64,000 nucleotides of DNA from Bryoerythrophyllum caledonicum (taxonomy: Eukaryota; Streptophyta; Bryopsida; Pottiales; Pottiaceae): contig OZ020516.1 of the NCBI GenBank assembly GCA_963971425.1, positions 16,232,593 through 16,296,592 on the forward strand, written 5' to 3'. Below the pieces are notes generated by a model that was not told where the DNA came from, made no database searches, and saw nothing but the letters and a program-made list of their open reading frames with translations. Position 1 is the stretch's first letter; the number at the start of each line of letters is the position of its first letter. This document shows positions 1 through 64,000 of the stretch, in pieces. Position numbers and translations under genes: made by a program.

Positions 1-2
1 GA

Positions 3-2802
3 AACCCTGAATCCGCGACTCGGGTGAGTAGATTGGTACTTCGACCGATCAGATACATCGTGCATACTACCACCGATGATGGTGTCGTTGAGAAGGAGGA
101 GCTGCCATTTCCGTTGCTTGGAACCGCACGAGAGTTTGAGCGCATGTTCATTGCACACGGGAGTGCTTCTGCATAGGGTGCTATGGGATCCCAATATTCT
201 TGGTTACAAGATCATATCATTTGGGAACTGGTGGATAGGCAACACATAATAGCTGCTTGTAAGTTTGCACAACAGCAATGGAGAGATGGTACTATGCCTT
301 TAAATTAGTACATGGACACGTTCGAGCGGCGGGAGGCCTCTTTTATGGTGTATGATGATCGCCGGTTCTACATTGAGAAGTCTGCACGGATCAATGTGGC
401 GGAGTTTCATAGACAATCATATTCAATCATGGAGGAGGATTTGAGGAAGCTCCGTCAGATTTGGGATCTATACGGGAGGCCTGATAGCACAATACGTGCG
501 GACGATGCACACAGGGCTGTTGCTTTGGTGAGTGCGGCAAGTGCAGTGCATAAATTGCCCAAGGGAAATGGAGTTGTCACGATGAAGAGGTTGGCCAATA
601 GCATCGAGGATCTGACCAATCATGCGTGGAATCCGAGCAATGATTGTTTTGAAGCTATCATACAAGTATGCAAGGACTACGAAGCCGACATTCTCTTTTA
701 CAGCAAGGAGGAAGAGGAGAAGTGGAAGGACATGGCGAGGAAGAAAGAGCTGGATCCAAATGTGGATGTACGACCAACCAGGAAGGAGATGACCCAGAAT
801 TGGTTGAGGCCATTAGGTAGAGTTCCGAATCCATATTATCTTCGGTTGGCAAAGTCTACTGCAGCGAAGCCGGTGGGGGAGAATGGAGTAAGACCACGTC
901 AAGCATATTACTTCGACGGTGTAAAAGACAAGAATCCACATCCTCGTACGATTGCCGGTGTGGTTGACCAATATCAGAGACGAGAAGCTGTGATGAATTC
1001 CATCCGTTGGTTGATGGTGGAGAACAAGGAAAGTACACTTGATTCCATGGAGGAGTTCTTTTGTATCCGTGTAGGAAAATATTTTCCAAGGAGTAACGCA
1101 GAACTTGATACCTTTGGGAAGCTTTTGAATGCTACCACGAAAAAAGCTTGGACTGCTCCTGTACGGGGGAAGGTGTCTAAATTGGAAGACATAGGCTACC
1201 TCATCCCCCCTTCCATCAGGTTTCATTATGGTGACATTGCGAAAGGGGGGCGTGGATACATTGGACTGTTCGTGGATGTAGGAGGACAAACTACTGCTAA
1301 TTGGGAATGGCAGATGGAAGTCAAGAGACCAGGCCAGAGCGACACAAAGAATCTTCTTCCGGTTCGATGTAGAAGAGGGTTATTCCGCACCAACTACATA
1401 GAGTTGGGGAAACCATGTTTGTGGGTGATTGATTGTCGACGTGGCGGTGGGAGGCATAGAGATGGTCATTGGGGAGACGCCCAGTTATCCGCAGTTTTTG
1501 CACAGCTGACATTATGGATGGCAAATATTGAACGATGGAACGTCATCTTCTTGTTACCAGCGGCCGTGTATGCCAACGAAGAGTTTTTACGAAAGTGAAG
1601 CTTCCAGAGGGATGTACTATGCGACGTGGATGTTGGGCATTTGATTCGAACTCGGTTAATCCCTATGCTCTCGATTTTACAGAGAATGGGCGTCTGGAGC
1701 AAGTAGTACATCTCCTGGCCCGAACTATGTTTCTGGAGATGTTCCACTTCCTCTTGTTTTCTTGGATCACTGGAGTGAGGCACGCCAACCCTCTGAACTT
1801 GATTCACTTGAGAGATCTCCATCAGAGCTGGCAAGAGTAGTGGGCTCAGACTTGCCTTGTGGTTGGGGTTTAGTGGCGTGTAATATATCTACGGCCATTC
1901 CCACGATCCTTGAAGGAGATTTCCAGGGATCTGAGGTTTTCATCATTGACGATTGTACAGACAGAGTTTCATTCCTGTACAATGAATTGTCCGACAATTT
2001 CCAAGGACAACTCTTGGTCAGGACTGGTGGAACAAGTACTGGTTGCAACATCGTACCTGAGACCGAAGAGACGATTGGTGGAGTGAGGGACGAAGACGAC
2101 AATGAGGATGGAGGTGGTTTACATGAGAGATTGCCACGTTCAGGTACCACTAAAGATTTCTCATCTCGTAGTGGTTCAGACGCCGATGAAGATGGAGTGA
2201 ACCAGTCTCCTCCAAGAGAGAGGATTCCATCAACACAGCGGGCGGTGGGAGATTCTTTAGGGGAGACGTCTACAACACCTACAGAGAGGATGCAAGATAC
2301 CGGTGTACTAGATGTTGGTTTGGCGGCAGGGGCAGGAAGGGGGCGTACATTTGATGGTCCTAGGCTGGAGATGGAAAAAGAATAATTGGATTCATTGAAA
2401 AAAAAATTGGTGCAGAGGAGGATTCCACAGCCTTCGATGCCTTCTCAATGAGAGCCTGTATCGGAGACACAAGAGACGTTCGGAGGTACTCAGAGTGATA
2501 CCGGACGAGGTTTGCCTTCCGTTCCAAGATCTAGCGTATCCGAGGACATCATTGCATTTCAGGGGGCCTTCTCGTTAGAGCGAGAGATGTCCATTAATTC
2601 AGAGGATGGCTTTTTCTACAATGATGATAGGGTAGGGCATACGTGGGAGGGTGTTCCTGGCAATTATCGATATGTTGAGTGTGCGTTCATTGGCATCGAA
2701 GATGTGGGAGATCGTCCAGTGCAGGATCATGAACTGTCCGCTATGGTAGGTAGCGCCATTGGACACATGGAAGGAGTCGTTCCGCCAGAAGATGAGCTCT
2801 GA
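3..2802 (+). pseudogene. Decayed protein-coding gene of unknown function (left end off window)
   Basis: I do not recognise the family. One reading frame (positions divisible by 3) runs from the window edge through amber stops at 174-176 and 306-308, then stays open at 312-1598 (428 residues). The protein-like sequence then moves to a second frame (about 1570-1760) and a third frame (about 1690-2385, then to 2802). The third frame is interrupted by TAA at 2383-2385 and TGA at 2449-2451. The conceptual product exceeds 900 residues. It has basic and aromatic-rich N-terminal and central parts and an acidic, Ser/Thr/Gly-rich C-terminal third. The four in-frame stops are all single C-to-T changes away from Gln or Arg codons, which fits decay of methylated DNA. 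Introns could explain the frame changes but not the in-frame stops. It may be a transposon-encoded or expanded lineage-specific family. The 312-1598 segment could still be transcribed. Confidence 0.55.
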
Positions 2803-4000
2803 GCCCTGGAGCTATATACTATAGTAGAGCATGCACGCAGTTTAGGTGACAAGTACGTTAGTATAATGCAGTTTGAGATGTGTCTATCGTTCGGTGGGTG
2901 GTATATATTTATATATTAGATGGTCCATATGATATGTTTGATTTTAGAATTCCTGAGCAATAGTGTGGAATTGCTTGATTATGTATGTTTTTGCATTATA
3001 AAATACAGTGAGGTACTTTACACTGTCTTAGGAAATTGCATATATATTTTTGTATCTCATAGACATTGTATTTGTAGTGCACTACTCTAAAATCCTATAA
3101 TAACTCATAACAAATTTATAATCTCTTTGGGCACATGATTATAAATTTGTAGCAGGATTTGTAAACTAGATTAGATATCATATATTTTCTAAAAAAAGGT
3201 AGAAAATGTAAAAAATATATTACTGATATGAACATGAAGATGCCAAGGTATGACACGACAAACACCAAAAAATTTGACAAAAAACATACTAAACTTTTGC
3301 CAAATTTTGATTTAAAAAAAAGTTATGAGCAAATAACTTGCGGCTTTCTACCAGCAACCAGTGCACTTGGCTAAGTGCATAATTGCTTAATTGCGTGTTT
3401 TGAGTCAAAGTTTGTGGGCACCATACAAAAGAACTTTCACTCCTACACACAAATAGACACAAAATTTTGAGACTTTGCACTTTCTTTATTTCTTTTTTCT
3501 ACTTCAAGAAAACATTATACTATTTATGCTCACCATTTGGATTAAGAATTTATATGAAACTAAGATCTTACAAATTAAAATGTAATTGATGTGTGATTTT
3601 GAACCCCTTCTTGATGCATGATTGTTTTGGATATGTTAAACACCTCTAAGAGTCTAACACACCTAATGCTTGTGGACAAGTACCTTACATCATATAGATT
3701 GAGATGGCTAAGAGTGACAATTTAGCATAGTGTTAAAATTCATTCTTTTTAGAAAAATTAGAGTCTTGACCCCATAAAACCAGGATGCAAAAGACCATCA
3801 AATCTATCTTAACTGCTATAATCTTTAAAAATTAAAAAAAATGATATGTTCTTCTAGGATTACCTAACATGATCCTATAGTTACAAGTAGAATAAGATCA
3901 TTATTTGTGAATGCGTTCATTGGAAATCTTAACAATATTTTTGAAGTTCTTTAGGGGACAATGTATAAGTTGCAACCATAAACATTGTCATGCTTCTTTG
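2803..4000. other. AT-rich spacer, no gene seen
   Basis: This stretch follows the decayed gene and is strongly AT-rich with frequent stops on both strands. A segment near 3290-3480 loosely resembles the internal sequence of the F/G repeat group. I see no coding exon, RNA gene or complete mobile element. Confidence 0.5.
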
Positions 4001-4012
4001 GGGTTAACTTTT

Positions 4013-4317
4013 TAAATCCTACAAGGCCCTTGGAGGGTCCGTTTTGGTACTTTGGGTGTTGTCACGTTTCCCATGATTGACCATTGTCGTCATGGTCTTC
4101 CAAACGCACTTCAAGCTATGCAAGAGCTTTTCAACGCATCTTTATGATCTTCCATCGATAGGCATTGACGAACTACAATGATTTCGACAAAGTGAGGCAT
4201 GGATGAAATGTACCCGCTATGTAGATGATGTTCCACATGATCTATTATGCTCGTAGACTCTCCCATAACCTCCTAGTCCACTTAGACAATAAAGGGTTGA
4301 TGTCATGTGGTAGTTTC
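4013..4317 (-). mobile_element. Group A MITE relic (reverse orientation)
   Basis: Read on the minus strand, the block repeats landmarks of the other group A copies: an end resembling CCCTTTAAGGCC, a 'weekly spaced' series of Thr/Asn-free AT blocks around a shared ATGTAGATGATGTTC motif, and a terminal AAGGCCC segment. It is diverged and its flanking TTAA sites are only partly kept. No coding capacity. Confidence 0.4.
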
Positions 4318-4603
4318 AAAGCAACCAACCATAAGAATATTGCAATTTAAATATCATTGCAACTGAGTGGTATACAGTGACTTCAAAATGGTGTGTGATT
4401 TTCTACAGTTGTTGCTGACTCTGTGCTTGGATGCAAGGACCAAAGAGATGACGTTCCGGATTTGGTTTTATCACTGACACAAATAGGATCTTATCATGTA
4501 CTATGATGCACGAGTGATATCTGCAATGTGAGATCGTGCATTGTGCAAACAACCATGTGACTAAACACAAAAGTAGGTAAACCAAAATTAATGTTTAGTC
4601 TAG

Positions 4604-4820
4604 CCCCTAAAGGCCCAATGCATCTTAGATGAATCTCTACTTTGTTGATTAAAAATTGCCAAGATGGACTTTTTGAGAACGTAACTGTAGGATCTTCTTC
4701 TAAACTTACATGAGATGATGTGGTCAAAATTTTGTGAATTTTTGACCATACGGATTGAAAAATGACTGGAGTCAAAGTGAAGATTTTTGTACCCTGCAGG
4801 TACACTTGGTCTTTTAAAGG
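4604..4820 (+). mobile_element. Group C MITE, copy 1, in a CTAG site
   Basis: This 217-bp element starts CCCCTAAAGGCCCAA and ends with the imperfect inverted complement TTGGTCTTTTAAAGG. It is flanked on both sides by the palindrome CTAG (4600-4603 and 4821-4824), a TTAA-like tetranucleotide duplication. Its body aligns along its length with the copies at 6347-6541 and 26835-27050. No ORF of note, so it must be non-autonomous. Confidence 0.7.
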
Positions 4821-4823
4821 CTA

Positions 4824-4973
4824 GTGATACTTTATGATTTGAAAGTGCTACAACTTTTTACTTTTGACAAAGATTTTTTACTGAAAGAGTATAACTTAAA
4901 GAAGGTGATCATCGTCAACATGGTTGGTAAAAGTATTCATTGAGGGTGAAAACCTAGAGCATTTATAAATCAT
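4824..4973 (+). repeat. Left copy of a duplicated H-like segment
   Basis: This segment is almost identical to 5197-5325 on the other side of the H element at 4977-5194. Both copies share the run from TACAACTTTTTACTTTTGAC to GGGTGAAAACCTAGA. The sequence is a diverged relative of the H element interior. The arrangement reads segment, H element, segment. Confidence 0.65.
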
Positions 4974-4976
4974 ATA

Positions 4977-5194
4977 CACTAAAGATCACATTTAGTGTAA
5001 TGCTCAGTAAATGACTTGTAAATGCAATAAGTTTTTACTCTTGATGCCAATTTTTACCAAGAGCACAACTCTCTACAGTATTCAAATAAGAGGATCAATA
5101 TAAACATAGTTGGTAAAAATATTCACTTAAAGTAAAAAACTTATCGCATTTTCAAGTCATTTACTGAGCATTACACTAAATGTGATCTTTAGTG
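4977..5194 (+). mobile_element. Group H MITE (Tc1/mariner-like, TA flanks), copy 1
   Basis: A 218-bp element with inverted ends of about 40 bp: CACTAAAGATCACATTTAG on the left and its complement on the right. TA dinucleotides flank both ends (4975-4976 and 5195-5196). TA duplication with CACT termini is characteristic of the Tc1/mariner superfamily. The interior has no coding capacity. Related copies lie at 27475-27670 and 39622-39837, with a truncated one at 54877. Confidence 0.7.
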
Positions 5195-5196
5195 TA

Positions 5197-5325
5197 GTGA
5201 TATGATTTGAAAATGCTACAACTTTTTACTTTTGACAAAGACTTTTTACTGAAAGAGTATAACTTAAAGAGGGTGATCATCGTCAACATGGTTGGTAAAA
5301 GTATTCATTGAGGGTGAAAACCTAG
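5197..5325 (+). repeat. Right copy of the duplicated H-like segment
   Basis: Direct repeat of 4824-4958, differing by only a few substitutions and one short gap. It ends abruptly after the CCTAGA that both copies share. The close match implies a recent local duplication. Confidence 0.65.
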
Positions 5326-5329
5326 ATGT

Positions 5330-6340
5330 AGAATTTAGAGTAGTGGTGCAGGTTTGACCAAGATAAACTACACCACCAATGTTTTATTGTAGTGTATTTA
5401 CAGCTCATGTGAACATTTTCCTCCATGTCACTATAGATGAGTACCACCATTGATTTGCAACATGGCTCTAGCAGAAACAAGGCGGCAAACCTTTTCGACT
5501 CCACTTGGGGTTGTCATGAGTTGGTGTGTAGCGTTCATGGTGACCACATTGTGTGGGTCAAAGAGTTTCATGTTAGTCCTGAGTCCTGAGTCTTTGGTGT
5601 TGCCGAAACTGGTGCATTGGTCTGTATTGGTGACTTTTTGCAATCAAACCTGGTTTGTTTTGTTTCAAAAAAATAAAAATATATATTTGCAACATGGCCG
5701 TGTGAACCCCAACAAGATTTTTTTGACCACATGGTTATCAAGGTAGGACAACCCTTCAATATCCTTCTTAGATTTCACGGAAAATATGTGGTCGGTCATT
5801 ACATCACTTATTGATTCAATTGTCAATGCATAAGTCAAGTACATGCATGCTACATTTCCTCCCTGAAATCTAGGAAGGTTATAGAATTGAGCGGTATTGG
5901 GTTGCCACGCACTTTTGAGTTGTCCAACCTAGTGCCTTGCAAGGGGCACGAGCTATGATTCCCGGGAATGATGCATGGGTTCATTCCAAGGTGGATGCTC
6001 ACCTGGATCATGCACAGTTCCATGATGTCCGTTGGGCCCCAAATGAACAGAGCCTCACTTCACAACAAACGCGCACTGCAGCTAAAGTGGAGTACAAGAC
6101 ATGTAAGGTGAGGCCACCATTATCAAATTGTAAGCTGTGCCCTCCCCATGCTGACCGATAAGAGTTGACCGCAAAGAAGAATGTTATTTTGTCCACATGA
6201 AAGTTAGGTCATCCATCGGAAAATTACTTTGGAGAATGCATGGCCATGAGTTGTCATATGAAGAACTCCCATCACCATTCTCATTCTCACCTCCTTTCTT
6301 CATCTTGAGTATCTCTACAAAGTTCTTTGTCATATACACC
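5330..6340. other. Spacer without a supported gene
   Basis: Open frames of 60-100 codons occur on both strands but overlap one another and show no recognisable domain. I see no splice-consistent exon chain, no RNA gene and no terminal inverted repeat. Confidence 0.45.
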
Positions 6341-6346
6341 CCTCAA

Positions 6347-6541
6347 CCCCTAAAGGCCCAAGACGTTTTAGAGGAATATCTACTCCGTTGATTATAACTT
6401 ACCAAGATAATGTAACCGTATGATCTTCTTCTAAACTTATATAAGATGATGTGGTTAAAATCTCGTGAATTTTGACCGTATGGATAGATACAAGCAAAGT
6501 GAAATTTTTTGTACCCCGTAGATACACTTGGGCCTTTAGGG
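6347..6541 (+). mobile_element. Group C MITE, copy 2
   Basis: It begins CCCCTAAAGGCCCAAG and ends CTTGGGCCTTTAGGG, an inverted pair matching copy 3. Flanks are TCAA and ATTA, that is, degraded TTAA. A SINE-like S copy follows within a few bases, and then an inverted group C relic. Confidence 0.7.
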
Positions 6542-6547
6542 ATTATA

Positions 6548-6664
6548 GTACTTCTTTATACTAACCTATATCCCCTTGCCATAGTCTTAGTGAAGAGAAT
6601 GAACAAACGCTATATTCACGCTCGATTCCTTCGGGAACTAGAGTTCTTCTTCTTCTTCTTCTTG
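6548..6664 (+). mobile_element. SINE-like S element, copy 1 (diverged)
   Basis: It carries the S family order: a CATAGTCTTAGTG block, ACAAACGC, a TTCACG(C) hairpin region with CCTTCGGGAACT, and a 3' tail of (TTC)6. The 5' part is degraded. It sits between two group C elements in opposite orientation. Confidence 0.55.
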
Positions 6665-6866
6665 ACAACCCTTATTGTAAAAGTGGACCATAGTGTCACG
6701 AATTATTGTGCTCAGAGTCAAATTGCGTGGTCAAAATTCACTAATTTTTACCACATCATCTCATATAGGTTGAGAAGAAGATCCGACGGTTACATTCTCA
6801 AAATTTTCATCTTGACAGTTTTCAACCAATGGAGTAGAGATTCCTCTAAATTTGGCCGTGGTCATG
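6665..6866 (-). mobile_element. Group C MITE relic, inverted
   Basis: Read on the minus strand it matches the interior of group C, including CTCTACTCCATTGGTTG-like and CCGTCGGATCTTCTTCTCAA-like stretches. The outer terminal repeat is not preserved. With copy 2 and the S element it forms a C(+)-S-C(-) composite from about 6347 to 6866. Confidence 0.5.
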
Positions 6867-7171
6867 TAGGAGTTTACATAAACTATTTGGTATAGATAAT
6901 CATTTTTTATACTCCCATTTTCCGTGCAAAATGATTCAAATATCTAACTACTCACACCTCCGGTTGAACAAACTATGGAAGACAAAAATGACGTAGTTTT
7001 CATGGAATCTTCTAGAGACAAAAGGATATGGGATGCCCACTTTAAAAAAATTAAAAAAACCTTTCTTTGCGGATATCCAACAGAAAGCTAAATCAAGAAG
7101 GCTGACTTCCAAGGCTATCAAACACATGTACTCAACAACTCAATATGTGTATTCATATCTACGTGTTGTAT

Positions 7172-7243
7172 GTACATGTATCTAGATGCCCTAGTACATG
7201 TATCTAGATGCGCTAGTACATGTATCTAGATGCCCTAGTACAT
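7172..7243 (+). repeat. 22-bp minisatellite, about 3 units
   Basis: The unit TACATGTATCTAGATGCCCT plus AG is repeated three times with one C-to-G difference in the middle unit. It contains nested palindromes (TACATGTA and TCTAGA). Confidence 0.75.
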
Positions 7244-7508
7244 GCAGTTGCTGACCAAACATTTGTCATTCTCTATGCCTCAATCATGTATTCGGGCGTA
7301 CTTTGGAATACACAGTACAACTGAGTACATGCACCATGCATACATGCACGTTTATCTTACATACTCGCACCCAGTTCTCTTCTCTTCTCTAGCAAAAAAA
7401 AAAAATCAACAAAACGACCATTGCTGTGAATAAATCAGCATCTGGTGAAAAATCAGAGGAAAACTCCATCAGTGGCAACAAAAAAAAAAAAAAAAAAAAA
7501 GCAAAGCG

Positions 7509-7796
7509 GTGCTCGTACCTGTCAAGAAGGGATTACACAGCATCAGCACCACCTCACTTTCGTCGCCGCAACGGCAAGTCAGCGTGACAGAGCGGCTTCA
7601 GAAATATGGTAGACGTTTCTCACCAAGACGTCTTTCCGGAGCAGTCAACGTTGAAAGCACCGAGGCAATAATCGAGGACGGCAATCATGCCAGGGCATAT
7701 TCCCTCACGACGTGTCTGCAGCAGCCTCCCAAAGTCGGCAGTAATCAGTTCCAGGAGCTGCCCGAAGGTAATTCCTTTCTCAAAAACCAGGACTAG
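7509..7796 (+). other. Isolated 95-codon open frame, unassigned
   Basis: An open stretch of ordinary protein-like composition (Arg, Ser, Gln and Glu rich, about 95 residues). It has more balanced base composition than its AT-rich surroundings. Its first codon is GTG, so as a plant gene it would need an upstream exon, and a 20-base A-run lies just before it. No domain recognised. It could be a residual 3' exon or chance. The duplicated segment beginning at 7910 lies downstream. Confidence 0.2.
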
Positions 7797-7909
7797 TCAA
7801 TATTATGTGGATATCATCATGTGAGTCGAGGACTGCTACGTCTTCGGGTGCAAGGGAGACACGTCGTTGTGCTCAGTTGACACGTCCAAGTCTGCAACGT
7901 GATGAAGCT

Positions 7910-8076
7910 GATGAAGCTGCTCAATCGTGTCAAGGTTGATCAGAAAACATGGTAGACTGATTCGGTCAACTCTGATTACATCCAACATGTAACTGTACTA
8001 CTACGTCTTTATCTTTCCGGTGTAACTGTGATGTGATGCTTATGTTGATCAGGTTTATAAGTTGCCTTTGTCAAAG
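7910..8076 (+). repeat. Left unit of a ~160-bp direct duplication
   Basis: Begins GATGAAGCTGCTCAATC and ends near CTTTGTCAAAG. The same sequence, with scattered differences, recurs at 8253-8402, separated only by the CACTA-type element. Shared landmarks include CATGGTAG, CTGATTCGGTCA and CGTCTTTATCTTTCCGGTGT. Confidence 0.85.
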
Positions 8077-8079
8077 GAT

Positions 8080-8252
8080 CACTACAAGAAAACAGGGTGT
8101 TTAGCAACTTCTAAGCAATGTCTAGGGGCTTGCTTTGTACATAAAACCACGCTACAACTGTTGCTTCTTTATAAAGCAAGTCCCTAGATGTTGCTTAAGA
8201 ATTTTTCAAGACGTTGCTAAACACCCTGTTTTGTTTTTTTTTTTTTGTAGTG
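8080..8252 (+). mobile_element. CACTA (En/Spm)-type MITE with 3-bp target duplication
   Basis: A 173-bp element starting CACTACAAGAAAACAGGGTG and ending in the near-perfect inverted complement closing with TTGTAGTG. The target triplet GAT is duplicated at 8077-8079 and 8253-8255. CACTACAAGAAAA is a classic terminus of plant CACTA transposons, and these make 3-bp duplications. The subterminal TTTAGCAAC repeat is also inverted. Too short to encode a transposase. Confidence 0.9.
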
Positions 8253-8402
8253 GATGAAGCTGCTCAATCATGTCAAGGTTTATCAGAAACATGGTAGCCT
8301 GATTCGGTCAGTTCTGATTACATCCAATATGTAACTGTACTGCGTCTTTATCTTTCCGGTGTGATTCTTACATTGATCTTTATAGGTTCCCTTAGTTAAA
8401 GG
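8253..8402 (+). repeat. Right unit of the ~160-bp direct duplication
   Basis: It starts exactly at the right-hand target duplication of the CACTA-type element and follows the left unit to a shared AAAGG end. The MITE therefore marks the junction of the tandem duplication. Confidence 0.85.
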
Positions 8403-8538
8403 CTGGTGCATGCTTTGAAGGTGCCACATGATACCCTTTTTTTTTGTGGCCTTTGATTGAACATCGTTGAATGTGACGACATCGGACGTTGACGTTATGA
8501 GCCAGTAATGTGCAAGGTGAGTAAGGAGTCCTTTTTAA

Positions 8539-8738
8539 CCCTTGAACGTCAGTCGGGAACCGTGTATATCGGGACGTATTTTACTCTGTAGAATACCTAA
8601 ATAATACTGAAGTCTGGCAAGACTTGCGCTTTTGGATTGAAGGTTCTTCAACTAACATCTTTCGTTTGGAGGTCATTTCAATCAATCTAAATCATATTCA
8701 TATAGAATACTATGGCCACCAGTGGCACCTTATGACGT
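8539..8738 (+). mobile_element. Group B MITE, copy 1, right end broken by a group G element
   Basis: Left flank TTAA (8535-8538), then CCCTTGAACGTCAGTCGGG. The body matches the other B copies up to the right end CTTATGACGTTTAA. The final GGG-TTAA is missing because a G element begins immediately after the internal TTAA (8739-8742) of the right terminal repeat. This is one of several nested insertions into that TTAA. Confidence 0.8.
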
Positions 8739-8742
8739 TTAA

Positions 8743-9615
8743 CCTCTAATTTATCAAGAGTCCCCTCAAGGGACTCTTGAAGGTTTGCACAAGTATCTCG
8801 TGCATCAATTTATAACATTATTTTTTGAAATTTGTACTGTAGATGCACGTTACTAAAAGCTTTGTGTAAGTCCGATTTTTTTTTCCTGAATCTGACATTT
8901 AATGAAAAAGTTATGGGGTTTTGAAGTTCAAATGGGGAGAGCGAGAATGTTGGGCAACTTTTTCTAGGACACTATTGAATGTGAGATTTTCAATAATAGC
9001 AATCAATGCAATTTCTTATCAAATTGCCAAAAAAAATCTCTTGTCTTTAGTGGAAAATAACAAATTAATCCAAGTCAAACATTTTCACACATTGTCGCAC
9101 ATTGTCGCACATTGTCGACCAAGGTACCCAAAAAAATTCTTCCTTTCCTCATAAACTTAGAGATCTTCATATTTTTTACTTTTTATTTTTACCACATCAA
9201 TATGTAGTATAAACATTCTTATTGACCATTTGGATTCATTCTTAAACATATTAAGTTCACAAAATAATAAAACGTGAATTGACAATTTTTGAACCACCAC
9301 ACTTTGCACATTTGTTTTTTGAATATGTCACACCCTTTTTTTACCTCTAAAAATTGGTGCACAAGGAACTAATATCATGCTTAAGATGGTGGTAACGAAT
9401 TTAGACCTTGTGTAGTGCAAAAATTGGACACCAAGTGAAGTTGAAGTATGTTGATCCACAAACGCAGGGAAGAAAATGAATCCTTTTCTATACTTCAAAC
9501 ACTATAATCTTTCAATCCGTACGGTCAAAGTTTATGAAATTTTGTGAGTATGTTACTTAATAAATTTTGTGAGTATGTTACTTAATAAGTTTTGATCAAG
9601 ATCCTACGGTTTAAC
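8743..9615 (-). mobile_element. Group F/G element, copy G1 (reverse orientation)
   Basis: It starts CCTCTAATTTATCAAGAG followed by the near-palindrome AGTCCCCTCAAGGGACT. It then runs as the reverse complement of 32735-33637, sharing the CCCCATTTGAACTTCAAAACCCTATAAC-type segment, the TGTGAAAATGTTTGACTTGG region and the TTTAGAGGTA region. It is inserted in the TTAA of B copy 1. The distal end is eroded. It contains a triple ACATTGTCGC repeat at 9087-9118 and a 25-bp direct repeat at 9538-9587. No coding capacity. Confidence 0.6.
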
Positions 9616-9639
9616 TTATTATAAATATTTTAGCATATT

Positions 9640-10170
9640 TAATTATGTTGAGAGAGTGTTGTGAATATTTTGATGTCAACCTTTGTACTAAGGTGGAGGC
9701 ACCCAATTCCAATCACTTAAGCCAGTTGGGGACTCAAACAACATTGTATGTCAAAAAAATTTATGTAGAAATATGCAAAATGAAGAATGAAACTCAACAA
9801 ATATTTTTCCAAATCTACATTCAAAGATTAGGAATTGATATAGAATTTAAAAGCCCAAACCACTGGAGCCCATAATCATACTGTAGAGTAGGTGAGAGTT
9901 GGTGCCCCCCTTCACCCAATGCCAATAAGTGAGAGTGAGTAAAAGAGAGAAGACATGCCATGGATAACCAACTCATGAAGGTACCCAATGTCAATCGGCC
10001 GTGTTCAACTTTCGAGGCAAGGCCACCAATGAGAGCTCAATTGAGGTGGAGCAACCCAAAATTGCACACGTCATGACCCAATGCCAATAATGACTCGGGT
10101 TTTCATATTTTGAGTTCTCGGTTTTGGGTCGCTTCATGCACCATTTCATACATACTTTACTAATCGGAAT
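9640..10170 (+). repeat. Dispersed repeat R, copy 1
   Basis: It matches 31900-32600 over several blocks: an ACATTGTATGTCAAAAAAA block, a CCCATAATCATACT block, AGAGAGAAGACATGCCATG, and AGGTGGAGCAACCCAAAA. No ORF or terminal repeat was found, so the class is unknown. Confidence 0.6.
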
Positions 10171-12999
10171 CGGGTGCCTCTACCATAGTCTGATACAAGC
10201 TTTTGGCGTGGGACAGCTTCATTGTGAAGATAAAAATGGGGTCCGAGTGAAATTATTGAACAGGTGTGGGACATGAAGCAAGCTTGCATGTTTGTCAACC
10301 ACTGTCACTTTAGATATTTTGTGAGAAAAGAGTATGGTTGATCATGTGTCCATTGCTTCACCACTGCTTTCTGCTCCCGTGTCAATGTGAGGACACTGCA
10401 AAAACAATGGCACCCCTTCCTATGTCCTATTTCATAACAGCTCATGATTTCCATTCTGAATTCAATCAGTTGGCGAAACAGTCATCATCTCATCAATTGA
10501 TCGGTCCGTGCTAATGATAGAAAGAAAGACGAATTACTCCCAAGGAGATTGGTGTAACCTTCCATAACCGACAAGTTGAACAATGTATGGAGAGAGGAAA
10601 GAATTTTACATTTTATTCAATGATAGCCAATAGAATTACAATGTCAACCCCAGTGATTTTGTATTTTTCTACTGAAATGTGAATTAGTTGTAAATTTTCA
10701 AAGTGTGTTGCCATGTAATAGGTACCCCACAAGTGCTGACCAAAAGTAAGGGGTCTTGACTACTAACAAACCTCCACTTGGAAGGGTGACTGGGTGGTAT
10801 TGGGAATCTGGGATGGAAGTGGGTTGGATATACCCGAGTTTTATAGGTGTCGGGTATGAGTTTTAGTTGGTTACTATTGTGGGGGTTACCTTATAGTTTT
10901 TGTTCATTCTCTCCCTTGTGACATAGAACTATTGCCCCCTTTTGAAGGTAGACTCTATGTTTGGAACATATCATTTTGTGGCTACCTCTTAAACGAAACA
11001 AAAAGGGAGCAAACTAGAAAATAAGGAGAAGAAAGATGAGGGCCATACCAAATGCAATAAAGTGGGGCTCCAACAAAAAAAATTAGTTCCTATATGCAAC
11101 TTTAATCTCTAAATTTCCTTGACTATCTCACAGAAACAAAATTCAAAAACGGCCTATTCTAGTGGAAAGAGTGGAAATGGTGACAAAAACCTTCATTTCC
11201 ATATATAAAAAAACAAAATTAGAGGCAATAGACTAGTAATTAATATGATGTGCTTCAAGAATATCTTTATCAACCCCAAATCCAAAGACGAAGTCACTTC
11301 AAACCATGTTGAAAAGAGCCTCGACCCTTGAGGTCATGGGGGGCCACACCACACGACAGATATATTAAAGAAGACATATGCATAAAATATTGACGAGGAG
11401 GGAGCATATATTTGGAACATATATGTTTGAGCATATATTTGGGACGTTCCTTCGACCAATGGGGTCCCTGCATGGAAACAGGCCCTCAACAGAGGACAAC
11501 CAATGCTGTGCCCCGGCCACATTTGTCAACAGGGCAAGCATTGGAATCCGGGGCCTGCTCAAACGAATCATATCATTTTCAACTACTTTTCCGCTTCGCA
11601 CCAAACTCATGGCTGACTCAGAAAACCCTGCAGGTTTTGCTCAAGAATCGAACTTTGGAACGCTGCATAGTTTGCAATTCCTTCTACCCCAAACGAGGCA
11701 TTCATTACCCACGTCCAAAACAAGCAAACTGGAAAAAGGGAGAAGGTATATGAGAAATATAATAACCTCTAGACTCCATCAAATCACTCCTTCTCCTTCT
11801 GCTCAACTTCGTCAATGGAAGATCTACAATAGAATCATGAGTGGACTTTTGATCACCCTGAGGAATAAGGCAGCCATCTGACTATTAGCACCAACTGATT
11901 ATGTGGGGCTGGCTATCAAGGTCAACCAGCATGTCTAACAAGCATTATAATGTCACATTTGAGAGTTGACCATGGATTTATTGAGTAGAAAGCTCTTCAC
12001 GCACCTTTGTAAGTTTCGACCTAGGCCTCCAGTAGAAAGCTCTTCGGGTTGCTTTCTCAGTTTCCATCTTTTGCCCGGTGAAGGTAACAAATATTCACGC
12101 CGGTCTCCTTCGAAGACCAGAGTTCACCTTTCCACATAACACAAACCGTCATTTGGGTGGAAAGTCGCTCCAATTGATGCCAAGGACAAAGCCTCAACAG
12201 AGCCTTCCAGTTTAGTGTGGTACTGAAGCTTGGATTTCAAGGAGCAGTACTGTACTGAATGTTAGGAGCAGTATTTTATCAATATAATAAAGAAACAGTA
12301 CTTGTGTTTATCTAGTACCTACTAAAAACAAATCTGTTGGTGGAGGAAATTCTGTGGTCGAAAGTGTCGTACGCAATTTTGGAGTTTTCAGGACCGAGAT
12401 GAATTGCATTCGTACCTTCAACACGAGAGGCACAGGCTCTAGAGAACGTTGGCGGTTTTTTTTCGTTTCGTTACTGGTTCATGAAGCACCGGCATTTCTG
12501 CAGCCACGAAAAATCATGGTGCAGAGTTCGGGGTCCCTACTTTCATGGCGACCGTGTCAACGAATCTGCTACGTCGTCCAAAGGAAATCTCGTTAGATTA
12601 CCCGATCACTCAGAAAGATCAACTGCATATTATCGTCCACTCCGCCAGAAACCTGAATCTGAACTCCCAGAGATTAATCACCCAACTTATATATTAATAC
12701 CGGATTATTAGTGACTGATTAGTTGCGGCTTGTGTCATAGTTGTAGACATGCACAAAACATATCATTGAGATACTTGGAGAAGGAAACCACTTCCTTCCC
12801 AAAAATATCGATCCAAGGCAGAAAAAAATAAGAAGCGTGGCAGGACAACACAGTTTATAAACAGTTCAATCCCCACACATGATCAATCCCAATCTTACTG
12901 CGACTGACTACAACGTCGCCACATGGGTAACGTTGGCCTCCTCAAGATGCAACGATCGAAGCTACTAAGATTTGAGATACATAGTGACTACGGATCATC
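10171..12999. other. Spacer with no supported gene
   Basis: A 167-codon open frame at 11378-11881 and shorter ones near 12354-12711 lack domains and contain low-complexity stretches. A fragment at 12089-12125 resembles the 3' hairpin of the S element without its tail. I cannot support a gene, RNA or intact mobile element. Confidence 0.4.
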
Positions 13000-13330
13000 A
13001 AAATTTCCAGGAATTCATCAAAGAGAGAACCCTGAGCTGCATGATCCAGTGATAATACCTTACACTCGCCTAGCGCACACTTGCAGCCACAGGAAAGAAG
13101 AATGATCTGTCATCTGCTCCCTGCGGAGAGCGTGAACAAGAATGTTCCACCGCCGTTGTAGATTGATTTCTTTGAGAAAGCCTTGCTCCGAGGTCATGTG
13201 GTTGGCGACGCACGCGCATAGGGACCGTGTTCATGTGTTGATGCAAAAAAGGTATATTTACAAACGAGTGGGCGGTATGTACAGCGGCTCCTGGATGCTA
13301 TGCACAGGATGCTGGAGGGAGGAGAACCTG

Positions 13331-14482
13331 TCAATGCGTGTAGTAGAGGTCCGAGGCGCCGGGCATACCACTTCCCCAAGACGAGGAGTCGTCGTAGCCG
13401 CCGCCGTGGGAGAAGCTGCTGCTGCCGTTGACAGGGTTGCTGGCGTCCTCGTCGAGGGTGCTGGCGCTCCCGTGCGAGGAAAGCTTGCCCGGGGTGCGCT
13501 GCTTGCTCGGCGGCCTGCTGTGCATGAGCGCGTTCTCCCAGAATCCCGGGCGATGGTGCCTCTGCTGCCGCTGCAAGAGCTCCTCCATGGCGCGGTGCGA
13601 CGGCTGCGGCTTGCCTTCGCGCTCCTCGGCCGCCCAGGCGGAGGCCGCCTGCGCCTGGCTCTGCCGCCTCGCGACTGCGGCCTGCAGCTGCTGCGCCTCC
13701 GCCCAGAGCGTGGCCTTGTGCATGAGCTCCAGGTGCGCGGGCTCGAGCTGCGGCATGAACATCATGGCGGCCGCGCTGCTCAAGAACTCCGGCGAATACA
13801 GCGCCGCCTCGGCCTCCTCCGCTGCTGCCGCGGCGGGAAATGGCGAGTACATCCCGGCGCTCTGCATCATCATCATTTGCAGCATCGTTGAGAGCTGCGA
13901 CGGATGGAAAGGAAACTCCGGCATCGCCTCTCCGAATCCGCCGAGGGCGCCCTCCAAGCCCGCCATATCCGCCATGGCCGCGATGGCGGCCATCGCCTCC
14001 ATGGATTCCATGCCCATGGCGGGATGCTGCTCCGTCTCCGCGTCCGAGCTGTGGTCCTGCGCGGGAGAGTTCACATTCCCCGGCCGGTAATACGGATCGC
14101 TGCGGCTCCTGGTGCGCGACTTCTTGCGCGAGCCGCCCCCGACCGGCACGTTCCGAAGCGTGCCTCCGACGGTCCAGTAGCGCTGGCAGTTCCGGCAGAA
14201 GTGCCGCGGCTGGTTCACGCTGTAGTTGTTGTAGTAGCAGAACTTCGTGTTCATGGACTTGCACCGCGGACAGGGAAGATCCTTCGGCGGCTTCGTCAGG
14301 CTCCCGTCGTTCCCGTCCGCTCCGCCTCCTCCTCCCCCGCTCCCCTTGCTCCCCTGCGACTGCGATCCATCGTCGTCGTGTGAGTGCGACGCGGAATTCG
14401 CATGCAACTGCGCGTGAAGCTCCTCGTTCTCCTCCTCAAACTGCCCGGCCAGCCTCGCCTGGTGCGCCAACGGTAAATGCAT
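13331..14482 (-). CDS. Dof-type C2C2 zinc-finger transcription factor, intronless
   Basis: A 383-residue nuclear DNA-binding protein. The Dof domain lies at about residues 65-120, with the single zinc finger C-x2-C-x21-C-x2-C (C71, C74, C96, C99), the [16 protein letters not shown] core, and the [20 protein letters not shown] tail continuing into a basic SRTRSRS stretch that may serve for nuclear import. Dof proteins bind AAAG-core promoter sites. The N-terminus (1-60) is acidic and then Gly-rich. The C-terminal two thirds carry a Met/Ala-rich segment (about 200-230), a Gln/Ala-rich segment and a Ser-rich end. An in-frame TAG lies two codons upstream of the chosen ATG, which fixes the start. 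The gene is GC-rich, unlike its AT-rich surroundings. Which Dof subgroup it belongs to cannot be set from the sequence alone. Confidence 0.95.
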
Positions 14483-14860
14483 GGCTACTCCTTCCTGATG
14501 TCAACTCCTCCTCTCTCAAAATCCTCCTCAAAAACTACACTCTCCTCCCTCCTACAAAAACAGCAATCCACATGCACTACAAAAACAACAAAACAACCGC
14601 CTCTACGCAATTCTTCTCAAATTCCTAATCAAATCCTCCTCTCACAAACTAGACAACAAAACAACCTCGACGTCGTTCTTGAATTCCGCCAAGTCTACTT
14701 CCTGAGAAACAAATGTAATCTAATCATACACTACAAAGCGACGACCATCAACTTTTGCCGACGATTCTCAACTTCTGCCGGATCAAACTCGAAAACAAAA
14801 CAACCTCGTCGAGGTTCTTGAATTCCGCTCTCCAACGCCAAGTCTCCTTCCGAAGAGCAA
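14483..14860 (-). promoter_or_regulatory. CT/AC-rich leader of the Dof gene with an internal duplication
   Basis: Upstream of the Dof ATG (reading on the minus strand) the DNA becomes pyrimidine/AC biased. It carries two copies of an approximately 55-bp segment at 14654-14706 and 14796-14858, sharing ACAAAACAACCTCG, TCTTGAATTCCGC and CCAAGTCT. It looks like a transcribed 5' leader. The transcription start cannot be placed. Confidence 0.4.
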
Positions 14861-15117
14861 CTGGTCATGCCAAAGGAGATTTAGATATACTACAAAAACA
14901 AGCCGACGATTATCAACTCACGCCGGATCGAGAGTCGCGCACGCCGGAAGAGGATGCGGACGCGCGGAGGCTAAATCAGGAAGCGGAATCCCGGCGGAAG
15001 TCGACGGCGTTGAAAGTGTCACGCGGAGCGCAAGCGACTGCAAACTTCACCTCCGTCATTCTCCTTCGAGCGAGCGAGGAGACGACGCTGAAATTTACTC
15101 ATATACCAGCGCCTCCT

Positions 15118-15208
15118 CCGGGCAGGCGGAAGGCTCCTCACGGGCAGGCCAGCCAGGCGGAAGGAAGGTCGGGCAGGCGGAAGTTTCACCGCGGGCAGGT
15201 CGGGCAGG
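15118..15208 (+). repeat. GC-rich imperfect minisatellite (GGGCAGGCGGAAG)
   Basis: About five imperfect copies of GGGCAGGCGGAAG or GGGCAGGTC sit in the GC-rich upstream flank of the Dof gene. They are possibly part of its promoter region. Confidence 0.6.
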
Positions 15209-15813
15209 CGCTTTCTTTCAAGTTGGGGGTTTTTCGAGGTGGCGGCGTTGACTGCTATTTCATCGTATATTCTGTTGCCTTTGCCTTTCTCGGGTTCGTT
15301 TTACTTTTGTTCTCGCATCTAGGAAATGCGTGGATCGCTTTCTAGATGATGACGTAGATGGGCACCGACAATTTGGGTGTTTGTAGATTGTGTACTTTGC
15401 TTTTTCCATTATGTAGGGCGTTTGTAGATGTTGCTGGCTTTACTTTTTACGGGGCTTTCTTCTTTATTCCTTTTTTGAGTCGTGGCTAGGTTTACGGCAA
15501 GTACTGTACTTTTTTTTGTGGCATGTAATACTATATTTTGTTTTATTTTATTTTCGATTCGTACTAGACTGAAAATCTTGTAGACATTCTTGTAGACATA
15601 ATGATGAAATGATTTATTTTCGGCCCTACCTAATTAAAACACCCACTTAAATATGTTCTACGCTTCAAAAAACCATGTTCTCCTTCCTAGTGAGCTTTTA
15701 ACTAGGTAGTTTAGACATTGTATCGTTTTTTATAAAAGAAAATGTACAAAACCAACATCAGTACAGGGTATTCTTCATGTAAAGTGTAGAAACGAGGTTG
15801 GATTTTACATTAA

Positions 15814-16097
15814 CCCTTTAAGACCTACAAGAGATCTTTTCTTGGATGAATCTACAATGGTAATAGATTATGTAGAATATCATTCACAAGAGAGGTACAT
15901 TGCATCGAGACTCCACTTCACGCAAATCACTTTAGTTTTCCAATGCCTGCATCGGTATTGGTGGCGCCAGTCTTGGTAGATGCTCATCTTGCTCCGCCTC
16001 TAAACTTTCCTCAAATTTTCCTTGGAGGTGGCCTGTAGTGCTTACTACAAAGGTTATCATGCCGAAACAACCCAAAATGGTCGCTTGTCCTTCACCC
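15814..16097 (+). mobile_element. Group A MITE, copy A1
   Basis: Left TTAA (15810-15813) is followed by CCCTTTAAGACC. The body shares with the other A copies the TGGTAATAGATTATGTAGAA block, a GGTACAT block, the CACTTCACG block and the ATGCCGAAACAACCCAAAA block near the right end. The right terminus is eroded. Confidence 0.65.
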
Positions 16098-16142
16098 TAT
16101 AACGACAAACAAACCAGAATGTGGTCAATAAGACCAGTTTTC

Positions 16143-16391
16143 AGGGAGCCCCCGCTGATTGAACCGTTGGATTGATTTGCACTAGTCAGAGCGGTTGTGC
16201 GTTATGCTTTCCTCCATCTAACCCATCTTTCCGATCTCCAATCGGTTGAGGCAATAACGAACTACAATGATTTGTGTGAAAAAAGTGAACATTGAAATAC
16301 ACTCATAGAGTAGATGTTGTTGTGAAGAATCTATTTAATCATTAAAAAATAATCAGAGCAGTGTCCCCATGGCCTTGTTGTTAAAGGGTTA
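16143..16391 (-). mobile_element. Group A MITE relic, reverse orientation
   Basis: On the minus strand it starts next to TTAA as CCCTTTAACAACAAGGCC and continues with the degraded A-type interior, including AACGAACTACAATGATTT on the plus strand, which also occurs in the 4013-4317 relic. The far end is unclear. Confidence 0.45.
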
Positions 16392-17028
16392 ACGGATTAA
16401 AAGAGTGGTGTCGTATGAGCTGCCCGAGCAGTTACGGAATGTCTCATGCTGTTGGAGGCTGGCAAAAAGCTGCGGTAATTTCCAAGGTTCCCAAAGAAGA
16501 AAGAAGACATTTTCACTTTCTCCACCGTCATTATTTTTTTTTCATATTTTCCCCTTGGTTGGGAGAGTGGTGGGGGCATGGCAGGCCACAAAATTATGGG
16601 GGTGGAATATGAAGGTGAACTTTCTCTGGGAGTTGCTTTTGAGTACAAGCTTGCGAGAGAGTCGACTAGTGTCCGACATGAGCCATGCCGTGTACATGCC
16701 TGTTCCACTCCACATCCGCTACTGTCTGTAGCTTGTTGACCCCGCATTGACCAAGAGCCAGAAAGTGTGGGTCAAGCCCGGAAGATTTTTCTTGGGAATA
16801 ATAACTTACCACATCGCCTGGCGCTTGCAAATTCACAGCTATTGTACCACATCCAGGTCTTACAAATTTAGGCAATACTCAGAAGCTAGTATGACTTGTC
16901 ACTTCAACATATTCCCCCGAGTTGCACGTGAGAAACAGAACCGATGCCCTTCTGTTTGGTTTTTGTCATGAGGTGGAAGTTTCGGAAGACGGAATCCAAT
17001 CGTAGGATACATTGATGATTGTACTTAA

Positions 17029-17253
17029 CCCTTAAACTTCATAAGGTATCATGGGTGGCTACCGTATTCTACATGTATGGTGTTGAATTTGAACATAATA
17101 AGGTTCACATATTGAAGTGACCTCCAAATGAAAGATGTTAGTTGAAGAATCTTCAATCCAAAGGTGTAACTCTTGCTAAACTTCAATACATTTTATGTAT
17201 TCTACAAAGTAAAAATGTGTGCTGGTGTATATGGTTCAGAGTGACGTTTAACG
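17029..17253 (-). mobile_element. Group B MITE, copy 2, complete
   Basis: A 225-bp element flanked by TTAA on both sides (17025-17028 and 17254-17257). The plus-strand left end is CCCTTAAACTTCATAAGG and the right end is GTGACGTTTAACGG. The core includes ATGTTAGTTGAAGAATCTTC, common to all B copies. Confidence 0.85.
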
Positions 17254-17576
17254 GTTAACCCTGAAAGGTCTGCAAGTCTGGACAACCCATTGCCACCAAC
17301 ATTTTACTACTCTTTTTTCCTTACAGGTTGGATTTGGATTAGTTTTACATCAATATGAAAGTTGAAGCATAAGGTAGAATTTTAGTTTAACCCTTAAACG
17401 AGGAGCTTGGTTTCTACAAAATCTTCTCTGTAGCTCTTCTTGTACTCAACTTTTCACTTATTTTTTGATATCATTCTAATCACCTTCTTTTGATGCATTC
17501 ACAAAGTGAAATTTTACAAAACAAATCACAATTTGTATGAGTGATTTGTGCTTTGAAAGGATTGTGGTAGGTAGGT

Positions 17577-17719
17577 GTTACATAGTGTCTACCCTCGAGA
17601 GAGGGAAGTAGTTCCAGCTTACTAATTCCTTGTCCTGTGGGCATGGTCTTAGTAGCGGAACAAACAGACACTTTATTCACGCCGGCCTCCTTCGGAGACC
17701 GGCGTTCTTCTTCTTCTTT
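17577..17719 (+). mobile_element. SINE-like S element, copy 3, with 12-bp target duplication
   Basis: A 143-bp retroposon bounded by TGGTAGGTAGGT at 17565-17576 and 17720-17731. It runs from a GTGTCTACCCTCGAGAGAGG block through GGCATGGTCTTAGTAG and AACAAACAGACACTTTATTC to a 3' hairpin (GCCGGCCTC-CTTCGGAGACCGGC) and a (TTC)n plus T-run tail. A variable-length target duplication and an A/T-type simple tail indicate LINE-style retroposition. No convincing Pol III A/B boxes were found, so tRNA ancestry is not claimed. Confidence 0.8.
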
Positions 17720-17889
17720 TGGTAGGTAGGTTGATAACCTTGTAGGAGGTTGCAAGCTCATCATTGATTGGTTTATTCATGATGCCCAAGTTCAAAAAGT
17801 GCACTATTCATTGATGTCCAAGTACAGAAGATGCCGTGATCCAATTTTGGGCTGCCTGCCCAGGCCATGAATTGTAGTTTAAGGGTTAA

Positions 17890-18403
17890 TCCTTTACCCT
17901 TCAAGGCCTAGTGTCCATTTTTGGGTCGTTTCGGCATGAGAATCTCAATTACGAATGCTACATGCCACCTCCATGAAATAATTTATCTATAATATAGAGG
18001 TGGAGGAAGATGGGCATCTATTGGGACATGCACTATAGAAATTGGTGCAAGCACCGGCGAGCTATATTGTTTTCTGTGAAGTGGGGTCGCGATGAAATGT
18101 ACCTTGTATGTAAATGTCCATCTGCATGGTCAAGAACACTTGTAGACTCTTGCAAGCTAAAATAGTTCATCTGCCGTAAAGAGTTAAACGTTATGAGGTG
18201 TCAATGGTGGCCACAATATTCTACATGTATGGTGTTGTATTTGGACATGGTAAGGTTCACATTGTGAAATGAACTCCAAATCAAAGGTGTTAGTTGAAGA
18301 ACCTTCAATCCAAAGATGTAAATCTTGCAAAACTTTGTTACATTTTTTATCTTTAGAATAAAATACTTGCCTAGCATATATACGGTTACCAACTGACATT
18401 TAA
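17890..18403 (-). mobile_element. Group B MITE, copy 3, split by two group A insertions
   Basis: The outer TTAA is at 17886-17889. The three terminal bases (TCC) then meet a TTTA/TTAA target (17893-17896 and 18184-18187) that brackets group A element 17897-18183. The B body resumes at ACGTTATGAGGTGTC and runs to GACATTTAA, where a second group A element begins at 18404. Both insertions hit the TTAA that lies inside the B terminal repeat (CCC-TTAA-ACG). Confidence 0.8.
17897..18183 (-). mobile_element. Group A MITE, copy A2, nested in B copy 3
   Basis: A 287-bp element with ends CCCTTCAAGGCC and (inverted) CTCTTTACGGC. On the minus strand it follows the canonical A interior: GTACATTTCATCGCGACCCC, GCTTGCACC, GATGCCCATCTTCCTCCACC and ATGCCGAAACGACCC. 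It is flanked by TTTA and TTAA copies of the target inside the B terminal repeat. Confidence 0.8.
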
Positions 18404-18690
18404 CCCTTTAAGGCCAATGAACTTTTTCCGCATGTGAAGATCTACCAATATTATAGATCATGCAAAATGACATCTATGCAGTGGGTACATGTCAACACAA
18501 AAATCTACAAACTCATCTTACAGAAATCATTGTAGCTTGCCAATGCTTGCACCGATTGTGGTGGCTATGATCTCAACAGATGCCCATCGTCTTCCACCTC
18601 TAAGTCATGGTCTATATTTTCCTTTGAGGTGGCCTATAGTACTTTCTGTAAAGGTTCTTATGCCAAAACAACCCATATATGGATTTGCCT
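18404..18690 (+). mobile_element. Group A MITE, copy A3, in the other end of B copy 3
   Basis: Starts CCCTTTAAGGCCAATGAAC directly after the TTAA (18400-18403) of the B right terminal repeat. The interior matches A4 at 50047 closely, up to ATGCCAAAACAACCCATAT. The right terminal repeat is not recognisable. Confidence 0.75.
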
Positions 18691-18739
18691 AAATACCCCG
18701 GTCGAGCGTTGCACCCAGCCTCAGACTTAGAAGGGTGAG

Positions 18740-18940
18740 GGAGGGTACAGACAAAACCGGCCCCTATTTTTATGTTGGAGGGGGGGCCTATTTGTTCCAA
18801 GGATGGGCCATTCAAGGTAATATGGGGCCACATGCTCCAATTTTGTAAAAAAAAAAACCAAAAAAACCTCTAGAACCCTAAATCGGGCAGGGCCAGAAAA
18901 ATGGTCCCACCCAAGACTGGCGCCCGACCCATGCTCAACC
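18740..18940 (+). mobile_element. Group I (Tourist-like) element relic, copy 2
   Basis: Internal sequence parallels the intact I element at 27778-28043: CGGCCCCTATTTTTATG, GGGGCCTATTTGTTCC, the AAAAACCTCTAGAACCCTA run, and AGGGCCAGAAAAATGGTCCC. Its terminal repeats are not preserved. Confidence 0.5.
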
Positions 18941-18989
18941 ATGGTGAATAAAGAGATCCCCATATATGGTCAATTGGCCTTAAAGGAAT

Positions 18990-20340
18990 AGATCGACCAT
19001 TTATTATATTGCAAACATGATTTAAAATTGGTCCCATGTTTGAATCTTGTTTTGAATTTCCACAACTCACATAAACTCAACATGTGCCGCCCATGCAAGC
19101 CCATAAATTACATACCATAGCTCACAAGTTACACGCACAAGCTCGCTAATGGAAGCTAAGGTTAGATGACCTATAACCACCACAAACCCCAGAACGGATA
19201 AGCTAAAGTGGACCAAAACCTCCACAAACCCACCCCATTTCCGAAATTTTAGGAAGTCAAATATGATTGGGTGTCAGTTCATGATTGGTTCAAAGCTACC
19301 GGTTTTCAGTCAATGCAAAAGTGGTCATTAGTACAACTTAGTGTGGAAATAGAGAGTATTGTATGTCGAGGAATGGGTCACGGCTTACTATCCACTTTGA
19401 AAATTTGTAGCAATTTCAACATGAAGAAATAAATGGCCACGACAATTGCAATATTCTTGAAATCCCAAAAAATATCTTACCACGTATACAAACGCTATTA
19501 ATAGGTCAGCAAGCTTAAGTTGGTGGTTATAGGTCATCCAATCTTAGATGCACGGAATTCCATGTCAAACCTAAATCAAGGGAATGTATTGATAGAGTTC
19601 AGTACATAACACTTGTCACATCTGAACTAGCTTCCGAATGTTCTTAGCAAAAACACTGTTTCCCAGGTTTTTGATCTCCAGGTCAACCAGTCTGTAAACT
19701 ATTAATGTTGAATAAACAACCGATATTTCTTCTTGGACTTAACACATGTCTAGACGTGCAGACTTTGGGATGTACTGCACAAATGTTGCCACAAACCACA
19801 TCCAATGAAATTAATCGTGTTGTCAACCAATTTGACAATTCATACCCCACCGTGACTTTCTTAGTTAGTGGGGTGCTCATCAATCCCAAAGCATTTTTGT
19901 ATTATTATTATTATTATTATGCGATAATGTTTTTCTCCTTCACAACGTCCTAGAACCAATATTAGGGCAGTCTTCCGTGTGCAGAATGGTTGTGTAAAAA
20001 TTACTACTTTACATTGCATAGTAGCTTCTCAAAGAATGAAATCCAAGAAAAAACGGAATCAAATTATTTGTTGGAGATAGTGCGACATGCATGTAACATG
20101 CATCTTGATGGGAGAGTTTGAAGAGCTTGTTTGTAGAATACAATTTATACAGCTATTATGTTTTTCTAACCAAGTCTTTATGCATTCTACAGCTCTCAAA
20201 ATGTAAATTTCTACTAATTTTTTTCTTCTTTAATTCTAGTTTTTTTTTTTTTTTCCCGCTATACATCCAAACAAATGAATGATTCACAGTACTGCATACA
20301 CATGCAAATGGAATCACGATGCATGTCAATGAGGTGGAAG
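18990..20340. other. Spacer, no gene seen
   Basis: AT-rich DNA with a short (TTA)n microsatellite near 19900. There is no recognisable exon, RNA gene or complete mobile element. Confidence 0.45.
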
Positions 20341-20344
20341 TATG

Positions 20345-20590
20345 ACCCTTTGGCGCCTTAGAGGACCATGAGGCACGGGGAGAATCTACGATGGTAATAG
20401 ATTATGTAGAACATCATCTACACAATGGGTACATTTCATAGCAATCCCACTTCACGGAAACCATTGTAGTGCGACAATGCATGCATCGATTGGAGATCAT
20501 AGATGTTCCAAGTGCGTTCTGAGTGACGCGACGACATTGGGCAATCATGGTGGAAGTTACAACACCAAAAGCACAAAAAACGACCATGTC
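20345..20590 (+). mobile_element. Group A MITE relic
   Basis: Contains the A-type landmarks ATGGTAATAGATTATGTAGA, GGTACATTTCATAGCAATCC and CACTTCACGGAAACCATTGT in the same order as A1. Terminal TTAA repeats are eroded. Confidence 0.5.
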
Positions 20591-21403
20591 CAAGTCTCAT
20601 ATGATTAATTATACAATCATTGTGCAAAAAATGATCTTTCATCTTTATGTAAAGTGTAATTTCATTCTTTCCCCCATGCCGTTCCTTCAAATCATTCATT
20701 TTTTTCTTCATTTATTCATATGTTTTTTAAATGAACGTGTATGTTATTAAACTATAGTAGCTAGAGTTCTAAAGAGTAGTGTGCAAAACATGGCAATCTA
20801 AACATGTTCATTATTTTTCGAGAAATGTTTAGATAGAGGCGACAACTTTATGAAATGGAATACACTTAGTAGATATCGTACTTTTCAGTGCTTTCCGGCG
20901 CCATTTCAGAAGCCAATCCTCCACGCTTTCCTCTCGGTTAAACTCCAACTAAGTTGACATTCGAAAGCGTCGAACGTGGTAATCTTTTGGAAGGCATTAG
21001 CCTGAAAAAAACCAGATCAAGTGCCCAATTACATGGACAGTTGGCATTCTAACCGGCGACATTCATACAACAGCCTGTCAAAGCTGCGTGTTTGTCAACA
21101 AAACCGCCTCTTGTGCACTACACTCAAATTGTTCACAGCAATCGAAGCATGTATGTCTGGAAGCGCAAAAAAGTTTGGTGGTGGGACCCAATTTGTGCAC
21201 CAAAACACACCGTCTTTGTATTGTTGAAGGCCTCCCATGGATTCTTTTAATGCACACCTTTTGACCACCTTTATACTATTCAACTGGCCCCGTACGTGCG
21301 AATACATTGACCACCATAAACAAGAAGCAATTTTCTTTGTTATAATATTAGCCAAGGATGAGGACCTTGAGAACATCGATTTGAGGTGCACATTAACCCT
21401 TAA

Positions 21404-22072
21404 CCCTTAAAGGACGGAGCTATGACCGTGGCATCACTCCCGATTTTCATTCTAATATGAGCTCTAATTCTTCATCAAATGTAAGCGGAAATATTTTTAC
21501 TTCATTTTTAGAGATGACATCACATGTTTTGTTCATGTCACAAAAAACACAGGATTTTTTTGTGAAAATTCAAATTATTGTGATTTTCTAAAGAAAATTG
21601 GAAGAATATTTGTATCATATACAAATTTTGCGTAAAAAATATGATGATTTCATTGAAGGTGTACATTATTGTGCTGAAACTTGTGGTGTAGATGAAACTT
21701 CTGTGTTCAGCTAAAATTAGAAAATTGGTCATCCATGATTCTAGGCCCAAAGATTCAATTTTTTTGATAAACTTCATTTCATTAGTTGGACTTAATTTCA
21801 AAAAATATCACTTTAATGACTCAAATTCATATTTAGAGCTAAATTTAGAAGTCTCTAAAATACACTACCTTGAATTTCATGTCACAAACATTTTCTTGTT
21901 TAAAGAAAAAGTTATGGAGAAAAAGTTATACACTATATGACGGTGCATGTGGTACATGCACTCATTGACAACACCTTCACAAAAACTTGGATGAAAGTAA
22001 TGTTTTATCATCACGTGGGAGCATTTTACATTCTTCCATCAACCATATTTTGGTCGCCCCGACGTTTAAGGA
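21404..22072 (+). mobile_element. Group D TTAA element, 669 bp
   Basis: Flanked by TTAA at 21400-21403 and 22073-22076. The left end CCCTTAAAGGACGG is matched by the inverted right end TCCTTAAACGTCGG (11 of 14). The interior is AT-rich with no transposase-like frame. It shares its right-hand TTAA with the adjoining B copy 4. Confidence 0.65.
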
Positions 22073-22076
22073 TTAA

Positions 22077-22303
22077 CCGTTAAACGCCAGTCGGGAACCG
22101 TATACATAGGGACGTATTTTACTCTAGAAAATACAAAAATAAATACTAAAGTTTAGCAAGACTTACACCTTCGGATTGAAAATTCTTCAACTATCATCTT
22201 TCATTTGAAGGTCATTTCAGTATCTCAACCTTATCATGTTCAAGTACAACATTATACATGTAGAATATTGTGGCCACTAGCGGCACCTTTTAACGTTTAA
22301 GGG
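22077..22303 (+). mobile_element. Group B MITE, copy 4, abutting group D
   Basis: Starts after TTAA as CCGTTAAACGCCAGTCGGG, carries the B interior including ACTATCATCTTTCATTTGAA, and ends TTTAACGTTTAAGGG next to TTAC. Confidence 0.8.
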
Positions 22304-23151
22304 TTACTTCATGGGATGTACAATATGGGAGTTATTTCTCCAATTTTTTTTATATGATACCCCCTCTTTTATTTTACTATCATTTGTTTATTCTAAATAA
22401 TTATACTTGGCTCCCTTTACAAGAGCATATGTCATAGTAACCATTTCATATAATACTTGGCTTGCCCTCCCCACATTGTACATTCCGAGAACACAACCAT
22501 TTCAAAAAAACAATTGTTCATACAACAAGCAAACAAACAAGGCTATTGTAGAAGTTGACTATAATGAATCAATGGGAGAGCTCGTTGGTCTCTATATTGT
22601 ATCCAAGGGTCGGATTTGGCACTATTGTGCCGAATAATTATATATATCTAAAAAAAGAAGTTCAACAAAGTTGTAACAATAGGATATTCTTCAAGTTCCG
22701 TTTCTCACTATGTTAAACAATTGAAGTTTTGCTAAGAAAAAAATCCAAAAATATTGACAACTATTTTTAGAAATAGTTTAAGCCAAATCTGACCCTTGGG
22801 TACAATAATCAAGGTAGAAGTACGTATAACTACTCCTAAAAAAAGAAAGAGGGATCATGTTGTTCCATGAATCTTAAATGCCTTCTTTGTATTCAAACAA
22901 ATGAAAGATATGTATGATTTTTTAGGGTTGGTTTTTGATATTTAAAAATCAAAGAAGAGATCAAACCTCTTGGTTTCTATGCCTGACTTTGCAAACAAGT
23001 TCCACCAATTTTATAACCTTGTCTTGTCCTTGCAAAAGTTCCTTTGGAAATACTGTATGTGGAAGTTACAAAGGAATTATTGGTTGTTGATTCTAATAAC
23101 TTATAATAATACTTCTCTTATACTATACCCTAGGGTCACTCGGCTTTTTAA

Positions 23152-23377
23152 CCCTTAAGTGTGAGAAGGTGCCGCTGCTAGCCACCGTATTCTACATGTA
23201 CAGTGTCGTATTTGAACATGATAAGGTTCGGATATTGAAATGATTCCTAGATGAAAGATGTTAGTTGAAGATTCTTCAATCCAAAGGTGTAAGTCTTGCT
23301 AACCTTTAATACATTTTTTGTATTCTACAAAGTAAAATACAGTCTTGTATATACGGTTCTTGATTGATGTTTAAGGG
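23152..23377 (-). mobile_element. Group B MITE, copy 5, complete
   Basis: A 226-bp element with TTAA on both sides (23148-23151 and 23378-23381). Ends are CCCTTAAGTGTGAGAAGG and TTGATGTTTAAGGG. The interior matches copies 2 and 6. Confidence 0.85.
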
Positions 23378-23381
23378 TTAA

Positions 23382-24916
23382 CTAAGAAAATTTTATGGCA
23401 AATAAATTGAGTAATTATTAAGTGAAAATGCCGAAATTAAGATATATGTTACTAAAAAAATTTGCAACATCAATAGACATAGAAGGGAAGCGGGCCTTGG
23501 AAAAGCCTTGACCTTTGATAGTACATGCGTTGGGAATTTAAATTAAAGCCCCAAGATCTTGAATTCAAACTCAAAAATAGTACAAAAATCATAGTAAAAT
23601 GTGGTTTCTTGCTAAAAACTTGTTTGATCGTTTGTTAGAAAAGATGTATGACATATAACTCTAGAGGCAAATTTTCAAAATATCAAAAAACTTTTCATGT
23701 ATCTAAAATTTGCTATGGAGATGTGCGAAGGTACTACCTTCGTTGAAATGAGATTTCTTTCTACTATGACTATGAGAATATAAAGTTATGCTTCCCAACT
23801 ATTTTTTCTTTAAGCATTGGCAGTCCCAAATTTTGGGTGACATATCTTTACTCGAGTAAAAAATTGTACATGATTATTTAATGTCATCCTTTTGAAGATT
23901 GTAAGATCAAGTGTATGCATGTAGTTAGTCCATAAATATCCTTGTAATTTATGTAAAAAAAATTAAAAAATAGACATTCTATTGTAAAGGGAATATAAGA
24001 ATAAGAAACATTTTTCTTGACAAACTAACTGTTAAATCTTCATTTGGACTGTCCAAAATATATTTTGGAAAATTTCACAAATCCCACTCAGTTTGATAAT
24101 ATGGTCTTTGCAATGAAGAATAAAGATTTTTTTTCATCTCAACAATTATGTGGACAAAAATGTGGACTTCACTCTTGTACACAAAGCTTAATTTCATTTC
24201 CACAATGGCGTACATGATGTTAACTTTTTTGTACACAAATTTTTATACATAGTAGACAAGTATAAAATCTTTGAAAAGAAATTGTGCAAATAACATAGGT
24301 TCAAGAATCGCCAAGTTGCAATTTCTTCTTGTTGTAATCTCAATTCCTATTAAAATCGAAATCCAAATGAGAAAAAATAGGCTAAATTTCTCTTGGAACT
24401 AGAAAAAAAGTAAGATTTTTTTTTTGAAAAATCAAAGTTTCTAATTTTTATGAAGAAAAGAAACATGCTTTTCTAACCATGCCTAACATCGTGTGACTGA
24501 AGATGGCATAAATTTTTTTAGTAGTAACAACTCAAAAGGAAAAAACATAAAGCTACTTTTTCTTTTTCCTTATTGAAAGAAAAAAAACTCTGAAATTCGC
24601 ATGGATGAGCAATGAATTTAAGCCATACTATTAACCCCCAATAAATAAATACAAGAAAAAATCTTATTCTCTATGAAGTTTTTCAACCCATACAGGATGG
24701 TGACCATAGTATGTTTCCAAAAAAACCACTCCAAAATTTCTCGTTCTATTGCAAAGAGTTAAAAATAAATAAATAAAATCATTATGTCCATTTCCAACCA
24801 TAAAATCTTAATTTATACTGCTAGAATGACATGCTCACAAATTTTCAAATTTTTTGACCGTATTCTTCACATCATAGCCTTTGAAGTGAAGAAACAAGTG
24901 TTTCTCTTTTCTACGT
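23382..24916. other. Very AT-rich spacer
   Basis: No open frame worth reporting, no RNA gene and no clear terminal repeats. Parts resemble degraded F/G interior sequence. Confidence 0.4.
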
Positions 24917-24920
24917 TTAA

Positions 24921-25851
24921 CCCCTAAAGGACTACGAGCTATTCGCTCTAAAACCAGTCCAAAACTGCCACTGTCAAAAAGAGACATGAAAATCACATTT
25001 TAAAGTGAATTTCGGATTTTCAACCGTAAGATCTTAAAATAGACTTCCATATAAACATGCCATCGAATTTTGGTTGCAATCCACCGCACAGATTGATAGA
25101 TTTTAGTGTTTAAAGTCAAAACAATGGTTCATTTTCATCCCTGCGTTGAGTAGATCAGCTGACTTTGACTTCATTTTGTATCAAAATTTTGCATTGTACA
25201 GTACAAGGTCTAAATCTTTTACCATTGTCTTAAGCATGATGTCATTTCCCAACACACCAATTTTTAGAGGTAAAAAAGTGGTGTAGCATATTCAAAACAA
25301 GTGTGCAAGGAGTGGAGGTTCAAAAATTGCCATTTCACGTTTTATTTTTTTTGTGAACTACGTATGTATTCAAATGATAATCCAAACGGTCAATAAGAAT
25401 TTTTTCACCACATATTGTTGTTGAAAAAAAAAATAAGTGAAAAATATGAAGATCTCTAGGTTTTATGTAGAAAAGATGAAATTTTTTTCCCTGTTGCCCG
25501 ACAATGTGTGAAAATGTTTGACTTGGAATAAAATGCCGTTTTACACTAAAGACAAGAATTTTTTTGGAAAATTTCTAAAGAAGGAAATATTCTTTATATG
25601 TGTGAAAAATCTCAATGTCAATAGAAACTTTTGTCAAAATTTTTGGAGGTGCCCGGAGTCCCCACTTTTGGCGTAAGTGGTACTAACTTTCAAACCACAA
25701 ATCCAAAAATAAATAAATAAATATCTCCACGAAGCTCTTATCAGATCCTATCTTGAAAAAAAAATCCAATTAAAAAGGGTTTTTTTTCGAATCATAGGTA
25801 CCTGCCCAAATTCACCAGAGGACCGTTTTGGTCCTCTTAGCCCTTTAGGGA
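24921..25851 (+). mobile_element. Group F/G TTAA element, copy F, 931 bp
   Basis: Bounded by TTAA (24917-24920 and 25852-25855). The left end CCCCTAAAGGACTACGAG and the inverted right end TCCCTAAAGGGCTAAGAG match at 15 of 18 positions. The right end carries a small inverted repeat around GAGGACCGTTTTGGTCCTC. The interior is related to G1 and G2 (CCGTAAGATCTTAAAATAG; TTTTAGAGGTA; AGTGGAGGTTCAAAAATTG) but codes for nothing recognisable. Confidence 0.8.
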
Positions 25852-25855
25852 TTAA

Positions 25856-26640
25856 AGAGTCGGCAAACTTTGACTTCACTTGGTGTCAAAGTTCTTCATT
25901 GCAAAAGTTCTAGAGCTTATACCATTATTAACATTGTTCATGATGTTAGTTCCTCGTACACCAAACTTTTAGAGGTATCAAGGAAGTGAAGCATTTTTCA
26001 AATAAATCAATTTATGAAGAAAGGTTCAAATGGCATCAATTGACAATTTGATTTGAAAAAATTCATATTTGTCTAAACAGATATTCCAATGGTAAAAACT
26101 AAGGTTCAAGCTTCTTCTTGAATTTGAAAAAATAAAATGAGGAATAAAGGAATATTATTATGAGGAGTTTGTTTTGTAAACCTTGTCCAAAAAAGGAGAA
26201 AAAACTTTTACTTGTCTCAAAGTGAATTTATTTTGACAATCTCAAATGAAACAATGTTACTCATTTGTGTTCAAAATATCATACTTAATAGAGGATCATC
26301 GCCAAATAATTTGAAGTTGCCCAAAGTACATGATCTCAACAATTTGTTTTTGGTTTTTACATGGTAGGTTTGGTGAGGATGAAAATTATATTTCCATGTA
26401 GCTCTTGCCATCATGCATCTTTGTACAAAATCTCAACAGCTGAAAATTTAAATCACAACCATGGAAACATGTTGGAGAGTTGCAAAAGCCCACTTCCGGA
26501 CTTTTTTGGTCTTCAAGGATTTATTTTGGATTTTTATCAATATTTGAAGCTAAATACTATTCTTATAAGAAGTCATTTTGGTCAACTTAGAAGAGTGATT
26601 ATTTTCATTCAATGTCTTAAATCATAATCTACACTTGTGA
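25856..26640 (+). repeat. Partial F/G-type repeat DNA
   Basis: Shares the CTTTGACTTCACTTGGTGTC, GATGTTAGTTCCT and TTTTAGAGGTA stretches with G2. It also shares later blocks with 34430-35100 (ATTTTGCAAAAGCTCACCTC-like). Probably fragments of older copies. Confidence 0.45.
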
Positions 26641-26834
26641 TATTAAAAGATTGGAGTTTCACACTTTTTAAAAAAAAAGTTACTGTATACATTATAAATG
26701 CTTGAATAGTTATTATTTCTCAAATAATGAAGAGTTTCAAAATTATATTGAGGACATCTCTTAATTTATTTGATAGCTTAAATTTACGTCACTTACAATG
26801 ATGAAGTTGGGTGTTCAATGTAAACTTGCCTTAA

Positions 26835-27050
26835 TCCCAAAAGGCCCAAGGCATTTTAGAAAAATCTCTACTCCATTGATTATAATTTGACAAGATGAAC
26901 TTTTTGAGAATGTAACTGCATGATCTTCTTCTAAATTTGTTTGAGACGAAATGGTTAAAATTTTGTGAATTGTGACCATTCGGATTGAAAGATGATAATA
27001 GTCAAAGTGAAAACATTTGTACCCTGTAGGTACACTTGGGCCTTTAGGGG
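26835..27050 (+). mobile_element. Group C MITE, copy 3, complete, TTAA flanked
   Basis: A 216-bp element with TTAA at 26831-26834 and 27051-27054. Ends are TCCCAAAAGGCCCAAG and CTTGGGCCTTTAGGGG. It abuts B copy 6, the two sharing one TTAA. Confidence 0.85.
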
Positions 27051-27054
27051 TTAA

Positions 27055-27280
27055 CCCTTAAACGTCAAAAGGTGCCACTAGTGACCACTATAATCTATAT
27101 GTATGGTGTTGTATTTGAACACAATGAGGTTTAGATATTGAAATGACCTCCAAATGAAAGATGTTAGTTGAAGAATCTTCAATCCAAAGGTGTAAGTCGT
27201 ACTACACTATAAAACATCTTTTGTATACAACATAGTAAAACACTTGCCTTCCTATATGGTTCCCAACCAACGTTCAAGGG
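27055..27280 (-). mobile_element. Group B MITE, copy 6
   Basis: Starts CCCTTAAACGTCAAAAGG right after the shared TTAA and ends CAACGTTCAAGGG. It is 226 bp, the same size as copy 5. The right TTAA is mutated to TAGA. Confidence 0.85.
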
Positions 27281-27474
27281 TAGAACTAAGATGATGGATT
27301 TACCTACTTCCAAGTTAAATATGATATAAACAACTTATCAACTACACCTCCGTTGCAACTTCAAATCCTACCTTTAAGCACACGACAATCTTTTCAAATT
27401 TTCATGTCGGGCTAGGCTATCTACATTGGGAATGACCTTGCCCATCGGTTACAGTCCAACACTACACTGATTTT

Positions 27475-27670
27475 GATGTTAAGTGTCATGGGCAATAAAT
27501 GACTTGTAAATGCTGCAAGTTTTTACTTTTGATATAAATTTTTACTAAGAGCACAACAATCTATACTACTCAAAGAGGGGGATCATAGTGGATATGGTCG
27601 GTAAAAATATTTATCAAGAGTGAAAACTTATAGCATTTACTGCCCATGACACTAAACATCAAAATTAGTG
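27475..27670 (+). mobile_element. Group H MITE (Tc1/mariner-like), copy 2
   Basis: 196 bp with TA on both sides (27473-27474 and 27671-27672). Left end CACTGATTTTGATGTT and right end AACATCAAAATTAGTG are inverted, and the match continues inward (GTGTCATGGGCA). Confidence 0.75.
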
Positions 27671-27777
27671 TAGCATGGGAACTTTGGACCTCTCACTTGA
27701 ATATAGAAAATTATTTTCCATCGCACGTTGTGGCTTGTATAGGAAAGAGGCCCGGGAAAGGGGGGCTTCCGCGCCTA

Positions 27778-28043
27778 GGGCAAATTGACCCTTTCGTTGG
27801 TACTTACCCGAGGGGGCCAAGAGGTAGTGGGGCCAAACTTGGCCCCTATTTTGTTTTTGGATAGGGACCTATTTATAGCAAGGGAGGGTCGACATGGGTA
27901 AACAATTGCCGTAGGCCCCAAATTTGTCCAAAAAAATCCAAAAAAGCCTCTAGACCCCCCAAAATAAGAGGGCCAAAAAATGACCCCATGCAATGAAGAC
28001 GGGCCCACCTTGGGTAAGTACCAACAAGGGGGTCAATTCGCCC
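27778..28043 (+). mobile_element. Group I MITE (PIF/Harbinger Tourist-like)
   Basis: 266 bp with inverted ends of about 35 bp: GGGCAAATTGACCC followed by GTTGGTACTTACCC on the left, complemented on the right. GGGC termini fit Tourist-type elements. The 3-bp flank (CTA and TCA) is not a clean TWA duplication, so the class is tentative. Confidence 0.65.
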
Positions 28044-28049
28044 TCAGCA

Positions 28050-28827
28050 GGCTTACGCTGGGTGAAGGCCCGACAAGGTGGGCAAAGGCGGCAACCCACA
28101 ACACACGCTCTGAATTTATACATGTGTGCTCCTTTTCTAGTAGTTGCCCGGGATAATTCATGTGTGGGAAAAATGGCGTGAAGGTAAGTTGTGAGGCTCG
28201 CTCCCCAAGAGGTTCCGTACAAAGAGGCTTGTTGAATTGAATTGCAAAAATTTTTGAGCGGGTGTTACGTGTAGAAGTTCAGAGACTTCTGGAGAGAAGC
28301 AAGTGAAAATTTACCACTCCAAGAATTTTTTTGTGATTAACAACGTTTGTGATGTTGCTAACTATTATTGTGTGCCTTGCAAAAATCGGCTGCAAGAGAT
28401 CTAGTATGGTTACTATACAAGATCTCAAATTCTCAAGTCAAGAAAAGGTCTCGCACTAGGAGAGGGTCTCGAGGGACTGCCCTTGCTTGTTAGGATGACA
28501 AAAGTTCAACTAGATTTAATATTCTAATGATGGTGTAACTTTGTGAAGTGATATGAGATTTTCATCTCCGTACTTTTACTTAAACTTGAGATTGCCCTTG
28601 GCTTGTCAGATACAACAGGGGTACCACTAGTATTGTATAACATGGAGAAATCATATATGCTTTATTTTTAAGAATTCCCATTTGAAAAACAATCCCATGC
28701 TTGATTCCATAATTCTAGAGTGTCAAAATGATTTACATGTGACTTTGAAAATGTAAATACATGGGAAATTGAAATATCTATCTACATATGCGTTAATATT
28801 TTTAACTCTTAATTAAATTGAACTTAT
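28050..28827. other. Spacer, no supported gene
   Basis: Mixed-composition DNA with short open frames on both strands that lack domains. Nothing I can annotate. Confidence 0.4.
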
Positions 28828-28831
28828 TTAA

Positions 28832-29576
28832 CCCCGTAGGGACAATTTGTCCCTACGAGGGACAAATCAATTTGGGCAGGGTTCTAAAAATCCATTTTTG
28901 AAGATAACTTCTTGAAATTTGTAGTGCGAATAGGAATACGGGTTGTCTTTGCGGTGGATTTTTTTTTGGACTTGTACGTAAAAACTTATGGTGCTTCAAT
29001 CGCAAAATCTTGACTCCTTTGGGAGTTGGGTAAGGTATTATAAAGGCGAATAGTGCTACTGTAGGGTTGACAATTGCACTTTTTTGAGGTAGGTAGTAGT
29101 AAAAGAAAGTTCTTGGCAACCTTCATTGTTTTCACTAAATACGCATAGAAATTAAATATTTTACTTTTTTTTTAAAGTATTTTTTCCAATGTTAGCATAA
29201 GTCATAATAAACCAATCCACCATTTGGATTTTAGACCCAACAATTATTTCTTTATTTAAAAAATAAAAGTATTTTCTTTAGTAAAGGGCCACTTTCTATA
29301 CCCCTAGTCGTTGCAGGTCCATTTTTCTTATCATAAACACCTCCATTACTTGTGATTTTTGGCGTGCTATGACCTAACACAAGTTAGAACACAAATCCAT
29401 TGAGTTTATGCAATGTGTAATGGGAAAATATGCCATTATCTTGAGTCAAAGTACGATGAACAAAAATTTAGGATATCTACACGAAGACATCCTAAAAATT
29501 TTCAGGGGTCAACATAGCGGTTGTAAAAATTTTAAGGGGTGGTTTTGGTGAAGCAGAAGGCCTGGTCCTGTAGGGG
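28832..29576 (+). mobile_element. Group E TTAA element, 745 bp
   Basis: TTAA at 28828-28831 and 29577-29580. The left end CCCCGTAGGGAC is followed at once by its own inverted copy (GTCCCTACGAGG), forming a terminal hairpin. The right end complement is CCCCTACAGGAC. The interior is AT-rich and non-coding. Confidence 0.65.
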
Positions 29577-30748
29577 TTAAATATACTGGAACAATGCAAA
29601 TGAAATACCCTTTTTATGAGGTCAAGATGACAGTGCACATTTCTAGAATTTTGGGGAAAATAAATGGCCTGCCATCCAAAGCAATGCATGTTCCATTCTA
29701 TGTTCTTGTGTAAGAATTGGTCACAAGTTATTGTAGAATGCGTCTTTGTTATTCCCAACAACTTACCTCCTCATCATCATCATAACACGGTCAACCACCT
29801 GTGAACAAACAAACATTAATTTCAAAAAAATGGTACATTTTGCTGTTAAGAGAAATCATTTAATAAAAACTTTATTATCACAAAAACAATAGATTGAAAA
29901 ATTCTTTTAAGCTGGATTGAAAATTTCTTTTAAGCTGGATTGATAAATCCTTTTAAGTTGGATTGAAAAATGCTTAGTAAAATATTACCAAGTTATTTAG
30001 TTTTGATTTTTGAGGTCCAAGTGTTATCCTTTAAATTCATTTTTTAAATTTGGATAGGTTTCCAGTGATACTTTCATGCTAGACTAGCTACATCCAATAC
30101 TTTGTCTCAACTTTTTTTTTTTTTGGTTGCCTGAATTTAATTATGCTAGACTAGCTACATCTATTACTTGTCTCAACTTTTTTTTCTTCCGTGGATTAAT
30201 TATGACAAGCTACATCAAATTATATCCAAAAAAATGATGACCATTTTTAGGGGCTTTAACCTGAATTTTATTGGTGTAAATTGGCTATCAATTTGATATT
30301 AATTGCATCAAATAACTTTGTTTCATATAAATGTTATCATGATGTGATCTCAATTTTAAGTTGAGAGTGGCTTAAAACATGCAAAATAACGTCAATGTTT
30401 TAGAAATCCTTGACTACTTCACCCGAAACATGTCAAAACTACTCATACTAGTGCAAAGATATATACACATATACACATATACATACATACATATATATAT
30501 ATATATATCTCTCTGAGATAAAAGTAGGATTTTTGATTTTGATGAAGGATTGAAGTTAGTTTATTAGCACCTTGTCCAAATGATGAAAGAACTTTGACTC
30601 ATCAAAGAGTAAAATTTGTGCACTATGGAATGGTTTTATTTAATTTATTTTTTTAATGAAAACCTCAAATAATATAGTATTTTTCATTTTATTTAAAATT
30701 TAATAGAGTGTTGTAAAAAAATTGTGGTGTTGTGTGACATGCCTATCC
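29577..30748. other. AT-rich spacer with microsatellites, up to assembly gap
   Basis: Contains a triplicated AGCTGGATTGAAAAAT-type segment (about 29890-29970), a duplicated CATGCTAGACTAGCTACATC segment (30070 and 30140) and an (AC/AT)n stretch at 30460-30508. No gene seen. Confidence 0.5.
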
Positions 30749-30948
30749 NNNNNNNNNNNNNNNNNNNNNNNNNNNNNNNNNNNNNNNNNNNNNNNNNNNN
30801 NNNNNNNNNNNNNNNNNNNNNNNNNNNNNNNNNNNNNNNNNNNNNNNNNNNNNNNNNNNNNNNNNNNNNNNNNNNNNNNNNNNNNNNNNNNNNNNNNNNN
30901 NNNNNNNNNNNNNNNNNNNNNNNNNNNNNNNNNNNNNNNNNNNNNNNN
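30749..30948. other. Assembly gap of exactly 200 N
   Basis: A round 200-base N run, which usually marks a scaffold join of unknown size. It abuts the (GAA)n array, the likely cause of the assembly break. Confidence 0.98.
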
Positions 30949-31267
30949 AGAAGAAGAAGAAGAAGAAGAAGAAGAAGAAGAAGAAGAGAAGAAGAAGAAG
31001 AAGAAGAAGAAGAAGAAGAAGAAGAAGAAGAAGAAGAAGAAGAAGAAGAAGAAGAAGAAGAAGAAGAAGAAGAAGAAGAAGAAGAAGAAGAAGAAGAAGA
31101 AGAAGAAGAAGAAGAAGAAGAAGAAGAAGAAGAAGAAGAGAAGAAGAAGAAGAAGAAGAAGAAGAAGAAGAAGAAGAAGAAGAAGAAGAAGAAGAAGAAG
31201 AAGAAGAAGAAGAAGAAGAAGAAGAAGAAGAAGAAGAAGAAGAAGAAGAAGAAGAAGAAGAAGAAGA
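30949..31267 (+). repeat. Large (AGA/GAA)n microsatellite, about 320 bp, open to the gap
   Basis: Nearly pure GAA triplets with two single-base phase slips. It is joined on the right, without interruption, to an S element in reverse orientation, so the array is an expansion of the tail of that element. The true length is unknown because the left end is in the gap. Confidence 0.97.
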
Positions 31268-31358
31268 ACTCCGGTCTTCACCACCAAGTCAATGTCCACC
31301 GAACAAAGGATTAGTAGTAAGGAACTACTTCCCTCTCTCAAGGGTAGACACTATAGTT
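31268..31358 (-). mobile_element. SINE-like S element, copy 4 (internal deletion)
   Basis: On the minus strand: GTGTCTACCCTTGAGAGAGG, AAGTAGTTCC, GGTGGACATTGAC, then the start of the 3' hairpin, then the (TTC)n array. About 35 bp of the 3' hairpin region are missing relative to 35722-35877. Confidence 0.7.
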
Positions 31359-31899
31359 ATCTTCTCACATAAGTCTTATTTCTTGCAACATCACACAAAA
31401 TTTAAAGGAGTGGAAATATAAACTACAATCATGGGAATATATCCAAGATTTGCAAAAGCTCACCTCAAGTCTCTTAGTTTTTTTTGGGAATTAACCTATA
31501 TCAAAATACATTGTCTTGATATCAACAAGACACATTAAAGTATTTTAGTTTGAATTGATATCAAAGTTACTTTAAATTAATATCTAAATGGGAGATTGTC
31601 CACTTTGAAGTAAAATTTATGTAATCTTGACCTTTGCTAGTTAGAAGTTGTTTAAACAAATTTGGCTCTATGAGTGCTAATGGTTTACAATGGCTAATAG
31701 CCCATTGTTCAAAATGTATTATATAATTAAAAAATCATATGTTTTAGCACCTCACTAACTTCACAGTTCCAATTGTAAGCAATGAATCCAATGCCATGAA
31801 CTTGACGAATGTTGAGTGGCTCAGTAGGTCTCTTTAACACCACAAATCAAACCTTTAAAAAACCAAGTCCCCTCAAATGGGCTTTCTGAGAATCCACCT

Positions 31900-32600
31900 A
31901 GATTTCTATGCTATCAAATTTTGAACAATTGTTTTTGATATTTTTATTGAAGAAGGGCAAATGCAAGAGCTTTTTGAAAATACGGTTTTTGAATATGCAA
32001 TGAACATTTGATGAAAACATTATGCTATACAAATCACTTTTTCTGTATAGACAAGAAGGGACACTAAGGTGGAGCAACCCATAATTGATACTTAAAGCCG
32101 AATGGGGTCTAAAAGGACATTGTATGTCAAAAAAAATTATGTAGAAAGATGAAGAATTAAGAAAGAAACTCCATGAACATCTTTTCAAATTTAACCTCAA
32201 AGATGCCAAATTGATACATAATTTAAAAGCCCCAAATTCACCAAAACCCATAATTATACTATAGAGTATGTGTTACTTGTCATGAATTGGATCGGATTTT
32301 GTGCCCTCCTTTGTCCAATGCTAGTAAGTGATAGTGAGTAAAAGAGAGAAGACATGCCATGCATAATCAACACATGCATGACTCAAAACCATACCTCTAT
32401 TTTGAGACTTTTGAGCAAGGCAACCAATCACAAGCTCGAGTGAGGTGGAGCAACCCAAAAATGCACACTTTAATGATCCAAAGCCAATCTTTGCTATTTT
32501 TAGTTACAACTTATTGAAGTTGATTTTGTCACTGGTTTTGACGGACTTCACCATTTCATTCATACTCTACATATTGGTTTTGGGTTGCTCCACCTTACAG
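31900..32600 (+). repeat. Dispersed repeat R, copy 2
   Basis: Related to 9640-10170, with the same order of conserved blocks and no coding content. Confidence 0.6.
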
Positions 32601-32734
32601 CCAAATTCTTCCAAATAAATTGAGATTTTTGATAAAATTACTCAATATAACCTTCTTGAAGGTTGTAGCAAAGAAAAAAAAATTAAAATTCTACATCGCA
32701 AGAATTAGTTTCCAAGAGGACTTCAAGTTTTTGA

Positions 32735-33637
32735 CCCCTAAATTTCTTTGACAATTTCGCACCAAAAACACTTCAAAACTGCCAGTTCTCGTGCAATGAG
32801 AATAGAAGAAACGTTAAACCTTTATTTCTAATTTTCACCGTAAGATCTCAATAAAGACTTACTAAATAACATACTCACAAAGTTTCATAAACTTTGACCG
32901 CACAGATTGTAAGAGGGTTTAGTGGATTAGCAGACTTTGACTTCACTTGGTGTCAAATATTTGCACTACAAAAGGTCTAAATTCATTTCCATCATGTTAA
33001 GGATGATACTAGTTCCTTGTACACCAACTTTTAGAGGTAGAGGCGGGGTGTAGCATATTCAAATAAATTGTGCAAGTAGTGGAGGTTCAAAAAATGTCAA
33101 TTCATGTTATATTTTATTGTGAACTTAATATGTTTTAGAATGTGAATCCAAATGGTCAATGCAAAAGTTCACACCACATAATGCTATGGAAAAAATAAAA
33201 AGTGAAATATAAGAAGATCTCTAAGTTTAATGTGGAAAAGAAGAATATTTTTGGTACCTTGCCCTACAACATGTGACAATATGTGAAAATGTTTGACTTG
33301 GATTTATATGTTTTTTTTTCACTAACGACAAGAGATTTTTTTGACAATATGATAGGAAATATTATTATTTGCTAGCACTGATAATCTCACATTCAATAGA
33401 GTGTCCTAGCAAAAGTTTTTGGAGTTGCTTGATGTGCCCGCTCTCCCCATTTGAACTTCAAAACCCTATAACTTTTTCATTACGTGTTGGATTGAGGAAA
33501 AGATTGGATTCACACTAAGCTTTTGGTAATGTCCATCTTGAATAGTTTTTTTTAAAGAAAAATGTAATAAATTGACACCACAGGAACCTACGCAAACCTT
33601 CTAGAGTCCCCTGAGGGGACTCTTGGAAATTTAGGGG
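32735..33637 (+). mobile_element. Group F/G element, copy G2, 903 bp, TTGA flanked
   Basis: Left end CCCCTAAATTTC and right end GAAATTTAGGGG are perfect 12-bp inverted repeats. TTGA is duplicated at 32731-32734 and 33638-33641, a variant of the TTAA target. A subterminal near-perfect palindrome AGAGTCCCCTGAGGGGACTC lies at 33603-33622. The interior aligns with F and G1. Non-coding. Confidence 0.85.
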
Positions 33638-33714
33638 TTGAACACTTTGCAAATTGATTTGCCAAATTCCACATTTGTCAACACAAAATTTTGATAGAGA
33701 GAGAGCTATACATA

Positions 33715-33724
33715 CACACATACA

Positions 33725-33758
<34 letters not shown>

Positions 33759-33800
33759 CATACATATATACATACACATATATATATATACATACATACA
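33715..33800 (+). repeat. (TACA)n/(TA)n microsatellite
   Basis: About nine uninterrupted TACA units, followed by TATATACATACA variants and a TA run. A second (TA)n-(TCTA)n tract lies at 33938-33976. Confidence 0.9.
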
Positions 33801-34061
33801 CACAAGTGTAAATCTCTGTTGTCTTCAATGAAGCAAGGGAACATACCGAGATCCTATCCAACGCAATACCTAGCCACAAAGATACCTTGTAAAGGTATTG
33901 ACCTAAGTATTGGCCACCAGATGGATATCTGACCATTAATATATATATATACATATATCTATCTATCTATCTATCTAGAGATACACTTTGTTATTATTTC
34001 CTACCTCAAGTTGCACAACATCTTTGAGTTGCATGCACAATATGGGAGCATCTTACCATCT

Positions 34062-34324
<263 letters not shown>

Positions 34325-34399
34325 GTATTGAAATGATATTGCTACAAACTTTGACCACATGGATTAAAAAAACTATAGTTTTATAAAGTGAAGCATACG

Positions 34400-35130
34400 C
34401 TTTTCTTCTTCCCTACGTTTAAAGCTACCAAACTTCACTTGGTGTTTACTTATTGCTTTATATAAGTTCTAAATTTTTCACCATTATGTTACATGCATGA
34501 TGTTAGTTCCTTGTGCACCAATCTTAGATGTAAGAGAAAATTTTATTTTAAACAAATTCAGTCATGTGTAAATTGAAAATCCAAAAGGTCAGAACTAAGA
34601 CTTTTGCTTCTTTTTAGAAAGTAAAATTGAGACAATAACCAAGATTTCTAATTTTTAGAAAAAAATTGAATTAATTTTAAAAAAAAAATAGAGACAATAA
34701 CCAAGATTTCTAATTTTTATTAGGAGTTAAAATTAGTTTTTATAGCACCTTGCCAAAACCATGAGAAAATATTGACTCATCTTGGGGTGAAATTTTTGCA
34801 CTATGAAATGTTGATTTCTTGCACAATACCAAATAAAAATAATGTTTTGTATTTCATGTTGAATAGAGGGTTTTCAAAAAAGTTTTTGGTGTTGCCTGAC
34901 CTTGTGCTTACTCTCAACAATATTTTTTAGAGATGAGATAACTTTTTTGCTCAACTGGGTTCAAATAAAAGTATATTCCCACAAAGCTCTTATCTTCTGC
35001 ATCTTCGTACAAAATTTCATGAGATGGAAATATTAACTGCAATTATGGAAACATGCAAAAGCTCACCTCAAGTCTCTTGGTCATTTTGGAATTAAACCAT
35101 AGGAAATTGCATTGCATCGATTTGAGAAAG
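34400..35130 (+). repeat. F/G-type repeat remnants
   Basis: Contains GATGTTAGTTCCTTGTGCAC, an internally duplicated AGACAATAACCAAGATTTCT block (34630 and 34693), and later AAAAGCTCACCTCAAGTCTC, which also occurs at 31457. No terminal repeats resolved. Confidence 0.45.
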
Positions 35131-35721
35131 AGATATTGATAATTATCTTCATAATTATACTTGTTCTTCTTTCCCACTTTATAGAAAAGAATCTCCATGT
35201 TCACTCTTTAAATTAAGATTAAATAAAAACCGAATTGAATATTGTTTTAAATATGTTTTAAATATATAAGACAAACTGAAATATTAGACTTGAAAACTGA
35301 AACATATTTGTTTTATACATGTTTCAAATATATGAGACAAACATGTTTGAGTTTCACATATAATATGAGATTCCACGATCCGTTTGCAAATTCCCAACAT
35401 TCACAACCACAAAGTTCTCGGATAATTTCAGTGCAGGCAAATGAACTTCAATTACCTACATGAAATATTTGAATATCCCGAACATGATTGTACGTGTACC
35501 AATCTGAACCTCAAAAGCACTTGCCATGCATTGCTCATCGGATTGTTTCAATGTAGTATATTTCGGTATCTAGTATACATAATCCAATTCAACATGGAAG
35601 CAGCAAGTTATGGGCATTCAAACATTAAAATGACATTGGTTATAATATTGTAGCTTACTCCTATGCTTGCCATAGAATCAGCAAATAGGAAGCATTTATT
35701 CATCCAAGAGGGTATCACACA

Positions 35722-35877
35722 AAAAAGAAAAGAAAAAAAGAACTCCGGTCTTTGATGGAGACCGGAGTGGATAAAGTGTCTGTTCGATCCACAACTAAGA
35801 CCATGTCCACCAGACATAGGTTTTAGTAGTATGGAACTACTCCTCCCTCTCGAGCGTAAACCCTATGTGACCAGTAA
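35722..35877 (-). mobile_element. SINE-like S element, copy 5, complete with 11-bp target duplication
   Basis: 156 bp, bounded by GGTATCACACA at 35711-35721 and 35878-35888. On the minus strand it reads 5' head, GTAGTTCCATACTACTAAAACC, GGACATGGTCTTAGTTG, AACAGACACTTTATCC, the 3' hairpin ACTCCGGTCTC-CATCAAAGACCGGAGT and a T/C-rich tail. This is the best-defined copy and defines the family ends. Confidence 0.85.
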
Positions 35878-35888
35878 GGTATCACACA

Positions 35889-37636
35889 GATTAAAATACA
35901 TTACAAGAAAAAGTGTCGCCCTTCAATTATGCAAAATGTCGGAAAGGGTGTTTTTTCTTGCCTTTTGAGTCTTGATTGATTCACCTACCTCTTAAATGCT
36001 TGAAATGTGGAAAATATGTGTTTTCTTATCTTTCGTGACCAGATTGACTCACTTACTTCTTAAATGCTTGAAATACAATCAGGCCCCTTTACAAAAGCAT
36101 CTGATACAACAACAATTTCATTATAATAGGCAGCTTGGGTCCACAACAAATATTTGCTATCTATATGTACAACAACAATCTTATATTACAACCACATCCA
36201 TCAAGCCAAATTGTCACCTCGCATGTCATCCCTTGCATATAACAACCATAGCTCACCCTTTTCATAATAACAACCACTCAAAAATAAAATAAAATAAATA
36301 AATAAATAAAATAAAAATAAAAATATATGTAGCAAACAAAACAGACAAGGCTAACTTGAAGGGAGTTGACTATAGTTAAGTTTTCCTGAAAGTCACCAAA
36401 ATACACTGGATAGGTACCCCGAATCTTAAGGTCTTATGATAGTAACCAGGACCACATGCACATGGTGTCTTGCCTTGGGAAAGGTTTGGGGGAATTGTTG
36501 GTCAACCCTGTGAGAAATTAGGGTACTGTGGGGGAGCTTTAGCTTGCATGGGGTAGGGCCCAAGAACATTGATTGCAATGCATTTCATTGGTGCAAAAAA
36601 AGGGGATATGAAATTTCCTCATGCCTTTTTTTTTTTTTTTCTGTTTATACATCTCATACTCTCTAGCGTCATATTCCTCCTGGCTTGCCCATTCGGGAAG
36701 CACTTTCAGGAAAACTCTAGTAGTGAGGAGCAACATAGTTGCTATTAGTGTCAGAAAATAAACAAGGCTAACTTAAAGAGAGTTGATTGTAGTACGTGAG
36801 GAGCACCAAGCTAGTACAGTAGTGTGAGAAGATGTACCCTGATCTGGAAAGCATAGTGGAAAAAAATAGTAATTCAATAGGGTTATTTGTAGAGTGAGGC
36901 AAAGATAACAATGTCTTCTAACCTCTTTTTCCTAATTTTTAAACATTATAATCAGCCCCAAATAGCTTTGAAGTTTTATAATGAGCATATAGAGGAAAAT
37001 GTGGCAAAGATTCATGGTACAACATGACCTCTCCTTCCTTCTCAAAGGAAACCAGAGCTAAAGTACAATGTCATACTTCCACCAGAATAAGTGATACCCA
37101 TACTGCACCCAAAGGTAGGATTTGGCATCATAGGGCCAAATATTGATTTATTTCTATAATCAAATGTTTGGTAAAAACATAATGTTAAAATCAGTCTTTT
37201 CACCAAGTAATTTTGTACAGATGATATAAAAAATATATTTTTCCAAATTTTTGGAAGCTGTATTTTAGAATGAATTTTTGCAATGGTAATCGGAGAGGAT
37301 GCATTGAAAAAACGGAAAGAAGGGAAAACCTTCTTCGAAAACAGAACTCATAGCAGAAGAGAAAATAAACAAAATAACCTATCATGAAAGAAAGAACCAC
37401 GTTGTCCTCCGATTCCAACTTCAGCATAACAGATATCCCCACAGAACATGAACTTGACCAAACAGTCGAAATCGCACATTCAAACAGATGGTGAACACGA
37501 CATGAACAGGAACAAGAAGCTAGCAGAAGAATGGAAAGTACTCACAGGAGAAGAGGAGAAAAGAATGAATTTCATGTCAGCAGATATCTAAACCTATTAC
37601 AAAGAAAACGGGTGGAGAATACAACCCATCCTTGTT
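35889..37636. other. Spacer downstream of RPS9, includes a T repeat
   Basis: AT-rich, with a copy of repeat T at about 36880-37065 (CATGACCTCTCCTTCCTTCT and AGTGAGGCAAAGAT landmarks shared with MMS19 introns). Three AACAAGGCTA-ACTT segments at 22540, 36345 and 36760 show another short dispersed repeat. No gene supported. Confidence 0.5.
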
Positions 37637-39431
37637 CTAACGCTTGGAGTATTGCGGCGCCTTCCGGGCCTTCTTCAGACCGTACTTCTTCCTCTCCACA
37701 ATGCGGGAGTCTCGCGTCAACAGGCCCTGTTTCTTCAACGGGTCCCGGTTCGCCTGGTTGGCCACGAGCAGCGCCCTGGCCACTCCCAACAAGATGGCCT
37801 GCGCCTGCGCGGACAAGCCCCCGCCTTCCGCTCTCACTATGATGTCGTACTTGGTCTCGTATCCCAGGCTCGCCAGCGGGTACTTCACGGATTGGAGCCA
37901 CGACGGGTTACCTTGCAAGTAGTCCTGCAGAGCGACAAAGCACGCATCTCACATCAAAATCGGTGTAACATATGCTATGACCTAGTGCAAATTTGCTGGC
38001 ACCATACATGGCATGGATTATTATTATGTCAACTTACAGGATTCAGATTATCAACGTTGTAGACATCATATTACACGTCTCATTTCACGCACGTAGACTC
38101 GAGGAATTCAGGTTATCGACATTGCAATCATCATACTTCACGTCTGTGCGCATTCTATCATTGACTACTTAAAAACCAAGGTAGAGGAACACTATTTTTC
38201 CGTTGGTTTAACCCATGCAGCGAACCTATAAGAATGATTTCCACGCAACAAAAATATCCACAGAGAAGCTCAAATCCGTTTTGAAACAAAAAAAAGCGTT
38301 GAATGTGAAGTTAATTGAGGTAATTCATAGACTACTGCATTCTTGTGTACACATCATCCACCAACGGCCTACCGCCATTTTAGTAATGTTTCATTTAATA
38401 ATCAAGTAGAAAGTAAACGATTTAGGAATTAAGGAGTTGGACACAAGCGCATCGGCCACACGTCATACTATCCACTGGCTCATATCATACATTTCTAAAT
38501 CGACTTCCAGAACTCAGGTCATGTGTACACTTGGTAAACCCCGAAAACTCAAAAGAAAACAAGCAAGTTACGCTTGCGGGACCAGGTTGTGTTACCTAAA
38601 GCTATTCTTCGTGACATCAAATAGAGAGGATTGACAGAGCAGAGAAGGTCATCGACATTGCGAAACATCACATCTACCCTTAGGTCTTCGTGCATTCTTC
38701 CCTTATCTACTTTTAGACCTTATCATTCAACTTGCAGAGCTCAGAGGTGAAGTGAACACTCCATAAACCCCGGAAGCTCAAAAGAAAACAATCTCAGACT
38801 GGCGGAATTTTACTAACCTGTCCCAAGAGGAAGCAGGAATTAGGAATTCAAGAGAAAATCGACAGAAAGCACAAACCCTAGCCAACCTTATCAACATTGC
38901 AAACATCACATCAATGCGCATTCTCTCGTTATCAGCTCACATTCCGCATCATTCATCAATTTCCCGAACTCGAGCGAATTCCACACTCGAGAAAAAAGAA
39001 ACCTTACAATTAGCGAAAATGAGCTCCTCCGCGACATAAACTCTCACCTGCGCAGTGCGGTTGTTGATAACGATCTTCCCGGTGCCTTCCACCAGCACCA
39101 CGCGCGCCACGGCCGTCTTCCGCCGGCCTGTGCCGTGCAACCGCGCGGCCGCGAACCCCCCGGGGAGCTGCTGCTTCACCCAGGCCTCCAGGGTGCGCCG
39201 CTCCTCCGCCTCGGGGCTCTCCTCCACCACGGCGCCCGCCATGGCAGCGCGCACACTGACCACCGCGGACCGCCGTCCCACGGGCACGCCCGCCCGCAAC
39301 ACAAGCGCGCTCCCGTAGGTGGACGAGGAGGAGACGGACGCGAGGCGCTTCTTCTCCTGGACGACGGAGAGCGAGGCAAAGGAGGACGAGAGCCCGGCCA
39401 GAGCCTGCGTTGCGGCTGCCATCGCTGCCAT
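37637..39431 (-). CDS. RPS9: Plastid ribosomal protein uS9c (30S subunit S9), two exons
   Basis: Nuclear-encoded plastid small-subunit protein that lines the P-site region of the 30S subunit. Exon 1 is 39048-39431 (128 codons) and exon 2 is 37637-37924 (95 codons plus TAG), joined across a phase-0 intron with GTGAGA donor and CTGCAG acceptor. The product is 223 residues. Residues 1 to about 62 are Ala/Ser/Val rich with few acidic residues, a typical chloroplast transit peptide. The S9 signature [11 protein letters not shown] lies at about 101-111. The exon junction restores the conserved DYLQGNP stretch. GGLSGQ-type sequence ([10 protein letters not shown]) and [13 protein letters not shown] follow, and the C-terminus is [12 protein letters not shown], the tail that reaches P-site tRNA. 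The gene is divergent from MMS19. It is GC-rich in exon 1. Confidence 0.95.
37925..39047 (-). other. RPS9 intron, 1.1 kb
   Basis: The phase-0 intron carries imperfect internal direct repeats: TTCAGGTTATCGAC-type blocks at 38040 and 38108, and CCCCGAAAACTCAAAAGAAAAC at 38538 against a close variant at 38768. No other gene is seen inside. Confidence 0.7.
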
Positions 39432-39621
39432 CGCTGCTGCTGCTGCAACAACGCGACGATGCTCGATCTTTGTTGTAGAGGTCGTAGAGGTCGTAGAAGT
39501 CCCTGAGCGCGGAAGTTGGATAAGCCTTTCACAGACTTCATTCGTTATTCTGGATGAACGTCGTCATCTTCTACACTTTTCATCGGTTTGACGAGCTCTA
39601 CACATTCATCCTGTGCCACTA

Positions 39622-39837
39622 CACTAAAATTGAGAATTAGTGTTAAGCACAGTAAATGATCTAAAACGTTAATAAGTTTTTACTTGTGATAAATGTTTTT
39701 ACCAACAATGTTTTCAATGATTCCCCTCGTTGAATAGTATCAACAATTGTGTTCATAGTAAAAACCTTCATCTAAAGTAAAAACTTATAACATTTACAAA
39801 TGAATTAGTGTGGTTACACTAATTCTCAATTTTGGTG
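39622..39837 (+). mobile_element. Group H MITE (Tc1/mariner-like), copy 3, in the RPS9-MMS19 intergenic promoter region
   Basis: 216 bp between TA dinucleotides (39620-39621 and 39838-39839). Ends CACTAAAATTGAGAATTAG and the inverted complement on the right match with one difference. It lies about 190 bp upstream of the RPS9 start codon, so it may contribute to the promoter. Confidence 0.75.
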
Positions 39838-40490
39838 TAATTCTACTGAGAGTGAATACAATCAGGCCTTTTTTTTTTAATCCGGTCACTTCGCCATAGT
39901 GGCTACAAAGGCTGGAACGTGGCAATAGTTTTGGCAATGAATGCTCTCAGTGTAAGAAAAACATGTGGCCTCTAATGTGAAATGGTGGTAGCAAGTTGGC
40001 TCCTTAGTTTAAAACGATAATGAATACATTGGCAAATTCCTCTTTGTTGCTGAATATCATTTAGGCATTTGAAAGGTTTCGTGAGGTGCGATGTGGCTCT
40101 AACAGCATCTTCGTGATCTTTGAAGAGGCGATCAAGTGTTTTATGACCATGTGTTTCATATGATCATATGGGCCTTCATCTCCCACATATGGTCCCTAAA
40201 AGTCCGGGTTGGGCTCCTCATGCCCACACCATTTTCATGGTAAAATCTGATATGGAGCCATTTGGTTATCTGATTTACCTTTTTAACCATATTATTACCC
40301 TAACGTTCCCTTTGCGTTCCCGATGAGTTCCCATGTTTTTTCCTCCGTTGTGAGAGAATGATTGCTCTCCCGACGACGCACAGACAGACAAACAGACACA
40401 CATACAAACAATCACACAAACAGACACAAAACAGAAGCAGAGTAGTGTGCATTGTTTTGTTTTCGTTCGATTGTTGTTGTTTGTACAGCG

Positions 40491-43400
40491 ATGGCGAGCC
40501 TGGAGTCGCTCATCGAATCCTACGTCGACTCCAACAAACCTCCCGCCATCCAGGTACACATCAATTCTCACACGAGGCAAATCCGCTGTCTAATGAGCTC
40601 ATTTGGCATTTGATAGGACATGAACTAGTGAGAATCATCTTAATCTGGCCTTCTTGTGTGAAGAATCACTCGGTCAAGTCATTTCTTCCTCTGAAAACGA
40701 TCCGGAGCTCTTCTTTCTGTCCTTTTTTTGGGGAGATTTTTGACCTAATGTTGTAGGCTCTTTTGGAGGGGGTTTAAGGGTCTGATTCCTGTGGAGATTT
40801 GCAGGCCAGTAGCGCGAAGGCGATTTCGAAGGAGGTTCTAGAAGGCAGACTTAAAATTCAGAGCTTGGTAAAGCTTCTCACATTAGAAGCAGCGTTTAGG
40901 GGTTTGAGGATTACATTCCTTGATTGAAGCGATGTAGTGATTGGGATCAGTGCATGGGGACTGTTATTTTTTGCTTAGGGAATGGGCATGTTAGTTTTCT
41001 TGTTGTTTGAATTAGAGTTTGGATATGGTTGAACTTCCCACATTCAACTAGGGTTTAGGGTTTAGGGTTGAAGGAGCAGGTTCCAGATGCGCCTTGATGT
41101 AATTGGATCTGTGAATGAGGATCGCCATATTTGCTTAGAGATTGTATACCTGCATGTTTCTTGTTTGATTCTAGTGAGTCTAGGGTTCAAGAGTTCTTTT
41201 GGTTGCAAGTGTGCAGGTCCTCTCACTAGGAACGTATTTAACCACCACCGATAACATTGTTAGAGCTCGAGGTAAATGATTCTGTCCTGTAAATGGTCAC
41301 TTATTCAGAGAATTTTCATTTTCATGGTGTATATTCATGGTTTTCCTAGTTAAGTTTTTGAGCATGTTTGAGTGCAGGTACTCTATTACTTTCAGACATA
41401 CTCGCCGACCTATCACAAAAGCCTCTTGAAGACACAGCCATCAAGAGCCTCACCAATTTCTACAGTGGACGACTGGTAAGCTTGGCAATTGTGTTTCATA
41501 GTTCTCTACAAAAAAAAAAACAGTGTGAGTTGCTGAATAGTGTGGCTCTTTCTGTCTAGGGTGACTGGCATTGTTTACGAGGTGCAGTTCTTGGTTCTCT
41601 TAGTCTTTTGAGAAGAATATCAAGTGTGGGAGCTGTGGACAAAGAGGAAGCAAGGGAGGTGGCAAAATCTGCTTTGACAAATCTTCATGTTCAGGCTCTG
41701 GCTCAACGCGACCGCATGGTAACATCTTTTGCTTATGTATAAAGTATTAACAAGATTCTCCCCTCTTTTCCTCATTCGAAATAGTTACTAGGTCAAGAGA
41801 GGTGCCTTGTGGTCTTTAAACTCAAGCTATTTGATAAGAGACCCATTTAAAGCTGTTTTTAATGTAAAAAGAGGGGGTTTCTTGTTGAACTTTTGGGTGA
41901 CTTTACCAATACCTCTCCTGTCTCTCTAGTGGTTTTTTTTGCTCTTGTAACATTCTAATCGGAAAGATGTACACATTCAAAGCTGACCATCTGCTCTCTG
42001 AATTCAGATATGTTTGGAGCTATTTGAATGTCTGCTGGAGAAGCATCCAGATGCTGTTGCGCCACTGGTATGTTTGTTTCTAGACCATGGTAAAATGTTT
42101 CCACTTGCCTTGTTCTCAAGTTTTGGCAACATCAAATGTTTTCCATGATGTTTGTAAAGTGGAGAGCTTGGTGGTCTCTAAACTCAAGTTAGAACTAGTT
42201 AGAATGAAAAAGGAGAGGCCATGAATCTTAGGCGCCTTTTTCCTCTTTGAGCTAATTATAGATACTATATCTTAATGAGAAAATTAGGTAAAAGCTTATG
42301 GTATCTTTGCCTCACTATAGAAAGAACTGTGTTGATGATTGCAGGAAGGTGATCTTGTGTTTGGAGTTGTTGCTGCTGTTGAGGAAGAGAAAGACCCACG
42401 CTGCTTACTACTAGCTTTTCGGATCATACAACTTTTAGCCAGACTTTACCCGGGTCCAAATGGGCCTATTGCTTCTTGTGCGGATGAGCTTTTTGACGTT
42501 GTCAGCCGATACTTCCCCATTTCTTTCAACCCTGTGAGTGTAGATTGATCTCTCTTTGCAAAAGACGCATTACATGGTTTTGGTGTTTCACGTGACTGAC
42601 TCTATTCTGATGTTACAGCAACCAAATTCTCCGGATGGCATTACAAGAGAAGATCTGGCAACCGCATTGAAGGTATATTTTTCCTACTCAAGTTCCATGC
42701 TCTTCAAAATGACACTGAATTCCCTCAGAAAAATCAAAAGTTAACCATTATGGTCATAGATTTTTTTCTCAGTTTTACCCATCATGTAAACTAATATTTT
42801 CTCTGTGCTTCAATTGAATTGAATCGTACATTATACTTGCATTTTGTGAACTTGTAGCCTAAGATTAGAGTTGAATGCAGACATAATTTGTTTCTGCTGG
42901 TGGCATCTCATGGCATTGAATTTGTTTTTGTTTTTGGTGAGCAGGAGGCCTTTGCTTGTACGCCAATATTTGCTCCGTTTTGCATTCCCTTGCTACTAGA
43001 AAAGCTGTCATCTAGCCTCCGAAGTGCAAAGGTGGGTGGAAACTAAACCTCGCTTTGTTTCATGGCATGCGTGTATCAATTACAGGTATTGTTATGAGTG
43101 GAGTTCTCTCTAAAGTCACTCGAAGTTTCATCTCCTCTTTCCTTACTTTAAATAGCTATCAGATCAATGAAAGAGCTTGGTGGTCTCACCCTCCAACTCA
43201 GTCAATGTAAGAGGGCTTGGTGCTGTCTAAACTCAAGTCTAACCTTCTTCAAGATCAAAAAAAGAGTTTGCACAAGATCAACCTTGATGAATTGATCTCT
43301 AGCCTGATTGACTGAGAACTATCTTTTGAGAGGGTGTATCTTATGAAAACGTTCACAAATAACTAATTCATCTTCCTTTTCTTTTGCAGCTAGATGCTCT

Positions 43401-46400
43401 CAACTACCTCAGCTACTGCGCGCCCAAATACGGGCCCAAAGCGTCAAGAGAACACACAGACCAAGTGTGGGAGGCTCTGAAGCCCATCCTCCTCCCACTC
43501 TCCTTCTCGGAGCCTCAAGACGTGGAGGTTGTGAAAGCAGCCTCAGCTTGCCTCCGCACCTGGGTCTCCATCTTCCAAAGAGAGAACTCCTCCCTAGACT
43601 CACCAGGGGACTTCCTCCGTCTCACACTCCAAGACGGTCTCGTGGAGGATCTCATCACCTGTTTACAAAATGATTCTAAAGACGACTCCACCCTAAAGGA
43701 CCGTGGTAGGCTTCAAGCTGGAGCTGCAGGTCGCGTGGTGGCGGAGTCAGCTCGCGCTTCCACGTCTTCGTGTTTCCTGATTTGCAAGCAGGTGCTGCCA
43801 CAGGTTATGGCGGCCAGTGGAGGAGGAGAATCGCTAGTTGACGTTGCGGTGATGATTGTTGTGGCCGCGAGAGACCTGGCGGAGACGGTCTTTCCTGAGA
43901 AAAGTGATAGAAAGTGGGTGGAGCCGTTGCAAGAGCAATCTGAAGCTCTCATCAGTGCGTTTCATCACGCTATCACATCCAAGGTCTCTTCTGTGCTCGG
44001 AGGTAAGTTCTCTTTGAAGAAAAACCATGTTTTCCTTGAAGGAAAACGGTGTTCCACTCGAGAAAGAACCGTGTTTTGGTGTTTTCTCCATCTTACCTTT
44101 CCCCTTCATTACGACCTTGACCCAAGTGCTTTATCTTTGTATATGTGTTTGCAGTGGCAGGGTTGGAAGCTCTGGCATCATTTCCAGCGGCCTGCTCTCC
44201 ACTATCAAGCTCCCAAATGAGAAAAATCCTGTCACTCCTCAAGGACCTTCTCATGGAGGGCACGGAGGAGAACCACGTTTTCACAGCGCTGGAGAGGATA
44301 AGTGCTGCTGAGCAACAATTCGGAACAATGGATGGAGATGTTGGCGTACTGACTGTTGTGGTGCCAGACTTGTTGGGAACAGTTCGAGAGGCCAAGACAG
44401 GGAGAGTTGTGGGAAAACCTCTGAAAGTGTTAGCAAAAATATGTGGACCGAGAGCAGTGGGTCGTCAGATGGTGATTTCACATCTCAGTGGAAGTGTTCA
44501 ACTTGATCTCTCAGAGATCAAGGTAAGAATCTCACTTTCAGACTGGACCATTTAAACCCACCCCTTCTTTAGACTACCCTTTCCTCTCTCTAAATGGTTA
44601 CTAGATCAATAGAAGAGCTCGGTGGTCTCCAAACTCAACGCTTAGCCGTCTTTGCGAGTGAAGAAATAGTTTCTACCTTGAGTATGACTTGCCTTTCTCT
44701 CGTTTGAGAGGTCATTTTAATAATGAGAAAAGAGGGGGTAACTTTGGGTGATGTTAGAAACAACTCTCATGACTTCTTGGAGAGCATAATTGAGTGGTGC
44801 ATTGGATCTCAGGGAACCGAAGAAGTAGAGGAGCTTTGTGCAAAGCTGGTGGTTGTGTTGCAATCTTTGTCAGAGGATATTCTGTCTTGGTGAGTTTCTT
44901 CACCTTCAATAGAGTTTTTCTAAAGTATCACCAAGACATCCCTCTTTTCTCACCATTAAAATCACCTCTCAATAGTTCTCAATCAACCTCAAAGGAGAGA
45001 AGGGCAACTCATATCCATAGTAGAAATCCTTTCAAAGATGGCCACAACCACTGTTGGCTTGAGTTTAGAGACCACCAAGCTCTTCTATTGGTCTAATAAC
45101 TATGTAGAGTGAACCAAACTGAAACTTGAGACTTGAATGATCAGGTGTGATGATCAAGGCGCAGATCAATTGGGCACAATGGAATTATCGGCAGAGATTT
45201 GGAGGATTGTGTCTACAGATGCTGTCAAGTGTAGTCAAGAGGTACGACAGTCGCTTCTTCTTGATATGAACTTGCTCCACATTGTGAAGCTACCGAGAGT
45301 TTTAACCTCTTTTCTCATCTTTACTGATTAAATTTAGTTTATAATTTCCTCAGGCAGCAAAGATTCATGACCTCTCCTTCTTCATTCTCAAAAGGCAACC
45401 AGAAGCATTGACCTAGAGGGGTAAGTTACTAAAGTTTGGGTGACTTCAGGTGCTAGAATGGAGCTTGAAAGCGATGCGAGGAGTTGTTGTGAAGTGTGAC
45501 GCCACAAATCAGGGCAAAATCCTAGAAGAAGGCGCAAAGCTTCTGTCTGACGCAACATCTCCTCATCAAATGGACTGGCTCTGTGCTCTTCTGGCTTCAG
45601 TGATTGTGTCATTGAGGCCCAGCACAACAGTGCCTAACAAGGAGGCAATGCTAAGTCTGCTGATGCGCGTGGCCCAATCTCAGAAACCTCTCCTTGTTAC
45701 TGAGACAAGCGCGCAAGCCGTGGCGTCACTGCTAAATAAGTGGAAGGCTGGAGCTACAAACGAGGTATCTCAACTCATTTTTAAGACACTTCTTCAGACA
45801 CATTCCAAGACATTTTTATAACATTTTTTGACACATTTTTAAAGACACTTTCTAGACACTAAGCTGTCCTTAATATGCAGATCTGGCACTCTTTAGAAGT
45901 AGTAAGGTGTCTTAACCCCTGAAGGCCCAAGAGTCCCCCGAGGGGACTCTTACAGTTTCCGGAGGGGGCTCTTGGGCCTTTCGGTATTAAAAGGGGTCTT
46001 AATCAACCCTAGTTTCAATACTGTCTTTTCATCATTCATTCGTAGCTTTTTAAGGCTCTTTTTAAGCTACAATTTGGACACTTTAGTGCTTTAACCAACC
46101 CTAAGTTCCAGTAGTATCTCTTCATCAGTCATCTTGAGCTTGGAGTTGACTTTTTGGCTCTAACTGCTTCTAACTTTTTTGTGTTGGTGCCAGGCTGATG
46201 GTTTCACCTTAGACAAAGCTGTATTCATGACATTGAGTGAAGGCTGTTTATCTCTGATTGCAAGCACCTCTAGCTCGGAAGAAGATGTCTCCAAGGTTTC
46301 CGGGGTCCGCGCTGCCGCATGGATTGGAAAAGGGTTAGCAATGAGAGGCCATAATGGAGTGTCCGGCGTGGCATCCACATTGCTAAGGCTCCTATTGTCA

Positions 46401-48503
46401 GGAGAATCCAAGGTCAGCACAAATTTGATAAAAATGAAAGGTCTTTTTTGAAAGAAAAATCATCATAGTTCATAGAATGTACATTATTTCATATTTTACC
46501 AAAATACTATAAAATTCCTAACAACATAATGAACTATAGTAACAGTTTAATTTTAAAAAAAAAACAACTAAAGTAACCTGTTTTCTTCCAAGTTTTTTTC
46601 ATTTGTTGTTTAGAGATACAATTGTATTTTGGCTTGGCTTTTTGGCAGGAAGACAAAGAGTGTGGTTTGGCGATGGCGGCTGCTGAGGGACTTGGAATCA
46701 TTTTAAAAGACTCAGATGTGTGCCTAAACAAAGCACATCATGCTGTGATTCGACCCTTGTATAAACAACGTTTCTTCAACAGCATGTTGTCGCCTCTTTT
46801 AGAAGCTGTGCGGTCACAAAGTGACACCCAAGTGAAGTAAGTTACCTGAAACTATGTATATGCTTCTTCTATAAGTATGTATTAGAGAGGGACCTTTGAA
46901 TGTCTCACTCCTGAGTTTCCAAATTCAATCACCTTATACTGATCATGAAATGGGACATTACTAAAATAGTCACTTTTATCTGATAGTCTTTGCTAATTTT
47001 GTGGCAGGTTGTGGCTATATCGAGGTATAGGACAGTTAGTTTCCGGCACTCCTCATGTTGCACTCCTTGCTGACGGTGCAAAGGTTAGTATACTGATTGA
47101 AGCATTTGTTTGTGGCATTGATCATACACAAATTTGGTTAAAAAAGTATAATAGAGTCATTTGTGAAGTGAGGCAGAGATGCCACGAGTTTTGACCTTTT
47201 TTCCTTTCTCATTCAAGAAAATCAGTCCTCAGTAGCCCTCAATCAATCTATAAGAAGAAAATGGCAGCTAAGATTCATGATCTCTCCTCCTTCATTCTAA
47301 AGACCACCAAGCTTTTCCAAGGATTCTAGTTGAGGGACCACCAAGCTCTTCTATTGATCCAATAGCTATCAAGAGTAGTCTAAAGAGGGGGATAACTTTG
47401 TGTGACTTGAAAAACAACTCAAATACTGGGCAACTTTTTTTTTCGTGGGCAGGTTTTTCCTGTCATTTTGGGGACACTTTCATTCCTGTGCTCTGATCCA
47501 CGTGACGCCGACCTCTTACTCTCAACGTTGCTGGCACTCTCAGCGTTCCTTGTGGACGCAAATCAAGGTGAGATTATTCTCAGTTCAAGTTCTCTGTATT
47601 CTTTCTTGATCAACCCTTAAACGTCAGTCGGGAACCCGTATTTTACTCTATAGACTACAAAAAATGTAATATAGTTTAGCTTGGCTGATACCTTGGGATT
47701 GAAGATTCTTCAACTAACATCTTGCAGTTGGAGGTCATTTCTGAACCTTATCATGTTAGAATACTGTGGCCACCGGTGGCACCTTCTGACGTTTAAGGGT
47801 TAATTACCAATCCTTACCTCTTGAGGTGTACGTTGACCAGGGAGACCTGTGGCAGCAGAGCATGTGTCCAGCATTGTGAAGCGAATGCTCACCTTGATCC
47901 AGTACCAGTACTCTGTTGTAAGTCTTGATCCGCATTTCTTTTAAAATTCTTATCATTGGATATGTTTAGCCTCATTTGTGGGGTTGGCCTTCAGCTTGTT
48001 CGAGAAACAGCTCTTCAATGCTTGGGAGCTGTGGTTGGCCTTCCTTACTCTCGAGTCTACCCTTTACGCACTGAGGTTTGTACCTTCCACTTTCAGAATG
48101 AATGATCATCCTAATTGCAACTAATTTTCATCAAAGAACGCTGTAGAGTCTCGTCAGCTTATGATGATCTGAACATGGACAGGTGTTAAAAGCGCTCTCA
48201 GCTGCTTTAGATGACAAAAAGCGAGTTGTGCGTAAGGAAGCTGTGCGTTGCCGTCAAGCTTGGTATGCTTTCTAGTCCCTCTCTACAGATGTTGTAAGAC
48301 TTAGACTACATATGCTCTCAGTAGTACCAGTCTTGCGTACATAGAAAGTAAATATGCACTGATCAGGATTTTTGGTCCCCCAAACGAACACTTGTTCTTT
48401 CAAGGGTTAAGATCATGACTAACCTAAGAACTGAAATGACTATAAATCCTCCTCAAAAGTTGACAAGCTGCCCATTTGCAGGACCCTGGTTGCGTCCAAG
48501 TAG
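40491..48503 (+). CDS. MMS19: MMS19 homologue, cytosolic Fe-S cluster targeting factor (22 exons)
   Basis: HEAT-repeat scaffold of the cytosolic iron-sulfur assembly (CIA) targeting complex, which delivers Fe-S clusters to DNA polymerases, XPD-type helicases and related enzymes. Exons: 40491-40553, 40805-40867, 41217-41271, 41378-41475, 41560-41718, 42008-42067, 42345-42533, 42619-42672, 42945-43031, 43390-44002, 44155-44522, 44813-44889, 45145-45241, 45450-45764, 46194-46412, 46649-46836, 47008-47083, 47453-47567, 47841-47917, 47995-48075, 48183-48262, 48482-48503. All introns are GT-AG and phases agree. The sum is 1051 codons plus TAG, normal for the family (about 1030-1130). Diagnostic stretches are LGTYLTTTDNIVRARG near the N-terminus, FCIPLLLEKLSSSLRSAK in the N-terminal domain, and the C-terminal EAVRCRQAW. 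The ATG context is GCGATGG. Many introns hold repeat T. Intron 14 has a 71-bp TTAA element and intron 18 a group B MITE. Confidence 0.95.
41050..41072 (+). promoter_or_regulatory. Telomere-type (TTTAGGG) repeat in MMS19 intron 2
   Basis: Two and a half tandem TTTAGGG units close to the gene 5' end. Telo-box motifs are known in promoters and first introns of plant translation and housekeeping genes. Function here is inferred only. Confidence 0.5.
41755..41930 (+). repeat. Repeat T in MMS19 intron 5
   Basis: Contains CCCCTCTTTTCCTCATTC, ATAGTTACTAGGTCAA, GTGGTCTTTAAACTCAAG and a right end AAAGAGGGGG to TTTTGGGTGACTT. The CCCTCTTT and AAAGAGGG ends are inverted. Confidence 0.6.
42155..42330 (-). 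repeat. Repeat T in MMS19 intron 6
   Basis: GAGAGCTTGGTGGTCTCTAA and TTGCCTCACTATAG blocks match, in the opposite sense, the copy in intron 17. Confidence 0.55.
43105..43265 (-). repeat. Repeat T in MMS19 intron 9 (core duplicated)
   Basis: The AGAGCTTGGTGGTCTCA core is followed by a second partial copy, AGAGGGCTTGGTGCTGTCTA, within 40 bp. Confidence 0.5.
44555..44770 (-). repeat. Repeat T in MMS19 intron 11
   Basis: Carries GGTTACTAGATCAATAGAAG, GAGCTCGGTGGTCTCCAAAC, and the right end GAGAAAAGAGGGGGTAACTT plus TGGGTGA. It fills most of the 290-bp intron. Confidence 0.65.
44920..45115 (+). repeat. Repeat T in MMS19 intron 12 (opposite orientation to intron 11)
   Basis: The reverse complement of the intron 11 copy over CCCTCTTTTCTCACCATTAA, ACCTCTCAAT and GAGACCACCAAGCTCTTCTA. 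It fills most of the 255-bp intron. Confidence 0.65.
45300..45415 (+). repeat. Repeat T fragment in MMS19 intron 13
   Basis: Carries TTTAACCTCTTTTCTCATC and AAGATTCATGACCTCTCCTT, blocks shared with intron 17 and with 36880-37065. Confidence 0.55.
45916..45986 (+). mobile_element. 71-bp TTAA mini-element in MMS19 intron 14
   Basis: TTAA at 45912-45915 and 45987-45990. It is almost entirely inverted repeat: CCCCTGAAGGCCCAAGAG opposite CTCTTGGGCCTTTCGG, with an inner GAGTCCCCCGAGGGGACTC palindrome. It combines the group C terminus with the hairpin found near the G ends. Confidence 0.8.
47125..47405 (+). repeat. Repeat T in MMS19 intron 17 (longest copy)
   Basis: Runs from GTGAAGTGAGGCAGAGAT through AAGATTCATGATCTCTCCTC and a doubled ACCACCAAGCTCTTC block to AAAGAGGGGGATAACTTTG and GTGTGAC. 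It fills most of the 369-bp intron. Confidence 0.65.
47614..47799 (+). mobile_element. Group B MITE, copy 7, in MMS19 intron 18
   Basis: Perfect 14-bp inverted ends (CCCTTAAACGTCAG and CTGACGTTTAAGGG). Flanks are TCAA (47610-47613) and TTAA (47800-47803). At 186 bp it is shorter than other copies. Intact ends suggest a young insertion. Confidence 0.85.
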
Positions 48504-50042
48504 AACCTGGGAAGTTGAGAAACCAGGCTTCAGTCTACAGGTTGAGAGTTGAGAACACAACCAGCTGATTTCTGGAGGTGAGTCTCATTTTGTAGAGTTG
48601 TTCCGTTTCACTATCTATAGAGGTAATCTGTATCCGATGTACTTTAGAAACCAAATTGAAATATTTTAGGGTGAAACCCACATTGGTCATCTAGCCTGGT
48701 TTCAGATTCTCATGTTGTGGAGGGAACACCATCTCGAGGTCGAGCTAGCTGAACCTGTCTAGGGTTTAGGGCTCCCATTCTATGACCTACTACCCTAAAC
48801 CCTAAACGCCCGGAGCATGTGAAGGTCTCCTTGCATATGAAGCTGCAGAAGGTAGAAAACACGCTTCAGTGGTAGATGAAGGTCTTAGTACTTGTTTTTC
48901 CTTACCCTAAGTGGAGGTCTACTTCGTACATAATTAATTCAAAATGGCCGGTGTCCGAATTTCTTGGAAAATACATACATTTTGTCTAAGGTGATACCCA
49001 TGTGATGCCAAGGTCATACTCATATAATATCTATGTGATACTTGTGTAATATCTAGGTGATACCCATTAAGTCCAAACCTCTGTGCGAGGAAAAATTAAT
49101 TAATTTGACACAAGGTTGTTGAACTAGACCTTGGGGTACGGTATCTCAACGTTGACTTTGTCTTGTATTTGGGAAAAAAAGATATTGATCATCACAGCCT
49201 TACGCACATAATGTTGCAACCCTTACGAGGCTCTTCCCTTTTGTCAGCAAGATGTGCTAATAAGTCGATCAGTTACGTATGGTAATGGGTTACCTTACGT
49301 GGCCGGTTGTGGGGTCCGTCGGATTTTGCTAATCGACGGCTGAAGATGGGCCCTTGAAATTTGGCTGACGATTGAGATTCTGTGCTGCAAGGAGTTGGTT
49401 AGCCTCCTCTTTGCCAACCACGTGCTGCCATGTATTCGAAATTTTACCCATGACCCGTTACAGTGAGGGGGAAAGTCGTTGTAAGTTGGAGGAAATGGCC
49501 TAAAAAGAATCAATTGTTAACCATTGGCAAGGGTGCTCTAGGCAGCTACTCTGACGGTAGTTGAACGTCCAAAGGTCTACTTGATAGGGAATGCAAGTCG
49601 GGCAACCACTCCACTCCGTCCGTGGGATGGTCTTAGAGCAACTCCATCTCTAGTGCCAGCCTGGCCATGGTGGGCTAAGGGACGCTTGGAGATGAATCCC
49701 ACCGTTGACCGTTGGTTCAAGCCTAGTCAAAATGGGGAAAACATACTTTATGTACGAATTGACGTAAACTTGACTTCCGAACGAGAACGCAAAGTCAACT
49801 CAATGTGTGAGAACACGAGGTAATCGTTCGGCCTACTACACAGTGAGCACTTGTTGGTTACACCACTTCGCATTGATCTGATGTGCACTTGGGAAAATGT
49901 GGGTTTGTGGTGTCAGTTTGCTATGTTAAGGCCAACCTTGTGACCGGGACGTCGGCCCGAACCTCGTGGTGGGGAAACTTTCTATAGAATCTGCACCAAT
50001 CAAGTAAATCTGCCGGGAGCCGATGCCCATGTGGACATGCTC
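48504..50042. other. MMS19 downstream region, no further gene seen
   Basis: Includes an inverted pair of telomere-type repeats (GGGTTTAGGG at about 48761 and CCCTAAACCCTAAAC at 48791-48806) and a degenerate run of GTGATACC/TATCTATGTGATAC units at 48990-49065. Open frames at 49295-49823 lack domains. Confidence 0.5.
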
Positions 50043-50046
50043 TTAA

Positions 50047-50529
50047 CCCTTTAAGGCCAATGAGCTTTTCTAGCCCGTGAGAATCTACAAGTGTTCCATA
50101 TCATGTAGAATAACATCTATGCATGAGGTACATTTTATCACAACCCCCATTTACAAAAATCACTATGGCTCGCCAATGCTTGCACCGATTGTTGTGGCAA
50201 TCTTCTCATCATATGCCCATCTTCCTCCACCTCTTTCTCATTGTTTAACCCTTGAACGTCAGTCGGGAACCGTATTTACATGTGAGTATTTTACTCTACA
50301 GAATACCAAAAAAGTACTAGAGTCTAGCAAGACTTACACCTTCGGATTGAAAACTCTTCAACTAACATCTTTCATTTGGAGCTCATTCTAGTATCTTAAC
50401 CTTATCATGTTCAAATACAACAATATACATGTAGAATACCATGGCCACCAGCAACACCTTCTGACAATCATGGAGGTGGCATGTAGCAGTTGCTATGAAG
50501 ATTATCGTACCGAAACGATCCAAAATGGG
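50047..50529 (+). mobile_element. Group A MITE, copy A4, split by a group B insertion
   Basis: TTAA at 50043-50046 and 50530-50533. Starts CCCTTTAAGGCCAATGAGC. The A sequence follows A3 up to CACCTCTTTCTCATTG, is interrupted by a B copy, and resumes at TCATGGAGGTGGCATGTAGC to GATCCAAAATGGG. Confidence 0.8.
50249..50466 (+). mobile_element. Group B MITE, copy 8, nested in A4
   Basis: Left TTAA (50245-50248), CCCTTGAACGTCAGTCGGG start, and a B-type body ending CACCTTCTGAC, where the last bases of the right terminal repeat are lost. Confidence 0.8.
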
Positions 50530-50787
50530 TTAACCCTTTAACGTCGGGCTAGCTATGGCACAACCATCAATCTACAAGCGTAGTAGACGATACGTTTTGG
50601 AATCTATAACACTCATAGATGATGGTCGCACCATAGCCAACCCGGTCAAGAGGGCAACATGAGCGGCAAGGACGGCAAAGCCTCAATCCTAAGGGCTCAA
50701 AGGAAATGAGTATCCACCCTCCAAATACTCTCAAAATATATTCAGGCTTTGATACCCAAATTGCGTTAATCCCCTACTAGGTGGCGC

Positions 50788-50878
50788 TCTCCAAGAAGAA
50801 GAAGAACTCCGGTCCCCCAAAGTGAGGCCTGCGTGAATAAAGTGTCTGTTCATTCCACCACTAAATCCATGCCCAGGT
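50788..50878 (-). mobile_element. SINE-like S element, copy 6, 5' truncated
   Basis: (GAA)n followed by ACTCCGGTCCC, GCGTGAATAAAGTGTCTGTT and CTAAATCCATGCCCAGG, in reverse orientation. The head is missing, as expected for 5'-truncated retroposition. Confidence 0.65.
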
Positions 50879-51102
50879 AACCCCTCCCACGCAACCAAAA
50901 TACTTGTACGAATATCCCACGTTTAGTCTTCCGAATCCTCCTCTCCTTTTCTGTCTAATCTGCTTCCTGGACCTTCTCCTCCGACTCGTCGTCGTTGTCG
51001 TTTTGGTGTACATTCATTGCTTGTAAATGTGTTTGCGGCCTCGAGGTCGGGTTTTAGGACCTCTTTGCAAGCAATAGTAGCTCACCTCAAGCGCTAGCAG
51101 CA

Positions 51103-54100
51103 ATGCCTCGCAAGTGGAAGCAGCCAGATTATGACGACGACGACGATGGTTATGGGGATTACGATTACGATGACTACTATGACGACGACGACGATGGCCG
51201 GCTCAACACTCCCACTACTGCGACTATGTCCACGTCTATGCCCCAAGGTGAGTAGTGCTTTGGCCCATCTCTACTCACTTTTCAGGTTGGGATGAATTCG
51301 ACTCGGAACATCATCATTTGTTGTTTAGGGTTTAGGGTCGTGGGTCCTGCGAGTTTTAGGGTTAGGGCTACATACTTATGTAGCTGTGACTTCCGAGGCG
51401 GATAAGGAGCGCCTCTTGCAGCACTCCTGTTGCTTCCGCAGTTTAGGTTTTCTTCGTCGTTCAGGTTGGGATGAATTCGACTCGGAACATCATCATTTGT
51501 TGTTTTAGGGTTTGGGGTCGTGAGTCCTGCGAGTTTTTGGGGTTAGGGTTTAGGTTTTCTTCGTCGTCCATCTCTACCCGCTTTCAGGTTGGGATGAATT
51601 AGGCTCGGGACGTTATTTTTTGGTTTGGGTTTAGGGTTTAGGGTTTCGGGTCGTTAGTCCTGCGAGTTCTTGTGCTTTGATATGTGCTTGTCATCGAGGG
51701 TTTTCTGATGATTCCGTTTGTTGGAGAGTTTTTAGGTGATTCTCAATGCTCCACATCTTTACAACAGCCTACTACTGTTGTAGTTCCATTTGAAGAGCCA
51801 GGTGAGACTGTGGAGGAAGGGTTTTGGAGTTGCCCAGTGTGCACATTCGAGAATCCATCGGATAGCTTGGCTTGCGACATTTGTGATACCCCGCACGAAG
51901 TCGAAGCCAGCAGTGAATCAGCGCCTTTGAAAGAGGAAGGTACATTTTGTGTTACTATTATGTTTCTGTCCCGTTCCTGGCCTCCTCTTGTTTTTTGGAT
52001 TTTTATTTATTTGCGGTAGTTGTGGTGCAGTCAATGAACACTTGGAACACTGAGCTAGTGCATAATGTTGAATAGGAATCATTATGTACCTGATGTAGTG
52101 TCAGGTGGCAGAATATAAGGTCGTTGGAAAGGAATTCAGTAACTGAATGAATGCTTATGCTCTCTGCAGCCAATGATGTGCCTAAAATCCAGCGCGTTTC
52201 ACTTCTTGCAAAAGCTCTTTTCAAACCAATGACTGCAGCTGAATCTCTTCTAAGTGATACAACTTCGGTCTTACATCATAAACCTTGGGACCAAGTGTCG
52301 GACTCTTCATCACTTAGTTCGAAAATAGGTGAGAACGAATTACGTGATAATAAAGAATATTGTTTAGGCTTGGAAGATCTTAGTGGTCTCTCAATATTTA
52401 GGTAATATTTCTGCAGTACGAAGATCATCAGAACTCTCACTTATTCGTGTGTATGAAATTCAGCGCAGTCTCGAATGGAGGGAGCATTAATGTCTTCCAT
52501 TTTTCTATGTCCTATTAGTCCTAGAGGCAGTTATGGTTGGAGTTAAGACATGGTAGGAGAGGATAAGAGTGCAACATTGGTAAACTTCAAGGATAACTCT
52601 ATTGTGCGGTTTTTCGTTCATTGTCCTTTTTGTGTGTAGAACAATGCCCTAGTTGCACTAGTATTCGATGCTGTGCTTCCCTCTTGAACCCAATCCTATT
52701 TAACAGGTAAATTGGTTATGTGTGCAGTGCCATTTAAATTTGATACTCCTTCTCCAGACGAGAAGAAAACAGCAGCTCTTGGGCTAAAAAAACCACCTAC
52801 TAGTGAGAATTCCTGCCTCTTTACTGTCATTAAGTCTAAGTTCTGCTTGCTTCAGTGTAAGTATATTCCAGATGTTGAATCTTATGTCACATGTCCTGTT
52901 TTGCACGTTGATTTTTCTTGCTCTCTCTAGTACAAGTGATTGTGTGAATTGAACCTGTGAGTTTTATTATTTTTCTTAAATTGCTCGTGGTTGTTCGCAG
53001 GAGTTGCCCAAAGTTCTGATCATGTACTGATGAACGCTAGAACGAGTATGGCTCGGGCTGGGGCTTCGACAGTAAGAAATACAGCAGTTCCTAAACCGAG
53101 CACACCAGGTTTACCTTTGGGGACAGAAGCTAGCGCGAGCTCGAGTCAAGTGGGAAACCGGAGCTCGTCTGCAGTATCTTCAGCACCAAATGAACTTGCT
53201 GAAAATCTGAAGGATCTAACAATTGAATCTTACGTTCCAGACTCTTGGATGTTGCAAGGTTCAAGTGTTGACTCTAAGCAGCTTCTACATCTCATTGTGG
53301 TATACATACTATTCACATTCTTTGTCATGTAGCATTCATTTGGTATTTGGATTTTCTTGTAGCTCAAGCATAATTCTTTTATGGATCGTAGGTCGGACAC
53401 GTTGATGCTGGGAAGTCTACCCTTATGGGCCGTGTGTTATATCTCCTCGGTCGAGTTTCTCAGAAGGAGATGCACAAGAACGAAAAGGAATCTAAGCAGC
53501 AGGTAACTTACTTCTGTTTGATTTGAGGCAGTTGTTGCAACTACCTTTCTTGGTTGTATTTTTTTTTCTTCCAGTTTTTCTAATTTTGATGTGATGACTA
53601 ACAGGGCAAGGGCTCATTTGCATATGCATTTGTTCTAGACGAGGGAGCAGAAGAGCGTGCACGTGGAGTAACAATGACAGTGGCTGTAGCTCACTTTGAA
53701 ACGTCAAAGCTGCGTGTTGTGCTTCTAGACGCTCCGGGTCACAAGGATTTCGTGCCCAACATGATCTCTGGGGCATCTCAAGCAGATGCGGCTATTCTGG
53801 TGGTGGATGCATCTACGGGCGCATTCGAAGCAGGTCTGGAGGGCGGAGGGCAAACAAGGGAGCATGCGCAGGTAGTGAGGAGTTTGGGTGTGGAACAGTT
53901 GATTGTGGCTGTTAACAAGTTGGACACTGTGGGTTTTTCCAAGGAACGATTTGATGTCATTAAGAGCACATTGCAACCTTTGCTGAAGCAATGTGGATTC
54001 AAGGATGGTTCCGTATCCTGGGTCCCTGTCAGTGCAGCTGATGGTCTCAATCTTACCACCAGAGCAACTGAGCCATCATTGAAAACATGGTTGGTCCTTC

Positions 54101-55534
54101 TTCCATTCTCCTCACGAAGAATCTGATAAATTGTCTTTACCTCTTTCTATTTGAGAATTTTACAATGATGATGTAGCGTGGTTTGTTTATCATGCGTTGC
54201 TTGTCCTGACTGAAACGAACATCTCGTGGTTTTTTCAGGTATCATGGGCCTTGTTTATTAGAGCTGGTAGACTCACTGGAGCCCCCTCCGAGGCTTATTT
54301 CCAGGCCTTTGCGCATTGTAATTGCTGATGTTATGAAGACTCGAGCTCTTGGACCCTGTGCATTTGGTGGTAAGCTTGAAAGTGGCGCCATGCAAACTGG
54401 CACCAAGGTTAGTAATCCAATTTTCATCTTCACTCAGTTTTATTAAACTGCAGATGTGTTGATTACAGTTGATCTCCAGGATAAGTACGGTTTGTAAACA
54501 CGGATGGTCTGTTGATGAATATATTTTCTCTTCACCAGCAATTACACTGTGGTGGTTTTTCTACTGTGACTGAAGCAAGTAGCATCTCACTGGTATGGCA
54601 GGTTCGAGTGATGCCCAGTGGTAAAGTCGCCACAGTGAAGAGTATAGAACGTCAGGGTGTCCATTTGGCAGTTGCGAGGGCTGGAGAGGGAGTGGATGTA
54701 GGACTAAACGGCCTAGACCCTGGGATGTTGGCTCCAGGTGGGGTTGTTTGTCACCCTGACTACCCGGTTCCTGTAGCTACCCGGTTCCAGGTCCAACTCC
54801 TCACCCTGGACATCAGGATCCCCATCCTCAAGGGCTCACAGGTTTGTTCTAACACAATCCGTTCATGTGACAACTACACTGATTTTGATGTTTAGTGTCA
54901 TGGGCAGTAAATGACTTGTCAATGCTATAAGTTTTCACTCTTGATGAATATTTATAACAAAGAGCGACGAGAAGCTGTCATGTTCAGTATCTTGGACTGT
55001 GTTATGACGTTTTTTTCTTCTCTTTACACGACTTGGATTGTCATTAACAGCCCATGATGGTTTTGCAGGTGATTTTGCATGTCCATCATGCACGCCAGCC
55101 TGCCACAGTTGGTCAGCTGGTGTCCTTGTTAGACCCCAAGAAAGGCACCGTGTTGAAACAACGTCCTCGACACCTGACTGCCAATCAAAGTGCCATTGTG
55201 GAGGTAGGACGTTTGTTTTTCTCCTGTGCACGTGTAGTGTTAAATTCCTTATTACTTCTGTTTTTGATTTTCTCCTGTGAGGATGTGGATTGAAATCAAC
55301 ATTGCTCTCATTGTTTTTTTTGTTTTGTTTTATATGGATGATTTCACAAGTTCACATTCAAATCATTTACTGATTGGAGCTGATGAGATATGTATGGTTT
55401 TGCAGATAGTACCTGATGAGGGGGTATGTATTGAAAAATACACAGATTTTCGAGCTCTTGGGCGAGTAGCTTTGAGAGAAGGGGGAAAAACCATAGCTGT
55501 TGGCATAGTCACAATGATTTTAGATAGAGAATGA
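51103..55534 (+). CDS. HBS1: HBS1-like translational GTPase with RanBP2-type zinc finger (11 exons)
   Basis: EF1A-family GTPase. HBS1 acts with Pelota/Dom34 in the cytosol to rescue stalled ribosomes and start no-go and non-stop mRNA decay. Exons: 51103-51247, 51736-51939, 52170-52328, 52728-52802, 53001-53299, 53392-53502, 53605-54089, 54239-54407, 54602-54841, 55069-55203, 55406-55534. They give 716 residues with all phases consistent. The N-terminus (about 8-32) is an Asp/Tyr acidic tract. A RanBP2-type zinc finger C81-C84-C95-C98 with W79 and N88 follows. A Ser-rich linker comes next. The GTPase starts at G1 GHVDAGKS (296-303), with G2 RGVTMT (T354), G3 DAPGH (373-377), G4 NKLD (435-438) and G5 SA (474-475), and EF-Tu-like beta-barrel domains to the end. 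Plant HBS1 genes with such a zinc finger are known. A SKI7-like short isoform by alternative splicing is possible but not visible here. Confidence 0.95.
51280..51675 (+). repeat. Triplicated intron-1 segment with telomere-type repeats
   Basis: Three diverged copies (about 51282, 51463 and 51585) of CAGGTTGGGATGAATT, then CTCGG, TTTAGGG runs, GGTCGT and TCCTGCGAGTT. Each copy brings one to three TTTAGGG units. It lies in the first intron of HBS1. Confidence 0.75.
54877..54965 (+). mobile_element. Group H MITE, truncated, in HBS1 intron 9
   Basis: TA followed by CACTGATTTTGATGTTTAG and GTGTCATGGGCAGTAAATG, matching the left half of 27475-27670. No right end present. Confidence 0.6.
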
Positions 55535-56224
55535 CAACTGCATGTACACCTACCTATGAATTTTTTTTCCGTTGGCGATATTTAATCAACTAGTTCTAAC
55601 TTGAGTTGATTGAGATCATTGGCAAGCTGTTCCATTAACTTGGTAACTCCCAAGAGTGAGGAAAGAGTAGCGTTATAAATCAATAACTTTGGGTTTGATT
55701 GTTTGACTATTGAACTTGAGAGTGTGTGCTTATCGTCACAGGCACGGCATCACCATCTCGATGAAAGCTTCGTGAGCCGGATGAAGAATACCACTTCTCT
55801 CCATCTATCGGTTTGCAATATCGATGAGAACATGTAGGAATGTGTTGCCCATTGTCATAATCTGCGAACTTGTTTAGGGAGTGGCTCACTCACAAACGTT
55901 GTAAACCCCATATTGCAAAGGAAGATTACACCTCATAACTATGATGAGCAGACCAAGAATAGTACTATAAATCAAACAAGAGACCTTACTGAATGTTTTG
56001 GGTGACTTTTCAAATAACTCTCAACACTTAATTTGATCTAACTTGATCATTCCATACTTCAATAACTAAATATTTCTGTAACGAGACATGGTAGAATGAC
56101 TGACCATGAGAATCTCTGGAATAAACGTGAGATGACCATAATCAGCTCCAAAACTTGTGGATAAGCTTTGGTTGCTTCTTCGTTTGCATATCATCAGAAT
56201 TCAACCGATAGATAAAGAAATGTG
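55535..56224. other. Convergent intergenic region of HBS1 and the TNL gene
   Basis: About 0.7 kb of AT-rich 3' flanking DNA with weak resemblance to repeat T (TGGGTGACTTTTCAAATAAC). No gene seen. Confidence 0.5.
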
Positions 56225-59200
56225 CTAACGCAGCAGATTCAACAACTCAATGTTTTTGAGTTTCTTGTTGTGCTCGTGATCACTGCCACTGCTGCTGCCC
56301 ACTTCCAGGGCCCGTTTGGGAACAAGACATCTCCAAAACTCGGAGAGGGATTCATCGCAAGGGATGAATTTGCTAGTGCAAGGCTCCGACACTGCGTCCA
56401 AGTCGTTTGGGGCATCCACAACAACCTCCTCATCTGCACAGCAATTGGGCTCCATTCTTGAAAGGAGCGCTGGAGGGGAGGCTACATTTTTGGAAGGGCA
56501 AAACAAAAATGTCCCAAAGCCGTTGTTTTGGAAGCCCTGACCTTCTAGCTCTTGAAGCTCATGCTCATTCAATTGCACTCCACAGTCGTGAAATTCAAAA
56601 TAAGTAAGTTTTGGAATGACGTTGATATTAGGAACGGTGCGCAACTTTTCGCACCCGCTGAGCACTACGCGGCTTAGTGTTGGTAAGGGCTCGCTGATTG
56701 TCAAACCCGTCAGATTTCCACCACCCCTAATCTGAATGCACTGCAAGGAAGGAAATTTCCTCAAATCAGGTAGCTCTGTAATGTTCACTGCTTCGATATT
56801 CATCGTGTTGAGGTGCAAATGGTTGGCGTGGCAGTGCAGTACAAACCCTGGATTCGTCTGGATGAAGGAGAGAGAGAGACTCCTCAGCTGTGGGAAATGG
56901 CTCAAGTCAATCACCTCGAGAACATCGCAAAAAGACACATCTAATTTCTTCAAGTTAGACAAAGTCCAATCCACTTGAAAGAGCGGCCTCCACCCCGATC
57001 CCCACACACTATCCAAACCTCTCAACCTCGAGCAAAATCGAACCTCAAGCGACTCCAGTCTCATGTCCCTGCCCATGTGAGGTAATCTCTCAAAATTGCA
57101 AAACCGAAACTCAAGACTCTTGAGCGCAGTCAGTTTACAGAGATTCGTCAGCTCACGATGCACACCATGACTCTCAAGCGTCGGAGCAGACTCCAAACTG
57201 GCGAGGTTCACCACACTTTGTGACATTTGGCAGCCCGGTTTGCAACCCCTTAGAATCAATATTTCCAGCTTTGCGAGGTTGCTGATGCATAGCAACTCGT
57301 TCACACCACAACAAGCTCTAAGCACTCGCAAGGCAACCAAGCTCCCCAAGCCTCGCAAGGTCCCTAGTGAAGAACAACTACCGATGTCCAATATCTGTAG
57401 CCTTCTGAGTTTTTGGAGATCCGGCAGCTCTTCAAGCGCACGGCATTGATATAAGAGAAGTACTTCCAAGCTATCCACATCACCCACACCCATACACCTC
57501 CTTAGCCGATAGCAATTCCCAAGAACCAAGATTCGTAACTCCTTCATTTTAGAGCTGAAGCCTGAAATGCTTACCATGTGTGATAAATACACTCTCACGT
57601 CCTGCAAATACCTCAGTTGCTGTAAATCCAGTGACGAACAGGACGCATTATTGCCCGATGACAGATGTAAGACTTGAAGATTTGTGAGGTAGGAGATTTC
57701 TTCAACAGGACTCTCACCAATATAGATCCATGTAAGTTTTCTCAGATTCAGAAGCTGCCCAATCCCACTAACAACTTGTTCCTCAACATCCCCAACATTT
57801 ACCGGTATCTTCAGTATATACCGCTGATCGATCTCCAAGCTTTTGATCAACTTCAAACAACTCAAGTCCAGCACTCCGTTCTCAACATAAACCTGCTTCA
57901 ATCTCAATGCTCTCACTTCCGAGCACTCATTGAAGCTTATAGATTTTATGCATCCCTTCTTAATGCAGATTCGACACAACCTTCTCCAACCACCACTAGA
58001 CATGCAAGACTCTGCACTTCCTTCACCACCCGCATCATGATCCTCGTACACCCACTTGGAATTTCCCTCCTTCGCATGTTTTGCTTTCATCGCCGCAAAT
58101 TCCCGCCACAAATCGTGCATCCCTATTTGGCCCGTACCATCACCCAAGTCTTCAATCAAAGATTTCCTCTTCAACTCATTCAACTGTGACACATCACATC
58201 CATTCAAACCATGCGTGTCAAATACTAACTCTTGTACAATTTAGTACATCGTTCCAAAGTCGTCACTCAGAAAAAAACTCCCAAGCATTTTAATGAGGAA
58301 ATCACGAACAAGAAAGATAAACATCATAAATTAACCATCATTTCTCAACATTAGCACTTTGAAACAAAAAAGTCTTACCCGCTCTATCACCCGCTCCACC
58401 CTAATTCCATGAATCATGCTCAACCATTCAAAGATGGTGTACCAACTAAGGTTTTTCGCATGCCTGTCAAGATGTTGGTCAGAGATTATCAAATTCCTGA
58501 AAATAACCCCATCACCATCATCAAACAAGGCCACATCCATGAACAACATCTGGTCCTCGGCTGTCAAAGCTTCAAAACTCTTCCCCAAAATTGAAAACAC
58601 TGGATTCTCATCCTCTCTTCGTTGGTTAAAAACATCTTCCACTTCCAATTGTAATTTCCACTCCGAAGGATGCCTTCCAACCAATTGACTGCCCAACACC
58701 TTTAGTGTCAACGGATGGTAATGCCTTGAACCAATCCCATCACCTTTTCCAAAATAGCAACGCCTTATGCACTCCATAACAACTTTCTCATCCAGTTCAT
58801 TCTTGGACCCTACATGGTATAGAAACAAAGCCCTTGCTTCCTCTTCCACCAGCTCTGGCATTGCAAGACAATCGCTCATCTTTATGCCCAAGTTCTCCAA
58901 TTCACCAAGTGCCCGAGCAGTCACCATCACAATGCTACCTTTGCCATATTCTAGCCTCAAATATTTCCCGGCTTCTTCACATATTGAACTCTTGGCCGAC
59001 ACGTTGTCAATTGCCAAAACGACCTTCTTCGATCGCAATTGACATTTCAATTGATTCCAGCACTGCATTCAACCATTTACACTTCGATAACCAAGTTTTG
59101 TGCAACAAGAGGGTTTTGAAAATATTCCATACAACAAACAACTTTGACGAAAGGACTAGTGAAGTGCATTGATACCTCATCTAAGTTTTTATCTTTTGAG

Positions 59201-60148
59201 AACTCATTGTTGGAACTTGTCAGCCGCTTCAAAACCTCTCGCACCCTATCAATTTCACTTGTACCATCCCCAAACTCTATGCGACAAACTCTTCCTTCAA
59301 ACTCCAAAGCCTGGTCTGTGCACAAACACTTGCAAGCTGTAGTCTTGCCAATTCCGCCCACACCATACAAGCCTACAACTTGCGCTCCCTTCTCTGATAG
59401 TGTTGTTTCTGCAATTTTCTCTTTGATAACCTACAACAAACCAATAGAAACTTGGAAACTGCAATTCCATAGACATGGTATTGTAAATATTTGGAAATGA
59501 TCATCTACCTCTTGAAAACTGCCACAAATGATATTAAAACGTGTTTCAATCCTTTGATATTACCTTGCATATCCGCGACATCGCTTGCACATGTGAATCA
59601 TCCCACACATGAAATGATGGAACTATCTTGCATACTTCCTTCACAATTTCTTCTCGAAACTTCACCTCACCAACCGCATCATTGTACACAAGCCCATTCA
59701 ATGGTCTCAAAAATCTCAGTGTGCTTTCCCACTTTGCTACATCTATCCTCCCATTCACTTTCGCCCAAGCCTCCCACTTCAACTTCCATTTCCCTACCTT
59801 CTCCTCGTTTGAGAGATCCCCAGGTGAAATGCCAAGAAATATGGGCATTACTCTCCTCTCACATTCCACCATTTTCACCACCTCAATCATAGGCCAATGT
59901 GACCGCATGAAAAACTCCTCCGAGAGAAACACCACTCCCACATCGCAACGCTCAATGGCCTTGAAGATGAGATTTGGGAAGTGGTCTCCAATAGGCAAGC
60001 TCTCCCTGTCCTTGTCAAAGAAAGGGTTTTGGCCTGCACTCCTCAAATCTTTGTCTAGTTGCTCCACAAATCCTTTCTGAGCCCCACTATGGCACAAAAA
60101 CACACTATGCTTGGGCTCCAGATCCCCGGGATCCCTGCTCACACACAT
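56225..60148 (-). CDS. TIR-NBS-LRR immune receptor (TNL), four exons
   Basis: Intracellular immune receptor. Exons on the minus strand: 60148-59564, 59430-59176, 59062-58379, 58228-56225, all phase 0 with GT-AG introns of 110-150 bp. The product is 1175 residues. The TIR domain (about 13-165) starts KHSVFLCHSGAQ and keeps a Glu (E89, in HWPMIEV) at the position of the NADase catalytic residue. The NB-ARC domain has P-loop GVGGIGKTT (218-226), kinase-2 KKVVLAIDNV (292-301) with Asn in place of the usual second Asp, RNBS-B GSIVMVTAR and a degenerate GLPL motif (HPLTLKVLG). The MHD motif is intact (M545-D547). About 17 LRRs follow, to near residue 1080, and then an acidic and Ser-rich tail. An AG directly before GGATCCCGG could be an acceptor for an extra 5' exon. 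No integrated decoy domain seen. Confidence 0.92.
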
Positions 60149-60151
60149 CAC

Positions 60152-61140
60152 AACAAACTTGAAAGTTCATCACATACCCAAGGAATCGCACAACAACTAC
60201 ACAAAAGAAAAAGCATCAAATAGCTCATACATGCAAATGAAATTCTACATCCACATCCACCACGGGCTTTGCAAGTGAGCGGATGGTATACACCAAACAC
60301 CAACTACATACATGGGTTCTTGGGCATGATGCAAAGACATGGCTTCAAATCAAGTTTCTACCACGCTGCTTGTTAAGACTTTGCCTACATCCACACAACA
60401 CAAGGAGAGATTGTCAAATCTGGAACAAAACAATTACAAATAGTGAACAAGTCTAGAGATCTAGTGGAAGAAACCTACTAGACACAATGAGCTTCAAAAC
60501 CTTGACCTATAAGCATAAACAACAAATCTCCACATACACAACACGGAAATGAGAAAACCATATTGACAAATTTGAATCCCAAAGAGCTCACCAAAGACAA
60601 ACCGAGGACAAACCAAGGACTATCACAAGTGTAGTTAGAACAACTCCGAGAAACATCACTGTGTCCGATGATAAACATTAACACCGAGACGGTGACATCA
60701 TCATACTTGCAACAACACATACAGATCAATCAATCATAGCTTGATCTGCAACAATAAAGAACTCAACAGCCACTTCACTATTTACAAGTAATCCTAGGAT
60801 CCCATCTGGCCCACTTCTAAAGTAGTATACATACTATCTTGATGCCTGTGAACACTTCGCCATGGAAACAAAGTCCAACGTGTGCTATTCCGAATAAACA
60901 ATTTGTGCCATGAATCTCTTCAGAAATAGTGCCCTCATATGTACGATGAGGCACGGATACCACACGCTTTGACCTCTTTTTCATCTTTAAAACTAGAATC
61001 AACCTCAAATATAGCCCTACTTACGTCTAATCACCTCAGAAGAGAAAATGAAGCTACGATTCAACATGGCCTCTCCTTCTTTCCCAAGTATCTCATAGAA
61101 CTTTCCAAATAACTAAGTCAAGGAAACTGGTCCATCCCGT
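60152..61140. other. Upstream region of the TNL gene
   Basis: About 1 kb without a supported exon. A repeat T fragment (GATGAGGCACGGATACCAC, TTTGACCTCTTTTTCATC, CATGGCCTCTCCTTCTTTC) lies at 60945-61095. Presumably contains the TNL promoter. Confidence 0.45.
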
Positions 61141-61149
61141 TCCAGTCTC

Positions 61150-62166
61150 TAGCTTTTACGACCCAAAATCCCGACGAGAAGCTCAATCAAAGGATCCTGA
61201 TTGATCTCCATTACTTTCTGCAATGTATTGGTTTCACTTGTGTGCAAGGAATAGAAAGGAAATACCTGAGAGCCATGTCTTGCGCCAGATACTCGGCATG
61301 GGACGGAGCGAACAGATTGTGAAGGAATAGCGACTGATGGTAATTCACTCCAAGATGGTACTTCCGCTCCTCCAAACTGCTCACTGTGGCCTTCACCTGC
61401 ATCCAAACTTGGAAATCAGCAACTGCGACGGCTCACAAATAATTAGCGACAATTTCGAAGTTCAGGTTGAAGAAATCGTCAAGAGGCAAGAAATGTCACG
61501 AGTTCTGAACACAACAAAACGATATTGTTTCCAATTTCCACTTCGGATTGAGAATCAAATGATATAACATCTCACCCGTCGTCCACAATTGCATCTTCGC
61601 CCACGCTCGTCCCCTCATCATTCCTTCTACGCTTGCCCAACTGCAAAACAAATCATCCACAAGTCCCACCAACGCTTAGACACTGTGAAGCCACACTATT
61701 GCAACAAAAACACGCAGCAGAGTAACAATAGACTCACAAGTGTCAAATTTCTATACTACAAACGACAATACATTCATCTCAAGTGCAAATGCACAGGTGA
61801 CACACACCAAGATGTAGATCTTTCCCCCAATCCAGCGCCATCGTCCCGCCGAACACGCGGTGCCCAAGTAACTTTGAGAAAAAGCCCTCAGCTACTTACT
61901 ACCTTGTTTTCCACGCTGCAAGCATACACTGGGCCACGACAGGATCAAAACCCTGCACTATGCTACACTGCTATCAAGAGAAATCTTTGCCTGGTAATTT
62001 CAAGGGTACACCCAGAATCTGTACTCAATCGCTCACCAGAAACTGAACGTAAGTCGAGACATACGGAATGGCCTACTACCTTTCTCAACACATCACCCGT
62101 GACTATCACACTCCAATAAATGCAACAGACGCGGCAACAGCAATTCAACAAGCCCAAACCGGCCAT
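61150..62166 (-). other. Possible small spliced gene, frame ambiguous
   Basis: On the minus strand an ATG at 62166 opens 29 codons to a clean donor at 62079. Further segments with acceptor and donor sites lie at about 61880-61812, 61643-61576, about 61409-61272 (alternative acceptor at 61396) and 61221-61150. Two exon chains are phase-compatible. One ends in a stretch reading DPLIELLVGILGRKS before TAG. The other carries an LEERKYHLGVNYHQSLFLHN stretch that looks more protein-like but stops just after the last junction. I do not recognise either product. It might also be a transcribed non-coding locus. Confidence 0.25.
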
Positions 62167-62654
62167 TAGCTTATCAAACCCTAACTTGAACCAGACCTCC
62201 TACACATCTGTCAAACCACAGCTTCTACTCCACACCTACTCATCTTCCACAACGTAAACGCTCGGAACCCTACCATACTACGTCGTAGAAAACAAGGGCA
62301 CGTCTCGGGAGATCACAGTCGCGGACAGAAAGCGGTAGAGTATTCGAGTCTACGTCGCCTTCGCAGCGCCTCGACCGACACCATCGGACTCCTCAGCACC
62401 AGGACCGCCTCCGACTCAAGAGCGGCTCATCTAAGTTAAGGGACTAAGCGAAAGAGATGGATCGCTCTTCGTGACTCTGCCGACTCTCCGACAAACTTGA
62501 CACACTGGAAAAGTACGTGTAGCTTCCAGGAGAGCGAAAAAAAGTCTTTGCCGACTGTTGCTGCATTGGATGAAAGACTGAGCGTTGGTTCGACGACATC
62601 CACACAAAGTTTACACTCTATATGTGTTAGAGGTCGGGGAGCGGAAAAATCAGT

Positions 62655-62812
62655 ACCAATAGTAGTAGTAGTAGTAGTAAGAACTCCGGCCTTCTTAGAA
62701 GGTCGGCGTGAATGAAGTGTCTGTTCGTTCCATTCACTATATCGATGCCCAGAAGACAAGGATAAGTGGGTGGGAACTACTTCCCCCTTTCGAGGGTAGA
62801 CACTATGGAAAG
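62655..62812 (-). mobile_element. SINE-like S element, copy 7, with (TAG)n-type tail
   Basis: An (AGT)n run followed by AACTCCGGCC, GGTCGGCGTGAATGAAGTG, TCTGTTCGTTCC, ATGCCCAGAAGACAAGG, GGGAACTACTTCCCCC and CGAGGGTAGACACTATGG. Full length in reverse orientation. The tail differs from the (GAA)n of the other copies. Confidence 0.7.
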
Positions 62813-62814
62813 TA

Positions 62815-63079
62815 GTGAGTGACCAAGGAAAGGAAAAGTATTTCTTTTGAAGGCGAGGTTAGAGAGAGGGATGCAAAGGATTAATTAATTGATTGAAAGT
62901 AATAAAAATGGTTTGTTTGTTTGTTTTTATGTTTTTTTTTTTTTTTTTTTTTTTTCTAATACAAAAATAAAGCTTGAAGAAAAAGAAATTCAACTGAAGC
63001 TCAAAGGCTAATTGTACCAGTAAACTAAGTATTTTAGAGAATATAGGGATTGATGTTTGGTGATAAAGCTAAGAACAAG
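62815..63079. repeat. T-run spacer
   Basis: Short AT-rich stretch with a long T homopolymer at 62934-62955, downstream of the ORF at 63080-63754. It may include its polyadenylation region. Confidence 0.5.
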
Positions 63080-63754
63080 TTAGGGGAGGTGTAAGAATCT
63101 AAGCGTTCTCTGCATCATGTCTCCGACTTGGGCCAACAGCTGTTCTTCTGATAATTCTTTCGGATGTCCAAGAAGCCAGCGATTATGACCCCAATGTGTT
63201 GCGCCCTCCTTGGGTGGTATCGGATTGGCGATTAGGCCCCATAGTTGGTATTGATTGGGGCCTTCATATGTTGCTTCAAAGTAATGAATTGGTCCTTCAG
63301 CCTCGGTTCTTCCGACCCACAGAAATTGGCTCAATACTCGTGCTTGACCTCGAATGAGATCTCCAATGAATCTCACTTGAGCTCTATTAGCGGCAGAAGG
63401 CTCGGGTCTCTCTGGTATGCGAGTAGGCAAAGGGGGATAAATCGGAGGTCCTGGACAAAGAGGGGCTCTACCAGGACACCCAAAGTTCAGAGGGCCTTTG
63501 AGTCGGGGTCTTTGGGAAGGTGGTTCTAAAACTAAGTCAGTGGTCAGTGGACATATGCGGTGTCTACTCTGAGGAGAGGGTGGTTGTGTGAGAGAAAGAT
63601 TGTGATCTGGGAGATCAGAAAATGAGAGCTCTTGCTCGGCATGTGTAGTTTGAGATACTATCATCGGTTGGGAAGCCGTGTTAGCAGAAGGTTGAGTATT
63701 GACTTCTACAGTGTTGTCAGAGCTCGAGGAGCGATACCATATGGTGTTAGACAT
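63080..63754 (-). CDS. Hypothetical 224-residue protein
   Basis: A single open frame with an ATG in good context (ACCATGT) and a TATA box about 78 bp upstream. The first half is Ser/Thr/Gln rich and then Pro/Arg rich (about residues 60-118, with PPSPQSRHRICP- and PGPPIYPPLP-type stretches), so probably disordered. The second half (about 120-224) looks folded, with alternating aromatic residues (LSQFLWVGRTE, NQYQLWGLIANP, HWGHNRWLLG) and a short helix (LSEEQLLAQVGDMMQR) near the end. No known domain recognised. It could belong to the same lineage-specific class as the decayed gene at the left edge, but I see no direct similarity. Confidence 0.5.
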   Translation of the reverse strand: MSNTIWYRSSSSDNTVEVNTQPSANTASQPMIVSQTTHAEQELSFSDLPDHNLSLTQPPSPQSRHRICPLTTDLVLEPPSQRPRLKGPLNFGCPGRAPLCPGPPIYPPLPTRIPERPEPSAANRAQVRFIGDLIRGQARVLSQFLWVGRTEAEGPIHYFEATYEGPNQYQLWGLIANPIPPKEGATHWGHNRWLLGHPKELSEEQLLAQVGDMMQRTLRFLHLP

Positions 63755-63831
63755 GGTGGTATGCGGCGTACAAGGTGATGGGTGCTACTGATGTGGTTGG
63801 GAGTAGAGATGGATGGGTTTTCAGGGGCGTC

Positions 63832-63841
63832 TTTTTTATAT
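63832..63841 (-). promoter_or_regulatory. TATA box of the 63080-63754 ORF
   Basis: The minus strand reads ATATAAAAAAG about 78 bp before the ATG, a spacing that fits a short 5' leader. Confidence 0.5.
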
Positions 63842-64000
63842 GGAAGTGTTGGTGGTTAGATGGATCTTTTGAGACTGTTCCCAAATCATTTTGCTTATCA
63901 GAGTGAGACAAGTGTCACTATATGTGTGGACCGTTTGTTATTTTGTTTTGGGTATTAGTTGTGTGACGGTGGTTTTGTCTCTATATACATAGTGTAGTAG

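Follow-up and report, generated by a model that had tools for sequence, protein, structure and literature searches.

The window, by which we mean the whole stretch analysed (C3:16232593-16296592, 64,000 bases), lies in the 437 Mb, 894-contig genome of the moss Bryoerythrophyllum caledonicum. A Pfam scan outlined a Dof gene, exons encoding TIR and leucine-rich-repeat domains, and a sub-threshold match to MMS19, set among repeats and short elements (Table 1). Elsewhere in the genome a single LEAFY locus was found, with Asp in KMRDYVH and Cys in GAWCQ, which we take to be the type II residues at positions 312 and 345. The type II form is described in a passage of PMC6588583 as mainly the moss type, occurring alone in Bryopsida. 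This LEAFY locus points to a moss as the host.

The spacers of this genome harbor many short MITEs of the piggyBac superfamily that carry no genes. A first-pass annotation of the window had proposed at least six MITE groups with inverted CCC-type ends, and this was borne out, with each of the seven groups searched (A to G) being repeated across the genome and presenting CCC-type inverted ends; for each group 40 candidates were scored, and the figures reported here are hence not copy numbers. Direct reading of the sites showed the earlier flank coordinates to be right to within one base. It recovered TTAA at both ends of the elements for which this had been reported (17025/17255, 23148/23378, 21400/22073, 24917/25852, 26831/27051, 28828/29577 and 45912/45987), as well as CTAG (4600/4821) and TTGA (32731/33638) at both ends of two others. 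For the group A element at 17025 the flanking TTAA pair stood, and the position of the right-hand site was corrected by one base, from 17254 to 17255-17258. The claim that such elements dominate the spacers was too strong, since the element library covers 7,483 of 64,000 bases (11.7%), or 16.0% of positions 4600-50533, values that leave out decayed copies and unlisted families.

Table 1. Features of the window, numbered from its first base.
Positions	Strand	Feature	Basis
309..1598		open frame of 429 codons, no Pfam match	
4600..4824	+	group D element, CTAG on both sides in place of TTAA	direct reading, family copies
4833..4958 and 5201..5326		two 126-base direct repeats, 98% identical, starts 368 bp apart, just past the D element	
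6345..6545	+	group D copy, shortened	
8535..9563	-	partial A-type copy, then G-type copy (about 8737-9563, reverse)	
16091..16343	+	piece of another TTAA family with tips CCCTTTAA; related to an element adjacent to L029	
17025..17258	+	group A element, TTAA on both sides	
18177..18407	+	group A copy, ends decayed	
21400..22076	+	group B element, TTAA on both sides, the right one common to the next A copy	
22073..22309	-	reverse-oriented group A copy, abutting group B at a common TTAA	
23148..23381	+	group A element, TTAA on both sides	
24917..25855	+	group C element, TTAA on both sides; 20-base box of right end identical to that of E30	
26831..27054	+	group D element, TTAA on both sides; both ends resemble both ends of the T37/T30 transposase family	
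27051..27285	+	group A copy, left TTAA common to group D	
28828..29580	+	group E element, TTAA on both sides; left-end palindrome centred at base 25, weak box (6/20 mismatches) at base 40	
30949..31268		AGA array, about 107 copies, adjoining an N run	
32731..33641	+	group G element, TTGA on both sides; single TTAA near 32996 is the E12 site in another G-type element	
34061..34324		TTG array, 88 copies	
45912..45990	+	group F element of 71 bp, flanked by TTAA	
47612..47803	-	incomplete group A copy	
50245..50500	-	reverse-oriented group A copy; single TTAA at the E29 site of another A-type copy	
56225..60166	-	TIR and leucine-rich-repeat exons of a disease-resistance-like gene	Pfam scan

A blind scan for TTAA-flanked inverted pairs (14-base inverted ends matching at 11 or more of 14 positions, both starting with YYY, 60-1200 bp apart) returned six pairs in the window, two of which overlap with one right end in common (17025-17889 and 17387-17889), against none in 20 first-order Markov simulations. 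The window contains 296 TTAA sites, and eleven other 4-mers gave two pairs altogether in the same scan. Several known elements are missed by this rule (group A at 17025, groups E and F, and those at non-TTAA sites), so the scan reveals an excess and is not a complete inventory. Adjoining elements are in places joined at four bases, as with D to A at 27051 and B to A at 22073; the same joining is seen in head-to-tail group A copies whose ends overlap by four bases, suggesting a single TTAA between them, at C9:25494655-25495062 (L130) and C7:6625685-6626070 (L129).

The target site was assessed on 114 copies fetched from the genome (D 30, F 20, G 10, E 10, B 10, C 10 and A 24). Among the 112 with both ends readable, which as best-scoring matches are biased to well-kept copies, 84 had TTAA on both sides; the other 28 lacked it on one side (24 copies) or on both (4 copies). 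Counted by ends, TTAA lay directly outside the tip at 194 of 226 readable ends (A 43/47, B 19/20, C 20/20, D 47/59, E 16/20, F 35/40 and G 14/20). These sets include the window's own D and A copies (L045 and L001) and one insertion that was duplicated (L053 and L054, with identical flanks); four tandem A loci were left out. A less selected test is given by the exact 19-base C-type end CCCCTAAAGGACCACGACC, also present in the C-type copy L200, which occurs at 1,095 places in the genome and is directly preceded by TTAA at 1,010 of them (92%); the reversed control pattern was found at 0 places genome-wide.

The tips of all families start with CCC, a few decayed copies excepted. A passage of PMC2872659 characterizes the piggyBac superfamily by tips of 12-19 bp with a CC[C/T]T terminal motif. 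The tips of A and B (CCCTTAAA) fit this motif exactly, and those of C, D, E, F and G (CCCCTAAA) present CCCT one base in, likewise in coral CMITE family III. By tip and target, A, B and F are placed in the piggyBac superfamily. The first-pass annotation had also named Kolobok, which possesses a different transposase, as an alternative; these elements target TTAA as well, but they are very improbable here because their termini, as given in a passage of PMC6004289, are AG or RR, against the CCC of the tips in this genome, and two elements with CCC-type tips carry piggyBac transposases.

The number of duplicated bases, proposed earlier as a check, was read from copies at unusual sites. Three copies present the same four non-TTAA bases on both sides, namely CTAG (window 4600), TTGA (window 32731) and CTAA (L148), which favors a duplication of four bases over one of TA. 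This bears on a Tc1/mariner-type interpretation, with TA duplication and tips beginning ACCCC: at TTAA sites a TA duplication with an A/T tip yields the same sequence, and the two empty sites described below could not by themselves discriminate, but the CTAG, TTGA and CTAA pairs do not follow from a TA rule with a fixed A/T tip and the resident transposases belong to PF13843. We give this interpretation very little credence. hAT elements duplicate 8 bp and Mutator elements 9-11 bp. That the families might be hAT or Mutator miniatures, with duplications of 8-11 bases that happen to prefer TTAA, is exceedingly improbable: none of the ten C copies intact at both ends has the left flank TTAATTAA needed for an eight-base duplication starting with TTAA, no longer direct repeats were seen around these ten copies, and the resident transposases are of another class.

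Empty sites, the other check proposed earlier, showed a single TTAA in two cases, both provided by longer elements. E12 (C3:17751100-17760200) extends from TTAA to TTAA over 6.55 kb, including a 200-N gap, and contains an unbroken frame encoding the protein P0001. With E12 taken out, the sequence on its two sides forms one continuous G-type element; at the matching position a lone TTAA is found in three window copies, namely the G element at 32731, the C element at 24917 and a reverse copy near 9384. E29 extends over 5.0 kb from TTAA to TTAA inside an A-type element, and its open frame, read in L029, has 575 codons; the insertion point of E29 corresponds to a single TTAA in the window A copy at 50245 only, the other aligned window A copies having diverged. 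The target in this genome is TTAA, duplicated on insertion and single in empty sites, as in piggyBac.

The hosts of E12 and E29 are themselves members of the groups defined in the window (G-type and A-type, respectively). Within E12, a further TTAA element of 0.88 kb is nested (about bases 7182-8068); three copies of the TCAAAACTGCCA box, spaced 19 bases apart, lie at bases 20, 39 and 58 of the left end of this nested element. A nested 1.37-kb insertion in E30 (C2:23038300-23045350) was dropped as a third empty site on account of an untidy join. A TTAA...TTAG element at L030 was likewise rejected as complete: E30 and E37 (C8:124700-132700) remain alike, with gaps, for about 850 bp (in E37) past their common right end with its TTAG flank, a likeness that capture of neighboring DNA by the element could explain. 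Since the right end of this T37/T30 family has TTAG in both copies and the likeness continues beyond it, the end is not proven to lie there.

The first-pass annotation had reported no transposase in the window and had predicted an autonomous source elsewhere in the genome, and both statements held. With 30 transposase domains as queries, the best match in the window had E = 0.17, and longer TTAA-flanked elements with piggyBac transposases were identified outside it. The genome contains 120 matches to the piggyBac transposase domain PF13843 (DDE_Tnp_1_7), each above the cut-off, from a search with 305 candidates, 116 of them scored; matches were found in 0 of 14 control genomes. The nearest on the window's chromosome, among the matches listed, lies about 215 kb away (C3:16511244). 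Among the matches listed for families A-G and PF13843, none fell on contigs C5 or C13.

Nineteen of the 30 fetched transposase domains contain no stop. The columns aligned to D268, D346 and D447 of piggyBac hold Asp in all 30 domains, and the column aligned to D450 in 29. P0001 (793 aa, from L012) matched piggyBac (6x67) at 1.3e-28 and piggyBat (9c0f) at 1.4e-24, and counting along the alignment places its D451, D538 and D656 opposite D268, D346 and D447. A run of C and H residues was seen by eye at its C-terminal end; the Pfam scan matched only PF13843. The longer relatives hence encode predicted DDE_Tnp_1_7 transposases with the putative catalytic aspartates, and the miniatures carry no gene.

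To relate the miniatures to these elements, ends were compared ungapped from the tip, over 16 tip bases and then the next 24, with eight transposase ends (ends were worked out for four elements, and in E12 and E29 for both sides). The D copy L050 agreed with the right end of T37 at 15/16 tip and 18/24 subsequent bases, and with its left end at 15/16 and 13/24; the corresponding values for the window D element were 13/16 and 17/24 at the right end and 15/16 and 14/24 at the left. The left end of G matched that of E12 at 14/16 and 15/24. Over bases 17-40, the right end of G and both ends of C and E matched the transposase ends poorly. In a stretch of 132 bp that reaches the tip, L200 and the left end of E30 are 71% alike.

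Further in, a 20-base box, TTTGGGCAGGTACCTATGAT, starts at base 40-42 in 6 of 24 ends (E37_L, E30_L, E12_R, C_R, G_R and E_L); mismatches number 0 to 6, and the boxes of the window C element and E30 are identical. At six mismatches five other window sites are also found, so the match at E_L counts for little. The other end of E12, C and G carries CCAAAACTGCCA at base 39-40 (with one mismatch in G), a sequence found at no other place in the window at up to one mismatch. These comparisons show ends common to miniatures and transposase elements at both ends of D, at the left end of G, and at the right end and box of C, and only weakly so in E. F has only the tip in common with them, and no exact full-length parent of any miniature was found among the loci read. 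C/G interior matches beside many transposases were rejected as evidence of descent; where examined, they are separate G-type elements inserted nearby. A rough, uncomputed estimate places about four G/C-type copies in every 64 kb, and such neighbors were therefore not used as evidence.

For A, B and F, no transposase partner of their own was found among the transposase ends compared. The tips of A agree with the eight ends at 11/16 at most and those of B at 13/16 at most, with poor agreement beyond, as would be expected if the mover of A and B were a transposase with no relation to the piggyBac elements examined here. We consider this unlikely: the target and CCC tips of A and B are those of the other families, and the comparison draws on four transposase elements, two of them (E12 and E29) at both ends.

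A palindrome also recurs in some of these ends. Perfect stems no shorter than 6 bp, with centres at bases 24-27, were present in 6 of 26 ends from 13 elements (C_R, G_R, E_L, D_R, N12_R and T37_L), against 237 of 19,915 random window stretches (1.19%), a count made on the same ends in which the palindrome had first been noticed by eye and hence not a blind test. Five right ends were entered one base early, shifting their centres by one, and the true centre in N12_R is 25. The palindrome occurs at one end per element only, its stem differs in sequence between ends, and 20 of the 26 ends, including those of E12 and E30, lack it near base 25. Folding energy gave a weak signal (mean z -1.0; 6/24 ends below -2, against 4/60 controls), for which reason the count by position is reported in its place. 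In piggyBac, a passage of PMC7351741 describes core domains that hold the first 16 bases and a cysteine-rich domain that, as a dimer, binds the palindromic repeat spanning bases 17-33 at one end. The position observed here agrees with that binding site, which is suggestive and not proof.

Taken together, these data indicate that the groups are very probably piggyBac-superfamily MITEs moved in trans by the piggyBac transposases of longer elements in the same genome. The piggyBac-type reading put forward in the first-pass annotation is supported by the TTAA target, the four-base duplication, the empty sites and the resident transposases. Under this model, the gene-less miniatures would be cut and pasted by transposases encoded elsewhere in the genome, with the transposase core reading about 16 tip bases, a putative cysteine-rich tail recognizing, at one end, the palindrome around base 25, and the box at bases 40-42 possibly acting as a further contact site. 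As a more tentative extension, which we regard as possible and rather less likely to hold than to fail, the piggyBac ends of this moss may be modular: a fixed 16-base tip and a box near base 40 would flank a palindrome whose centre (base 25) is constant and whose sequence is swapped between families, at one end per element. Joint change of the cysteine-rich domain and the palindrome could then give rise to new MITE families, with one transposase core serving many miniatures.

Some of this movement was probably recent. Besides the window C element, 39 C copies were scored, and 14 of these match it at 96-97% identity; TTAA lies on both sides in 10/10 C copies read. Among the matches listed for the other six groups, identities are mostly 80-90%. 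The transposase domains of L009, L012 and L014, from three chromosomes, are nearly identical in the tree, L009 having one stop. The identity among C copies and the near-identity of these domains suggest that C and at least one transposase family have probably moved recently.

Elements of the piggyBac kind are familiar from animals, and descriptions from plants are sparse. The first-pass remark that they are little described in land plants stands in part: the main text of a 2025 MITE survey covering 207 plant genomes, including four from bryophytes, contains neither 'piggybac' nor 'ttaa', but PiggyBac is listed among angiosperm MITE superfamilies in a passage of a 2023 review (PMC10004981) and has a row (1230; 122417; 0.00) in a table of the C-fern genome paper (PMC6890710). 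No description of piggyBac elements in mosses or early land plants was found among the literature matches listed, which comprise titles and word counts and include few subscription papers; the word count of 2 for one moss paper (PMC10619864) reflects, in its matching passage, 'piggybacking'. The superfamily is known and already listed for plants, and its description in a moss is new within the literature covered, with Repbase and Dfam outside the comparison. A TTAA class of this kind could be missed or misfiled by some existing schemes. With its unbroken piggyBac frames, miniatures that look recent and several lineages of transposase, this plant genome would allow tests of how one core could serve many end families, and might provide a plant-adapted piggyBac tool with traceless excision.

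Several known systems share features with the elements described here. Kolobok and the T2-MITE of Xenopus (in the passage of PMC6004289) are alike in target and differ in their AG/RR tips and in their transposase. The plant PiggyBac entries bear the same superfamily name, in passages that present no ends, sites or transposases (PMC6890710 and PMC10004981). Among miniatures, a parallel is offered by the CMITE families of Acropora corals, which, in the passages of PMC2872659, combine TTAA, CCC-type tips and piggyBac-like elements in the same genome, and comprise several families with one internal sequence in common and tandem arrays. Coral CMITEs are about 100 bp long, with an estimated 1,600 copies in A. 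millepora according to the same passages, whereas the moss miniatures span 71-931 bp in seven or more families with a common subterminal box and related C/G interiors. With piggyBac of Trichoplusia ni (PDB 6x67), the moss elements share the TTAA target, the CCC tips and catalytic aspartates in the same order. The palindrome near base 25 in some moss ends may correspond to the palindromic repeat that piggyBac has at bases 17-33 of its left end (passage of PMC7351741). The moss elements differ from piggyBac in their plant host, in a length of 5-6.6 kb, and in that the match to 6x67 starts at residue 295 of P0001 and residue 119 of piggyBac, which indicates that P0001 has a longer N-terminal part.
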